Positions 1-64,000 of a stretch of 64,000 nt of DNA are shown in pieces. The notes beneath the pieces are model-generated. The model ran no database searches and was not told the origin of the DNA. It saw only the letters and a program-made list of their open reading frames with translations. Location of the stretch: the NCBI RefSeq assembly GCF_021134715.1, contig NC_060021.1, positions 5,580,001 through 5,644,000 of the forward strand. The letters are read 5' to 3'. The translations under genes were made by a program, and so were the position numbers. The first letter of the stretch is position 1; each line of letters opens with the position of its first letter. Origin of the DNA: Daphnia pulex (taxonomy: Eukaryota; Arthropoda; Branchiopoda; Diplostraca; Daphniidae).

Positions 1-68
1 TGGTTCTTTGTGCTGTGGAACAGTTGGGAACTTTAAAATAGAAGTAATCAATTGTAAAACTGCTTTTG

Positions 69-76
69 TGACGTCA
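69..76. promoter_or_regulatory. CRE-like palindrome TGACGTCA (representative of the array)
   Basis: Perfect 8-bp palindrome, the consensus site of CREB/ATF-type bZIP factors. It lies 40 bp before the tRNA of copy 1. The site recurs at the same spot in most units (for example 1037-1044), sometimes as TGATGTCA, TGACATCA or TGACGTTA. What it does here is unknown; its constant phasing to the tRNA start is what is seen. Confidence 0.6.
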
Positions 77-116
77 TGACCACTTTTGAAATTGTTGTCC
101 TATGAAAAAGTGTTGT

Positions 117-189
117 GGTTCTATGGCTTAGATGGCAAAAAGCCTGCCTAGTAAGCAGGAGATCACGAGTTCGAGTCTCGTTGGGACCT
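117..189 (+). tRNA. tRNA-Thr(AGT)-like, copy 1
   Basis: Anticodon arm, T arm and acceptor stem pair, but the 3' strand of the D stem reads AAAA instead of AAGC, which breaks the D stem. Confidence 0.5.
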
Positions 190-317
190 GTAAGAAATGT
201 CATCAAAATCATCCCGTGTCTCTTATAAAACAGAAAAAGAACTGATAGAATCGTTAAAATAAGTTCTATTATAGCGCAGAATACCGTTAAATTGCTAGTT
301 ATAATGATTATTTTCTT

Positions 318-338
318 GGTAGTCTAATTTTGACTGCC
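318..338. other. Conserved spacer hairpin GGTAGTC/GACTGCC (representative)
   Basis: Seven-bp stem with one G-T pair and a 7-nt loop TAATTTT, found in nearly every unit. Variants such as GGTAGTCTTAATTTTGACT keep the stem. Confidence 0.5.
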
Positions 339-421
339 TACTCGGGCACAATTCCATAGGTGTTTTCCATGCTGAAATTTAAACACCAAATCATAATAAC
401 TAATGGTGCAGCATGGATCTG

Positions 422-437
422 CTCTTCCTAGTAAGAG
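422..437. other. Second hairpin CTCTT-CCTAGT-AAGAG (representative)
   Basis: Five-bp stem with a 6-nt loop. Its centre CCTAGTAAG is identical to the anticodon-loop region of the tRNA in the same unit. It may be a relic of a second tRNA-like sequence or coincidence. It stays CTAGTAAG in units whose tRNA anticodon has changed. Confidence 0.45.
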
Positions 438-600
438 ACCAGGACTCGTAGTATCGTTGAAAATCTCGCTGATTTTTTTGTAAATTGTTCTTTGTGCTGT
501 GGAACAGTTGGGAACTTTCAAATAGAAGTAATCAATTGTAAAACTGCTTTTGTGATGTCATGACCACTTTTTAAATTGTTGTCCTATGAAACCGTTTTAT

Positions 601-673
601 GGTCCTATGGCTTAGATGGCAAAGCGCCTGCCTAGTAAGCAGGAGATCACGAGTTCGAGTCTCGTTGGGACCT
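601..673 (+). tRNA. tRNA-Thr(AGT), copy 2 (canonical form)
   Basis: Full cloverleaf. The acceptor GGTCCTA/TGGGACC is 7 bp with one G-T pair, the D stem is GCTT/AAGC, the anticodon stem CCTGC/GCAGG encloses loop CTAGTAA (anticodon AGT), the T stem is ACGAG/CTCGT with loop TTCGAGT, and the discriminator is T. The body closely matches animal tRNA-Thr(AGT), including the AGATC variable loop. No CCA is encoded, as expected in eukaryotes. No run of four T lies within about 70 bp downstream, which is unusual for an active tRNA gene. Confidence 0.8.
608..662 (+). promoter_or_regulatory. Internal Pol III promoter, A box and B box (representative, copy 2)
   Basis: The A-box match (TGGCTTAGATGG, 608-619) and B-box match (AGTTCGAGTCT, 652-662) are near consensus for a type 2 Pol III promoter. 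Most units keep both. Copies cut to about 33 bp keep only the A box. Confidence 0.7.
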
Positions 674-1084
674 GTAAGAAATGCCATTATAATCATCCCG
701 TGTCTCTTATAAATTAGAAAAAGAACTGATAGATTCGTTAAAATAAGTTCTATTATAGCGCAGAATACCGTTAAATTGCTAGTTATAATGATTATTTTCT
801 TGGTAGTCTAATTTTGACTGCCTACTCGGGCACAATTCCATAGGTATTTTCCATGCTGAAATTTAAACACCAAATCATAATAACTAATTGTGCAGCATGG
901 ATCTGCTCTTCCTAGTAAGAGACCAGGACTAGTAGTATCGTTGAAAATCTCGTTGATTTTTTTGTAAATTGTTCTGTGTGCTGTGGAACAGTTGGGAACT
1001 TTAAAATAGAAGTAATCAATTGTAAAACTGCTTTTGTGACGTCATGACCACTTTTCAAATTGTTGTCCTATGAAAAAGTGTTGT

Positions 1085-1157
1085 GGTTCTATGGCTTAGA
1101 TGGCAAAGCGCCTGCCTAGTAAGCAGGAGATCACGAGTTCGAGTCTCGTTGGGACCT
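1085..1157 (+). tRNA. tRNA-Thr(AGT), copy 3
   Basis: Acceptor 5' strand GGTTCTA gives a second G-T pair; all other stems pair fully. Confidence 0.75.
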
Positions 1158-1568
1158 GTAAGAAATGTCATCAAAATCATCCCGTGTCTCTTAGAAAATA
1201 GAAAAAGAACTGATAGAATCGTTAAAATAAGTTCTATTATAGCGCAGAATACCGTTAAATTGCTAGTTATAATGATTATTTTCTTGGTAGTCTAATTTTG
1301 ACTGCCTACTCGGGCACAATTCCATAGGTATTTTCCATGCTGAAATTTAAACACCAAATCATAATAACTAATGGTGCAGCATGGATCTGCTCTTCCTAGT
1401 AAGAGACCAGGACTCGTAGTATCGTTGAAAATCTCACTGATTTTTTTGTAAATTGTTCTTTGTGCTTTGGAACAGTTGGGAACTTTAAAATAGAAGTAAT
1501 CAATTGTAAAACTGCTTTTGTGACGTCATGACCACCTTTGAAATAGTTGTCCTATGAAGCCGTTTTAT

Positions 1569-1641
1569 GGTCCTATGGCTTAGATGGCAAAGCGCCTGCC
1601 TAGTAAGCAGGAGATCACGAGTTCGAGTCTCGCTGGGACCT
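1569..1641 (+). tRNA. tRNA-Thr(AGT), copy 4
   Basis: Outer T-stem pair is A-C (CTCGC). A run of seven T begins at 1719, 78 bp past the 3' end, and is the first plausible Pol III terminator. Confidence 0.65.
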
Positions 1642-2053
1642 GTAATAAATGTCATCATAATCATCCCGTGTCTCTTAGAATTCAGAAAAAGATCTGATAG
1701 AATCGTTAAAATAAGTTCTTTTTTTAGCGCAGAATACCGTTAAATTGCTGGTTATAATGATTATTTTCTTGGTAGTCTAATTTTGACTGCCTACTCTGGC
1801 ACAATTCCATAGGTATTTTCCATGCTGAAATTTAAACACCAAATCATAATAACTAATGGTGCAGCATGGATCTGCTCTTCCTAGTAAGAGACCAGGACTC
1901 GTAGTATCGTTGAAAATCTCGCTGATTTTTTTGTAAATTGTTCTTTGTGCTGTGGAACAGTTGGGAACTTTAAAATAGAAGTAATCAATTGTAAAACTGC
2001 TGTTATGACGTCATGACCACTTTTTGAATTGTTGTCCTATGAAGCCGTTTTAT

Positions 2054-2126
2054 GGTCCTATGGCTTAGATGGCAAAGCGCCTGCCTAGTAAGCAGGAGAT
2101 CACGAGTTCGTGTCTCGATGGGACCT
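2054..2126 (+). tRNA. tRNA-Thr(AGT)-like, copy 5
   Basis: T loop TTCGTGT and T-stem 3' strand CTCGA weaken the B box and the outer T-stem pair. Confidence 0.55.
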
Positions 2127-2537
2127 GTAAGAAATGTCATCATAATCATCCCGTGTCTCTTAGAATTCAGAAAAAGAACTTATAGAATCAATAAAATAAG
2201 TTTTATTTTAGCGCAGAATACCGTTAAATTGCTAGTTATAATGATTATTTTCTTGGTAGTCTAATTTTGACTGCCTACTCGGGCACAAGTCCATAGGTAT
2301 TTTCCATGCTGAAATTTAAACACCAAATCATAATAACTAATGGTGCAGCATGGATCTGCTCTTCCTAGTAAGAGACCAGGACTCGTAGTATCGTTGAAAA
2401 TCTCGTTGATTTTTTTTTAAATGGTTCTTTGTGCTGTGGAACAGTTGGGAACTTTAAAATAGAAGTAATCAATTGTAAAACTGCTTTTGTGACGTCATGA
2501 CCACTTTTGAAATTGTTGTCCTATGAAAAAGTGTTGT

Positions 2538-2610
2538 GGTTCTATGGCTTAGATGGCAAAAAGCCTGCCTAGTAAGCAGGAGATCACGAGTTCGAGTCTC
2601 GTTGGGACCT
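2538..2610 (+). tRNA. tRNA-Thr(AGT)-like, copy 6
   Basis: Same broken D stem as copy 1, of which it is a duplicate. Confidence 0.5.
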
Positions 2611-3021
2611 GTAAGAAATGTCATCAAAATCATCCCGTGTCTCTTATAAAACAGAAAAAGAACTGATAGAATCGTTAAAATAAGTTCTATTATAGCGCAG
2701 AATACCGTTAAATTGCTAGTTATAATGATTATTTTCTTGGTAGTCTAATTTTGACTGCCTACTCGGGCACAATTCCATAGGTGTTTTCCATGCTGAAATT
2801 TAAACACCAAATCATAATAACTAATGGTGCAGCATGGATCTGCTCTTCCTAGTAAGAGACCAGGACTCGTAGTATCGTTGAAAATCTCGCTGATTTTTTT
2901 GTAAATTGTTCTTTGTGCTGTGGAACAGTTGGGAACTTTCAAATAGAAGTAATCAATTGTAAAACTGCTTTTGTGATGTCATGACCACTTTTTAAATTGT
3001 TGTCCTATGAAACCGTTTTAT

Positions 3022-3094
3022 GGTCCTATGGCTTAGATGGCAAAGCGCCTGCCTAGTAAGCAGGAGATCACGAGTTCGAGTCTCGTTGGGACCT
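3022..3094 (+). tRNA. tRNA-Thr(AGT), copy 7
   Basis: Identical to the canonical form of copy 2. Confidence 0.8.
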
Positions 3095-3505
3095 GTAAGA
3101 AATGCCATTATAATCATCCCGTGTCTCTTATAAATTAGAAAAAGAACTGATAGATTCGTTAAAATAAGTTCTATTATAGCGCAGAATACCGTTAAATTGC
3201 TAGTTATAATGATTATTTTCTTGGTAGTCTAATTTTGACTGCCTACTCGGGCACAATTCCATAGGTATTTTCCATGCTGAAATTTAAACACCAAATCATA
3301 ATAACTAATTGTGCAGCATGGATCTGCTCTTCCTAGTAAGAGACCAGGACTAGTAGTATCGTTGAAAATCTCGTTGATTTTTTTGTAAATTGTTCTGTGT
3401 GCTGTGGAACAGTTGGGAACTTTAAAATAGAAGTAATCAATTGTAAAACTGCTTTTGTGACGTCATGACCACTTTTCAAATTGTTGTCCTATGAAAAAGT
3501 GTTGT

Positions 3506-3578
3506 GGTTCTATGGCTTAGATGGCAAAGCGCCTGCCTAGTAAGCAGGAGATCACGAGTTCGAGTCTCGTTGGGACCT
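3506..3578 (+). tRNA. tRNA-Thr(AGT), copy 8
   Basis: Same as copy 3 (GGTTCTA acceptor strand). Confidence 0.75.
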
Positions 3579-3989
3579 GTAAGAAATGTCATCAAAATCA
3601 TCCCGTGTCTCTTAGAAAATAGAAAAAGAACTGATAGAATCGTTAAAATAAGTTCTATTATAGCGCAGAATACCGTTAAATTGCTAGTTATAATGATTAT
3701 TTTCTTGGTAGTCTAATTTTGACTGCCTACTCGGGCACAATTCCATAGGTATTTTCCATGCTGAAATTTAAACACCAAATCATAATAACTAATGGTGCAG
3801 CATGGATCTGCTCTTCCTAGTAAGAGACCAGGACTCGTAGTATCGTTGAAAATCTCGCTGATTTTTTTGTAAATTGTTCTTTGTGCTGTGGAACAGTTGG
3901 GAACTTTAAAATAGAAGTAATCAATTGTAAAACTGCTTTTGTGATGTCATGACCACTTTTTAAATTGTTGTCCTATGAAGCCGTTTTAT

Positions 3990-4051
3990 GGTCCTATGGC
4001 TTAGATGGCAAAGCGCCTGCCTAGGCACGAGTTCGAGTCTCGTTGGGACCT
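3990..4051 (+). pseudogene. tRNA-Thr pseudogene, copy 9 (11-bp deletion)
   Basis: The 3' half of the anticodon arm and part of the variable loop are missing, so there is no anticodon stem. The T arm and B box remain. Confidence 0.85.
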
Positions 4052-4462
4052 GTAAGAAATGTCATCATAATCATCCCGTGTCTCTTATAAATTAGAAAAA
4101 GAACTGATAGATTCGTTAAAATAAGTTCTATTATAGCGCAGAATACCGTTAAATTGCTAGTTATAATGATTATTTTCTTGGTAGTCTAATTTTGACTGCC
4201 TACTCGGGCACAATTCCATAGGTATTTTCCATGCTGAAATTTAAACACCAAATCATAATAACTCATTGTGCAGCATGGATCTGCTCTTCCTAGTAAGAGA
4301 CCAGGACTAGTAGTATCGTTGAAAATCTCGTTGATTTTTTTGTAAATTGTTCTTTGTGCTGTGGAACAGTTGGGAACTTTAAAATAGAAGTAATCAATTG
4401 TAAAACTGCTGTTGTGACGTCATGACCACTTTTGAAATTGTTGTCCTATGAAAAGGTGTTGT

Positions 4463-4535
4463 GGTTTTATGGCTTAGATGGCAAAGCGCCTGCCTAGTAA
4501 GCAGGAGATCACGAGTTCGAGTCTCGTTGGGACCT
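4463..4535 (+). tRNA. tRNA-Thr(AGT), copy 10
   Basis: Acceptor 5' strand GGTTTTA makes three G-T pairs; the rest is canonical. Confidence 0.65.
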
Positions 4536-4946
4536 GTAAGAAATGTCATCAAAATCATCCTGTGTCTCTTAGAAAACAGAAAAAGAACTGATAGAATCGT
4601 TAAAATAAGTTCTATTATAGCGCAGAATACCGTTAAATTGCTAGTTATAATGATTATTTTCTTGGTAGTCTAATTTTGACTGCCTACTCGGGCACAATTC
4701 CATAGGTGTTTTCCATGCTGAAATTTAAACACCAAATCATAATAACTAATGGTGCAGCATGGATCTGCTCTTCCTAGTAAGAGACCAGGACTCGTAGTAT
4801 CGTTGAAAATCTCGCTGATTTTTTTGTAAATTGTTCTTTGTGCTGTGGAACAGTTGGGAACTTTAAAATAGAAGTAATCAATTGTAAAACTGCTGTTGTG
4901 ACGTCATGACCACTTTTGAAATTGTTGTCCTATGAAAAAGTGTTGT

Positions 4947-5019
4947 GGTTCTATGGCTTAGATGGCAAAGCGCCTGCCTAGTAAGCAGGAGATCACGAGT
5001 TTGAGTCTCGTTGGGACCT
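4947..5019 (+). tRNA. tRNA-Thr(AGT), copy 11
   Basis: T loop TTTGAGT: the conserved C56 of the T loop is T, which also weakens the B box. Confidence 0.55.
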
Positions 5020-5431
5020 GTAAGAAATGTCATCAAAATCATCCCGTGTCTCTTAGAAAACAGAAATAGAACTGATAGAATCGTTAAAATAAGTTCTATT
5101 ATAGCGCAGAATGCCGTTAAATTGCTAGTTATAATGATTATTTTCTTGGTAGTCTTAATTTTGACTGCCTACTCGGGCACAATTCCATAGGTATTTTCCA
5201 TGCTGAAATTTAAATACCAAATCATAATAACTAATTGTCCAGCATGGATCTGCTCTTCCTAGTAAGAGACCAGGACTCGTAATATCGTTAAAAATCTCGT
5301 TGATTTTTTTGTAAATTGTTCTTTGTGCTTTGGAACTTTTGGGAACTTTAAAATAGAAGTAATCAATTGTAAAACTGCTTTTGTGACGTCATGACCACTT
5401 TTGAAATAGTTGTCCTATGAAGTCGTTTTAT

Positions 5432-5504
5432 GGTCCTATGGCTTAGATGGCAAAGCGCCTGCCTAGTAAGCAGGAGATCACGAGTTCGAGTCTCGCTGGG
5501 ACCT
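5432..5504 (+). tRNA. tRNA-Thr(AGT), copy 12
   Basis: CTCGC T-stem variant; T-run about 75 bp downstream. Confidence 0.65.
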
Positions 5505-5915
5505 GTAAGAAATGTCATCATAATCATCCCGTGTCTCTTAGAATTCAGAAAAAGAACTGATAGAATCGTTAAAATAAGTTCTTTTTTAGCGCAGAATACC
5601 GTTAAATTGCTAGTTATAATGATTATTTTCTTGGTAGTCTAATTTTGACTGCCTACTCGGGCACAATTCCATAGGTATTTTCCATGCTGAAATTTAAACA
5701 CCAAATCATAATAACTAATTGTGCAGCATGGATCTGCTCTTCCTAGTAAGAGACCAGGACTCGTAGTATCGTTGAAAATCTCGTTGATTTTTTTTTAAAT
5801 GGTTCTTTGTGCTGTGGAACAGTTGGGAACTTTAAAATAGAAGTAATCAATTGTAAAACTGCTTTTGTGATGTCATGACCACTTTTTAAATTGTTGTCCT
5901 ATGAAGCCGTTTTAT

Positions 5916-5977
5916 GGTCCTATGGCTTAGATGGCAAAGCGCCTGCCTAGGCACGAGTTCGAGTCTCGTTGGGACCT
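5916..5977 (+). pseudogene. tRNA-Thr pseudogene, copy 13 (11-bp deletion)
   Basis: Same deletion as copy 9, 1926 bp on. Confidence 0.85.
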
Positions 5978-6388
5978 GTAAGAAATGTCATCATAATCAT
6001 CCCGTGTCTCTTATAAATTAGAAAAAGAACTGATAGATTCGTTAAAATAAGTTCTATTATAGCGCAGAATACCGTTAAATTGCTAGTTATAATGATTATT
6101 TTCTTGGTAGTCTAATTTTGACTGCCTACTCGGGCACAATTCCATAGGTATTTTCCATGCTGAAATTTAAACACCAAATCATAATAACTAATTGTGCAGC
6201 ATGGATCTGCTCTTCCTAGTAAGAGACCAGGACTAGTAGTATCGTTGAAAATCTCGTTGATTTTTTTGTAAATTGTTCTTTGTGCTGTGGAACAGTTGGG
6301 AACTTTAAAATAGAAGTAATCAATTGTAAAACTGCTGTTGTGACGTCATGACCACTTTTGAAATTGTTGTCCTATGAAAAGGTGTTGT

Positions 6389-6461
6389 GGTTTTATGGCT
6401 TAGATGGCAAAGCGCCTGCCTAGTAAGCAGGAGATCACGAGTTCGAGTCTCGTTGGGACCT
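6389..6461 (+). tRNA. tRNA-Thr(AGT), copy 14
   Basis: GGTTTTA acceptor strand, as copy 10. Its unit also has a run of six T about 130 bp after the tRNA, where most units read ATTATTTTC. Confidence 0.65.
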
Positions 6462-6872
6462 GTAAGAAATGTCATCAAAATCATCCCGTGTCTCTTAGAA
6501 AACCGAAAAAGAACTGATAGAATCGTTAAAATAAGTTCTATTATAGCGCAGAATACCGTTAAATTGCTAGTTTTAATGATTTTTTTCTTGGTAGTCTAAT
6601 TTTGACTGCCTACTCGGGCACAATTCCATAGGTGTTTTCCATGCTGAAATTTAAACACCAAATCATAATAACTAATGGTGCAGCATGGATCTGCTCTTCC
6701 TAGTAAGAGACCAGGACTCGTAGTATCGTTGAAAATCTCGCTGATTTTTTTGTAAATTGTTCTTTGTGCTGTGGAACAGTTGGGAACTTTAAAATAGAAG
6801 TAATCAATTGTAAAACTGCTGTTGTGACGTCATGACCACTTTTGAAATTGTTGTCCTATGAAAAAGTGTTGT

Positions 6873-6945
6873 GGTTCTATGGCTTAGATGGCAAAGCGCC
6901 TGCCTAGTAAGCAGGAGATCACGAGTTTGAGTCTCGTTGGGACCT
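6873..6945 (+). tRNA. tRNA-Thr(AGT), copy 15
   Basis: TTTGAGT T loop, as copy 11. Confidence 0.55.
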
Positions 6946-7357
6946 GTAAGAAATGTCTTCAAAATCATCCCGTGTCTCTTAGAAAACAGAAATAGAACTG
7001 ATAGAATCGTTAAAATAAGTTCTATTATAGCGCAGAATACCGTTAAATTGCTAGTTATAATGATTATTTTCTTGGTAGTCTTAATTTTGACTGCCTACTC
7101 GGGCACAATTCCATAGGTATTTTCCATGCTGAAATTTAAATACCAAATCATAATAACTAATTGTCCAGCATGGATCTGCTCTTCCTAGTAAGAGACCAGG
7201 ACTCGTAATATCGTTAAAAATCTCGTTGATTTTTTTGTAAATTGTTCTTTGTGCTTTGGAACAGTTGGGAACTTTAAAATAGAAGTAATCAATTGTAAAA
7301 CTGCTTTTGTGACGTCATGACCACCTTTGAAATAGTTGTCCTATGAAGCCGTTTTAT

Positions 7358-7430
7358 GGTCCTATGGCTTAGATGGCAAAGCGCCTGCCTAGTAAGCAGG
7401 AGATCACGAGTTCGAGTCTCGCTGGGACCT
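7358..7430 (+). tRNA. tRNA-Thr(AGT), copy 16
   Basis: CTCGC T-stem variant. Confidence 0.65.
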
Positions 7431-7841
7431 GTAAGAAATGTCATCATAATCATCCCGTGTCTCTTAGAATTCAGAAAAAGAACTGATAGAATCGTTAAAA
7501 TAAGTTCTTTTTTAGCGCAGAATACCGTTAAATTGCTAGTTATAATGATTATTTTCTTGGTAGTCTAATTTTGACTGCCTACTCGGGCACAATTCCATAG
7601 GTATTTTCCATGCTGAAATTTAAACACCAAATCATAATAACTAATTGTGCAGCATGGATCTGCTCTTCCTAGTAAGAGACCAGGACTCGTAGTATCGTTG
7701 AAAATCTCGTTGATTTTTTTTTTAATTGTTCTTTGTGCTGTGGAACAGTTGGGAACTTTAAAATAGAAATAATCAATTGTAAAACTGCTTTTGTGACGTC
7801 ATGACCACTTTTGAAATTGTTGTCCTATGAAAAAGTATTGT

Positions 7842-7914
7842 GGTTCTATGGCTTAGATGGCAAAGCGCCTGCCTAGTAAGCAGGAGATCACGAGTTCGAG
7901 TCTCGTTGGGACCT
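7842..7914 (+). tRNA. tRNA-Thr(AGT), copy 17
   Basis: GGTTCTA acceptor strand, other stems intact, T-run about 80 bp downstream. This unit is the extra one between two 1926-bp blocks. Confidence 0.75.
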
Positions 7915-8325
7915 GTAAGAAATGTCATCAAAATCATCCCGTGTCTCTTAGAATTCAGAAAAAGAACTGATAGAATCGTTAAAATAAGTTCTTTTTTAGC
8001 GCAGAATACCGTTAAATTGCTAGTTATAATGATTATTTTCTTGGTAGTCTAATTTTGACTGCCTACTCGGGCACAATTCCATAGGTATTTTCCATGCTGA
8101 AATTTAAACACCAAATCATAATAACTAATGGTGCAGCATGGATCTGCTCTTCCTAGTAAGAGACCAGGACTCGTAGTATCGTTGAAAATCTCGCTGATTT
8201 TTTTGTAAATTGTTCTTTGTGCTGTGGAACAGTTGGGAACTTTAAAATAGAAGTAATCAATTGTAAAACTGCTTTTTCGATGTCATGACCACTTTTTAAA
8301 TTGTTGTCCTATGAAGCCGTTTTAT

Positions 8326-8387
8326 GGTCCTATGGCTTAGATGGCAAAGCGCCTGCCTAGGCACGAGTTCGAGTCTCGTTGGGACCT
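8326..8387 (+). pseudogene. tRNA-Thr pseudogene, copy 18 (11-bp deletion)
   Basis: Third copy of the same 11-bp loss. Confidence 0.85.
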
Positions 8388-8798
8388 GTAAGAAATGTCA
8401 TCATAATCATCCCGTGTCTCTTATAAATTAGAAAAAGAACTGATAGATTCGTTAAAATAAGTTCTATTATAGCGCAGAATACCGTTAAATTGCTAGTTAT
8501 AATGATTATTTTCTTGGTAGTCTAATTTTGACTGCCTACTCGGGCACAATTCCATAGGTATTTTCCATGCTGAAATTTAAACACCAAATCATAATAACTA
8601 ATTGTGCAGCATGGATCTGCTCTTCCTAGTAAGAGACCAGGACTAGTAGTATCGTTGAAAATCTCGTTGATTTTTTTGTAAATTGTTCTTTGTGCTGTGG
8701 AACAGTTGGGAACTTTAAAATAGAAGTAATCAATTGTAAAACTGCTGTTGTGACGTCATGACCACTTTTGAAATTGTTGTCCTATGAAAAGGTGTTGT

Positions 8799-8871
8799 GG
8801 TTTTATGGCTTAGATGGCAAAGCGCCTGCCTAGTAAGCAGGAGATCACGAGTTCGAGTCTCGTTGGGACCT
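8799..8871 (+). tRNA. tRNA-Thr(AGT), copy 19
   Basis: GGTTTTA acceptor strand, as copies 10 and 14. Confidence 0.65.
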
Positions 8872-9282
8872 GTAAGAAATGTCATCAAAATCATCCCGTG
8901 TCTCTTAGAAAACCGAAAAAGAACTGATAGAATCGTTAAAATAAGTTCTATTATAGCGCAGAATACCGTTAAATTGCTAGTTTTAATGATTTTTTTCTTG
9001 GTAGTCTAATTTTGACTGCCTACTCGGGCACAATTCCATAGGTGTTTTCCATGCTGAAATTTAAACACCAAATCATAATAACTAATGGTGCAGCATGGAT
9101 CTGCTCTTCCTAGTAAGAGACCAGGACTCGTAGTATCGTTGAAAATCTCGCTGATTTTTTTGTAAATTGTTCTTTGTGCTGTGGAACAGTTGGGAACTTT
9201 AAAATAGAAGTAATCAATTGTAAAACTGCTGTTGTGACGTCATGACCACTTTTGAAATTGTTGTCCTATGAAAAAGTGTTGT

Positions 9283-9355
9283 GGTTCTATGGCTTAGATG
9301 GCAAAGCGCCTGCCTAGTAAGCAGGAGATCACGAGTTTGAGTCTCGTTGGGACCT
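9283..9355 (+). tRNA. tRNA-Thr(AGT), copy 20
   Basis: TTTGAGT T loop. Confidence 0.55.
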
Positions 9356-9767
9356 GTAAGAAATGTCATCAAAATCATCCCGTGTCTCTTAGAAAACAGA
9401 AATAGAACTGATAGAATCGTTAAAATAAGTTCTATTATAGCGCAGAATACCGTTAAATTGCTAGTTATAATGATTATTTTCTTGGTAGTCTTAATTTTGA
9501 CTGCCTACTCGGGCACAATTCCATAGGTATTTTCCATGCTGAAATTTAAATACCAAATCATAATAACTAATTGTCCAGCATGGATCTGCTCTTCCTAGTA
9601 AGAGACCAGGACTCGTAATATCGTTAAAAATCTCGTTGATTTTTTTGTAAATTGTTCTTTGTGCTTTGGAACAGTTGGGAACTTTAAAATAGAAGTAATC
9701 AATTGTAAAACTGCTTTTGTGACGTCATGACCACCTTTGAAATAGTTGTCCTATGAAGCCGTTTTAT

Positions 9768-9840
9768 GGTCCTATGGCTTAGATGGCAAAGCGCCTGCCT
9801 AGTAAGCAGGAGATCACGAGTTCGAGTCTCGCTGGGACCT
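9768..9840 (+). tRNA. tRNA-Thr(AGT), copy 21
   Basis: CTCGC T-stem variant. Confidence 0.65.
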
Positions 9841-10251
9841 GTAAGAAATGTCATCATAATCATCCCGTGTCTCTTAGAATTCAGAAAAAGAACTGATAGA
9901 ATCGTTAAAATAAGTTCTTTTTTAGCGCAGAATACCGTTAAATTGCTAGTTATAATGATTATTTTCTTGGTAGTCTAATTTTGACTGCCTACTCGGGCAC
10001 AATTCCATAGGTATTTTCCATGCTGAAATTTAAACACCAAATCATAATAACTAATGGTGCAGCATGGATCTGCTCTTCCTAGTAAGAGACCAGGACTCGT
10101 AGTATCGTTGAAAATCTCGCTGATTTTTTTGTAAATTGTTCTTTGTGCTGTGGAACAGTTGGGAACTTTCAAATAGAAGTAATCAATTGTAAAACTGCTT
10201 TTGTGATGTCATGACCACTTTTTAAATTGTTGTCCTATGAAGCCGTTTTAT

Positions 10252-10324
10252 GGTCCTATGGCTTAGATGGCAAAGCGCCTGCCTAGTAAGCAGGAGATCA
10301 CGAGTTCGTGTCTCGTTGGGACCT
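10252..10324 (+). tRNA. tRNA-Thr(AGT), copy 22
   Basis: T loop TTCGTGT; T stem fully paired. Confidence 0.6.
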
Positions 10325-10735
10325 GTAAGAAATGTCATCATAATCATCCCGTGTCTCTTATAAATTAGAACAAGAACTGATAGATTCGTTAAAATAAGTT
10401 CTATTATAGCGCAGAATACCGTTAAATTGCTAGTTATAATGATTATTTTCTTGGTAGTCTAATTTTGACTGCCTACTCGGGCACAATTCCATAGGTATTT
10501 TCCATGCTGAAATTTAAACACCAAATCATAATAACTAATTGTGCAGCATGGATCTGCTCTTCCTAGTAAGAGACCAGGACTAGTAGTATCGTTGAAAATC
10601 TCGTTGATTTTTTTGTAAATTGTTCTTTGTGCTGTGGAACAGTTGGGAACTTTAAAATAGAAGTAATCAATTGTAAAACTGCTGTTATGACGTCATGACC
10701 ACTTTTTGAATTGTTGTCCTATGAAGCCGTTTTAT

Positions 10736-10808
10736 GGTCCTATGGCTTAGATGGCAAAGCGCCTGCCTAGTAAGCAGGAGATCACGAGTTCGTGTCTCGA
10801 TGGGACCT
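10736..10808 (+). tRNA. tRNA-Thr(AGT)-like, copy 23
   Basis: TTCGTGT loop and CTCGA T-stem strand, as copy 5. Confidence 0.55.
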
Positions 10809-11219
10809 GTAAGAAATGTCATCATAATCATCCTGTGTCTCTTAGAATTCAGAAAAAGAACTTATAGAATCAATAAAATAAGTTTTATTTTAGCGCAGAA
10901 TACCGTTAAATTGCTAGTTATAATGATTATTTTCTTGGTAGTCTAATTTTGACTGCCTACTCGGGCACAATTCCATAGGTATTTTCCATGCTGAAATTTA
11001 AACACCAAATCATAATAACTAATGGTGCAGCATGGATCTGCTCTTCCTAGTAAGAGACCAGGACTCGTAGTATCGTTGAAAATCTCGTTGATTTTTTTGT
11101 AAATTTTTCTTTGTGCTGTGGAACAGTTGGGAACTTTAAAATAGAAGTAATCAATTGTAAAACTGCTGTTGTGACGTCATGACCACTTTTGAAATTGTTG
11201 TCCTATGAAAAGGTGTTGT

Positions 11220-11292
11220 GGTTCTATGGCTTAGATGGCAAAGCGCCTGCCTAGTAAGCAGGAGATCACGAGTTCGAGTCTCGCTGGGACCT
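11220..11292 (+). tRNA. tRNA-Thr(AGT), copy 24
   Basis: GGTTCTA acceptor strand with CTCGC T stem. Confidence 0.65.
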
Positions 11293-11703
11293 GTAAGAAA
11301 TGTCATCATAATCATCCCTTGTCTCTTAGAATTCAGAAAAAGAACTGATAGAATCGTTAAAATAAGTTCTATTATAGCGCAGAATACCGTTAAATTGCTA
11401 GTTATAATGATTATTTTCTTGGTAGTCTAATTTTGACTGCCTACTCGGGCACAATTCCATAGGTATTTTCCATGCCGAAATTTAAACACCAAATCATAAT
11501 AACTAATGGTGCAGCATGGATCTGCTCTTCCTAGTAAGAGACCAGGACTCGTAGTATCGTTGAAAATCTCGCTGATTTTTTTGTAAATTGTTCTTTGTGC
11601 TGTGGAACAGTTGGGAACTTTCAAATAGAAGTAATCAATTGTAAAACTTCTTTTGTGATGTCATGACCACTTTTTAAATTGTTGTCCTATGAAGCCGTTT
11701 TAT

Positions 11704-11776
11704 GGTCCTATGGCTTAGATGGCAAAGCGCCTGCCTAGTAAGCAGGAGATCACGAGTTCGGGTCTCGTTGGGACCT
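11704..11776 (+). tRNA. tRNA-Thr(AGT), copy 25
   Basis: T loop TTCGGGT: conserved A58 is G. Confidence 0.55.
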
Positions 11777-12187
11777 GTAAGAAATGTCATCATAATCATC
11801 CCGTGTCTCGTATAAATTAGAAAAAGAACTGATAGATTCGTTAAAATAAGTTCTATTATAGCTTAGAATACCGTTAAATTGCTAGTTATAATGATTATTT
11901 TCTTGATAGTCTAATTTTGACTGCCTACTCGGGCACAATTCCATAGGTATTTTCCATGCTGAAATTTAAACACCAAATCATAATAACTAATGGTGCAGCA
12001 TGGATCTGCTCTTCCTAGTAAGAGACCAGGACTCGTAGTATCGTTGAAAATCTCGTTGATTTTTTTGTAAATTTTTCTTTGTGCTGTGGAACAGTTGGGA
12101 ACTTTAAAATAGAAGTAATCAATTGTAAAACTGCTGTTGTGACGTCATGACCACTTTTGAAATTGTTGTCCTATGAAAAGGTGTTGC

Positions 12188-12260
12188 GGTTCTATGGCTT
12201 AGATGGCAAAGCGCCTGCCTAGTAAGCAGGAGATCACGAGTTCGAGTCTCGCTGGGACCT
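12188..12260 (+). tRNA. tRNA-Thr(AGT), copy 26
   Basis: GGTTCTA with CTCGC, as copy 24. Confidence 0.65.
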
Positions 12261-12671
12261 GTAAGAAATGTCATCATAATCATCCCGTGTCTCTTAGAAT
12301 TCAGAAAAAGAACTGATAGAATCGTTAAAATAAGTTCTATTATAGCGCAGAATACCGTTAAATTGCTAGTTATAATGATTATTTTCTTGGTAGTCTAATT
12401 TTGACTGCCTACTCGGGCACAATTCCATAGGTATTTTCCATGCTGAAATTTAAACACCAAATCATAATAACTAATGGTGCAGCATGGATCTGCTCTTCCT
12501 AGTAAGAGACCAGGACTCGTAGTATCGTTGAAAATCTCGCTGATTTTTTTGTAAATTGTTCATTGTGCTGTGGAACAGTTGGGAACTTTAAAATAGAAGT
12601 AATCAATTGTAAAACTGCTGTTGTGACGTCATGACCACTTTTGAAATTGTTGTCCTATGAAAAGGTGTTGT

Positions 12672-12744
12672 GGTTCTATGGCTTAGATGGCAAAGCGCCT
12701 GCCTAGTAAGCAGGAGATCACGAGTTCGAGTCTCGCTGGGACCT
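12672..12744 (+). tRNA. tRNA-Thr(AGT), copy 27
   Basis: Same type as copies 24 and 26, giving three similar units in a row. Confidence 0.65.
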
Positions 12745-13155
12745 GTAAGAAATGTCATCATAATCATCCCGTGTCTCTTAGAATTCAGAAAAAGAACTGA
12801 TAGAATCGTTGAAATAAGTTCTATTATAGCGCAGAATACCGTTAAATTGCTAGTTATAATGATTATTTTCTTGGTAGTCTAATTTTGACTGCCTACTCGG
12901 GCACAATTCCATAGGTATTTTCCATGCTGAAATTTAAACACCAAATCATAATAACTAATGGTGCAGCATGGATCTGCTCTTCCTAGTAAGAGACCAGGAC
13001 TCGTAGTATCGTTGAAAATCTCGCTGATTTTTTTGTAAATTGTTCTTTGTGCTGTGGAACAGTTGGGAACTTTAAAATAGAAGTAATCAATTGAAAAACT
13101 GCTTTTGTGATGTCATGACCACTTTTTAAATTGTTGTCCTATGAAGCCGTTTTAT

Positions 13156-13228
13156 GGTCCTATGGCTTAGATGGCAAAGCGCCTGCCTAGTAAGCAGGTG
13201 ATCACGAGTTCGAGACTCGTTGGGACCT
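13156..13228 (+). tRNA. tRNA-Thr(AGT), copy 28
   Basis: Variable loop TGATC and T loop TTCGAGA. This is the last tRNA before the 3.96-kb insert, which lies 80 bp downstream. Confidence 0.6.
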
Positions 13229-13307
13229 GTAAGAAATGTCATCATAATCATCCCGTGTCTCTTATAAATTAGAAAAAGAACTGATAGATTCGTTAAAATA
13301 AGTTCTA

Positions 13308-13740
13308 AGTATACCAGATGCCCGTCCAAGGACGGCGAACCACCTTGCTAGACGCAATCACCCAAGCGCACAGCACAGCACACGTGGAGCAAAACGCCAC
13401 TCGTATAATCCCACTGGCCAATTCCTTACTGTCCGGGACTTGTTTTTTCATCCATTTATGGACTTTTACATCTTCCACCGTGAGCCAGTCGGTCTTTTGG
13501 GTTTTGTTTGTGGACTTGGTTTTTTCGTTGCAACCAATTATCGGTGGCATTTGGATTTATTTTGGGACTTGTATTTTTCAGAGTTTAGTTGAATTGGCTT
13601 TGACACATTTCCTCGGATTTTTTCACCGCGAGCTTACGCGGCTGCGGGGGTGGCACTTCGGGGGCCCACCTTCAAGGGCTTGAGTCGCGGTCAAGGTATC
13701 TACGGTGTTTTGTAACTTGTTCACGTTTGGCTCGTCGACC
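13308..13740. other. Left part of the insert, first degenerate GC-rich hairpin
   Basis: No gene is recognised. At 13625-13690 lies a diverged copy of the hairpin repeat found at 14802 and 15137 (CACCGCGAGC on the left, GGGGGTGGCAC in the middle). The 121-codon open frame here has no protein-like features that I recognise. Confidence 0.5.
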
Positions 13741-13943
13741 TCCCCACTCTTATCCTCCCCTCCTTCTCCCTATCTTTCCTCATCCTCACCTCCCACTTTC
13801 TCCCCTTCCACTTTCTCCCCTCCCACTTTCTCCCCTCCCACTTTCTCCCCTCCTACTCCCCACTCCCATCCTCCACCTCTCTATCTCCCCACCCCTCACC
13901 ATCCCCTCCTTGCACACTCCTCCCTCATGTAACCCTTCTCCTT
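13741..13943. repeat. Pyrimidine tract with 15-bp repeats (CACTTTCTCCCCTCC)
   Basis: About 200 bp almost free of purines on this strand, with several tandem CACTTTCTCCCCTCC-like steps at 13793-13853. The open frames across it are low complexity and not genes. Confidence 0.85.
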
Positions 13944-13973
13944 AGACTCACATGTATCTCGTACTTATCTCGA

Positions 13974-14036
13974 TGAGGGCTTGAACAACGGGCCGTTGTA
14001 TCCTGGATCCAATGCTCTAACCACTGAGCTGTTCAG
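13974..14036 (-). repeat. tRNA-derived sequence
   Basis: On the minus strand it reads CAGCTCAGTGGTTAGAGCA, a typical D arm and A box, followed by a B-box-like GTTGTTCAAGCCC. The anticodon arm does not pair, so it is a relic, not a gene. Confidence 0.55.
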
Positions 14037-14235
14037 TTGTATTATCAGTTAAACAGGGGGAAAAGTCATCAGCCACTTAAGTCAATTCGGATTTGCTCTA
14101 AATACCAATAAATATTAATCGCACGACGTAATTCTTTGGCCCGTAATGTATTTGCTCCTGTCTTTTAATGTAAGTTACAAAACTCGCTTTGCGTATAAAA
14201 TTCGAATAACCACTTGAGAGGTAATAGTGAAATAT

Positions 14236-14300
14236 ATGATTGGTTGTGTATTGGTTAGAGTGTTCGCATAGCACATTTATGTCTTTAGGTTCAATACTCA
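14236..14300 (+). repeat. tRNA-derived sequence
   Basis: GTGTATTGGTTAGAGTG resembles a D arm and TAGGTTCAATACT a T arm; the stems between are poor. Confidence 0.45.
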
Positions 14301-14407
14301 TAAATTATTAAAATAATAATTGATAATAATTGACAAAGTGTTTGAAATAATTTACTTGGCTTTCAATCTGATTATCTCATAATTTCCTGTTTTCGTCTAT
14401 ACATTCC

Positions 14408-14472
14408 TCATTGCCGGTTTGAACAACAGCCCATCGTTTCTTGAGTCCTGTTCTCTAACCACATAGCTATTG
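14408..14472 (-). repeat. tRNA-derived sequence
   Basis: Minus strand has GCTATGTGGTTAGAGAA and TTGTTCAAACCGG, a diverged relative of the relic at 13974-14036, including the same CCCATCG/GGCCGTTG flank pattern. Confidence 0.5.
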
Positions 14473-14689
14473 AGAATTATTGAAGTATTTCCTTGGGAGG
14501 AAGTCATCGACATATATGAGGCAACATCGATAGTGAACAGTTGCGTTTGCAATAAATTGGTAGAATAATTCATCACCCGTCGTTAGCGAATTAGTTGCAA
14601 TTACTCATGGCCCAACGTAAACAAATTTGTAGATATTATGTTTCACCCAACGTGTTCTGTAGGACACTTAAAATTTCCTGCCCGTTTTT

Positions 14690-15300
14690 TAACAGTTTAA
14701 AAGATTTAATTTCCTGCCCGTGGACAAATCATTTGCCAGTTTAACCAATGTCATTGAATCTCCGATACCTTGTGTTTGACCCGAAAAATTCCCTCGAATT
14801 CCTTCACCACGAGCTCTCGCGGCCGCGGGGGTGCCCCTTCGGGGGCCCCACCCCCGCGGGCTCGAGTCGAGGTGAAGGTATCCTCGGTTTTTGGTACCTT
14901 GAAAACGTTTCGCCCGTTGAACTCAGTTACGCATTTACCAGTTAAACCACTGCCATTAGATTTCTCATATATCCACTCATGGCACAGCGTATTTTGAAGG
15001 AATTTTAAAATTTCCTGCCCGTTAAGCGTGAGCCTGCGCTTAAATTTCCTGCCCGTGGACAAATCATTTGCCAGTTAAACCAATGTCATTGAATCTCCGA
15101 TACCTTTTGTTTGACCCGAAAAATTACCTCGAATTCCTTCACCACGAGCTCTCGCGGCCACGGGGGTGCCCCTTAGGGGCCCCACCCCCGCGGGCTCGAG
15201 TCGCGGTGAAGGTATCCTTGGTTTTTTGTACCTTGAACACGTTTCGCCCGTCGAACGCATTCTCACTTTTTTACAACTATTCTTTGTAGCTACTTGTTAA
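14690..15300. repeat. Two tandem 335-bp units with a GC-rich hairpin
   Basis: The stretch beginning CCAATGTCATTGAATCTCCG occurs at 14745 and 15083. Each unit holds a long palindrome (14802-14877 and 15137-15211) opening CTTCACCACGAGCT and closing GGTGAAG. Its centre is CCGCGGGGGTG facing CACCCCCGCGG; in the first unit the tip is GCCCC-TTCG-GGGGC, which as RNA would form a UUCG tetraloop. The motif TTTCCTGCCCGT recurs around the units. Confidence 0.75.
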
Positions 15301-15339
15301 GCGTGAGCCAAATCAAGAAAGTTAATCATCCCACGTGAC

Positions 15340-15715
15340 TTTTAGCCCGTCGTGATTAACTTTCGTTGAATTATTTTCAGCCCGTCGTGAGAAAATAAGG
15401 GTGAATTATTTTATGCCTGTCGTGAGCGGAAAAGGGTGAATTATTTTCAGCCCGTCGTGAGCAAAATAGATTGAATTATTTGCAGCCCGTCATGAGCAAA
15501 TAGGGTGAATTATTTGCAGCCCGTCGTGAGCGAAATAGGGTGAATTATTTTTTACCCGTCGTGAGCGAAATAGAGTGAATTCTTTTCAGCCCGTCGTGAG
15601 CGAAATAGATTGAATTATTTTCAGCCCGTCGTGAGCAACTTAGGGTGAATTCTTTTCAGCCCGACGTGAGCGAAAAATAGTGAATAATTTTCAACTCGGC
15701 ATGAGCAACCACTAT
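15340..15715. repeat. 36-bp minisatellite, about 11 copies
   Basis: The core CAGCCCGTCGTGAGC, then an A-rich step and GGGTGAATTATTTT, repeats with small changes. It lies directly between the hairpin units and the tRNA-derived tandem repeat. Confidence 0.85.
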
Positions 15716-15756
15716 ACGGTGACCACTCTTCAATGAGATCAATATTTAATTTAAAT

Positions 15757-15827
15757 TGGTGGCGAAGTGGTTAGTGAGTTCGCTTACCATGCGTGAGTAC
15801 TCGGGTTCAAATCCCGATCGACCCTCC
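15757..15827 (+). repeat. tRNA-like, unit 1 plus member
   Basis: A box GGCGAAGTGGTTAG and B box GGGTTCAAATCC. The middle loop TTACCAT would give anticodon ACC, but its stem is only three bp. Confidence 0.5.
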
Positions 15828-15882
15828 CATTTCTAAATTAAAAATTGAACATTGCAAATTAATAATCAATAACAAAGAATTT

Positions 15883-15947
15883 GCCCGGGATCAAACCTTG
15901 GACCTCTCACATATTAGCCGAGCACGCTAACCAATACACTATTAGAG
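15883..15947 (-). repeat. tRNA-like, unit 1 minus member
   Basis: Minus strand has ATTGGTTAGCGTGCTCGG and GGTTTGATCCCGGG; the anticodon arm is unpaired. Confidence 0.45.
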
Positions 15948-16110
15948 AGATGGAAAGTAATAGAGGGAATTGGATGTAAAAATATGTCGTGCAGATACGG
16001 TGCGTCACGTCGCGCTCACCTGTGTGTGGCAAGAGCTACGCGACGTGTGTAACGCGAGACGCCAAAATAATTGAAACTACCTCTAAATGAGCTCAGTAAT
16101 GAATATCAAT

Positions 16111-16179
16111 TGGTGGTCAAGTGGTTAGCAAGTTCGCTTACCATGCGTGAGTATTCGGGTTCAAATCCAGATAGACCCT
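16111..16179 (+). repeat. tRNA-like, unit 2 plus member
   Basis: GGTCAAGTGGTTAGCAAG and CGGGTTCAAATCC, very close to unit 1. Confidence 0.5.
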
Positions 16180-16233
16180 AATTTCTAAATTAAAAATTGA
16201 ACTTTACAAATAAACAATTCATAACAATGCCTT

Positions 16234-16298
16234 GACCCGGGATCGAACCTCAGACCTGTCGCTTCGTAGCCGTGAACGCTATTCAATATACCATGAGA
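16234..16298 (-). repeat. tRNA-like, unit 2 minus member
   Basis: Minus strand retains GAGGTTCGATCCCGGG; the D arm is diverged. Confidence 0.4.
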
Positions 16299-16458
16299 GA
16301 GAAGAGATGGAATTCAATAGAGGAAATTGGATCTATAAATATGTCGTAGAGACACGGTGCATCGCTTCGCGCTCACCTATGCGTCCTGAGCGACGTGACG
16401 CGAGACGCAGATATGTTTGAAAGAACTTGTCAGTAAGATCAAAGAAAAAACATCAATT

Positions 16459-16528
16459 GATGGTCAAGTGGTTAGCATGTTCTCTTACCATGCGTGAGTA
16501 TTCGGGTTCAAATCCCGATAGACACACC
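16459..16528 (+). repeat. tRNA-like, unit 3 plus member
   Basis: GGTCAAGTGGTTAGCATG and CGGGTTCAAATCC. Confidence 0.5.
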
Positions 16529-16574
16529 AATTTCTGCAAATTGAACATTGCAAATAAATAAATAATAACAGCGC

Positions 16575-16642
16575 CTGGATCCGGGATCGAACCTCAAACC
16601 TCTCACATGGTAGCCGACCACGCTAACCAATACACCATGAGC
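16575..16642 (-). repeat. tRNA-like, unit 3 minus member
   Basis: Minus strand: GTATTGGTTAGCGTGGTC, CTACCAT centre, GAGGTTCGATCCCGG. Confidence 0.5.
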
Positions 16643-16775
16643 GACTTGGAATGCAAAAGAGGAAATTGGATGTAAAAATGGTTGTCAAAGACAAACGGCG
16701 CGCGCCGCGCACGAAACACTGAAAGCGCAACAACAACAACCATTTGTCTAAATTCCAACTCGGTAAGAATATCAG

Positions 16776-16875
16776 TTCTGATAGTGTAGTGGTTAGAGTG
16801 TGAGCGACAATGCCATCCTTATCGAATGTGCAGCGGAAGCACCTCTCCGACCATGGTTCAAACCCCAAGTAGTAC
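16776..16875 (+). repeat. tRNA-derived sequence with a long variable region
   Basis: TAGTGTAGTGGTTAGAGTG resembles a D arm and ACCATGGTTCAAACCCC a T arm, about 50 bp apart. The long spacing recalls a class II tRNA or an insertion. Confidence 0.4.
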
Positions 16876-16976
16876 ACTCGAATCTAATAGAGGACATCGA
16901 CATATAACCGATGGAAAAAAAACCCTACCCGACTACTAACTAATTCTACCCCCCTCTCCCCCCCTGTGCCAATAAT

Positions 16977-17192
16977 AAAAAAAAAAAAAAAAAAAAAACG
17001 CACACGGTTCGAGCCCGTGTGTGTGTGTGTGGCGAGAAGGGCGCGCGCAAACGGACAAACGGTGAGGAATGCTGACGTGTGTATCGCCTCGCTTACTCAA
17101 TTCGAAACTTTCGCCACTGGTTGCGTCTCGCCGATACAGACAAACCACTCTGGACCTCGGTTGGGACAAACAAACAAACAAACAAACAAACA
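16977..17192. repeat. A-run (22 bp), GT run and CAAA run
   Basis: A 22-bp A-run at 16977-16998 is followed by CACGGTTCGAGCCCGTG, a perfect T-arm-like hairpin, then GT repeats (17019-17032) and CAAA repeats (17166-17192). Confidence 0.7.
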
Positions 17193-17604
17193 GACAGATC
17201 CACAGACGGGCCAAGGTCACCTACCCGCGCCCGCGGTTTATAGAGCAGTCGAAAAAAAGCAGTCGAAGTCGATTATAGCGCAGAATACCGTTAAATTGCT
17301 AGTTATAATGATTATTTTCTTGGTAGTCTAATTTTGACTGCCTACTCGGGCACAATTCCATAGGTATTTTCCATGCTGAAATTTAAACACCAAATCATAA
17401 TAACTAATTGTGCAGCATGGATCTGCTCTTCCTAGTAAGAGACCAGGACTAGTAGTATCGTTGAAAATCTCGTTGATTTTTTTGTAAATTCTTCTTTGTG
17501 CTGTGGAACAGTTGGGAACTTTAAAATAGAAGTAATCAATTGTAAAACTGCTGTTATGACGTCATGACCACTTTTTGAATTGTTGTCCTATGAAGCCGTT
17601 TTAT

Positions 17605-17677
17605 GGTCCTATGGCTTAGATGGCAAAGCGCCTGCCTAGTAAGCAGGAGATCACGAGTTCGTGTCTCGATGGGACCT
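17605..17677 (+). tRNA. tRNA-Thr(AGT)-like, copy 29
   Basis: TTCGTGT loop and CTCGA T-stem strand. First tRNA after the insert; its distance to copy 28 is 484 bp once the insert is subtracted. Confidence 0.55.
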
Positions 17678-18088
17678 GTAAGAAATGTCATCATAATCAT
17701 CCCGTGTCTCTTAGAATTCAGAAAAAGAACTTATAGAATCAATAAAATAAGTTTTATTTTAACGCAGAATACCGTTAAATTGCTAGTTATAATGATTATT
17801 TTCTTGGTAGTCTAATTTTGACTGCCTACTCGGGCACAATTCCATAGGTATTTTCCATGCTGAAATTTAAACACCAAATCATAATAACTAATGGTGCAGC
17901 ATGGATCTGCTCTTCCTAGTAAGAGACCAGGACTCGTAGTATCGTTGAAAATCTCGTTGATTTTTTTTTAAATTGTTCTTTGTGCTGTGGAACAGTTGGG
18001 AACTTTAAAATAGAAGTAATCAATTGTAAAACTGCTTTTGTGACGTCATGACCACTTTTGAAATTGTTGTCCTATGAAAAAGTGTTGT

Positions 18089-18161
18089 GGTTCTATGGCT
18101 TAGATGGCAAAGCGCCTGCCTTGTGAGCAGGAGATCACGAGTTCTAGTCTCGTTGGGACCT
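18089..18161 (+). tRNA. tRNA-Thr(TGT)-like, copy 30
   Basis: Anticodon loop CTTGTGA gives TGT, still threonine, the only such copy. The T loop TTCTAGT loses the B-box core, so expression is doubtful. Confidence 0.5.
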
Positions 18162-18572
18162 GTAAGAAATGTCATCATAATCATCCCGTGTCTCTTAGAA
18201 TTCAGAAAAAGAACTGATAGAATCGTTAAAATAAGTTCTTTTTTAGCGCAGAATACCGTTAAATTGCTAGTTATAATGATTATTTTCTTGGTAGTCTAAT
18301 TTTGACTGCCTACTCGGGCACAATTCCATAGGTATTTTCCATGCTGAAATTTAAACACCAAATCATAATAACTAATGGTGCAGCATGGATCTGCTCTTCC
18401 TAGTAAGAGACCAGGACTCGTAGTATCGTTGAAAATCTCGCTGATTTTTTTGTAAATTGTTCTTTGTGCTGTGGAACAGTTGGGAACTTTCAAATAGAAG
18501 TAATCAATTGTAAAACTGCTTTTGTGATGTTATGACCACTTTATAAATTGTTGTCCTATGAAGCCGTTTTAT

Positions 18573-18645
18573 GGTCCTATGGCTTAGATGGCAAAGCGCC
18601 TGCCTAGTAAGCAGGAGATCACGAGTTCGAGTCTCGTTGGGACCT
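18573..18645 (+). tRNA. tRNA-Thr(AGT), copy 31
   Basis: Identical to the canonical form. Confidence 0.8.
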
Positions 18646-19056
18646 GTAAGAAATGTCATCATAATCATCCCGTGTCTCTTATAAATTAGAAAAAGAACTG
18701 ATAGATTCGTTAAAATAAGTTCTATTATAGCGCAGAATACCGTTAAATTGCTAGTTATAATGATTATTTTCTTGGTAGTCTAATTTTGACTGCCTACTCG
18801 GGCACAATTCCATAGGTATTTTCCATGCTGAAATTTAAACACCAAATCATAATAACTAATTGTGCAGCATGGATCTGCTCTTCCTAGTAAGAGACCAGGA
18901 CTCGTAGTATCGTTGAAAATCTCGTTGATTTTTTTGTAAATTTTTCTTTGTGCTGTGGAACAGTTGGGAACTTTAAAATAGAAGTAATCAATTGTAAAAC
19001 TGCTGTTGTGACGTCATGACCACTTTTGAAATTGTTGTCCTATGAAAAGGTGTTGT

Positions 19057-19129
19057 GGTTCTATGGCTTAGATGGCAAAGCGCCTGCCTAGTAAGCAGGA
19101 GATCACGAGTTCGAGTCTCGCTGGAACCT
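19057..19129 (+). tRNA. tRNA-Thr(AGT), copy 32
   Basis: 3' acceptor strand TGGAACC meets GGTTCTA, so pair 4-69 is T-A where sister units have T-G: a compensated pair. The T stem is CTCGC. Confidence 0.65.
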
Positions 19130-19540
19130 GTAAGAAATGTCATCATAATCATCCCGTGTCTCTTAGAATTCAGAAAAAAAACTGATAGAATCGTTAAAAT
19201 AAGTTCTATTATAGCGCAGAATACCGTTAAATTGCTAGTTATAATGATTATTTTCTTGGTAGTCTAATTTTGACTGCCTACTCGGGCACAATTCCATAGG
19301 TATTTTCCATGCTGAAATTTTAACACCAAATCATAATAACTAATGGTGCAGCATGGATCTGCTCTTCCTAGTAAGAGACCAGGACTCGTAGTATCGTTGA
19401 AAATCTCGCTGATTTTTTTGTAAATTGTTCTTTGTGCTGTGGAACAGTTGGGAACTTTAAAATAGAAGTAATCAATTGTAAAACTGCTGTTGTGACGTCA
19501 TGACCACTTTTGAAATTGTTGTCCTATGAAAAAGTGTTAT

Positions 19541-19613
19541 GGTTATATGGCTTAGATGGCAAAGCGCCTGCCTAGTAAGCAGGAGATCACGAGTTCGAGT
19601 CTCGTTGGGACCT
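19541..19613 (+). tRNA. tRNA-Thr(AGT)-like, copy 33
   Basis: GGTTATA acceptor strand leaves an A-G mismatch at pair 5. Confidence 0.55.
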
Positions 19614-20025
19614 GTAAGAAATGTCATCAAAATCATCCCGTGTCTCTTAGAAAACAGAAATAGAACTGATAGAATCGTTAAAATAAGTTCTATTATAGCG
19701 CAGAATACCGTTAAATTGCTAGTTATAATGATTATTTTCTTGGTAGTCTTAATTTTGACTGCCTACTGGGGCACAATTCCATAGGTATTTTCCATGCTGA
19801 AATTTAAATACCAAATCATAATAACTAATTGTCCAGCATGGATCTGCTCTTCCTAGTAAGAGACCAGGACTCGTAATATCGTTAAAAATCTCGTTGATTT
19901 TTTTGTAAATTGTTCTTTGTGCTTTGGAACAGTTGGGAACTTTAAAATAGAAGTAATCAATTGTAAAACTGCTTTTGTGACGTCATGACCACCTTTGAAA
20001 TAGTTGTCCTATGAAGCCGTTTTAT

Positions 20026-20098
20026 GGTCCTATGGCTTAGATGGCAAAGCGCCTGCCTAGTAAGCAGGAGATCACGAGTTCGAGTCTCGCTAGGACCT
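20026..20098 (+). tRNA. tRNA-Thr(AGT), copy 34
   Basis: GGTCCTA/TAGGACC is the only acceptor stem with seven Watson-Crick pairs. The T stem is CTCGC. Confidence 0.68.
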
Positions 20099-20509
20099 GT
20101 AAGAAATGTCATCATAATCATCCCGTGTCTCTTAGAATTCAGAAAAAGAACTGATAGAATCGTTAAAATAAGTTCTTGTTTAGCGCAGAATACCGTTAAA
20201 TTGCTAGTTATAATGATTATTTTCTTGGTAGTCTAATTTTGACTGCCTACTCGGGCACAATTCCATAGGTATTTTCCATGCTGAAATTTAAACACCAAAT
20301 CATAATAACTAATTGTGCAGCATGGATCTGCTCTTCCTAGTAAGAGACCAGGACTAGTAGTATCGTTGAAAATCTCGTTGATTTTTTTGTAAATTGTTCT
20401 TTGTGCTGTGGAACAGTTGGGAACTTTAAAATAGAAGTAATCAATTGTAAAACTGCTTTTGTGACGTCATGACCACTTTTGAAATTGTTGTCCTATGAAA
20501 AAGTGTTGT

Positions 20510-20582
20510 GGTTCTATGGCTTAGATGGCAAAGCGCCTGCCTAGTAAGCAGGAGATCACGAGTTCGAGTCTCGTTGGTACCT
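20510..20582 (+). tRNA. tRNA-Thr(AGT)-like, copy 35
   Basis: 3' acceptor strand TGGTACC makes a T-T mismatch at pair 4. Confidence 0.55.
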
Positions 20583-20994
20583 GTAAGAAATGTCATCTTA
20601 ATCATCCCGTGTCTCTTAGAAAACAGAAAAAGAACTGATAGAAACGTTAAAATAAGTTCTATTATAGCGCAGAATACCGTTAAATTGCTAGTTATAATGA
20701 TTATTTTCTTGGTAGTCTTAATTTTGACTGCCTACTCGGGCACAACTCCATAGGTATTTTCCATGCTGAAATTTAAATACCAAATCATAATAACTAATTG
20801 TCCAGCATGGATCTGCTCTTCCTAGTAAGAGACCAGGACTCGTAATATCGTTAAAAATCTCGTTGATTTTTTTGTAAATTGTTCTTTGTGCTTTGGAACA
20901 GTTGGGAACTTTAAAATAGAAGTAATCAATTGTAAAACTGCTGTTGTGACGTCATGACCACTTTTGAAATTGTTGTCCTATGAAAAAGTGTTGT

Positions 20995-21067
20995 GGTTAT
21001 ATGGCTTAGATGGCAAAGCGCCTGCCTAGTAAGCAGGAGATCACGAGTTCGAGTCTCGTTGGGACCT
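20995..21067 (+). tRNA. tRNA-Thr(AGT)-like, copy 36
   Basis: GGTTATA acceptor strand, as copy 33. Confidence 0.55.
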
Positions 21068-21479
21068 GTAAGAAATGTTATCAAAATCATCCCGTGTCTC
21101 TTAGAAAACAGAAATAGAACTGATAGAATCGTTAAAATAAGTTCTATTATAGCGCAGAATACCGTTAAATTGCTAGTTATAATGATTATTTTCTTGGTAG
21201 TCTTAATTTTGACTGCCTACTCGGGCACAATTCCATAGGTATTTTCCATGCTGAAATTTAAATACCAAATCATAATAACTAATTGTCCAGCATGGATCTG
21301 CTCTTCCTAGTAAGAGACCAGGACTCGTAATATCGTTAAAAATCTCGTTGATTTTTTTGTAAATTGTTCTTTGTGCTTTGGAACAGTTGGGAACTTTAAA
21401 ATAGAAGTAATCAATTGTAAAACTGCTTTTGTGACGTCATGACCACCTTTGAAATAGTTGTCCTATGAAGCCGTTTTAT

Positions 21480-21552
21480 GGTCCTATGGCTTAGATGGCA
21501 AAGCGCCTGCCTAGTAAGCAGGAGATCACGAGTTCGAGTCTCGTTGGGACCT
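21480..21552 (+). tRNA. tRNA-Thr(AGT), copy 37
   Basis: Canonical form. Confidence 0.8.
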
Positions 21553-21963
21553 GTAAGAAATGCCATCATAATCATCCCGTGTCTCTTATAAATTAGAAAA
21601 AGAACTGATAGATTCGTTAAAATAAGTTCTATTATAGCGCAGAATACCGTTAAATTGCTAGTTATAATGATTATTTTCTTGGTAGTCTAATTTTGACTGC
21701 CTACTCGGGCACAATTCCATAGGTATTTTCCATGCTGAAATTTAAACACCAAATCATAATAACTAATTGTGCAGCATGGATCTGCTCTTCCTAGTAAGAG
21801 ACCAGGACTAGTAGTATCGTTGAAAATCTCGTTTATTTTTTTGTAAATTGTTCTTTGTGCTGTGGAACAGTTGGGAACTTTAAAATAGAAGTAATCAATT
21901 GTAAAACTGCTGTTATGACGTCATGACCACTTTTTGAATTGTTGTCCTATGAAGCCGTTTTAT

Positions 21964-22036
21964 GGTCCTATGGCTTAGATGGCAAAGCGCCTGCCTAGTA
22001 AGCAGGAGATCACGAGTTCGTGTCTCGATGGGACCT
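21964..22036 (+). tRNA. tRNA-Thr(AGT)-like, copy 38
   Basis: TTCGTGT loop, CTCGA T-stem strand. Confidence 0.55.
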
Positions 22037-22447
22037 GTAAGAAATGTCATCAAAATCATCCCGTGACTCTTAGAATTCAGAAAAAGAACTTATAGAATCA
22101 ATAAAATAAGTTTTATTTTAGCGCAGAATACCGTTAAATTGCTAGTTATAATGATTATTTTCTTGGTAGTCTAATTTTGACTGCCTACTCGGGCACAATT
22201 CCATAGGTATTTTCCATGCTGAAATTTAAACACCAAATCATAATAACTAATGGTGCAGCATGGATCTGCTCTTCCTAGTAAGAGACCAGGACTCGTAGTA
22301 TCGTTGAAAATCTCATTGATTTTTTTGTAAATTGTTCTTTGTGCTGTGGAACAGTTGGGAACTTTAAAATAGAAGTAATCAATTGTAAAACTGCTTTTGT
22401 GACGTTATGACCACTTTTCAAATTGTTTTCCTATGAAGCCGTTTTGT

Positions 22448-22520
22448 GGTCCTATGGCTTAGATGTCAAAGCGCCTGCCTAGTAAGCAGGAGATCACGAG
22501 TTCGAGTCTCGCTGGGACCT
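22448..22520 (+). tRNA. tRNA-Thr(AGT)-like, copy 39
   Basis: D loop AGATGTCA: the conserved GG of the D loop and A box is GT. Confidence 0.55.
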
Positions 22521-22930
22521 GTAAGAAATGTCATCATAATCATCCCGTGTCTCTTATAAATCAGAAAAAGAACTGATAGAATCGTTAAAATAAGTTCTTT
22601 TTTAGCGCAGAATACCGCTAAATTGCTAGTTATAATGATTATTTTCTTGGTAGTCTAATTTTGACTGCCTACTCGGCCAAAATTCCATAGGTATTTTCCA
22701 TGCTGAAATTTAATTAACAAATCATAATAACTAATTGTGCAGCATGGATCTGCTCTTCCTAGTAAGAGACCAGGACTCGTAGTATCGTTGAAAATCTCGT
22801 TGATTTTTTTGTAAATTGTTCTTTGTGCTGTGGAACAGTTGGGAACTTTAAAATAAAAGTAATCAATTGTAAAACTGCTGTTGGGACGTCATGACCACTT
22901 TTGAAATTGTTGTCCTGTGAAAAAGTTCTG

Positions 22931-23003
22931 GGTCCTATGGCTTAGATGGCAAAGCGCCTGCCTAACAAGCAGGAGATCACGAGTTCGAGTCTCGTTGGGA
23001 CCT
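22931..23003 (+). tRNA. tRNA with Val anticodon (AAC) on a Thr body, copy 40
   Basis: Every stem and both promoter boxes equal the canonical copy, but the anticodon loop is CTAACAA. Two adjacent changes convert AGT to AAC. The body has discriminator T and pair T3-A70. Whether it is charged, and with what, is unknown. Confidence 0.72.
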
Positions 23004-23416
23004 GTAAGAAATGTCATCATAATCATACCGCGTCTCTAAGAAATCAGAAAAATAACTGATAGAATCGTTAAAATAAGTTCTATTTTAGCGCAGAATACCG
23101 TTAAATTGCTAGTTATAATGATTATTTTCTTGGTAGTCTAATTTTGACTGCCTACTCGGGCACAATTCCATAGGTATTTTTTATGCTGAAATTTAAATAC
23201 CAAATCATAATAACTAATTTTCCAGCATGGATCTGCTCTTCCTAGTAAGAGACCAGGACTCGTAGTATCGTTGAAAATCTCGTTGATTTTTTTGTAAATT
23301 GTTCTTTGTGCTATGGAACAGTTTGGAACTTTAAAATAGAAGTAATCAATTGTAAAACTGCTTTTGTGACGTCATGACCACTTTTTAAATTGTTGTCCTA
23401 TGAAGCCGTTTTGTGT

Positions 23417-23449
23417 GGTCCTATGGCTTAGATGGCAAAGTTGGGACCT
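23417..23449 (+). pseudogene. tRNA-Thr pseudogene, copy 41 (core deleted)
   Basis: About 40 bp from the D stem to the T stem are missing. Both acceptor strands and the A box remain; the B box is lost. Confidence 0.85.
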
Positions 23450-23862
23450 GTAAGAAATGAAATAAAAATCATCCCGTGTCACTTAGAAATCAGAAAAAGA
23501 ACTGATAGAATCGTTAAAACAAGTTCTATTTTAGCGCAGAATACCGTTAAATTGCTAGTTATAATGATTATTTTCTTGGTAGTCTAATTTTGACTGCCTA
23601 CTCGGGCACAATTCCATAGGTATTTTTTATGCTGAAATTTAAATACCAAATCATAATAACTAATTGTCCAGCATGGATCTGCTCTTCCTAGTAAGAGACC
23701 AGGACTCGTAATATCGTTGAAAATCTCGTTGATTTTTTTGTAAATTGTTCTTTGTGCTGTGGAACAGTTGGGAACTTTAAAATAGAAGTAATCAATTGTA
23801 AAACTGCTTTTGTGACGTCATGACCACTTTTTAAATTGTTGTCCTATAAAGCCGTTTTGTGT

Positions 23863-23895
23863 GGTCCTATGGCTTAGATGGCAAAGTTGGGACCT
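23863..23895 (+). pseudogene. tRNA-Thr pseudogene, copy 42 (core deleted)
   Basis: Same deletion as copy 41, in the adjacent unit. Confidence 0.85.
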
Positions 23896-24306
23896 GTAAG
23901 AAATGAAATCAAAATCACCCCGTGTCACTTAGAAATCAGAAAAAGAACTGATAGAATCGTTAAAACAAGTTCTATTTTAGCGCAAAATACCGTTAAATTG
24001 CTAGTTATAATGATTATTTTCTTGGTAGTCTAATTTTGACTGCCTACTCGGGCACAATTCCATAGGTATTTTCCATGCTGAAATTTAAACACCAAATCAT
24101 AATAACTAATTGTGCAGCATGGATCTGCTCTTCCTAGTAAGAGACCAGGACTCGTAGTATCGTTGAAAATCTCGTTGATTTTTTTGTAAATTGTTCTTTG
24201 TGCTGTGGAACAGTTGGGAACTTTAAATTAGGAGTAATCAATTGTAAAACTGCTGTTGTGACATCATGACCACTTTTTGAATTGTTGCCCTATGTAGCCG
24301 TTTTAT

Positions 24307-24379
24307 GGTCCTATGGCCTCGATGGCAAAACGCCTGCCTAGTAAGCAGGGGATGATGAGTTTGAGTCTCGTTGGGACCT
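24307..24379 (+). tRNA. tRNA-Thr(AGT)-like, copy 43
   Basis: D stem GCCT/AAAC is weak, the variable loop is GGATG, and the T arm is ATGAG-TTTGAGT-CTCGT. Confidence 0.45.
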
Positions 24380-24790
24380 GTAAGAAATGTCATCATAATC
24401 ATCCAGTGTCTCTTAGAATTCAGAAAAAGAACTGATAGAATCGTTAAAATAAGTTCTATTATAGCGCAGAATACCGTTAAATTGCTAGTTATAATGATTA
24501 TTTTCTTGGTAGTCTAATTTTTACTGCCTTCTCGGGCACAATTCCATAGGTATTTTCCATGCTGAAATTTAAACACCAAATCATAATAACTAATTGTGCA
24601 GCATGGATCTGCTCTTCCTAGTAAGAGACCAGGACTCGTAGTATCGTTGAAAATCTCGTTGATTTTTTCTTAAATTGTTCTTTATGCTGTGGAACAGTTG
24701 GGAACTTTAAAATAGAAGTAATCAATTGTAAAACTGCTTTTGTGACGTCATGACCACTTTTCAAATTGTTGTCCTATGAAGCCGTTTTGT

Positions 24791-24863
24791 GGTCCTATGG
24801 CTTAGATGTCAAAGCGCCTGCCTAGTAAGCAGGAGATCACGAGTTCGAGTCTCGCTGGGACCT
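24791..24863 (+). tRNA. tRNA-Thr(AGT)-like, copy 44
   Basis: GATGTC D-loop variant with CTCGC. Confidence 0.55.
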
Positions 24864-25275
24864 GTAAGAAATGTCATCATAATCATCCCGTGTCTCTTAT
24901 AAATCAGAAAAAGAACTGATAGAATCGTTAAAATAAGTTCTTTTTTAGCGCAGAATACCGTTAAATTGCTAGTTATAATGATTATTTTCTTGGTAGTCTT
25001 AATTTTGACTGCCTACTCGGCCAAAATTCCATAGGTATTTTCCATGCTGAAATTTAATTAACAAATCATAATAACTAATTGTGCAGCATGGATCTGCTCT
25101 TCCTAGTAAGAGACCAGGACTCGTAGTATCGTTGAAAATCTCGCTGATTTTTTTGTAAATTGTTCTTTGTGCTGTGGAACAGTTGGGAACTTTAAAATAG
25201 AAGTAATCAATTGTAAAACTGCTGTTGTGACGTCATGACCACTTTTTAAATTGTTGTCCTATGAAAAAGTATTGT

Positions 25276-25348
25276 GGTTCTATGGCTTAGATGGCAAAGC
25301 GCCTGCCTAGTATGCATGAGATCACGCGTTCGTGTCTCGTTGCGATCT
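25276..25348 (+). pseudogene. tRNA-Thr pseudogene, copy 45
   Basis: Anticodon 3' strand GCATG, T arm ACGCG with TTCGTGT, and acceptor end TGCGATC: several stems broken. Confidence 0.7.
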
Positions 25349-25769
25349 GTAAGAAATGTCATCATGTATGAAAAATCATCCCGTGTCTCTTAGAATTCAG
25401 AAAAGGAACTGATAGAATCGTTAAAAAAAGTTCTATTATAGCGCAGAATACCGTTAAATTGCTAGTTCTAATGATTATTTTCTTGGTAGTCTAATTTTGA
25501 CTGCCTACTCGGGCACAATTCCATAGGTATTTTCAATGCTGAAATTTAAACACCAAATCATAATAACTAATGGTGCAGCATGGATCTGCTCTTCCTAGTA
25601 AGAGACCAGGACTCGTAGTATCGTTGAAAATCTCGTTGATTTTTTTGTAAATTGTTCTTTGTGCTATGGAACAGTTGGGAACTTTAAAATAGAAGTAATC
25701 AATTGTAAAACTGCTTTTGTGACGTCATGACCACTTTTTAAATTGTTGTCCTATGAAGCCGTTTTGTGT

Positions 25770-25802
25770 GGTCCTATGGCTTAGATGGCAAAGTTGGGAC
25801 CT
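25770..25802 (+). pseudogene. tRNA-Thr pseudogene, copy 46 (core deleted)
   Basis: Core-deleted type, as copy 41. Confidence 0.85.
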
Positions 25803-26212
25803 GTAAGAAATGAAATAAAAATCATCCCGTGTCACTTAGAAATCAGAAAAAGAACTGATAGAATCGTTAAAACAAGTTCTATTTACGCGCAGAATACTGT
25901 TAAATTGCTAGTTATAATGATTATTTTCTTGGTAGTCTAATTTTGACTGCCTACTCGGGCACAATTCCATAGGTATTTTCCATGCTGAAATTTAAACACC
26001 AAATCATAATAACTAATTGTGCAGCATGGATCTGCTCTTCCTAGTAGATACCAGGACTCGTAGTATCGTTGAAAATCTCGTTGATTTTTTTGTAAATTGT
26101 TCTTTGTGCTGTGGAACAGTTGGGAACTTTAAATTAGAAGTAATCAATTGTAAAACTGCTGTTGTGACATCATGACCACTTTTTGAATTGTTGCCCTATG
26201 TAGCCGTTTTGT

Positions 26213-26285
26213 GGTCCTATGGCTTCGATGGCAAAGCGCCTGCCTAGTAAGCAGGGGATGATGAGTTCGAGTCTCGTTGGGACCT
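26213..26285 (+). tRNA. tRNA-Thr(AGT)-like, copy 47
   Basis: D loop TCGATGGCA; variable loop GGATG; T stem ATGAG/CTCGT with an inner T-G pair. An early step towards the Ala-type body seen after 38 kb. Confidence 0.55.
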
Positions 26286-26694
26286 GTAAGAAATGTCATC
26301 ATAATCATCCAGTGTCTCTTAGAATTCAGAAAAAGAACTGATAGAATCGTTAAAATAAGTTCTATTATAGCGCAGAATACCGTTAAATTGCTAGTTATAA
26401 TGATTATTTTCTTGGTAGTCTAATTTTTACTGCCTTCTCGGGCACAATTCCATAGGTATTTTCCATGCTGAAATTTAAACACCAAATCATAATAACTAAT
26501 TGTGCAGCATGGATCTGCTCTTCCTAGTAAGAGACCAGGACTCGTAGTATCGTTGAAAATCTCGTTGATTTTTTCTTAAATTGTTCTTTATGCTGTGGAA
26601 CAGTTGGGAACTTTAAAATAGAAGTAATCAATTATAAACTGCTGTTGTGACGTCATGACCACTTTTGAAATTGTTGTCCTATGAAAAAGTTCTG

Positions 26695-26767
26695 GGTCCT
26701 ATGGCTTAGATGGCAAAGTGCCTGCCTAGTAGGCAGGAGATCACGAGTTCGAGTCTCGTTGGGACCT
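26695..26767 (+). tRNA. tRNA-Thr(AGT), copy 48
   Basis: D-stem 3' strand AAGT (G-T pair) and anticodon loop CTAGTAG. It shares the upstream flank AAAAGTTCTGG with the AAC copies, so it marks the unit type in which the AAC change arose or was lost. Confidence 0.6.
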
Positions 26768-27178
26768 GTAAGAAATGTCATCATAATCATCCCGTGTCTC
26801 TTAGAAATCAGAAAAATAACTGATAGAATCGTTAAAATAAGTTCTATTTTAGCGCAGAATACCGTAAAATTGCTAGTTATAATGATTATTTTCTTGGTAG
26901 TCTAATTTTGACTGCCTACTCGGGCACAATTCCATAGGTATTTTTTATGCTGAAATTTAAATACCAAATCATAATAACTAATTGTCCAGCATGGATCTGC
27001 TCTTCCTAGTAAGAGACCAGGACTCGTAGTATCGTTGAAAATCTCATTGATTTTTTTGTAAATTGTTCTTTGTGCTGTGGAACAGTTGGGAACTTTAAAA
27101 TAGAAGTAATCAATTGTAAAACTGCTTTTGTGACGTTATGACCACTTTTCAAATTGTTTTCCTATGAAGCCGTTTTGT

Positions 27179-27251
27179 GGTCCTATGGCTTAGATGTCAA
27201 AGCGCCTGCCTAGTAAGCAGGAGATCACGAGTTCGAGTCTCGCTGGGACCT
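27179..27251 (+). tRNA. tRNA-Thr(AGT)-like, copy 49
   Basis: GATGTC D-loop variant; duplicate of copy 39. Confidence 0.55.
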
Positions 27252-27661
27252 GTAAGAAATGTCATCATAATCATCCCGTGTCTCTTATAAATCAGAAAAA
27301 GAACTGATAGAATCGTTAAAATAAGTTCTTTTTTAGCGCAGAATACCGTTAAATTGCTAGTTATAATGATTATTTTCTTGGTAGTCTAATTTTGACTGCC
27401 TACTCGGCCAAAATTCCATAGGTATTTTCCATGCTGAAATTTAATTAACAAATCATAATAACTAATTGTGCAGCATGGATCTGCTCTTCCTAGTAAGAGA
27501 CCAGGACTCGTAGTATCGTTGAAAATCTCGTTGATTTTTTTGTAAATTGTTCTTTGTGCTGTGGAACAGTTGGGAACTTTAAAATAAAAGTAATCAATTG
27601 TAAAACTGCTTTTGGGACGTCATGACCACTTTTGAAATTGTTGTCCTGTGAAAAAGTTCTG

Positions 27662-27734
27662 GGTCCTATGGCTTAGATGGCAAAGCGCCTGCCTAACAAG
27701 CAGGAGATCACGAGTTCGAGTCTCGTTGGGACCT
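27662..27734 (+). tRNA. tRNA with Val anticodon (AAC), copy 50
   Basis: Intact cloverleaf with loop CTAACAA; duplicate of copy 40. Confidence 0.72.
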
Positions 27735-28147
27735 GTAAGAAATGTCATCATAATCATACCGCGTCTCTAAGAAATCAGAAAAATAACTGATAGAATCGTT
27801 AAAATAAGTTCTATTTTAGCGCAGAATACCGTTAAATTGCTAGTTATAATGATTATTTTCTTGGTAGTCTAATTTTGACTGCCTACTCGGGCACAATTCC
27901 ATAGGTATTTTTTATGCTGAAATTTAAATACCAAATCATAATAACTAATTTTCCAGCATGGATCTGCTCTTCCTAGTAAGAGACCAGGACTCGTAGTATC
28001 GTTGAAAATCTCGTTGATTTTTTTGTAAATTGTTCTTTGTGCTATGGAACAGTTTGGAACTTTAAAATAGAAGTAATCAATTGTAAAACTGCTTTTGTGA
28101 CGTCATGACCACTTTTTAAATTGTTGTCCTATGAAGCCGTTTTGTAT

Positions 28148-28180
28148 GGTCCTATGGCTTAGATGGCAAAGTTGGGACCT
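28148..28180 (+). pseudogene. tRNA-Thr pseudogene, copy 51 (core deleted)
   Basis: Core-deleted type. Confidence 0.85.
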
Positions 28181-28591
28181 GTAAGAAATGAAATAAAAAT
28201 CATCCCGTGTCACTTAGAAATCAGAAAAAGAACTGATAGAATCGTTAAAACAAGTTCTATTTTAGCGCAGAATACCGTTAAATTGCTAGTTATAATGATT
28301 ATTTTCTTGGTAGTCTAATTTTGACTGCCTACTCGGGCACAATTCCATAGGTATTTTTTATGCTGAAATTTAAATACCAAATCATAATAACTAATTGTCC
28401 AGCATGGATCTGCTCTTCCTAGTAAGAGACCAGGACTCGTAATATCGTTGAAAATCTCGTTGATTTTTTTGTAAATTGTTCTTTGTGCTGTGGAACAGTT
28501 GGGAACTTTAAAATAGAAGTAATCAATTGTAAAACTGCTTTTGTGACGTTATGACCACTTTTCAAATTGTTTTCCTATGAATCCGTTTTGT

Positions 28592-28664
28592 GGTCCTATG
28601 GCTTAGATGTCAAAGCGCCTGCCTAGTAAGCAGGAGATCACGAGTTCGAGTCTCGCTGGGACCT
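28592..28664 (+). tRNA. tRNA-Thr(AGT)-like, copy 52
   Basis: GATGTC D-loop variant with CTCGC. Confidence 0.55.
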
Positions 28665-29074
28665 GTAAGAAATGTCATCATAATCATCCCGTGTCTCTTA
28701 TAAATCAGAAAAATAACTGATAGAATCGTTAAAATAAGTTCTATTTTAGCGCAGAATACCGTTAAATTGCTAGTTATAATGATTATTTTCTTGGTAGTCT
28801 AATTTTGACTGCCTACTCGGCCAAAATTCCATAGGTATTTTCCATGCTGAAATTTAATTAACAAATCATAATAACTAATTGTGCAGCATGGATCTGCTCT
28901 TCCTAGTAAGAGACCAGGACTCGTAGTATCGTTGAAAATCTCGTTGATTTTTTTGTAAATTGTTCTTTGTGCTGTGGAACAGTTGGGAACTTTAAAATAA
29001 AAGTAATCAATTGTAAAACTGCTGTTGGGACGTCATGACCACTTTTGAAATTGTTGTCCTATGAAAAAGTTCTG

Positions 29075-29147
29075 GGTCCTATGGCTTAGATGGCAAAGCG
29101 CCTGCCTAACAAGCAGGAGATCACGAGTTCGAGTCTCGTTGGGACCT
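29075..29147 (+). tRNA. tRNA with Val anticodon (AAC), copy 53
   Basis: Intact cloverleaf with loop CTAACAA; first member of the 929-bp pair. Confidence 0.72.
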
Positions 29148-29560
29148 GTAAGAAATGTCATCATAATCATACCGCGTCTCTTAGAAATCAGAAAAATAAC
29201 TGATAGAATCGTTAAAATAAGTTCTATTTTAGCGCAGAATACCGTTAAATTGCTAGTTATAATGATTATTTTCTTGGTAGTCTAATTTTGACTGCCTACT
29301 CGGGCACAATTCCATAGGTATTTTTTATGCTGAAATTTAAATACCAAATCATTATAACTAATTGTCCAGCATGGATCTGCTCTTCCTAGTAAGAGACCAG
29401 GACTCGTAATATCGTTGAAAATCTCGTTGATTTTTTTGTAAATTGTTCTTTGTGCTGTGCAACAGTTGGGAACTTTAAAATAGAAGTAATCAATTGTAAA
29501 ACTGCTTTTGTGACGTCATGACCACTTTTTAAATTGTTGTCCTATGAAGCCGTTTTGTGT

Positions 29561-29593
29561 GGTCCTATGGCTTAGATGGCAAAGTTGGGACCT
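29561..29593 (+). pseudogene. tRNA-Thr pseudogene, copy 54 (core deleted)
   Basis: Core-deleted type, paired with copy 53. Confidence 0.85.
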
Positions 29594-30003
29594 GTAAGAA
29601 ATGAAATAAAAATCATCCCGTGTCACTTAGAAATCAGAAAAAGAACTGATAGAATCGTTAAAACAAGTTCTATTTTAGCGCAGAATACCGTTAAATTGCT
29701 AGTTATAATGATTATTTTCTTGGTAGTCTAATTTTGACTGCCTACTCGGGCACAATTCCATAGGTATTTTCGATGCTGAAATTTAAACACCAAATGATAA
29801 TAACTAATGGTGCAGCATGGATCTGCTCTTCCTAGTAAGAGACCAGGACTCGTAGTATCGTTGAAAATCTCAATGATTTTTTTGTAAATTGATCTTTGTG
29901 CTGTGGAACAGTTGGGAACTTTAAAATAGAAGTAATCAATTGTAAAACTACTGTTGTTACGTCATGACCACTTTTGAAATTGTTGTCCTATGAAAAAGTT
30001 CTG

Positions 30004-30076
30004 GGTCCTATGGCTTAGATGGCAAAGCGCCTGCCTAACAAGCAGGAGATCACGAGTTCGAGTCTCGTTGGGACCT
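30004..30076 (+). tRNA. tRNA with Val anticodon (AAC), copy 55
   Basis: Intact cloverleaf with loop CTAACAA; second member of the 929-bp pair. Confidence 0.72.
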
Positions 30077-30489
30077 GTAAGAAATGTCATCATAATCATA
30101 CCGCGTCTCTTAGAAATCAGAAAAATAACTGATAGAATCGTTAAAATAAGTTCTATTTTAGCGCAGAATACCGTTAAATTGCTAGTTATAATGATTATTT
30201 TCTTGGTAGTCTAATTTTGACTGCCTACTCGGGCACAATTCCATAGGTATTTTTTATGCTGAAATTTAAATACCAAATCATTATAACTAATTGTCCAGCA
30301 TGGATCTGCTCTTCCTAGTAAGAGACCAGGACTCGTAATATCGTTGAAAATCTCGTTGATTTTTTTGTAAATTGTTCTTTGTGCTGTGCAACAGTTGGGA
30401 ACTTTAAAATAGAAGTAATCAATTGTAAAACTGCTTTTGTGACGTCATGACCACTTTTTAAATTGTTGTCCTATGAAGCCGTTTTGTGT

Positions 30490-30522
30490 GGTCCTATGGC
30501 TTAGATGGCAAAGTTGGGACCT
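30490..30522 (+). pseudogene. tRNA-Thr pseudogene, copy 56 (core deleted)
   Basis: Core-deleted type, paired with copy 55. Confidence 0.85.
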
Positions 30523-30932
30523 GTAAGAAATGAAATAAAAATCATCCCGTGTCACTTAGAAATCAGAAAAAGAACTGATAGAATCGTTAAAACAAGTTCT
30601 ATTTTAGCGCAGAATACCGTTAAATTGCTAGTTATAATGATTATTTTCTTGGTAGTCTAATTTTGACTGCCTACTCGGGCACAATTCCATAGGTATTTTC
30701 GATGCTGAAATTTAAACACCAAATGATAATAACTAATGGTGCAGCATGGATCTGCTCTTCCTAGTAAGAGACCAGGACTCGTAGTATCGTTGAAAATCTC
30801 AATGATTTTTTTGTAAATTGATCTTTGTGCTGTGGAACAGTTGGGAACTTTAAAATAGAAGTAATCAATTGTAAAACTACTGTTGTTACGTCATGACCAC
30901 TTTTGAAATTGTTGTCCTATGAAAAAGTTCTG

Positions 30933-31005
30933 GGTCCTATGGCTTAGATGGCAAAGCGCCTGCCTAGTAAGCAGGAGATCACGCGTTCGAGTCTCGTTGG
31001 GACCT
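30933..31005 (+). tRNA. tRNA-Thr(AGT), copy 57
   Basis: Flank of the AAC type but anticodon AGT. T-stem 5' strand ACGCG leaves one mismatch. The copia element lies 225 bp downstream. Confidence 0.6.
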
Positions 31006-31230
31006 GTAAGAAATGTCATCATAATCATCCCGTGTCTCTTAGAAATCAGAAAAAGAACTGATAGAATCGTTAAAATAAGTTCTATTTTAGCGCAGAATAT
31101 CGTTAAATTGCTAGTTATAATGATTATTTTCTTGGTAGTCTAATTTTGACTGCCTACTCGGGCACAATTCCATAGGTATTTTCCATGCTGAAATTTAAAT
31201 ACCAAATCATAATAACTAATTGTCCAGCAT

Positions 31231-31511
31231 TATTAGAAACGGCTGTCCATTTGGCAAACCCGCTTTACCCCCTTCCCCTCCTTTGAGCAAGTGACGACGC
31301 CAGGCTTTTCTTTAAGTCTGGCAACGTGGGTGGGAGTCATCTTAGAAAAGGGGGGGCTTCCTTTTTTCCTTCTTCTTGTCCGTGATCTCGTGGAGTGTGG
31401 TAACGCTGTATGTGCTCTGTATTTCTTATGTGTGTCTCAAATGTGGCTTTGTGTATCCCTAGTGTCATCAACAATATACACTCAGTGCATTATATCTTAT
31501 TTATTCTAATA
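31231..31511 (+). repeat. 5' LTR of the copia element
   Basis: 281 bp, starting TATTAG and ending CTAATA, an imperfect version of the usual TG...CA ends. About 99 percent identical to the 3' LTR. Confidence 0.93.
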
Positions 31512-31526
31512 GGTTATGGGCCCAGG
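31512..31526 (+). other. Primer-binding site, half initiator tRNA-Met type
   Basis: GGTTATGGGCCCAG directly follows the LTR and is complementary to the anticodon region of initiator tRNA-Met. Drosophila copia primes with the 5' half of that tRNA, so this places the element in the same priming group. Confidence 0.85.
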
Positions 31527-34500
31527 ACACGCCAATTAATTGACAAGAATGAATCACGAAGCCTCGAGAGAAGTCAACAGAATAACGAAGTTAAGCGGTC
31601 CGGAAAAATGGACCTCGTTTAGATATGGGTGTACACTGCTGCTGCAACGAGCACGTGTTCTCAACGTCGTCACGAGACTTGAACCTCGACCCGAACCGGT
31701 AATTATTGTCTTTCTATGTAGACGTCTTGCGAGACAAAGAACAAAGGTTGAATTTTGAGAATTCTTCTTTACAAAAGAAAATGAGAGAGACGAAAATTGT
31801 AATGATGGCAAAAGACTAAACTATTTCCTGGACATAGAAGAAAGAGATTTGACGAGTAGTTGTAAGTGATGTTTCTATCCAACGGCTGCTCAGAATGAAG
31901 TCAATGCCCAGTTTTTTTTTAAATTAAATTATGAAACGTATTACAGTAACTATGGGGCCAGACTTGCTTCTTTGCAGCCACGTGTTGGTATAAAAGCATG
32001 ACACTACCTGATGATGGAAAAGCATTAAATGCTTGGCTTATTGTTCAAGTTTGCAGTCGTAAATAGTGTTTCTATCAGATAGGCAATTCACATGATACCT
32101 GTAAGCTTGACTTTGTTTTCAGCCGCCTATAGCAGTCTGAATTAATCCTCTCACTATATAGCCTCTGTCTGAAATAGAAACACTATACTGCCATTCTAGT
32201 ATGAATTGTGAAGAAATTTTATGTCGTTGTAAGTCGGGTAAACGCATTTGCTTGGGTCAAATTATCGTTCACGTCACTCAGGCCTCACACACGCCACACT
32301 CGCATCTAACGAGTGGTGAAAGTCACGATCGTTTGATTAAAACAAAATATAAATATATATTTATATATAAATATATGTATGTATACATATTTTATGCGCG
32401 TACCACGACACGACAGAGTGCCACTGTTTGTTCTATTGAGAACTCACACATTATTATGCTGTTCATTGAGAGCTTATCTCCACAGACGCGGCATATTACG
32501 CACGCCAGTTAATTAACGTTATGTTCAATTATTGACAGAACCTCAATGAGAACCAGGAGGTCGCGAATCAAAATCTGATAGACGCTTGGGACATGAAGGA
32601 TGCAGAGGCGAGAATTATAATATTCTGCAACGTTGAGGGGCCACAGCAAACTCTCATCGAAGGATGCGCGTCCTCCGCGGAAATGTGGGAGCGTTTGATA
32701 CTGCAATACGCCAACGCTGCTCCTATCAACGGCAATCTACTGCTAGAGAAATTTTTCAACTACAAATACAATCCTGAGCACAGAGTGCTGGATCATGTGG
32801 CAGTATACACAAACTTGGCAGAAGAGCTGAGAAACTTGGAATCACCTGTCACTGAACAACAACTCGTTGTGAAAATTATCCAAACACTGCCCCCCAGTTT
32901 TCGCTCATTCCGTTCGGCTTGGGACAATCTACCAAGAAACGAGCAAACAATAGCAAACCTAACACCAAGACTGGTAAACGAAGAAGCCATCAGCAGAGCG
33001 GCCAACAACGGCGCGATGAATCCGACCGATGCGGCCTTCTTTGCGTTCCACACGCCTAAAGCAGCCGCTTTCGCCGGGGAGAGCGCCGCAAAGACATCCC
33101 CAGGGCAAAGTTTCGACAACGCAGCACACGCGCAAGGGGGATTTCTTGGCCGTGGACGAGGCTCCTACTTTACGGGTGAATGGCGAGGACGCGGCAGAGG
33201 CAGAGGAGGAAGAGGAGGTAGAGGTGGTGGCAGCTCCAATCCGCACAACCACTCATACGCACGAAAAGATGGACATCAACAAAACGATCAGCAGCAAAGC
33301 AGCCAACATGCCGGCTCAGTCGTCTGCTTCAACTGCAATGGAAACGGACACAAAGCTTATCAGTGTCCAACAAAAAGAGAAGAAGAACGTGGTCAGGCGA
33401 GACAAGAAAATTTCAACAAGAAAAGAGGTTTTGGTTGTATCTCTTCGTCATTGTGTCTGGTTGCACGAGAACACAAGGTCTGGAACGCTGATTCGGGCGC
33501 AACCAATCACATGACTGATCAACGGTCCTTCTTCACCACTTTCAAAATAATTCCACCCGGAACATGGAAAATCAATGGAATTGGTGGTGTTGAACTACAA
33601 GCCCTTGGTATAGGAAACATCGACGTCATTACAGAAGTAGATGGTGTGAAGCTTGAAGGAACATTCCACGACGTGTTATACGTTCCCGGTCTTGGAATTA
33701 ATCTTTTTTCAATTGGAGCAGCCACCGACTGTAACGTCAATGTTGAGTTCACTGATACACAGGTCTTTTTCGCTAATAAGGAAACTAACGAAAAATTCAT
33801 GACTGGCTCTCGTGTCGAAAACTCCCTCTACAGATTATGCGCTACGACCAAAAACCCAACGGAACTGAACGAAGAATCTTCAACAGCGCTCTACGGTGTT
33901 GGTAATGGGAGTACCAAGGCGTCCCTCGAACTTTGGCATAGAAGATTCGGCCATCTCAACTGTCAAGACATTTTAAAGATCAACAAATCTAAAGCAGTAT
34001 ACGGCCTGCACCTCAACGACGTCAAAAAACCACTCATATGCGAAGGTTGCATCTTTGGAAAACTCCACCGTAGCAAGTTCCCAACCGGATGCGGCCGCGC
34101 GGAAAATATCGGCGACTTGATCCACTCCGATGTCGGGGGTCCATTACACGTGCCAACTCCTGAAGGCCATCGCTTCTTCGTCATCTTCAAAGACGACAAC
34201 AGCAGTTATACAGTAGCCAAACTCATGAAGACGAAAAATGAAGCTGGCACGCATTTCATGGAATTTGCAGAAATGATGAAAACCCAAACCGGAAGGCCAA
34301 TAAAAATACTCAGGACGGACCAAGGAACTGACATCCTCGGTGGAAACTTTAGCGAATACAAAAAACGTACTGGTCTTATTCATCAAACTACTGCTAGGTA
34401 CACTCCACAACAAAACTCTCGTTCCGAGAGAACGATGCGTACAGTTGTAGAGGCCGTGAGAAGTGGCCTGTACACTAACGACAACAGCAAACAACTTCCG

Positions 34501-37223
34501 TGCAACATCAGAAATGAAGTCAGAGAACTCTGGGGCGAATTTCTTCTGTCTATCGTTTACATATTCAACCGGACTCTCACCAGCCACACAGAAGTCACTC
34601 CGTTCGAGAAATTATTCGGCAAGAAACCATCGGTTGCCCACCTAAGGGTTCTCGGCTGCCGCGCATACGCCCACGTTCCTGACCAGTTACGCAAGAAACT
34701 AGATCCTAAAGGCGAAGCATGTTGGATGGTCGGCTACGGTGAAAATCAAAAGGCCTGGCGACTTTGGAATCCTGTCGAGAGGAAAATAATCATTTCCCGT
34801 GATGTGACCTTCGATGAAACAATCCTGATTGGAGATCACCCACTCACAGCTGAAAAGGGCAATAGCCCAATGGAACCAATGCAACTATTAGTAGAAGTAC
34901 TTAATCAGGTATCTTGCTTATACTAGTAGCCATACATAAACAAACCAAATATATTTTTTGTGTATATATATTTATGTATGTGTATGTATATATTCATATA
35001 TGTATATATATATTTTATATATATATCCGTTTTTTTTTCACCAGACTCAACTAATCGAAGGTGTAGATGAAAGCCAAGACACTCCCGATAATCAAGATGC
35101 ATCAGTCGAAGAAGCTCCCCAAGTCGAGGCCTTAGAGGAGGAGATTGAACGGGCTCCTAGCGGCAGAAATGAAGAAGGTACGGAAGTCCTCGACGTTGCG
35201 AATGCGGAACCTGTTCACGTTGTGACTCCTGATCACGCCAACAAGAATCAAGAAGTGGACGAAGTCCCCAACATCGACGCCCCACCAATATCGATTCACG
35301 ATTCACACAATTATCGAAGGTAAAAACTAATCGCCGTTACGAAACAATTACTGGCGCTCACCACCTTCCATATATATTTCATAGACCAACAAGATCCGGC
35401 CGCGTGCCAAGATACACGGATCGATACGTGGAATATATGGAATCCTTCGGAAATGCAGCATCCACTGATCCAGCCCCTAAGAGCTCTTCATTTTTCGAAC
35501 TAGAAGTTGATGAACCACAAACCTACAAACAAGCGGTGGAATCAAGATATGCGGAACAGTGGTTACCAGCTTTCAAGGCAGAGTATGACTCTCAGATCAA
35601 GAACAAATCGTGGGTGCTCATCCCAAAATCCCATGTACCAACTGAGTGCGCTATACTGCCTCACAAATGGGTTGGGAAATATAAGCCGGGCTATGGAGAC
35701 CCACTGCAGCCAGATTTCGTGGCCCCACGCTTTAAAGGAAGATTAACAGTTGTTGGATGTCACCAGCAGTACGGCGTCGACTACGAAGAAACGTACGCAC
35801 CTGTGCCACGTCTTGACTCAATTCGATCTGTTCTATCACTCACCGCATCACTCGGATACAAATCATTTCAGTTCGACGTGGCCACAGCGTTTCTGAACGC
35901 GGATGTTGACAAACCAATTTTCATGACCCAACCCGAAGGATTCGTGGTGTCTGGAAAAGAGGATCACGTGTGTAAACTTTTGAAAGCAGTCTACGGAATA
36001 AAGCAGGCTCCCCGTCTTTGGTGCAAGACCTTCATCGCCGCCCTACTCAGATATGGTTTTAAGGCACTGGACGCAGATATGTGCGTGTTCATCCTGGTTA
36101 ACAATAGCATCGTGTCATATCTCTTCATCTGGGTAGATGACGGATGGTTTTCTAGCAGTTCTGATGAGGAGTGTCAACGCTTCGCTACTTGGATCGGTAA
36201 CTAATAAGATATAACCTTTTTTTTCCCCATTACTCACAAATCAAATTTCCTACCTCTTTTGTCAGGTAACGAATTTGAAGTAAGATGTCTCCCCCCGACC
36301 AGATTCGTTGGTATGAACATCGAGTACGACAGGAAAAATAGCCAAGTATTTCTCTCGCAGCAGCACTCGATACTCAAGGCACTGGAACAGTTCGGCATGA
36401 CGGATAGCCATCCTAAGCTGACCCCAGCCGAATCCAGCGTTCACCTTTCTAGTTCGATGGTGCCACGCAACGAGGGGAAAGTGGACATGTCTTTAATCCC
36501 CTACCGTGCGGCAGTTGGATTCCTGCTCTATCTTTCATCCACCACTAGACCGGACATTGCCTAAGGCGTTGGACAAGTGTCGAAATTTTGCGAAAACCCA
36601 CAGCCGGCGCACTGGAACGCAGTCAAACGTATATTCGCTTACCTGAAAGGTACGCTCGACTTCGGTATATGGCTGGGTGGACGGAAGGATGAAGGAGCCG
36701 TAGTCTATACCGACGCCGACTACGCCAGTGATGTAGACGACCGAAAATCCATCTCAGGATGCATCGCTTTCTACAAGGGAGGGCCAGTCGCATGGTCGTG
36801 CAGGAGACAAGAATGTGTATCTATCTCAACTACCGAGTCGGAATATGTGTCCTTATCAGATGGAGCGAAGACAGCTCTTTGGCTCAACGCGCTGGCTAAC
36901 GGCCTAAACTCGTCTCCGGTCCCAATGGAAAAGTCTTCAGGCGACGAGGTACCACCAAATCCCGTTAAGATGTATTGCGACAATCAAAGTGCTATTTGTC
37001 TGGTCAAAAATCCGGTCCATCCGCGGCGATCAAAACACATCGACGTGAGATATCACTTTGTAAGACAGCTGCAAGAAAACAACAAGATCGCCGTCGAATT
37101 CGTTAGCTCCAAAGACCAACTGGCCGACATCTTCACGAAGGCTTTGCCAGCGCCAAGGTTTCAAGAGTTACGTGAACGCATCGGGGTAGGACCATACGAG
37201 AAGAATTGAGGAGGTACGGGTTT

Positions 37224-37232
37224 GAGAGAGGG
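37224..37232 (+). other. Polypurine tract of the copia element
   Basis: GAGAGAGG immediately before the 3' LTR, the expected plus-strand primer. Confidence 0.7.
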
Positions 37233-37513
37233 TATTAGAAACGGCTGTCCATTTGGCAAACCCGCTTTACCCCCTTCCCCTCCTTTGAGCAAGTGACGAC
37301 GCCAGGCTTTTCTTTAAGTCTGGCAACGTGGGTGGGAGTCATCTTAGAAAAGGGGGTGCTTCCTTTTTTCCTTCTTCTTGTCCGTGATCTCGTGGAGTGT
37401 GGTAACGCTGTATGTGCTCTGTATTTCTTATGTGTGTCTCAAATGTGGCTTTGTGTATCCCTAGTGTCATCAACAATATACACTCAGTACATTATATCTT
37501 ATTTATTCTAATA
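37233..37513 (+). repeat. 3' LTR of the copia element
   Basis: 281 bp, matching the 5' LTR at all but about two positions, and followed by the AGCAT target copy. Confidence 0.93.
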
Positions 37514-37704
37514 AGCATGGATCTGCTCTTCCTAGTAAGAGACCAGGACTCGTAATATCGTTGAAAATCTCATTGATTTTTTTGTAAATTGTTCTTTGTG
37601 CTGTGGAACAGTTGGGAACTTTAATATAGAAGTAATCAATTGTAAAACTGCTGTTGTGTCGTCATGACCACTTTTTAAATTGTTGTCCTATGAAAAAGTT
37701 TTGT

Positions 37705-37777
37705 GGTACTATGGCATAGATGGCAAAGCGCCTGCCTAGTAAGCAGGAGATCACGAGTTCGAGTCTCGTTGGGACTT
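37705..37777 (+). tRNA. tRNA-Thr(AGT)-like, copy 58
   Basis: GGTACTA/TGGGACT acceptor has two poor pairs; the D stem starts GCAT. Confidence 0.45.
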
Positions 37778-38188
37778 GTAAGGAATGTCATCATAATCAT
37801 CCCGTGTCTCTTAGAAATCAGAAAAAGAACTGATAGAATCGTTAAAATAAGTTCTATTATAGCGCAGAATACCGTTAAATTGCTAGTTATAATGATTATT
37901 TTCTTGGTAGTCTAATTTTTACTGCCTACTCGGGCACAATTGCATAGGTATTTTCCATGCTGAAATTTAAACATCAAATCATAATTACTAATTGTGCTGC
38001 AGGGATCTTCTCTTCCTAGTAAATGACCAGGACTCGTAGTATCGTTGAAAATCTCGTTGATTTTTTTGTAAATTGTTCTTTGTGCTGTGGAACAGTTGGG
38101 AACTTTAAAATAGAAGTAATCAATTGTAAAAGTGCTGTTGTGACGTCATGACCACTTTTGAAATTGTTGTCCTATGAATATGTTTTTT

Positions 38189-38261
38189 GGTCCTATGGCT
38201 TCGATGGCAAAGCGCCTGCCTAGCAAGCAGGAGATGATGAGTTCGAGTCTCGATGGTACCT
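38189..38261 (+). tRNA. tRNA-like with Ala anticodon (AGC), copy 59
   Basis: Anticodon loop CTAGCAA. The body differs from the Thr type by D loop TCGATGGCA, T stem ATGAG/CTCGA (one mismatch) and acceptor TGGTACC (mismatch at pair 4). It lacks the G3-U70 pair that alanyl-tRNA synthetases need. Confidence 0.55.
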
Positions 38262-38672
38262 GTAAAAAATGTCAACATAATCATCCCTGGTCTCTTAGAA
38301 AACAGAAAAAGAACTGATAGAATCGTTAAAATAAGTTCTATTTTAGCGCAGAATACCGTTAAATTGCTAGTTATAATGATTATTTTCTTGGTAGTCTAAT
38401 TTTGACTGCCTACTCGGGCACAATTCCATAGGTATTTTCCATGCTGATATTTAAACACCAAATCATAATAACTAATTGTGCTGCATGGATCTGCTCTTCC
38501 TAGTAAGAGACCAGGACTCGTAGTATCGTTGAAAATCTAGTAGACTTTTTTGTAAATTGTTCTTTGTGCTGTGGAACAGTTGGGAACTTTAAAATAGAAG
38601 TAATCAATTGTAAAACTGCTGTTGTGACGTCATGACCACTTTTGAAATTGTTGTCCTATGAAAAAGTTTTGT

Positions 38673-38745
38673 GGTCCTATGGCTTAGATGGCAAAGGGCC
38701 TGCCTAGTAAGCAGGAGATCACGAGTTCGAGTCTCGTTGGGACAT
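38673..38745 (+). tRNA. tRNA-Thr(AGT)-like, copy 60
   Basis: Acceptor end GGGACAT breaks pair 1; D-stem 3' strand AAGG. Confidence 0.45.
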
Positions 38746-39155
38746 GTAAGAAATGTCATCATAATCATCCCGTGTCTCTTAGAAAACTGAAAAAGAACTG
38801 TTAGAATCGTTAAAATAAGTTATATTTTAGCGCAGAATACCGTTAAATTGCTAGTTATAATGATTATTTTCTTGGTAGTCTAATTTTTACTGCCTACTCG
38901 GGCACAATTGCATAGGTATTTTCCATGCTGAAATTTAAACATCAAATCATAATTACTAATTGTGCTGCAGGGATCTGCTCTTCCTAGTAAGAGACCAGGA
39001 CTCGTAGTATCGTTGAAAATCTAGTTGACTTTTTTGTAAATTGTTCTTTGTGCTGTGGAACAGTTGGGAACTTTAAATAGAAGTAATCAATTGTAAAACT
39101 GCTGATGTGACGTCATGACCACTTTTGAAATTGTTGTCCTATGAATATGTTTTTT

Positions 39156-39228
39156 GGTCCTATGGCTTCGATGGCAAAGCGCCTGCCTAGTAAGCAGGAG
39201 ATGATGAGTTCGAGTCTCGATGGTACCT
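39156..39228 (+). tRNA. tRNA-Thr(AGT) on the Ala-type body, copy 61
   Basis: All body changes of the AGC units but anticodon still AGT: an intermediate one substitution short of AGC. Confidence 0.5.
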
Positions 39229-39637
39229 GTAAAAAATGTCAAAATAATCATCACTTGTCTCTTGGAAAACAGAAAAAGAACTGATAGAATCGTTAAAATA
39301 AGTTCTATTTTAGCGCAGAATACCGTTAAATTGCTAGTTATAATGATTATTTTCTTGGTAGTCTAATTTTGACTGCCTTCTCGGGCACAATTCCATAGGT
39401 ATTTTCCATGCTGATATTTAAACACCAAATCATAATAACTAATTGTGCTGCATGGATCTTCTCTTCCTAGTAAGAGACCAGGACTCGTAGTATCGTTGAA
39501 AATCTCATTGATTTTTTTGTAAATTGTTCTGTGCTGTGGAACAGTTGGGAACTTTAAAATAGAAGTAATCAATTGTAAAACTGCTGTTGTGACGTCATGA
39601 CCACTTTTGAAATTGTTGTCCTATGAATATGTTTTTT

Positions 39638-39710
39638 GGTCCTATGGCTTCGATGGCAAAGCGCCTGCCTAGCAAGCAGGAGATGATGAGATCGAGTCTC
39701 GATGGTACCT
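39638..39710 (+). tRNA. tRNA-like with Ala anticodon (AGC), copy 62
   Basis: As copy 59, with T loop ATCGAGT. Confidence 0.5.
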
Positions 39711-40121
39711 GTAAAAAATGTCTACATAATCATCCCTGGTCTCTTAGAAAACAGAAAAAGAACTGATAGAATCGTTAAAATAAGTTCTATTTTAGCGCAG
39801 AATACCGTTAAATTGCTAGTTATAATGATTATTTTCTTGGTAGTCTAATTTTGACTGCCTTCTCGGGCACAATTCCATAGGTATTTTCCATGCTGATATT
39901 TAAACACCAAATCATAAAAACTAATTGTGCTGCATGGATCTTCTCTTCCTAGTAAGAGACCAGGACTCGTAGTATCGTTGAAAATCTCATTGATTTTTTT
40001 GTAAATTGTTCTTTGTGCTGTGGAACAGTTGGGAACTTTAAAATAGAAGTAATCAATTGTAAAACTGCTGTTGTGACGTCATGACCACTTTTGAAATTGT
40101 TGTCCTATGAATATGTTTTTT

Positions 40122-40194
40122 GGTCCTATGGCTTCGATGGCAAAGCGCCTGCCTAGTAAGCAGGAGATGATGAGTTCGAGTCTCGATGGTACCT
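40122..40194 (+). tRNA. tRNA-Thr(AGT) on the Ala-type body, copy 63
   Basis: Intermediate type, as copy 61, 966 bp earlier. Confidence 0.5.
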
Positions 40195-40605
40195 GTAAAA
40201 AATGTCAAAATAATCATCACTTGTCTCTTGGAAAACAGAAAAAGAACTGATAGAATCGTTAAAATAAGTTCTATTTTAGCGCAGAATACCGTTAAATTGC
40301 TAGTTATAATGATTATTTTCTTGGTAGTCTAATTTTGACTGCCTTCTCGGGCACAATTCCATAGGTATTTTCCATGCTGATATTTAAACACCAAATCATA
40401 ATAACTAATTGTGCTGCATGGATCTTCTCTTCCTAGTAAGAGACCAGGACTCGTAGTATCGTTGAAAATCTCATTGATTTTTTTGTAAATTGTTCTTTGT
40501 GCTGTGGAACAGTTGGGAACTTTAAAATAGAAGTAATCAATTGTAAAACTGCTGTTGTGACGTCATGACCACTTTTGAAATTGTTGTCCTATGAATATGT
40601 TTTTT

Positions 40606-40678
40606 GGTCCTATGGCTTCGATGGCAAAGCGCCTGCCTAGCAAGCAGGAGATGATGAGTTCGAGTCTCGATGGTACCT
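40606..40678 (+). tRNA. tRNA-like with Ala anticodon (AGC), copy 64
   Basis: Standard AGC unit. Confidence 0.55.
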
Positions 40679-41089
40679 GTAAAAAATGTCTACATAATCA
40701 TCCCTGGTCTCTTAGAAAACAGAAAAAGAACTGATAGAATCGTTAAAATAAGTTCTATTTTAGCGCAGAATACCGTTAAATTGCTAGTTATAATGATTAT
40801 TTTCTTGGTAGTCTAATTTTGACTGCCTTCTCGGGCACAATTCCATAGGTATTTTCCATGCTGATATTTAAACACCAAATCATAAAAACTAATTGTGCTG
40901 CATGGATCTTCTCTTCCTAGTAAGAGACCAGGACTCGTAGTATCGTTGAAAATCTCATTGATTTTTTTGTAAATTGTTCTTTGTGCTGTGGAACAGTTGG
41001 GAACTTTAAAATAGAAGTAATCAATTGTAAAACTGCTGTTGTGACGTCATGACCACTTTTGAAATTGTTGTCCTATGAATATGTTTTTT

Positions 41090-41162
41090 GGTCCTATGGC
41101 TTCGATGGCAAAGCGCCTGCCTAGCAAGCAGGAGATGATGAGTTCGAGTCTCGATGGTACCT
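41090..41162 (+). tRNA. tRNA-like with Ala anticodon (AGC), copy 65
   Basis: AGC unit opening the first 2418-bp block. Confidence 0.55.
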
Positions 41163-41573
41163 GTAAAAAATGTCAACATAATCATCCCTGGTCTCTTAGA
41201 AAACAGAAAAAGAACTGATAGAATCGTTAAAATAAGTTCTATTTTAGCGCAGAATACCGTTAAATTGCTAGTTATAATGATTATTTTCTTGGTAGTCTAA
41301 TTTTGACTGCCTTCTCGGGCACAATTCCATAGGTATTTTCCATGCTGATATTTAAACACCAAATCATAATAACTAATTGTGCTGCATGGATCTTCTCTTC
41401 CTAGTAAGAGACCAGGACTCGTAGTATCGTTGAAAATCTCATTGATTTTTTTGTAAATTGTTCTTTGTGCTGTGGAACAGTTGGGAACTTTAAAATAGAA
41501 GTAATCAATTGTAAAACTGCTGTTGTGACGTCATGACCACTTTTGAAATTGTTGTCCTATGAATATGTTTTTT

Positions 41574-41646
41574 GGTCCTATGGCTTCGATGGCAAAGCGC
41601 CTGCCTAGCAAGCAGGAGATGATGAGTTCGAGTCTCGATGGTACCT
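41574..41646 (+). tRNA. tRNA-like with Ala anticodon (AGC), copy 66
   Basis: AGC unit, position 2 of the block. Confidence 0.55.
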
Positions 41647-42057
41647 GTAAAAAATGTCATCATAATCATCCCTGGTCTCTTAGAAAACAGAAAAAGAACT
41701 GATAGAATCGTTAAAATAAGTTCTATTTTAGCGCAGAATACCGTTAAATTGCTAGTTATAATGATTATTTTCTTGGTAGTCTAATTTTGACTGCCTTCTC
41801 GGGCACAATTCCATAGGTATTTTCCATGCTGATATTTAAACACCAAATCATAAAAACTAATTGTGCTGCATGGATCTTCTCTTCCTAGTAAGAGACCAGG
41901 ACTCGTAGTATCGTTGAAAATCTCATTGATTTTTTTGTAAATTGTTCTTTGTGCTGTGGAACAGTTGGGAACTTTAAAATAGAAGTAATCAATTGTAAAA
42001 CTGCTGTTGTGACGTCATGACCACTTTTGAAATTGTTGTCCTATGAATATGTTTTTT

Positions 42058-42130
42058 GGTCCTATGGCTTCGATGGCAAAGCGCCTGCCTAGCAAGCAGG
42101 AGATGATGAGTTCGAGTCTCGATGGTACCT
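42058..42130 (+). tRNA. tRNA-like with Ala anticodon (AGC), copy 67
   Basis: AGC unit, position 3 of the block. Confidence 0.55.
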
Positions 42131-42541
42131 GTAAAAAATGTCTACATAATCATCCCTGGTCTCTTAGAAAACAGAAAAAGAACTGATAGAATCGTTAAAA
42201 TAAGTTCTATTTTAGCGCAGAATACCGTTAAATTGCTAGTTATAATGATTATTTTCTTGGTAGTCTAATTTTGACTGCCTTCTCGGGCACAATTCCATAG
42301 GTATTTTCCATGCTGATATTTAAACACCAAATCATAAAAACTAATTGTGCTGCATGGATCTTCTCTTCCTAGTAAGAGACCAGGACTCGTAGTATCGTTG
42401 AAAATCTCATTGATTTTTTTGTAAATTGTTCTTTGTGCTGTGGAACAGTTGGGAACTTTAAAATAGAAGTAATCAATTGTAAAACTGCTGTTGTGACATC
42501 ATGACCACTTTTGAAATTGTTGTCCTATGAATATGTTTTTT

Positions 42542-42614
42542 GGTCCTATGGCTTCGATGGCAAAGCGCCTGCCTAGCAAGCAGGAGATGATGAGTTCGAG
42601 TCTCGATGGTACCT
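42542..42614 (+). tRNA. tRNA-like with Ala anticodon (AGC), copy 68
   Basis: AGC unit, position 4; upstream palindrome changed to TGACATCA. Confidence 0.55.
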
Positions 42615-43025
42615 GTAAAAAATGTCAACATAATCATCTCTGGTCTCTTAGAATTCAGAAAAAGAACTGATAGAATCGTTAAAATAAGTTCTATTTTAGC
42701 GCAGAATACCGTTAAATTGCTAGTTATAATGATTATTTTCTTGGTAGTCTAATTTTGACTGCCTACTCGGGCACAATTCCATAGGTATTTTCCATGCTGA
42801 TATTTAAACACCAAATCATAATAACTAATTGTGCTGCATGGATCTGCTCTTCCTAGTAAGAGACCAGGACTCGTAGTATCGTTGAAAATCTAGTTGACTT
42901 TTTTGTAAATTGTTCTTTGTGCTGTGGAACAGTTGGGAACTTAAAAATAGAAGTAATCAATTGTAAAACTGCTTTTGTGACGTCATGACCACTTTTCAAA
43001 TTGTTGTCCTATGAAGCCGTTTTGT

Positions 43026-43098
43026 GGTCCTATGGCTTAGATGGCAAAGGGCCTGCCTAGTAAGCAGGAGATCACGAGTTCGAGTCTCGTTGGGACAT
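43026..43098 (+). tRNA. tRNA-Thr(AGT)-like, copy 69
   Basis: Position 5 of the block: Thr-type body with acceptor end GGGACAT. Confidence 0.45.
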
Positions 43099-43507
43099 GT
43101 AAGAAATGTCATCATAATCATCCCGTGTCTCTTAGAAAACTGAAAAAGAACTGTTAGAATCGTTGAAATAAGTTATATTTTAGCGCAGAATACCGTTAAA
43201 TTGCTAGTTATAATGATTATTTTCTTGGTAGTCTAATTTTTACTGCCTACTCGGGCACAATTCCATAGGTATTTTCCATGCTGATATTTAAACACCAAAT
43301 CATAATAACTAATTGTGCTGCATGGATCTGCTCTTCCTAGTAAGAGACCAGGACTCGTAGTATCGTTGAAAATCTCATTGATTTTTTTGTAAATTGTTCT
43401 GTGCTGTGGAACAGTTGGGAACTTTAAAATAGAAGTAATCAATTGTAAAACTGCTGTTGTGACGTCATGACCACTTTTGAAATTGTTGTCCTATGAATAT
43501 GTTTTTT

Positions 43508-43580
43508 GGTCCTATGGCTTCGATGGCAAAGCGCCTGCCTAGCAAGCAGGAGATGATGAGTTCGAGTCTCGATGGTACCT
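43508..43580 (+). tRNA. tRNA-like with Ala anticodon (AGC), copy 70
   Basis: AGC unit, second block, position 1. Confidence 0.55.
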
Positions 43581-43991
43581 GTAAAAAATGTCAACATAAT
43601 CATCCCTGGTCTCTTAGAAAACAGAAAAAGAACTGATAGAATCGTTAAAATAAGTTCTATTTTAGCGCAGAATACCGTTAAATTGCTAGTTATAATGATT
43701 ATTTTCTTGGTAGTCTAATTTTGACTGCCTTCTCGGGCACAATTCCATAGGTATTTTCCATGCTGATATTTAAACACCAAATCATAATAACTAATTGTGC
43801 TGCATGGATCTTCTCTTCCTAGTAAGAGACCAGGACTCGTAGTATCGTTGAAAATCTCATTGATTTTTTTGTAAATTGTTCTTTGTGCTGTGGAACAGTT
43901 GGGAACTTTAAAATAGAAGTAATCAATTGTAAAACTGCTGTTGTGACGTCATGACCACTTTTGAAATTGTTGTCCTATGAATATGTTTTTT

Positions 43992-44064
43992 GGTCCTATG
44001 GCTTCGATGGCAAAGCGCCTGCCTAGCAAGCAGGAGATGATGAGTTCGAGTCTCGATGGTACCT
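43992..44064 (+). tRNA. tRNA-like with Ala anticodon (AGC), copy 71
   Basis: AGC unit, second block, position 2. Confidence 0.55.
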
Positions 44065-44475
44065 GTAAAAAATGTCATCATAATCATCCCTGGTCTCTTA
44101 GAAAACAGAAAAAGAACTGATAGAATCGTTAAAATAAGTTCTATTTTAGCGCAGAATACCGTTAAATTGCTAGTTATAATGATTATTTTCTTGGTAGTCT
44201 AATTTTGACTGCCTTCTCGGGCACAATTCCATAGGTATTTTCCATGCTGATATTTAAACACCAAATCATAAAAACTAATTGTGCTGCATGGATCTTCTCT
44301 TCCTAGTAAGAGACCAGGACTCGTAGTATCGTTGAAAATCTCATTGATTTTTTTGTAAATTGTTCTTTGTGCTGTGGAACAGTTGAGAACTTTAAAATAG
44401 AAGTAATCAATTGTAAAACTGCTGTTGTGACGTCATGACCACTTTTGAAATTGTTGTCCTATGAATATGTTTTTT

Positions 44476-44548
44476 GGTCCTATGGCTTCGATGGCAAAGC
44501 GCCTGCCTAGCAAGCAGGAGATGATGAGTTCGAGTCTCGATGGTACCT
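44476..44548 (+). tRNA. tRNA-like with Ala anticodon (AGC), copy 72
   Basis: AGC unit, second block, position 3. Confidence 0.55.
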
Positions 44549-44959
44549 GTAAAAAATGTCTACATAATCATCCCTGGTCTCTTAGAAAACAGAAAAAGAA
44601 CTGATAGAATCGTTAAAATAAGTTCTATTTTAGCGCAGAATACCGTTAAATTGCTAGTTATAATGATTATTTTCTTGGTAGTCTAATTTTGACTGCCTTC
44701 TCGGGCACAATTCCATAGGTATTTTCCATGCTGATATTTAAACACCAAATCATAAAAACTAATTGTGCTGCATGGATCTTCTCTTCCTAGTAAGAGACCA
44801 GGACTCGTAGTATCGTTGAAAATCTCATTGATTTTTTTGTAAATTGTTCTTTGTGCTGTGGAACAGTTGGGAACTTTAAAATAGAAGTAATCAATTGTAA
44901 AACTGCTGTTGTGACATCATGACCACTTTTGAAATTGTTGTCCTATGAATATGTTTTTT

Positions 44960-45032
44960 GGTCCTATGGCTTCGATGGCAAAGCGCCTGCCTAGCAAGCA
45001 GGAGATGATGAGTTCGAGTCTCGATGGTACCT
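44960..45032 (+). tRNA. tRNA-like with Ala anticodon (AGC), copy 73
   Basis: AGC unit, second block, position 4. Confidence 0.55.
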
Positions 45033-45443
45033 GTAAAAAATGTCAACATAATCATCTCTGGTCTCTTAGAATTCAGAAAAAGAACTGATAGAATCGTTAA
45101 AATAAGTTCTATTTTAGCGCAGAATACCGTTAAATTGCTAGTTATAATGATTATTTTCTTGGTAGTCTAATTTTGACTGCCTACTCGGGCACAATTCCAT
45201 AGGTATTTTCCATGCTGATATTTAAACACCAAATCATAATAACTAATTGTGCTGCATGGATCTGCTCTTCCTAGTAAGAGACCAGGACTCGTAGTATCGT
45301 TGAAAATCTAGTTGACTTTTTTGTAAATTGTTCTTTGTGCTGTGGAACAGTTGGGAACTTAAAAATAGAAGTAATCAATTGTAAAACTGCTTTTGTGACG
45401 TCATGACCACTTTTCAAATTGTTGTCCTATGAAGCCGTTTTGT

Positions 45444-45516
45444 GGTCCTATGGCTTAGATGGCAAAGGGCCTGCCTAGTAAGCAGGAGGTCACGAGTTCG
45501 AGTCTCGTTGGGACAT
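45444..45516 (+). tRNA. tRNA-Thr(AGT)-like, copy 74
   Basis: Second block, position 5; GGGACAT end and variable loop AGGTC. Confidence 0.45.
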
Positions 45517-45925
45517 GTAAGAAATGTCATCATAATCATCCCGTGTCTCTTAGAAAACTGAAAAAGAACTGTTAGAATCGTTGAAATAAGTTATATTTTA
45601 GCGCAGAATACCGTTAAATTGCTAGTTATAATGATTATTTTCTTGGTAGTCTAATTTTTACTGCCTACTCGGGCACAATTCCATAGGTATTTTCCATGCT
45701 GATATTTAAACACCAAATCATAATAACTAATTGTGCTGCATGGATCTGCTCTTCCTAGTAAGAGACCAGGACTCGTAGTATCGTTGAAAATCTCATTGAT
45801 TTTTTTGTAAATTGTTCTGTGCTGTGGAACAGTTGGGAACTTTAAAATAGAAGTAATCAATTGTAAAACTGCTGTTGTGACGTCATGACCACTTTTGAAA
45901 TTGTTGTCCTATGAATATGTTTTTT

Positions 45926-45998
45926 GGTCCTATGGCTTCGATGGCAAAGCGCCTGCCTAGCAAGCAGGAGATGATGAGTTCGAGTCTCGATGGTACCT
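45926..45998 (+). tRNA. tRNA-like with Ala anticodon (AGC), copy 75
   Basis: AGC unit, third block, position 1. Confidence 0.55.
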
Positions 45999-46409
45999 GT
46001 AAAAAATGTCAACATAATCATCCCTGGTCTCTTAGAAAACAGAAAAAGAACTGATAGAATCGTTAAAATAAGTTCTATTTTAGCGCAGAATACCGTTAAA
46101 TTGCTAGTTATAATGATTATTTTCTTGGTAGTCTAATTTTGACTGCCTTCTCGGGCACAATTCCATAGGTATTTTCCATGCTGATATTTAAACACCAAAT
46201 CATAATAACTAATTGTGCTGCATGGATCTTCTCTTCCTAGTAAGAGACCAGGACTCGTAGTATCGTTGAAAATCTCATTGATTTTTTTGTAAATTGTTCT
46301 TTGTGCTGTGGAACAGTTGGGAACTTTAAAATAGAAGTAATCAATTGTAAAACTGCTGTTGTGACGTCATGACCACTTTTGAAATTGTTGTCCTATGAAT
46401 ATGTTTTTT

Positions 46410-46482
46410 GGTCCTATGGCTTCGATGGCAAAGCGCCTGCCTAGCAAGCAGGAGATGATGAGTTCGAGTCTCGATGGTACCT
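46410..46482 (+). tRNA. tRNA-like with Ala anticodon (AGC), copy 76
   Basis: AGC unit, third block, position 2. Confidence 0.55.
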
Positions 46483-46893
46483 GTAAAAAATGTCATCATA
46501 ATCATCCCTGGTCTCTTAGAAAACAGAAAAAGAACTGATAGAATCGTTAAAATAAGTTCTATTTTAGCGCAGAATACCGTTAAATTGCTAGTTATAATGA
46601 TTATTTTCTTGGTAGTCTAATTTTGACTGCCTTCTCGGGCACAATTCCATAGGTATTTTCCATGCTGATATTTAAACACCAAATCATAAAAACTAATTGT
46701 GCTGCATGGATCTTCTCTTCCTAGTAAGAGACCAGGACTCGTAGTATCGTTGAAAATCTCATTGATTTTTTTGTAAATTGTTCTTTGTGCTGTGGAACAG
46801 TTGGGAACTTTAAAATAGAAGTAATCAATTGTAAAACTGCTGTTGTGACGTCATGACCACTTTTGAAATTGTTGTCCTATGAATATGTTTTTT

Positions 46894-46966
46894 GGTCCTA
46901 TGGCTTCGATGGCAAAGCGCCTGCCTAGCAAGCAGGAGATGATGAGTTCGAGTCTCGATGGTACCT
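46894..46966 (+). tRNA. tRNA-like with Ala anticodon (AGC), copy 77
   Basis: AGC unit, third block, position 3. Confidence 0.55.
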
Positions 46967-47377
46967 GTAAAAAATGTCTACATAATCATCCCTGGTCTCT
47001 TAGAAAACAGAAAAAGAACTGATAGAATCGTTAAAATAAGTTCTATTTTAGCGCAGAATACCGTTAAATTGCTAGTTATAATGATTATTTTCTTGGTAGT
47101 CTAATTTTGACTGCCTTCTCGGGCACAATTCCATAGGTATTTTCCATGCTGATATTTAAACACCAAATCATAAAAACTAATTGTGCTGCATGGATCTTCT
47201 CTTCCTAGTAAGAGACCAGGACTCGTAGTATCGTTGAAAATCTCATTGATTTTTTTGTAAATTGTTCTTTGTGCTGTGGAACAGTTGGGAACTTTAAAAT
47301 AGAAGTAATCAATTGTAAAACTGCTGTTGTGACATCATGACCACTTTTGAAATTGTTGTCCTATGAATATGTTTTTT

Positions 47378-47450
47378 GGTCCTATGGCTTCGATGGCAAA
47401 GCGCCTGCCTAGCAAGCAGGAGATGATGAGTTCGAGTCTCGATGGTACCT
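47378..47450 (+). tRNA. tRNA-like with Ala anticodon (AGC), copy 78
   Basis: AGC unit, third block, position 4. Confidence 0.55.
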
Positions 47451-47861
47451 GTAAAAAATGTCAACATAATCATCTCTGGTCTCTTAGAATTCAGAAAAAG
47501 AACTGATAGAATCGTTAAAATAAGTTCTATTTTAGCGCAGAATACCGTTAAATTGCTAGTTATAATGATTATTTTCTTGGTAGTCTAATTTTGACTGCCT
47601 ACTCGGGCACAATTCCATAGGTATTTTCCATGCTGATATTTAAACACCAAATCATAATAACTAATTGTGCTGCATGGATCTGCTCTTCCTAGTAAGAGAC
47701 CAGGACTCGTAGTATCGTTGAAAATCTAGTTGACTTTTTTGTAAATTGTTCTTTGTGCTGTGGAACAGTTGGGAACTTAAAAATAGAAGTAATCAATTGT
47801 AAAACTGCTTTTGTGACGTCATGACCACTTTTCAAATTGTTGTCCTATGAAGCCGTTTTGT

Positions 47862-47934
47862 GGTCCTATGGCTTAGATGGCAAAGGGCCTGCCTAGTAAG
47901 CAGGAGATCACGAGTTCGAGTCTCGTTGGGACAT
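47862..47934 (+). tRNA. tRNA-Thr(AGT)-like, copy 79
   Basis: Third block, position 5; GGGACAT end. Confidence 0.45.
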
Positions 47935-48345
47935 GTAAGAAATGTCATCATAATCATCCCGTGTCTCTTAGAAAACTGAAAAAGAACTGTTAGAATCGTT
48001 GAAATAAGTTATATTTTAGCGCAGAATACCGTTAAATTGCTAGTTATAATGATTATTTTCTTGGTAGTCTAATTTTTACTGCCTACTCGGGCACAATTCC
48101 ATAGGTATTTTCCATGCTGATATTTAAACACCAAATCATAATAACTAATTGTGCTGCATGGATCTGCTCTTCCTAGTAAGAGACCAGGACTCGTAGTATC
48201 GTTGAAAATCTAGTTGACTTTTTTGTAAATTGTTCTTTGTGCTGTGGAACAGTTGGGAACTTAAAAATAGAAGTAATCAATTGTAAAACTGCTTTTGTGA
48301 CGTCATGACCACTTTTCAAATTGTTGTCCTATGAAGCCGTTTTGT

Positions 48346-48418
48346 GGTCCTATGGCTTAGATGGCAAAGGGCCTGCCTAGTAAGCAGGAGATCACGAGTT
48401 CGAGTCTCGTTGGGACAT
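48346..48418 (+). tRNA. tRNA-Thr(AGT)-like, copy 80
   Basis: Tandem duplicate of copy 79, outside the block pattern. Confidence 0.45.
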
Positions 48419-48829
48419 GTAAGAAATGTCATCATAATCATCCCGTGTCTCTTAGAAAACTGAAAAAGAACTGTTAGAATCGTTAAAATAAGTTATATTT
48501 TAGCGCAGAATACCGTTAAATTGCTAGTTATAATGATTATTTTCTTGGTAGTCTAATTTTGACTGCCTTCTCGGGCACAATTCCATAGGTATTTTCCATG
48601 CTGATATTTAAACACCAAATCATAATAACTAATTGTGCTGCATGGATCTTCTCTTCCTAGTAAGAGACCAGGACTCGTAGTATCGTTGAAAATCTCATTG
48701 ATTTTTTTGTAAATTGTTCTTTGTGCTGTGGAACAGTTGGGAACTTTAAAATAGAAGTAATCAATTGTAAAACTGCTGTTGTGACGTCATGACCACTTTT
48801 GAAATTGTTGTCCTATGAATATGTTTTTT

Positions 48830-48902
48830 GGTCCTATGGCTTCGATGGCAAAGCGCCTGCCTAGTAAGCAGGAGATGATGAGTTCGAGTCTCGATGGTAC
48901 CT
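48830..48902 (+). tRNA. tRNA-Thr(AGT) on the Ala-type body, copy 81
   Basis: Intermediate type, as copies 61 and 63. Confidence 0.5.
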
Positions 48903-49313
48903 GTAAAAAATGTCAAAATAATCATCACTTGTCTCTTGGAAAACAGAAAAAGAACTGATAGAATCGTTAAAATAAGTTCTATTTTAGCGCAGAATACCGT
49001 TAAATTGCTAGTTATAATGATTATTTTCTTGGTAGTCTAATTTTGACTGCCTTCTCGGGCACAATTCCATAGGTATTTTCCATGCTGATATTTAAACACC
49101 AAATCATAATAACTTATTGTGCTGCATGGATCTTCTCTTCCTAGTAAGAGACCAGGACTCGTAGTATCGTTGAAAATCTCATTGATTTTTTTGTAAATTG
49201 TTCTTTGTGCTGTGGAACAGTTGGGAACTTTAAAATAGAAGTAATCAATTGTAAAACTGCTGTTGTGACGTCATGACCACTTTTGAAATTGTTGTCCTAT
49301 GAATATGTTTTTT

Positions 49314-49386
49314 GGTCCTATGGCTTCGATGGCAAAGCGCCTGCCTAGCAAGCAGGAGATGATGAGTTCGAGTCTCGATGGTACCT
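49314..49386 (+). tRNA. tRNA-like with Ala anticodon (AGC), copy 82
   Basis: Last AGC unit of the array. Confidence 0.55.
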
Positions 49387-49797
49387 GTAAAAAATGTCTA
49401 CATAATCATCCCTGGTCTCTTAGAAAACAGAAAAAGAACTGATAGAATCGTTAAAATAAGTTCTATTTTAGCGCAGAATACCGTTAAATTGCTAGTTATA
49501 ATGATTATTTTCTTGGTAGTCTAATTTTGACTGCCTTCTCGGGCACAATTCCATAGGTATTTTCCATGCTGATATTTAAACACCAAATCATAAAAACTAA
49601 TTGTGCTGCATGGATCTTCTCTTCCTAGTAAGAGACCAGGACTCGTAGTATCGTTGAAAATCTCATTGATTTTTTTGTAAATTGTTCTTTGTGCTGTGGA
49701 ACAGTTGGGAACTTTAAAATAGAAGTAATCAATTGTAAAACTGCTGTTGTGACTTCATGACCACTTTTGAAATTGTTGTCCTATGAAGCAGTTTTGT

Positions 49798-49870
49798 GGT
49801 CCTATGGCTTAGATGGAAAAGAGCCTGCCTAGTACGCAGGGGATCACGAGTTCGAGTCTCGTTGTGACTT
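49798..49870 (+). pseudogene. tRNA-Thr pseudogene, copy 83
   Basis: D arm ATGGAAAAGAG, anticodon loop CTAGTAC and acceptor end TGTGACT: degraded. Confidence 0.6.
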
Positions 49871-50281
49871 GTAAAAAATGTCATCATAATCATCCCGTGT
49901 CTCTCAGAAATCAGAAAAAGAACTGATAGAATCGTTAAAATAAGTTCTATTATAGCGCAGAATACCGTTAAATTGCTAGTTATAATGATTATTTTCTTGG
50001 TTATCTAATTTTGACTGCCTACTCGGGCACAATTCCATAGGTATTTTCCATGCTGATATTTAAACACCAAATCATAATAACTAATTGTGCTGCATGGATC
50101 TGCTCTTCCTAGTAAGAGACCAGGACTCGTAGTATCGTTGAAAATCTAGTTGACTTTTTTGTAAATTGTTCTTTGTGCTGTGGAACAGTTGGGAACTTTA
50201 AAATAGAAGAAATCAATTGTAAAACTGCTGTTGTGACGTCATGACCACTTTTGAAATTGTTGTCCTATGAAAAAGTTTTGT

Positions 50282-50354
50282 GGTCCTATGGCTTAGATGG
50301 CAAAGGTCCTGCCTAGTAAGCAGGATATCACGAGTTCGTGTCTCGTTGGGACAT
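50282..50354 (+). pseudogene. tRNA-Thr pseudogene, copy 84
   Basis: D-stem end AAGG, T loop TTCGTGT, acceptor end GGGACAT. Confidence 0.55.
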
Positions 50355-50765
50355 GTAAGAAATGTCATCATAATCATCCCGTGTCTCTTGGAAAACTGAA
50401 AAAGAACTGTTAGAATCGTTAAAATAAGTTCTATTTTAGCGCAGAATACCGTTAAATTAATAGTTATAATGATTATTTTCTTGGTAGTCTAATTTTTACT
50501 GCCTACTCGGGCACAATTCCATAGGTATTTTCCATGCTAAAATTTAAACATCAAATCATAATTACTAATTGTGCTGCAGGGATCTTCTCTTCCTTGTAAG
50601 AGACCAGGACTCGTAGTATCGTTGAAAATCTCGTTGATTTTTTTGTAAATTGTTCTTTGTGCTGTGGAACAGTTGGGAACTTTAAAATAGAAGTAATCAA
50701 TTGTAAAACTGCTGTTGTGACGTCATGACCACTTTTGAAATTGTTGTCCTATGAAAGAGTGTTGT

Positions 50766-50838
50766 GGTACTATGGCTTACATGGCAAAGCGCCTGCCTAG
50801 TAAGCATTAGATAACGAGTTCGAGTCTCATTGAAACCT
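50766..50838 (+). pseudogene. tRNA-Thr pseudogene, copy 85
   Basis: Anticodon 3' strand GCATT and acceptor end TGAAACC. About 40 bp of the spacer after it is also replaced by A/T-rich sequence near 50910-50935. Confidence 0.65.
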
Positions 50839-51231
50839 GTAAGAAATGTCATCATAATCATCCCGTGTCTCTTAGAAATCAGAAAAAGAACTGATAGAAT
50901 CGTTAAAATGAATGAATAAATATGATAAAATAAAATGATTATTTTCTTGGTAATCTAATTTTGACTGCCTACTCGGGCACAATTGCATAGGTATTTTTCA
51001 TGCTGAAATTTAAACACCAAATCATAATAACTAATTGTGCTGCATGGATCTGCTCTTCCTAGTAAGAACCCAGGACTCGTAGTATCGTTGAAAATCTCGT
51101 TGATTTTTTTGTAAATTGTTCTTTGTGCTGTGGAACAGTTGGGAACTTTAAAATAGAAGTAATCAATTGTAAAACTGCTGTTGTGACGTCATGACCACTT
51201 TTTAAATTGTTGTCCTATGAATATGTTTTTT

Positions 51232-51304
51232 GGTCCTATGGCTTCGATGGTAAAGCGCCTGCCTAGTAAACAGGAGATCACGAGTTCAAGTAGCGTTGGT
51301 ACCT
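51232..51304 (+). pseudogene. tRNA-Thr pseudogene, copy 86 (last of the array)
   Basis: T arm ACGAG-TTCAAGT-AGCGT and acceptor TGGTACC are mispaired. It is the last unit before the host gene. Confidence 0.6.
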
Positions 51305-51454
51305 GTAAAAATGTCATCATAATCATCCTGTGATTCTTAGAAAAAAGAAAAAGAACTGATGCAATCGTTAAAATAAGTTCTATTTTAGCGCAAAATACCG
51401 TTAAATTGCTAGTTATAATGATTATTTTCTTGGTAGTCTTGTGTTTCTTGGTTT

Positions 51455-54400
51455 TTGTGTCAAAAGATATCCAGCGACTGGTGTTGGAATGACAGCCATC
51501 TAGTTTTCGATGTGTCTGATATTATTCACTGCGCAATCGGAAATCACGTCATTTTATTCTACAAGACTATTACAAATTTAGACTCTGCCTTAGACCAGCG
51601 AAAGAAATACGGAGACGTTTTAAATACTGTCGAGGACTCCTTGCAGCGCCTTACAATAAGCGTACGAGAGAAAATAGCTCATAACAACCAGCAAATAAGT
51701 CAACTAGAAGTGGCAAAAAACGAAATAGTATCTTTTCAGGACAACTTCCTCTCCGCTGGACGTTCATCCCGAACTGATCGTGAGGATTTTAGCAGTCAAA
51801 TTGAAGACTGCATCAAGAAACTTGTAGATTCTTGCACGACCGCTGCCCAGATTTATCAGCTTTATTCCGATTTGCAGCAATCTTATCTGAAAGTGATTAT
51901 CGAAGGACCATACGGTAATCTGTCGTCTGTTCGCTTGGAATCCTCGATCGACGGACCCGTTAATATTCTTCATGGTTTGGATCAAGATCGTCTTGAAGGA
52001 CATTCTACAGCAGAAGACGTTCGTCGTGTGATTGCTTATTCATTGGAAACTTCCCTTTCTATTAAAGAGGAAACAAATGAAGTCCGCCGGATATATCCAA
52101 CGAAAGCAATGCTGCGTCGATCACCGCTCCCGGCACCTCGTACTTTGCTTGGTGCACCACTGCTGCAGCACGGGTGTGCGACATTCAGGCCCAGTCATTC
52201 AGGCCCACGTCTTTCAGGCCCACTTTTATTGGGCCTGAACGTCGCAAAAATTGGGCCTGAAAGACGGACTTGAATGTCATTCAGGCCCAATATAATTTTT
52301 TATGTTCTTCATATGTACATAAATACACAGTCATTCATAAATACACAAAGTAAAATATTAACTAGTGGTGTAGTGGTTAGCAAGGTGAGCTGCTGTTCTG
52401 AGGTCAACGGTTCATAGCCGGACAACGTTTATATTAATTGAAAATATGTGAAAATGAAATAGATACTCCTTTCTTAGACATCACAGTAAATTCAAAAGTA
52501 GGAAATGGAAAGAAATTGAATATAAAGCGGAAGTGCTTATAAGGAATTGTATTTCATGATCGAACAGAATAATTCGAAGACTATTATGAAAACATTAATC
52601 GGAATCTTCGTTCACCGGACCGTTCCTCAGCTCTCTCAGATCCGCTTTTGAGTGCTTCTTTGTGAGCTTCGCGAGCTGCAAAAGCATCTCTTTAGAGGAA
52701 ATGGGGTGGTCCGGTCTGTTAAAAGATTGGAAGAAGGTCAGATGGCGCTGTTTCGATTCTGCGTCCTTGTTGAGTTTTTTGAGCACTTGTTTTTGTGACA
52801 AAAGTTTTGCCGTCATGGCAAGTTTCTCAGCCTCTGCGTGCATCTTTATTAAAAAGGCAACAAGATTGGTTGAAGCCAGTCCTAGTACAAAAATACAGAT
52901 AGAAAATTAAAAATAATCGATATATTATAGATCGATAACTTAAATAGATAACTTGCCAGCAACAGCTTTGAGGTTATTGTGGGTACCCTCAACGTTGTTA
53001 TTGGTCCTAACATGCTGCATAAACATAGACCAGCACTCTGGTGGCCGAATTGTGCTGTCTCCACATAGTTGCAGAAACGCAACATTAGCCCTGTCGCGTT
53101 GGATGCGATGCTCTGGAACCTTTTGCGAATTTTTTCGGCTGGCAGCAGGTAAAGGCTAAGCAATTCCCGACAGGTGTTCCGGGTCTGGCTGTCCTTTCTA
53201 TAGGCTGGACTTAGTCCTATAACCTTGATGTTGCGGTAGAAGGACTGTGTCAAGTGAAAGGAACAGCCGACCGGCTTCACTGTGGGGAAAACCGCCCTGC
53301 ATGCCTATAGGAAGAGAAAAGGGAGTGTTTATTACTGAAGATTAACGTTTAAAAAAGCAAATACCTGCCACATAGCAGCCTCGAAATCCATCATAAACTC
53401 TTCCACTCTTGGTTCACCCAAAAGAGTCAGAAGTTCAAGAATAGAAGAAAAAACTGCAACGTAGTCTTTCTTTCTTTTCCCGGACATCAGCACTGTGACT
53501 AAAGGAACCTGGATCAATGATAAATGGGTAAGTGGTTACGGTGTTCGATTACCATTCTTAAAGTCAAAGGTTCGAGTCCTCGTACCAACTATCTTACCTG
53601 CATATCTAGATTACCATGTCGGATGAACGCATGTATGCCGAAAACCTGATAGAAAGGAGTCGGGCAGATGAAAAAAGTTCCGTCACCGTACCATCTTTTG
53701 GCTTTGCGTAACAGATGTAGCTGCTGATCGGTGGCGAAGATGAGGTGACGGGCATAGCGTCGGGTATGCCAATAAATTTCTATTTATTGGCATTTTCTAT
53801 CTCGCCTTGTCAGAGATTCGAACCTCGGTCCTTTGACATTACAGCCCAGGCTTCTGACCATTAGACCACCGTTATTATGTTAGCAGAGGGAGAAAAATGG
53901 GCCAGAATGGTATGGACTCAATAACGTCGTCAACTTATTAGTTTGGTCTCATTTCCATGCAACCAAACCACTTTTTGATATGGCATTGCAATTCGCCGTA
54001 TTCTTATTTGAATTTTCTTATTCTCTTATTTGTCCAAGCCGACTTCTAGGAATTCATGAAGAGCTATCCGAAGTTATGTTTGTGGATCTGTAAGTGTTGT
54101 ATGTAGTAGCGTGTGAACTGTATACGTGTAGTGGTAGGGCCCAGGTGTGGGAGCAACTATGCTCATCATGGGAGTCGAACTCGGATACCAAAGGACCTCG
54201 AACACCAGATCACTAAGCGACGCCTTATTCGACTCACCCACCTGTCCCCCGAACATTGACGTTTTATTGCGAACGAAAATGAAAAAATTTCCATGATTTT
54301 ATATTTAAAAAAAACTTGGGCCTGAATGACGTCAAAATTGGGCCTGAAAGGCACGTAAAAAAAAGGTGGGCCTGAACGTCGCGGGCCTGAATGACTGGGC

Positions 54401-54900
54401 CTGAATGTCGTACACCCCTGCAGCACGCAAAGACGCCTACATCACCTAGAAAACCGTTTGATTGCTGTAATAAGAATCCAACATTGTCCTCACTTTCAAT
54501 TAGGCGGCTTTCATCATCAGATGACGAAAGCAGTAACATAACACTGGCACGTAATAGTATTCTCCCATCGACAGCAACCGTATCGCTTCAGAATCCGCCA
54601 AATCCTCCGAAACCACTTTCATTGAGGCCTTTAAAAAGTCTTAAAGGGAAAACGAGCTTCGCATCCGAGCTTCCTTCCTATATAAGCTATGATTTATCTA
54701 TTGATTCTCCACAATCTTCCGTATCACCGGCAAATAGCACTGTCTCCTTAACCGACGATGCATCGTCTCCAACACCTTCTTCATTAAATTTCTCTGCAGA
54801 ATCTAGATCTGGCATTAATGGAACGGAGTCAAGAATTAATAAACGGGTTCGTTCCAATCTTGGTTTCGATCCTGAGTCTCCAGAATTTTATGGTTACTAA
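51455..54900 (+). CDS. Unrecognised coiled-coil, Ser/Pro-rich protein, split by a Mutator-like element
   Basis: An open frame from 51455 to 52171 continues in the same frame at 54427-54900 if the transposon and one 9-bp duplication are ignored. There is no ATG before the conserved-looking part, so the start shown is the frame limit; a splice acceptor near 51472 (ATATCCAG) suggests a 5' exon that would lie in or beyond the satellite. Residues 30-110 are heptad-like and charged (coiled coil). After PLLQHAKTPTSPRKP the chain is rich in Ser, Pro and SP/TP sites. No domain is recognised. The frame ends either at TAA 54898, or splices at 54892 into the WD40 exon at 54965, which keeps phase. The insertion should truncate the protein in this allele. 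Confidence 0.65.
52172..52295 (+). repeat. MULE left terminal inverted repeat and motif cluster
   Basis: The first 35 bp match the other end. Beyond that, TTCAGGCCC occurs in both orientations, six times in about 120 bp, and would suit a transposase-binding array. Confidence 0.9.
52362..52430 (+). repeat. tRNA-like sequence in the MULE
   Basis: GGTGTAGTGGTTAGCAAGG and GGTCAACGGTTCATAGCCGG resemble D and T arms. It lies in the non-coding left arm of the element. Confidence 0.5.
53525..53589 (+). repeat. tRNA-like sequence inside a transposase intron
   Basis: GGTAAGTGGTTACGGTG, then AAGGTTCGAGTCCTCG. It fills most of the 89-bp intron 53509-53597, antisense to the transposase. Confidence 0.5.
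53767..53792. other. Perfect 11-bp inverted repeat (TGCCAATAAAT, 4-nt loop)
   Basis: Perfect stem TGCCAATAAAT/ATTTATTGGCA at the upstream edge of the readable transposase. It may be a structured exon or intron border; its role is unknown. Confidence 0.6.
53803..53876 (-). repeat. tRNA-like sequence in the MULE
   Basis: Minus strand: GGTGGTCTAATGGTCAGAAG (D arm) and CGAGGTTCGAATCTCTG (T arm with strong B box). The anticodon arm pairs poorly. Confidence 0.5.
54160..54234 (-). repeat. tRNA-like sequence in the MULE
   Basis: Minus strand: GGCGTCGCTTAGTGATCTGG and CCGAGTTCGACTCCC. The fourth such relic in the element. Confidence 0.45.
54315..54417 (-). repeat. MULE right terminal inverted repeat and motif cluster
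   Basis: Five GGGCCTGAA motifs, all in one orientation, ending in the terminal repeat. It also holds a TGACGTCA-like step (ATGACGTCAAAA), probably coincidence. Confidence 0.9.
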
Positions 54901-54964
54901 AACTTCATGGTATTCTTTGAAAACAAGGCAATGAAACTAAACTTTATTTTTATTAATATCGCAG

Positions 54965-56732
54965 AAGTACCGATAGGTCCAAATTTATCGTTGAGCAGTC
55001 CTCCTATTGCTCATTCAGTCAGCTTGGAGGATGCAGTGCTAGAAAATCGTCGTTTTGCTGCTGATCGCATTCGCAGCGCTTTAAAAAACACATGTACATG
55101 GCACCCTCAAACTAACTGTGTGGCCACCACCAGTGATGGGGCAGATGCCCTTATTTGGATATTACCCGCACAGAATGAAAACAAAGTTGAAAATGAAAAT
55201 GTGAATGAATCAGTTCGGTTAGCGAAATTCGCTAGCTTATCAGATACCTTTCGCAAACAAAACCGACGCGTTGCACTCGACCACTCGAATGATCCTGTTT
55301 TTCAAATTGCTTGGAATGTAAAGAATTGCTAATTATTATTATTACCTTTAGTCAAATGTTGATCTCTTTTCTTTTCTTTTGTTAGCCCAATGGGACCATT
55401 CTAGTTACAGGATCGAAAAAAGGAGTCATTCGATTTTGGTCTACCGAAGGCAAATTAAATCCTGCAATCCCGCCTGAAGCTGAAACCATGGTAGAAACTC
55501 ATGCAAATGAGGTTTTAGTTTTGAAATTTAGTCCGTCAGGAAAGTACCTCGTTTCTGGAGGGATGGACGGCGTACGTAACCCATAGAAAACCAGCAGATA
55601 TCTGTATAACTTGATAATGACTATCACATCTTTATTCTTTCTAGAAAATGTTGGTCTGGGATATGGACAGATTAAGTCTGCGCCAGACTTTCACCTGCCA
55701 TTCAGATCCGATTTGCGATGTTGACTGGAAAATAAATACAAATATTTTCGTTTCTTGCGCTTATAATGGATTCATCTTCATTCATCGAGCAGGGCATGAT
55801 CATCCACTGCGAACTGTTTCCGATTATCCCGTAAGACTATGTTATGTATTTGCGCAAAATTATTATTTTAAATTTTAAAATGCGATTCAATTTAGCGTTG
55901 GGTAAGATCAGTCCGCTGGAATCCTGGTTCAGATGTATTAGCAACTTTTTCTGTGGATTCATCGCTTCAAGTAAACTCACACATACACAGCATATTTTTA
56001 ATGTTGGTTCTTACAAAGTCAGTTCTCTATTATTCAGGTTTGGAAAGATGCATTAAAAATTAGCTCTGAACCAAAGGAATTGAATGGTCATTATCGATCG
56101 GTGAACGCCATTTCATGGCGTCCTGCTGTTTCCTCTGGACCAGGTGTTTCTTCAATTAGGAGGGATAGCTTGTGTAGCAAATACCTGGCAAGGTGACTTC
56201 AAATTTTTGGTTACTTATAAGTGGTGGTTGCTTGAAATCCTTACAGCAACGTTTTCACAGTGGTTCTGATGATGGCACGGTTATCGTGTGGCATGCAACT
56301 TTAAAAACAAAAATGGTTTTGAGCAGTAAGAATAAAAGTAGCGTCAAGTGCCTCGCCTTCTCACCTAATGGAAAACTTTTAGCTGCTGGCAGAGGTGATG
56401 GTCATGTAGATTGCTGGTTTTCAAAGGTAAGCATATAACTTAATCCAGTATGTACTCATTCGAGCTGATTATCGAGTGATGGAATGAAATTCAAAAAGGG
56501 GAAGCTGTTTGGTTCCATGAAACTCAACGGTGCAATCTACACAATAGAGTGGGACGCTACTGGCACGCAATTGGCAGTTGCTGTCGGAGACTTTGGGGTA
56601 AGCACTATTATTTCTTATTAAAGTCACTGACGAACGTATTACATTCCACTTATTTTAAAAAAGAAAAATCTATATTTTTCATTCCATTTGCAGGCTGAGT
56701 ATTTTGAAATAAAAAAACTTAAAAAGGATTAG
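54965..56732 (+). CDS. TBL1-like WD40-repeat protein
   Basis: WD40 propeller resembling TBL1/TBLR1, the scaffold of the NCoR/SMRT corepressor complex in the nucleus. Exons by GT-AG and phase: 54965-55317, 55386-55571, 55645-55830, 55896-55970, 56038-56192, 56261-56426, 56499-56597, 56694-56732; introns are 65-96 bp. Eight blade-like stretches can be read, among them CTWHPQTNCVATTSDG, PNGTILVTGSKKGVIRFWS, VLKFSPSGKYLVSGGMDG, CDVDWKINTNIFVSC, SVRWNPGSDVLATFSVDS, KYLASGSDDGTVIVW and AFSPNGKLLAAGRGDG. The segment SLEDAVLENRRFAADRIR aligns with the stretch before the TBL1 propeller. The N-terminal LisH domain of TBL1 is not found. The coding part probably continues from the upstream gene (intron 54893-54964, 72 bp, phase kept); a start at ATG 54907 is the alternative. 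Confidence 0.8.
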
Positions 56733-57351
56733 TAACCACAGTATGTGTAAATGGATATCTTTCAAGTGATGTTGTTCGTACTTATAGTTTCCTAAAAGTT
56801 TGATTTTGATTGTTAATTACTATGAATACATTTTTAAACGTTTTTCCCCACCCCTTATTGCTGTATTTCTTGTTTTTAGTCGTTCTCCTTACCGTACACA
56901 CAGTACAGTTGATACACCTAACAATTCAATGAATAAATCGAACGACTTCATCTAATATAAGTATTTGTAGCGTGCTTCACGCAAAATTTGAGTTTTTATA
57001 ACGAATCGACGTAATAATGAAATAAGTAGCATATTTTCGTTTGTTTTACTTTTTGAACTTTTTGCTTTTTGGCGCTCTTTACTGGCTGTCTGACTGTGTC
57101 AAGTACAAAGTTCTACCGCTAGGTTCGCGTTGTACGCCTTTGATCAGAAACAGAAAAGTGTCGGCCATTCGCAGTTCTGAAGGCAGAGACGGTTGGAGAG
57201 CCGTACAGAGAGAGCTGCTGTACTGCTTCGATATAGATTTTGCTGCTGTGACTCTTGCCTGTTGCCTAAAGAGTTGTGATTACTTGAACTGTTTCGGGGT
57301 TTTGCTTAATTTCCTTACTGATCTTTGGAGGAGTTCAAGATAGCCTAGAAA
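56733..57351. other. Intergenic region, 5' flank of TBP
   Basis: Terminator side of the WD40 gene and promoter/5' UTR of TBP. Contains an AATAAATCG-type signal near 56932. The 100-codon open frame at 57041 has no recognised features and runs into the TBP leader. No other gene seen. Confidence 0.5.
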
Positions 57352-58742
57352 ATGGATCAAATGCTATCCAGTCCTGGCTTCAGTATTCCATCAATTGGCA
57401 CTCCACTTCATCAGCCAGAGGAAGACCAGCAAATTTTACCTCATAACAGCCCTATTCCGACACAACGTCAACAACAACAACAAAATGGGTTTGGACTTGC
57501 TCTTCCCCACCAACAGATCAACACTGCATCTAGCTCACAGAACCTATACAGTTTACCGGGATTTACACCCCAGCACATGTTACAACCTCAGACTCCGGTA
57601 ATATATTGTTAAACTGAGGCACGACCATTGACTAAAGTCTATGATGAGATGATGTACCAGTCTTTTACGTGTTGCTAAAAATATTGCTGGAAAATTGTAA
57701 TGTCAATCATGTTCTAATTTTATCTGAGGATTGAGTTACGACAGTATCTTATTTGCTTTGAAAAAATTTGTATATGTAATGGGATTCATTAAAACTATTT
57801 TTTGTTTGCAGCAAGCTCTTATGTCACCTGCTCCAAACCGAGGGTCTAGTGCAGCCATCGGGGATTCACACTTGCATTCACAAGGCACACCAGCTCCTGC
57901 TGGAATGTTTGGCCCATCTACACCTGCTCCCATGACACCACACACACCAGCTTCTGCTGATCCAGGAATTGTTCCTCAACTACAGTAAGAGACGAAATAT
58001 TTATTTTAGTTGCTATGATAATCAGGTATTTTCTTTTTATATTTCAGGAATATAGTATCAACAGTGAATCTGGGATGCAAATTAGATCTAAAAAAGATTG
58101 CTCTCCACGCCCGTAATGCAGAGTACAACCCTAAACGTTTCGCAGCCGTGATTATGAGAATCCGAGAGCCCAGAACAACAGCCCTTATCTTTAGTTCAGG
58201 GAAAATGGTGTGTACAGGAGCTAAATCTGAAGAAGATTCAAGATTAGCAGCCAGAAAATATGCTCGAATCGTACAGAAGCTTAACTTTCCCGTAAGACAA
58301 TTTGTGCGAGGAAAAAATTCACTTCAAATAACCATTTTATATTCCAGGCAAAATTTCTTGATTTCAAAATTCAAAACATGGTTGGTAGTTGTGACGTGAA
58401 ATTTCCTATCCGTCTAGAAGGCCTCGTTTTGACACACAGCCAGTTTAGCAGGTAATCATATACAATAAAATGTTGTGTATAATTTTACTTATTATTATAT
58501 TTACAGCTACGAACCCGAACTCTTCCCTGGTCTCATTTACCGAATGGTCAAACCTCGTATTGTTTTGCTTATTTTCGTTTCAGGAAAAGTTGTGCTAACC
58601 GGTATGTTAAAATTTTCAATGTGGGGTTTTTGAATATTTGTTTACTTCAATTTCACTTCTTCTAGGCGCGAAAGTTCGCCAAGAGATCTACGATGCATTC
58701 GATAACATATACCCCATATTAAAAAGTTTCAAGAAGCAATAG
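57352..58742 (+). CDS. TBP: TATA-binding protein
   Basis: Core subunit of TFIID (and of SL1 and TFIIIB) that bends promoter DNA for all three nuclear polymerases. Six exons with clean phase: 57352-57597, 57812-57984, 58048-58291, 58348-58451, 58507-58601, 58666-58742, giving 312 residues. The N-terminal 140 residues are low complexity, with a short Q-run (QRQQQQQNG) and a PAPMTPHTP-type Pro/Thr stretch. The C-terminal 180 residues are the saddle: first repeat [14 protein letters not shown] to [10 protein letters not shown], second repeat [19 protein letters not shown] to the end. DNA-kinking phenylalanines sit in [10 protein letters not shown] and [10 protein letters not shown]. The TBP-interface stretch [13 protein letters not shown] is intact. 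It looks fully functional. Confidence 0.97.
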
Positions 58743-59162
58743 CACATTTGTCAACATGGCGATGACAAAATTACTTACGTACGTTGGTTAATTTCCAATT
58801 TTCCTCCTTTGTTTAACTCATTGCTGGTTCTGTGCTATTGGGCAACCATCGGGTAACTCAAAATGCGCTTTTCATTCACATTTCTTTGTATTGATATTTC
58901 ATCCAGTAAAAATAATACAGACATTTTTCTCAATTTAATCTTATTTTTAAAAAGCACTTGGTAACTCTCAGTTTATACCGTTCCTGTAATAATTTAATTG
59001 TTTCTCTTTTCATCACTCAACATTTTCAGGTTTTTTTAGCAATAAAATACTGTGTTCCACGTCATCGTTAGGCTCGGGTGAAGTTTCACGTTTAAAACGA
59101 AGCTCTTGTGTTCCTTAAGAAAAATTCAAATTTAGGTGAAAGGTCTGTTTTTGAGCACTAAG
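58743..59162. other. Convergent intergenic region
   Basis: Between the 3' end of TBP and the 3' end of the first minus-strand gene. A/T-rich, with an AATAAA at about 59040 for TBP. No gene seen. Confidence 0.5.
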
Positions 59163-59861
59163 TTAACTAATAATTAATTTTAGAATACTGTGTTCATGAA
59201 CAATGAGCTTCCGACAGAGAAATATAGCAACAGAGTTGTTGACCGCTTGTAACGTCGCTATTGAAATCATAAAGAAATTGTTTCCAGGGTTGATATAGCT
59301 GCCTCCTGATAAATGCAGTATAAATGTAGTTATTAAGTAGTAATAATAATTCATTTTATGTATTTTTCCACTAACTTAGAATTGTTGAAGTAGCATGGTA
59401 AACCAGAAGAACAAGATCTAATACAATTCCAGTAGACGAGATGACGATGTGAAATCGCGCCCTAAAAGTGGAAGAATTATTGAACCAAAGATTAAAGGTA
59501 ATAAAGTTTTCAATCTCTGTAAAATAAAATAAAATACCATGAACTTGCTTGAATTTCACCGAGGTAGTAGCTCGTACTCGCTAGAAAAAAACCGTAAATC
59601 CCAAAACAAATTTCAAGTTCAAAAGTCATATCAACGTCAGGCTGATCCCTGTCTACATGAGACTGTATCTGTAAAAGAATTCAGTAGGCTATTCATGTCG
59701 ACCTCCACATTTGAAAAATATTGCGGAATCCCTCAAGTTACCTGCCAGAACACTGTGATGATTCCGATCAGCAATCCAATCACCGCTGTGATACGGAATC
59801 TAAGTCGAAAAAATCTTGTTGCCTGTGACGGACTAGACGGTACGTAGCATTTGTACTCCAT
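59163..59861 (-). CDS. Four-pass membrane protein, paralogue C
   Basis: Exons (5' to 3'): 59861-59742, 59668-59538, 59461-59376, 59305-59163; all phases join, 159 residues. It starts MEYKCYVPSSPSQATRFFRL. Membrane segments: RITAVIGLLIGIITVFW; FGIYGFFLASTSYYLG; IVISSTGIVLDLVLLVYHA; FFMISIATLQAVNNSVAIF. The intron after the first membrane segment sits at the same place and phase as in its two neighbours, which is the main evidence of kinship; the sequence itself is diverged and the tail is shorter. Function unknown, and I recognise no named family. Confidence 0.7.
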
Positions 59862-60355
59862 GAAACGAGTTTTGAGAACCACTGAATGGGTACAAACACT
59901 GTTTTTGATCTGTCCTTCTCAACTTTTCTTTCTACTAAGGAAGCGGAAAGCCACACACCGGTGACCACAGCATCCGTAAGTTATAATTTTTTATGATGGA
60001 AATTTTTACACCACAGTGATGGTTAGGTTATGTTCACATTTGAGTATCCTGTGCAAGCCGGTCGTGAGTTGGCCTTACCCCGTGATGCTGTAAACTATAC
60101 CTTGTACATAAATGATTAGGTTCTGCTGCTGTTGTGAGAAAACGCTTACTTTCTTCTCAAGATCGGCACGTGTATTATGCTTTCCAGACAGAATGATTCC
60201 ACTACGACTGGCGTGATGCCGCATACGTTATAAGGGAAATTAAAATCTATGAGCTTTCAAATGGATTCCGGAGATAAATATTAATGCAGATGATTTTCTA
60301 TGGTTCTCTTTAGTAGTTGAAAGATTGGACTGTAACTGCACTAATGGGAACTATT
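59862..60355. other. Intergenic region between paralogues B and C
   Basis: Should contain the promoter of paralogue C and the 3' end of B. No further gene or repeat seen. Confidence 0.4.
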
Positions 60356-61286
60356 TTATTTTAATTCTATATCGTCGAAATCTGTGTAGCTTTCTTGTGA
60401 AATTCCGTGTCCATTACCACGTCCGTTAACTTCATATTTTACCTTTAGCCAATGATTTAATCAGTATTAAAGCAAGTGTTTAACGTAATCTAGTGAATGA
60501 TTAATAAAATACCTGTTTTTTTCTAATGAGGACAGCAATCATGACAGCAAGTGAAAAAGAAATGACCAAACCATGAAGGACGCCCACTATAGAGAACATC
60601 ATTGGTGTGCTTCCACGTCGCACCACCATCAAGACGTCACTAAATTCAGCACCTAAAATCCCACACATGGTATTAGAATATTAGGCTGTACATTCAAATC
60701 TCATTTTGTTAAAATTCTTTGTACGGCATTTGCGCATAATTCCGTTGAAATCCGACAGGCTACATCGAGTCACAAGTCGAAGGGGATAGTAGAAGAAGAC
60801 TGCCATGTCCAGTAATAAGTACCCTATTAGTGTAACTGAAAAACACGTGACGGCACTAATAAATAAAGACAAATTTAATACATTGATTTAATATCTGTTT
60901 CAGGTCACACCTACAACTTTCTTGAATAGGCTTGAATTGACCAAAGAACAAGTGCTGACAGCACTGCAGCATAAAGACACATTGTTAGTCCGTTCATGGT
61001 GGCAGGAAACCAAGGATTATACGGTACGTCATGAGATCCTTCTTGCTCTTGATATGCCGTAACCATCGATATCTTGTTTAATTAAGGTAGTTTAAGATTA
61101 GCTAAATTTTTATAATTATTACAACATATATACCTGAATTCCAGTTGTTGCTATCAAAAGTGTACACCACGTAACAATTAGAAGGTATGCCCATCTTTTT
61201 GAGCGCTCTTTCACTCCATTGTAAATTGAAATAAGTCTAAGCTTAGTTTTAATATAAACTTCGGTAGTCAGCCACGCGATCGTCAT
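60356..61286 (-). CDS. Four-pass membrane protein, paralogue B
   Basis: Exons: 61286-61134, 61072-60918, 60855-60692, 60652-60513, 60442-60356, all phases consistent, 232 residues. Membrane segments: WAYLLIVTWCTLLIATTG; GLTMCLYAAVLSALVLWS; VTLIGYLLLDMAVFFYYPL; MMFSIVGVLHGLVISFSLAV. After the third segment comes LRLVTRCSLSDFNG and, before the fourth, AEFSDVLMVVRRGS, both shared with paralogue A. The C-terminal tail (VNGRGNGHG, then an acidic SYTDFDDIELK end) is predicted to be cytosolic. Final exon choice is less certain. Function unknown. Confidence 0.7.
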
Positions 61287-61562
61287 GTTGGCACTCGATT
61301 TATGCTATTGCCTCTACTGAACTGATGTCCCATTCAAGTCGAAATTGTAATTTCAAGTTTTACAGATCCGGATCCCTTTCATCCTGCTTCGTAGCAAGCG
61401 GAAATAACCATAAACAATGGAGTGGCATGGTGAAGAAATCAGCATCCGGGTCAAGGAATGGGTTCAATGAAGGAACACGGGTTATTATAACAAAGGATGT
61501 ATTTATCTCTGAAATTCGGATGATGTCATTACTGTGACGATGAAGTATAAGATTAGTATAGT

Positions 61563-62439
61563 TTATTTGTTGCGGTGCGATCCATTTCGGCCGTTGATAA
61601 GGTATTTCTACTTCAAATCCAAACAAAATTAAAAATTTCTGTATTGTTAATAACTTTTCTGCTGTAGGAGTCATTCATACCTGCTCGAATCGGCAGACAA
61701 CATAAAAGGAGACAATAATGGAGCAAAAATTGATAACGGCATGGAGTGTTGTGCCGATGATGATCAACAGTAACGAGGTACCATGTCGATTGATCAACAA
61801 TACGTGATCGAATTCATTACCTATAAAATCATTCCAAATTTGTTTATTATTCATTAAAAGGCTAAACTACTGATCCCGGAACTTACGGCAATTCCGGATG
61901 CCAAAATTTCCTCCGAGACCTTCAAACTCATTTGGATTACAGCGAGTGATTAGATGAAGACCGTGGAAAGAAAGTAAGCACAAGTCCAAAGCTAGCGCGA
62001 TGATGCTCATGACGAGGAATGTTACGGTTCTGCAATTGGTAGCAATCATTATCAAATTGTTAGTTAATTAACAAACTTTAACAGGGAGAAATAAGCTAAT
62101 AATTTACATGCATCGTGATTTTGATTTGGCAGCACAGGCAGTAACGATGGCTAAGACAACGAAGTAAACTCCAAATGTAAGACCCGTGATGGCAATCGGC
62201 AGCAGAGGGTTGTTGCGGATGTCGTTGAGGCGAATATCATCTCGGTAAACAACCATCGTGGCCTGCAGGTTATAAATCGTAATGTATAAAGTAGGCTGTA
62301 TAATGGATGTAAACGTTTCTACGTCTTTTACCTCAAGGACGATTATTCCAAGCCCCAAAAGTAATCCTAGGGTACCCAAGAAGTAAATGTGTCTTTTAGG
62401 GTAATCGCTCTTCCACACTGTGCCGTTCTCGGCCATCAT
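61563..62439 (-). CDS. Four-pass membrane protein, paralogue A
   Basis: Exons: 62439-62332, 62262-62108, 62029-61887, 61820-61681, 61607-61563, all in phase, 196 residues. ATG 62439 was chosen because the frame upstream has no other ATG. Membrane segments: IYFLGTLGLLLGLGIIVL; LPIAITGLTFGVYFVVLAIV; TVTFLVMSIIALALDLCLL; LLLIIIGTTLHAVINFCSII. Exons 2 and 4 are exactly 155 and 140 bp, as in paralogue B, and HLITRCNPNEFEG and NEFDHVLLINRHG match B. The tail LINGRNGS resembles B's VNGRGNG. Function unknown. Confidence 0.75.
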
Positions 62440-63655
62440 TTCAAATTGCAAATGTTTTCTTTGATTTAAGTAAAATTAGTGGACAAGGTAAAACAGAAAA
62501 TCGAACACGGCTGCATAGACGCTTTTGGAATCGAGAACTGAAACTGTTGGTATCACTGCGGCCCGGTGGTAAGTTGGACATGCTTTTATACCTTTTATGT
62601 GACGCTAATTTATTCGTTCTGTTGGCGCAGTTTGGAAGAGGAAAACGGCGTGATCAGTATCGAGAAAATCCGTAAGCGTTTATCAAGATCAGCATAAAGT
62701 CGCATTTGTGTCTAACCATCGAGATAGGCAATTTTGTACGACAACATCCACACATGTTTGGACGGCCCTTGGTTTTCGTCGGAGGAACAGGGAAGGCCAC
62801 CTAATCTGCAATCCGTTCTCTAGTTGTTGGTTGAAGGTACTACTTTGAAATCCAATAGGCACGGCGCAGTTGGTCCTCCTGGAGAAATTGACCGGCGGAA
62901 AAAGGAAATGTTATCGAGGAAAGGGAAAGCCTAACAATCCCGAGTGAAGCAAGAGGAAAAGGTAATACAGCAGCTCTTTTCTTTCCTCGTCTTTAGTCTG
63001 CAAAAGAATGTAGCTGTTGCATCAAACTGGAAATGGAACGACAAACGTAGAATAGTAATCACTTCCGCCCCTCACGTAAAAACCAGACCAATCTGCACCG
63101 TTTGAACTTTTCAATAATCAAAGCACAGCATTGCTGATCGATCTAGGTCAATAGGGTATAGCCCTACCGTCAACACTCGAACATACTCAATACGGTAAAA
63201 CCATTCGATCCTCTTATTCCTGGAACAGAAGACGTGGCTTGGCCTTACAGAATAATCTGTAAATACTGAGTAAAACGTTGATGAAGGTTAATTGACCTTA
63301 CGTTGGCATGGCGTTAAATATCATAACATTTCAGTTTTTTCGCCCACTACGGTAAATTATCACAACGATGTAGGACAGCGTTTTCTTTAGTCAACAAACA
63401 ACATAGGACAGGTATCAATTATGTTTTAAATATTGATAATGCCGAAAAAAGATATGAAAGAAAATTGAATAATGTGCGAAATATGTATTAGTATTAGTAA
63501 AATATTTTCATTTTCTGATGTAACAATTTTTTTTACACGAAAATTATCCTAGGAACGGTATTTCAGCGCTTGCAAGTGTACCCTTCACGTATTCAGGTTA
63601 CTTAAGACCCGACATCACAACTAGATGATAATCAATCTTTTGGAACTACTAAAAA
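62440..63655. other. Intergenic region, nothing recognised
   Basis: About 1.2 kb between divergent genes: promoter of paralogue A on the left and of the gene at 63656 on the right. No repeats or RNA genes recognised. Confidence 0.4.
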
Positions 63656-64000
63656 ATGTTTCGCAAATTGAAAGATTACGTTTCGAAAATCCTTTGTTGG
63701 TTTCGTTTGTACGAAGTTAATCGCACACCAAACAACGATGCGGAAAAAGGCCAAGTTGGAGTAAATAGTGAAGAATCCACTACCCCGGACGAAGATAACG
63801 TCGAAGAGCCCTGGACTTTTGAAATTTTGTGGGATGTGGTCGCCAACGTCGCTGATTTGTTTACCATAAACGGCGAAAAGAATATCCTAATTGGACGTTA
63901 CAGGCCCGATAAAGCTGCTGATGAAATTCTACATGCCGAATTCCCAAGAGATTCTCCGCTAGCCGTGGCGGTGGAAGCCGTTCGTGATAAAGGATTCAAG
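63656..64000 (+). CDS. Unrecognised protein, 5' part only (runs off the window)
   Basis: Open from ATG 63656 to the right edge, 115 codons without a stop or clear intron. It begins with a basic, amphipathic MFRKLKDYVSKILCWFRLYE, passes an acidic linker (STTPDEDNVEEPW), then FEILWDVVANVADLFT and a mixed region ending AVEAVRDKGFK. No family is recognised. The codon use is ordinary and the frame is long enough to be a likely real first exon. Confidence 0.55.
   Translation, partial: MFRKLKDYVSKILCWFRLYEVNRTPNNDAEKGQVGVNSEESTTPDEDNVEEPWTFEILWDVVANVADLFTINGEKNILIGRYRPDKAADEILHAEFPRDSPLAVAVEAVRDKGFK

Follow-up and report, generated by a model that had tools for sequence, protein, structure and literature searches.

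Tandem units that carry tRNA genes have been described in the human genome. According to the parts of the paper drawn on here, the 1q23.3 tRNA variable-number tandem repeat (Darrow and Chadwick 2014, PMC4041453) consists of GC-rich units of 7.3 kb, present in 9–43 copies per allele, in which the regions conserved in mouse are the tRNA genes (<6% of the unit) and a CTCF site. This human repeat resembles the array analysed here in placing tRNA genes within tandem units, its copy number being variable. However, the present units are only 484 bp long and AT-rich, each contains a single tRNA, and this tRNA is not the conserved part. Clusters of tRNA genes and pseudogenes are also found in other eukaryotes, including Entamoeba, zebrafish, stickleback, and Nematostella (Bermudez-Santana 2010, PMC2888827). 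These clusters, which are said to have had many independent origins, can be homogeneous or mixed and, like the present array, are large, with neighbours less than 1 kb apart; the cited parts of PMC2888827 contain no description of a 484-bp satellite unit with a single tRNA.

A third point of comparison is the nematode Romanomermis culicivorax, whose genome (36% GC) has been annotated with 1443 tRNAs, of which 676 are tRNA-Thr and 382 are pseudogenes (PMC3890508). A satellite like the one reported here would yield such an excess of tRNA-Thr and so many pseudogenes, and the portions of PMC3890508 used here do not describe one behind that excess. The median intron of R. culicivorax is 405 bp (same portions of the source), whereas the gene next to the array shows, on visual reading, a few intron-like gaps of about 45–80 bp. 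Neither "tRNA" nor "satellite" appears in the main text of the Mermis nigrescens genome paper (PMC10989877), as far as the retrieved part of it extends, and "tRNA" is absent from the retrieved part of the Nematode chromosomes paper (PMC9071541). Among the matches listed in searches of open PMC full text, no title or abstract opening refers to a 484-bp tRNA-Thr satellite.

The window, that is, the whole stretch of DNA analysed, comprises 64,000 bases with zero N. It contains a tandem array of 86 tRNA-region units of about 484 bp, arranged head-to-tail on the + strand in three blocks that total about 41 kb. Block 1 (1–13307) has 27 full units plus one truncated by an insert (TRF, nhmmer, Rfam), block 2 extends from 17272 to 31230 (TRF, nhmmer), and block 3 (37514–51443) has 29 tRNA-bearing units (nhmmer, Rfam). 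TRF reports period 484 at 3–13307, 17272–23440 and 37515–51439, and the second of these arrays is prolonged to about 30956 through rows of 446, 483 and 484 bp. A search of the window with nhmmer, using one 484-bp unit (487–970, + strand) as query, yields 88 pieces, without exception on the + strand: the 86 with a tRNA region and two tRNA-less fragments, which exist because insertions split units. In the query unit the tRNA occupies positions 115–187. The unit is AT-rich, and its consensus has a T7 run at 471–477. The left end of the array lies beyond the window edge. The preliminary description of at least 86 units of 484 bp, in register over about 41 kb, is thus borne out by TRF and nhmmer, with the qualification that the units do not have a uniform length of 484 bp (variants of 446 and 473 bp occur) and that the array is cut twice, at 13307/17272 and 31230/37514.

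Both interruptions are insertions within a unit. The first, of about 4.0 kb (13308–17271), has a clean junction sharing at most one base and contains three direct repeats of about 350 bp bearing tRNA-like sequences; the match at 15756–15821 is weak (20.9 bits, below the Rfam gathering score). The second (31231–37513, + strand) is a Ty1/copia LTR retrotransposon, identified by its Pfam domains, its LTRs and the empty site. Its LTRs of 281 bp show two differences, the target duplication is 5 bp long (AGCAT), and Retrotran_gag_2, gag_pre-integrs and RVT_2 are above the Pfam cutoff, rve and zf-CCHC being below it. Low-stringency ARAGORN runs (ps75, ps65) outside the array gave many calls in all three stretches, including the copia element; since they fail to discriminate, they have been discarded and are not used as evidence.

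Each unit contains a tRNA-Thr or a remnant of it. The 74 tRNA genes that ARAGORN predicts for the window lie without exception within the arrays, and 80 of the 86 units reach the gathering score of Rfam RF00005. An example of an intact tRNA-Thr(AGT) lies at 601–673 (+ strand): it is called by ARAGORN, scores 66.6 bits with Rfam, and has 21 stem pairs, both the A and B boxes, and the anticodon at position 34. Scores of at least 57 bits are shown by 43/86 copies, all left of 31.1 kb and 23 of them in block 1; the tRNAs of block 3 are more degenerate (33.5–52.5 bits), the two outermost right units retaining 16 and 17 of the 21 stem pairs. The preliminary description had assigned a tRNA-Thr(AGT)-like sequence to every unit, but the anticodon is not AGT throughout: AGT is found in 56 units, AGC in 16, AAC in four and TGT in one, so that 21/86 carry another anticodon, the remaining nine being gapped by deletions of 40 bases (six units) or 11 bases (three units) within the tRNA. 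All 16 AGC variants are in block 3, and the right part of block 2 (from 22.8 kb) contains the six 40-base-deletion units, which have lost the B box, together with the four AAC variants. One of the latter, an AGT-to-AAC change on a tRNA-Thr body at 22931–23003 (+ strand, 67.2 bits), recurs with an identical tRNA at 27662, 29075 and 30004; these four copies outscore every other tRNA of the array and retain both boxes as well as every stem pair. In total, 32 tRNA haplotypes exist among 83 units.

Many units had also been credited with a full cloverleaf and both promoter boxes. When a full cloverleaf is taken strictly as all 21 stem pairs being canonical or GU, it is present in 23/86 units, 18 of which also have AGT. 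As judged by regular-expression matches to the consensus, the A box is present in 59/86 units, the B box in 64/86 and both in 40/86; strict cloverleaf, AGT and boxes coincide in 12/86. The proposed TFIIIC site every 484 bp is not borne out by consensus matching, both boxes occurring in only 40 units. Pseudogene-range scores for all copies, which had been named, jointly with a complete lack of TFIIIC binding and transcription, as counting against the whole proposal, are not what is observed.

The array has properties of a satellite. The 83 full aligned units, all in the same orientation, have a mean identity of 94.6% and comprise 71 distinct sequences. Mean identity between units peaks at lag 5, and a higher-order repeat of five units occurs as two neighbouring copies (42912–47747, + strand, 2418 bp each) that agree at 2416/2418 positions, more closely than any other of the six pairs of blocks examined. 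Because of these higher-order repeats we infer recent unequal exchange or conversion, and the data support a satellite-type array that has been homogenised recently.

Over all units, the inferred changes per site are 0.96 in the tRNA and 0.78 in the rest of the unit (0.90 in the stems and 1.29 in the anticodon loop), counts that presuppose a tree, an assumption violated by gene conversion. When 73-nt windows are taken round the unit, 64% of them are no warmer than the tRNA, and the comparison between the tRNA and its flanks within 80 nt is not significant (p=0.37). The stems have 26 alleles, about the number that the remainder of the unit would predict (24.3), and 7 of the 26 keep pairing, against an expected 18% (p=0.17, not significant). 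Thus, over all units, no purifying selection on the tRNA is seen when it is set against the surrounding sequence, and the idea that each unit is organised round a tRNA gene kept intact is not supported.

Taken together, these results make it probable that a tRNA-Thr(AGT) gene was captured by a satellite and multiplied with it through unequal exchange, so that most copies are passengers and some may be transcribable. A nuclear tRNA-Thr(AGT) gene would have been caught in the 484-bp repeat at the origin of the latter; the array would then have expanded and, lately, been homogenised through unequal exchange or conversion, the tRNA gene being copied along regardless of function. Since the tRNA has not been preserved any better than the other parts of the unit, it would be mostly passenger-like and not a working tRNA factory, and, there being no array-wide sign of selection for an intact tRNA, the copies would deteriorate through base substitutions, altered anticodons and internal deletions, the right block having the lowest scores. 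A minority of copies, by score all in the left 31 kb, keep cloverleaf and boxes, and Pol III transcription of them may be possible.

It is unlikely, although several observations favour it, that the array is a working tRNA-Thr(AGT) cluster in which the units that undergo transcription and processing suffice to supply tRNA-Thr while surplus copies are tolerated. Besides the 43 copies of at least 57 bits and the 18 with all pairs and AGT, the tRNA of block 1 alone is colder than its flanks within 80 nt (0.16 versus 0.34 changes per site, p=0.029, uncorrected and one of six sets), which could mean some selection there. However, the tRNA is not conserved overall, 21/86 units have other anticodons, and the Pol III terminator (at least T4) that a functional cluster should have shortly after the tRNA is missing: in all 86 units the 35 nt that follow the tRNA 3′ end are free of T4 runs. 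The first T4 is found 36–214 nt downstream, the five shortest distances (36–38 nt) belonging to 40-base-deletion units. Any transcript would extend well beyond the tRNA before reaching its first T4 (mostly at 77–121 nt). The predicted transcript from the tRNA to the T7 run folds with z=−1.94 (2/100 shuffles as good), and this fold includes a short stem near unit positions 316–336.

Raised mutation in the flanks of transcribed tRNA genes has been reported (PMC8113476, in the part used here), and the flanks at unit positions 63–114 and 188–269 show a similar pattern, with 1.24 changes per site versus 0.56 in the distal parts (rotation p=0.010; 0/10000 site permutations), for a mask picked after viewing the profile; with the same mask, flanks and tRNA do not differ significantly (p=0.12). 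This raised variation near the tRNA hints at tRNA activity and would favour a working cluster, but a halo defined by distance from the tRNA is weak across all units (rotation p=0.114), the corresponding values being 0.046 for block 1, 0.097 for block 2a, 0.109 for blocks 1 and 2a together, 0.039 for block 2b and 0.224 for block 3. A related and rather improbable proposal is that Pol III transcribes the left part of the array in germline cells, with a transcription-linked mutation halo that reaches from about −50 as far as the first T4 run and weak selection that shields the tRNA, so that the array generates tRNA variants. Its products would include a Thr-bodied tRNA with a Val anticodon (AAC, four units) and Ala anticodons (AGC, 16 units), and the satellite would then give rise to tRNAs that are new or mistranslate.

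Very little probability can be given to a role as chromatin organiser, in which TFIIIC/Pol III binding at each unit would form a barrier, a centromere or a heterochromatin border, binding and not tRNA function being what is kept. The tRNA repeat on human 1q23.3 has been linked to boundary function, through CTCF (PMC4041453, cited part); here, a centromere or barrier role would draw its support entirely from the promoter-box matches counted above. The A box has 0.50 changes per site and ranks at 0.048 among contiguous tRNA 12-mers, but site permutation gives p=0.11, and the B box is not colder than other tRNA sites (0.91, p=0.52). Furthermore, six units lack the B box through the 40-base loss, the A box of 21/83 has an A-to-C change (tRNA position 14), and the coldest 60-nt stretch of the unit starts at 278, outside the tRNA (scan p=0.0095; scans for cold blocks of 30 and 20 nt are not significant, with p=0.09 and p=0.60).

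It is at least as improbable that the unit is a tRNA-derived SINE turned tandem, with a tRNA head, an unrelated body and a T-run end. The head with A and B boxes (both in 40/86) and a first T5 run 283–284 nt downstream of the tRNA in 51/86 units fit this structure, but 114 bp upstream of the tRNA are part of the unit, the right end of the array falls at unit position 327, away from the T run, and the 64-kb window contains no convincing single or partial unit outside the arrays (three weak matches, best E=1.2). An assembly artefact, in which the reads of a smaller array were collapsed or multiplied, is extremely improbable, for although the higher-order repeats are very similar, 71/83 units are distinct, two different insertions have clean junctions, decay differs block by block and there is zero N.

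Other readings of the unit have been discarded. The region at about 421–457 matches the 3′ half of tRNA-Thr with a local score of 16 (0/2000 dinucleotide shuffles) or 24 under another scheme (4/2000), and shuffled tRNAs reach 16 in 2/3000; a second, decayed tRNA half is not claimed, because the region at about 217–270 matches the same place with an equal score. An origin of the unit as an ancestral dimer of about 205 bp plus the 73-bp tRNA has been rejected, since shuffles reach the global score in 172/1000 cases and the local score in 261/1000. When about 1.9 units were searched with Rfam, no known RNA, be it a spliced leader, an snRNA or another, was recognised outside the tRNA; apart from the tRNA itself, the output consists of two matches that fall well short of the gathering score, SNORD15 and, antisense to the tRNA, Plastid-ycf2.

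Satellites whose every unit contains a Pol III gene offer a natural test of gene selection against array homogenisation, and here homogenisation seems to win. Counts of tRNA genes from genome scans, for instance those with hundreds of tRNA-Thr, may reflect satellite copy number and not tRNA supply. If any of the copies are transcribed, the variants with changed anticodons would be new tRNAs arising in bulk.

The array in the window is most likely a satellite that captured a tRNA-Thr gene. It consists of a single tandem family, with a unit of 484 bp, that spans positions 1-13307, 17272-31230 and 37514-51443 (blocks 1, 2 and 3, respectively), its left end lying beyond the window. The unit, used as query, matched 88 pieces, all of them on the + strand, and the tRNA region is present in 86 of the 88. 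The alignment contains 83 full-length units, 71 of them distinct; it omits the five incomplete pieces that border the insertions and the right edge. These units are homogenised, with a mean pairwise identity of 94.6%. Two neighbouring stretches of five units each (42912-45329 and 45330-47747) share 2416 of 2418 positions, being the most alike among six block pairs compared, and turnover of the array is therefore recent.

Two insertions separate the blocks. An insert of about 4.0 kb, between 13307 and 17272, has a clean junction inside one unit. A Ty1/copia element (31231-37513) carries 281-bp LTRs with 2 differences and is bordered by a 5-bp target duplication; its flanks, when rejoined, restore a normal satellite unit. 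Because of this restoration and the clean junction of the other insert, the three blocks most likely formed one array in the past. At 15732-16679, the 4.0-kb insert contains three direct repeats of about 350 bp, each with a + strand tRNA-like stretch whose B box is of the type GGTTCAAATCC; two further B boxes are on the opposite strand. B-box-like sites number 8 over the entire insert (6 +, 2 -) versus a shuffle mean of 0.22 and maximum of 4. The repeats are a second tRNA-like repeat family, seemingly unrelated.

The right edge of the array lies near genes, since exons that we take to be WD-repeat-like, by resemblance, and an exon matching the TATA-binding protein (Pfam TBP, 1.3e-34) adjoin it within stretches 54390-56700 and 58022-58399; these genes are ordinary-looking. 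The TBP match and the Ty1/copia element both point to a eukaryotic sequence. Three B-box-like, tRNA-like stretches occur beside the array at 53520-54190 (53569 +, 53824 - and 54181 -), a count within the chance range for this 12.6-kb stretch (mean 0.69, maximum 4). The short tandem repeats detected by TRF at 52182-52223 (CATTCAGGCCCACGT) and, in reverse-complement form, at 54311-54411 (GTGGGCCTGAATGAC) may be the termini of a further mobile element.

The 73-nt tRNA occupies unit positions 115-187. ARAGORN assigns most copies to tRNA-Thr(AGT), some to Ala(AGC) or Val(AAC) and a single copy to Thr(TGT), and 80 of 86 copies pass the Rfam threshold. The copies are decayed to different degrees, and left and right blocks differ: all 43 copies scoring at least 57 bits lie left of 31.1 kb, while 37 score 33.5-52.5 bits, 29 of which make up the entire block 3. 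A stricter census (n=86) found anticodons AGT in 56 units, AGC in 16, AAC in 4 and TGT in 1, nine being gapped. All 21 stem pairs are intact in 23 of 86 units, 18 of them with AGT, and 12 of 86 combine all pairs, AGT and strict A and B box matches. Among the 83 aligned units, the tRNA has lost 40 bases in six and 11 bases in three. The first T4 run is located at least 36 nt past the tRNA in all 86 units, mostly at 77-121 nt (the distances of 36-38 nt belong to units with a tRNA deletion), farther downstream than in ordinary tRNA genes. Four otherwise perfect copies carry AAC and reach 67.2 bits, the top Rfam scores of the array; such anticodon changes are best read as drift, multiplied by higher-order repeats.

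Purifying selection on the tRNA is not detectable across the whole array by change counts, pairwise diversity or stem-allele tests. Changes counted on a tree built from the 71 distinct units amount to 0.96 per site in the tRNA versus 0.78 in the remainder of the unit, and 64% of all 73-nt windows around the unit have no more changes than the tRNA. Pairwise diversity points in the same direction (0.067 versus 0.052). Pairing is preserved by 7 of 26 different stem alleles (background spectrum expectation 18%, p=0.17), and the 26 alleles are close in number to the 24.3 expected from the remainder of the unit. The coldest 60-nt stretch, that is, with fewest changes per site, begins at unit position 278 and so does not fall in the tRNA (p=0.0095); no significant cold stretch emerged with windows of 20 or 30 nt.

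Some results run counter to this. In block 1, the tRNA shows 0.16 changes per site versus 0.34 in the 80 nt on each side (p=0.029). The same contrast was absent from the remaining blocks taken singly (p=0.13, 0.46 and 0.84), not clear in block 1 plus 2a, a subdivision of block 2 (p=0.06) or in all units together (p=0.37). The flanks at unit positions 63-114 and 188-269, a mask picked after inspection of the profile, have 1.24 changes per site versus 0.56 in distal parts (rotation p=0.010); their excess over the tRNA is not significant (p=0.12), and a simpler test of distance from the tRNA gave rotation values of 0.039 to 0.224. Transcription raises mutation in the immediate flanks of tRNA genes, with strong conservation inside, according to PMC8113476, which cites Thornlow 2018. 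The block-1 and flank signals are compatible with transcription of the left part that is weak or took place in the past, and with nothing beyond this.

Eukaryotic tRNA gene clusters have many separate origins (PMC2888827). In the tandem tRNA array at human 1q23.3, the conserved parts are a CTCF site and the tRNA genes themselves (PMC4041453). The Daphnia array differs in that its unit is short, holds a single tRNA and shows no conservation of that tRNA. In Romanomermis culicivorax, 676 tRNA-Thr copies are reported, with 382 pseudogenes among 1443 annotated tRNAs, and the same study notes a comparable tRNA-Thr excess in Meloidogyne and Pristionchus (PMC3890508); the terms "satellite" and "tandem" were not found in the main text of the R. 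culicivorax long-read paper (PMC10879605). The introns of the window, as judged by eye, are short, and this is a mild argument against an origin in R. culicivorax. In D. pulex, the satellite would have spread through unequal exchange with the tRNA as a passenger, copied along whether working or not, and some of the tRNA copies may be transcribed.
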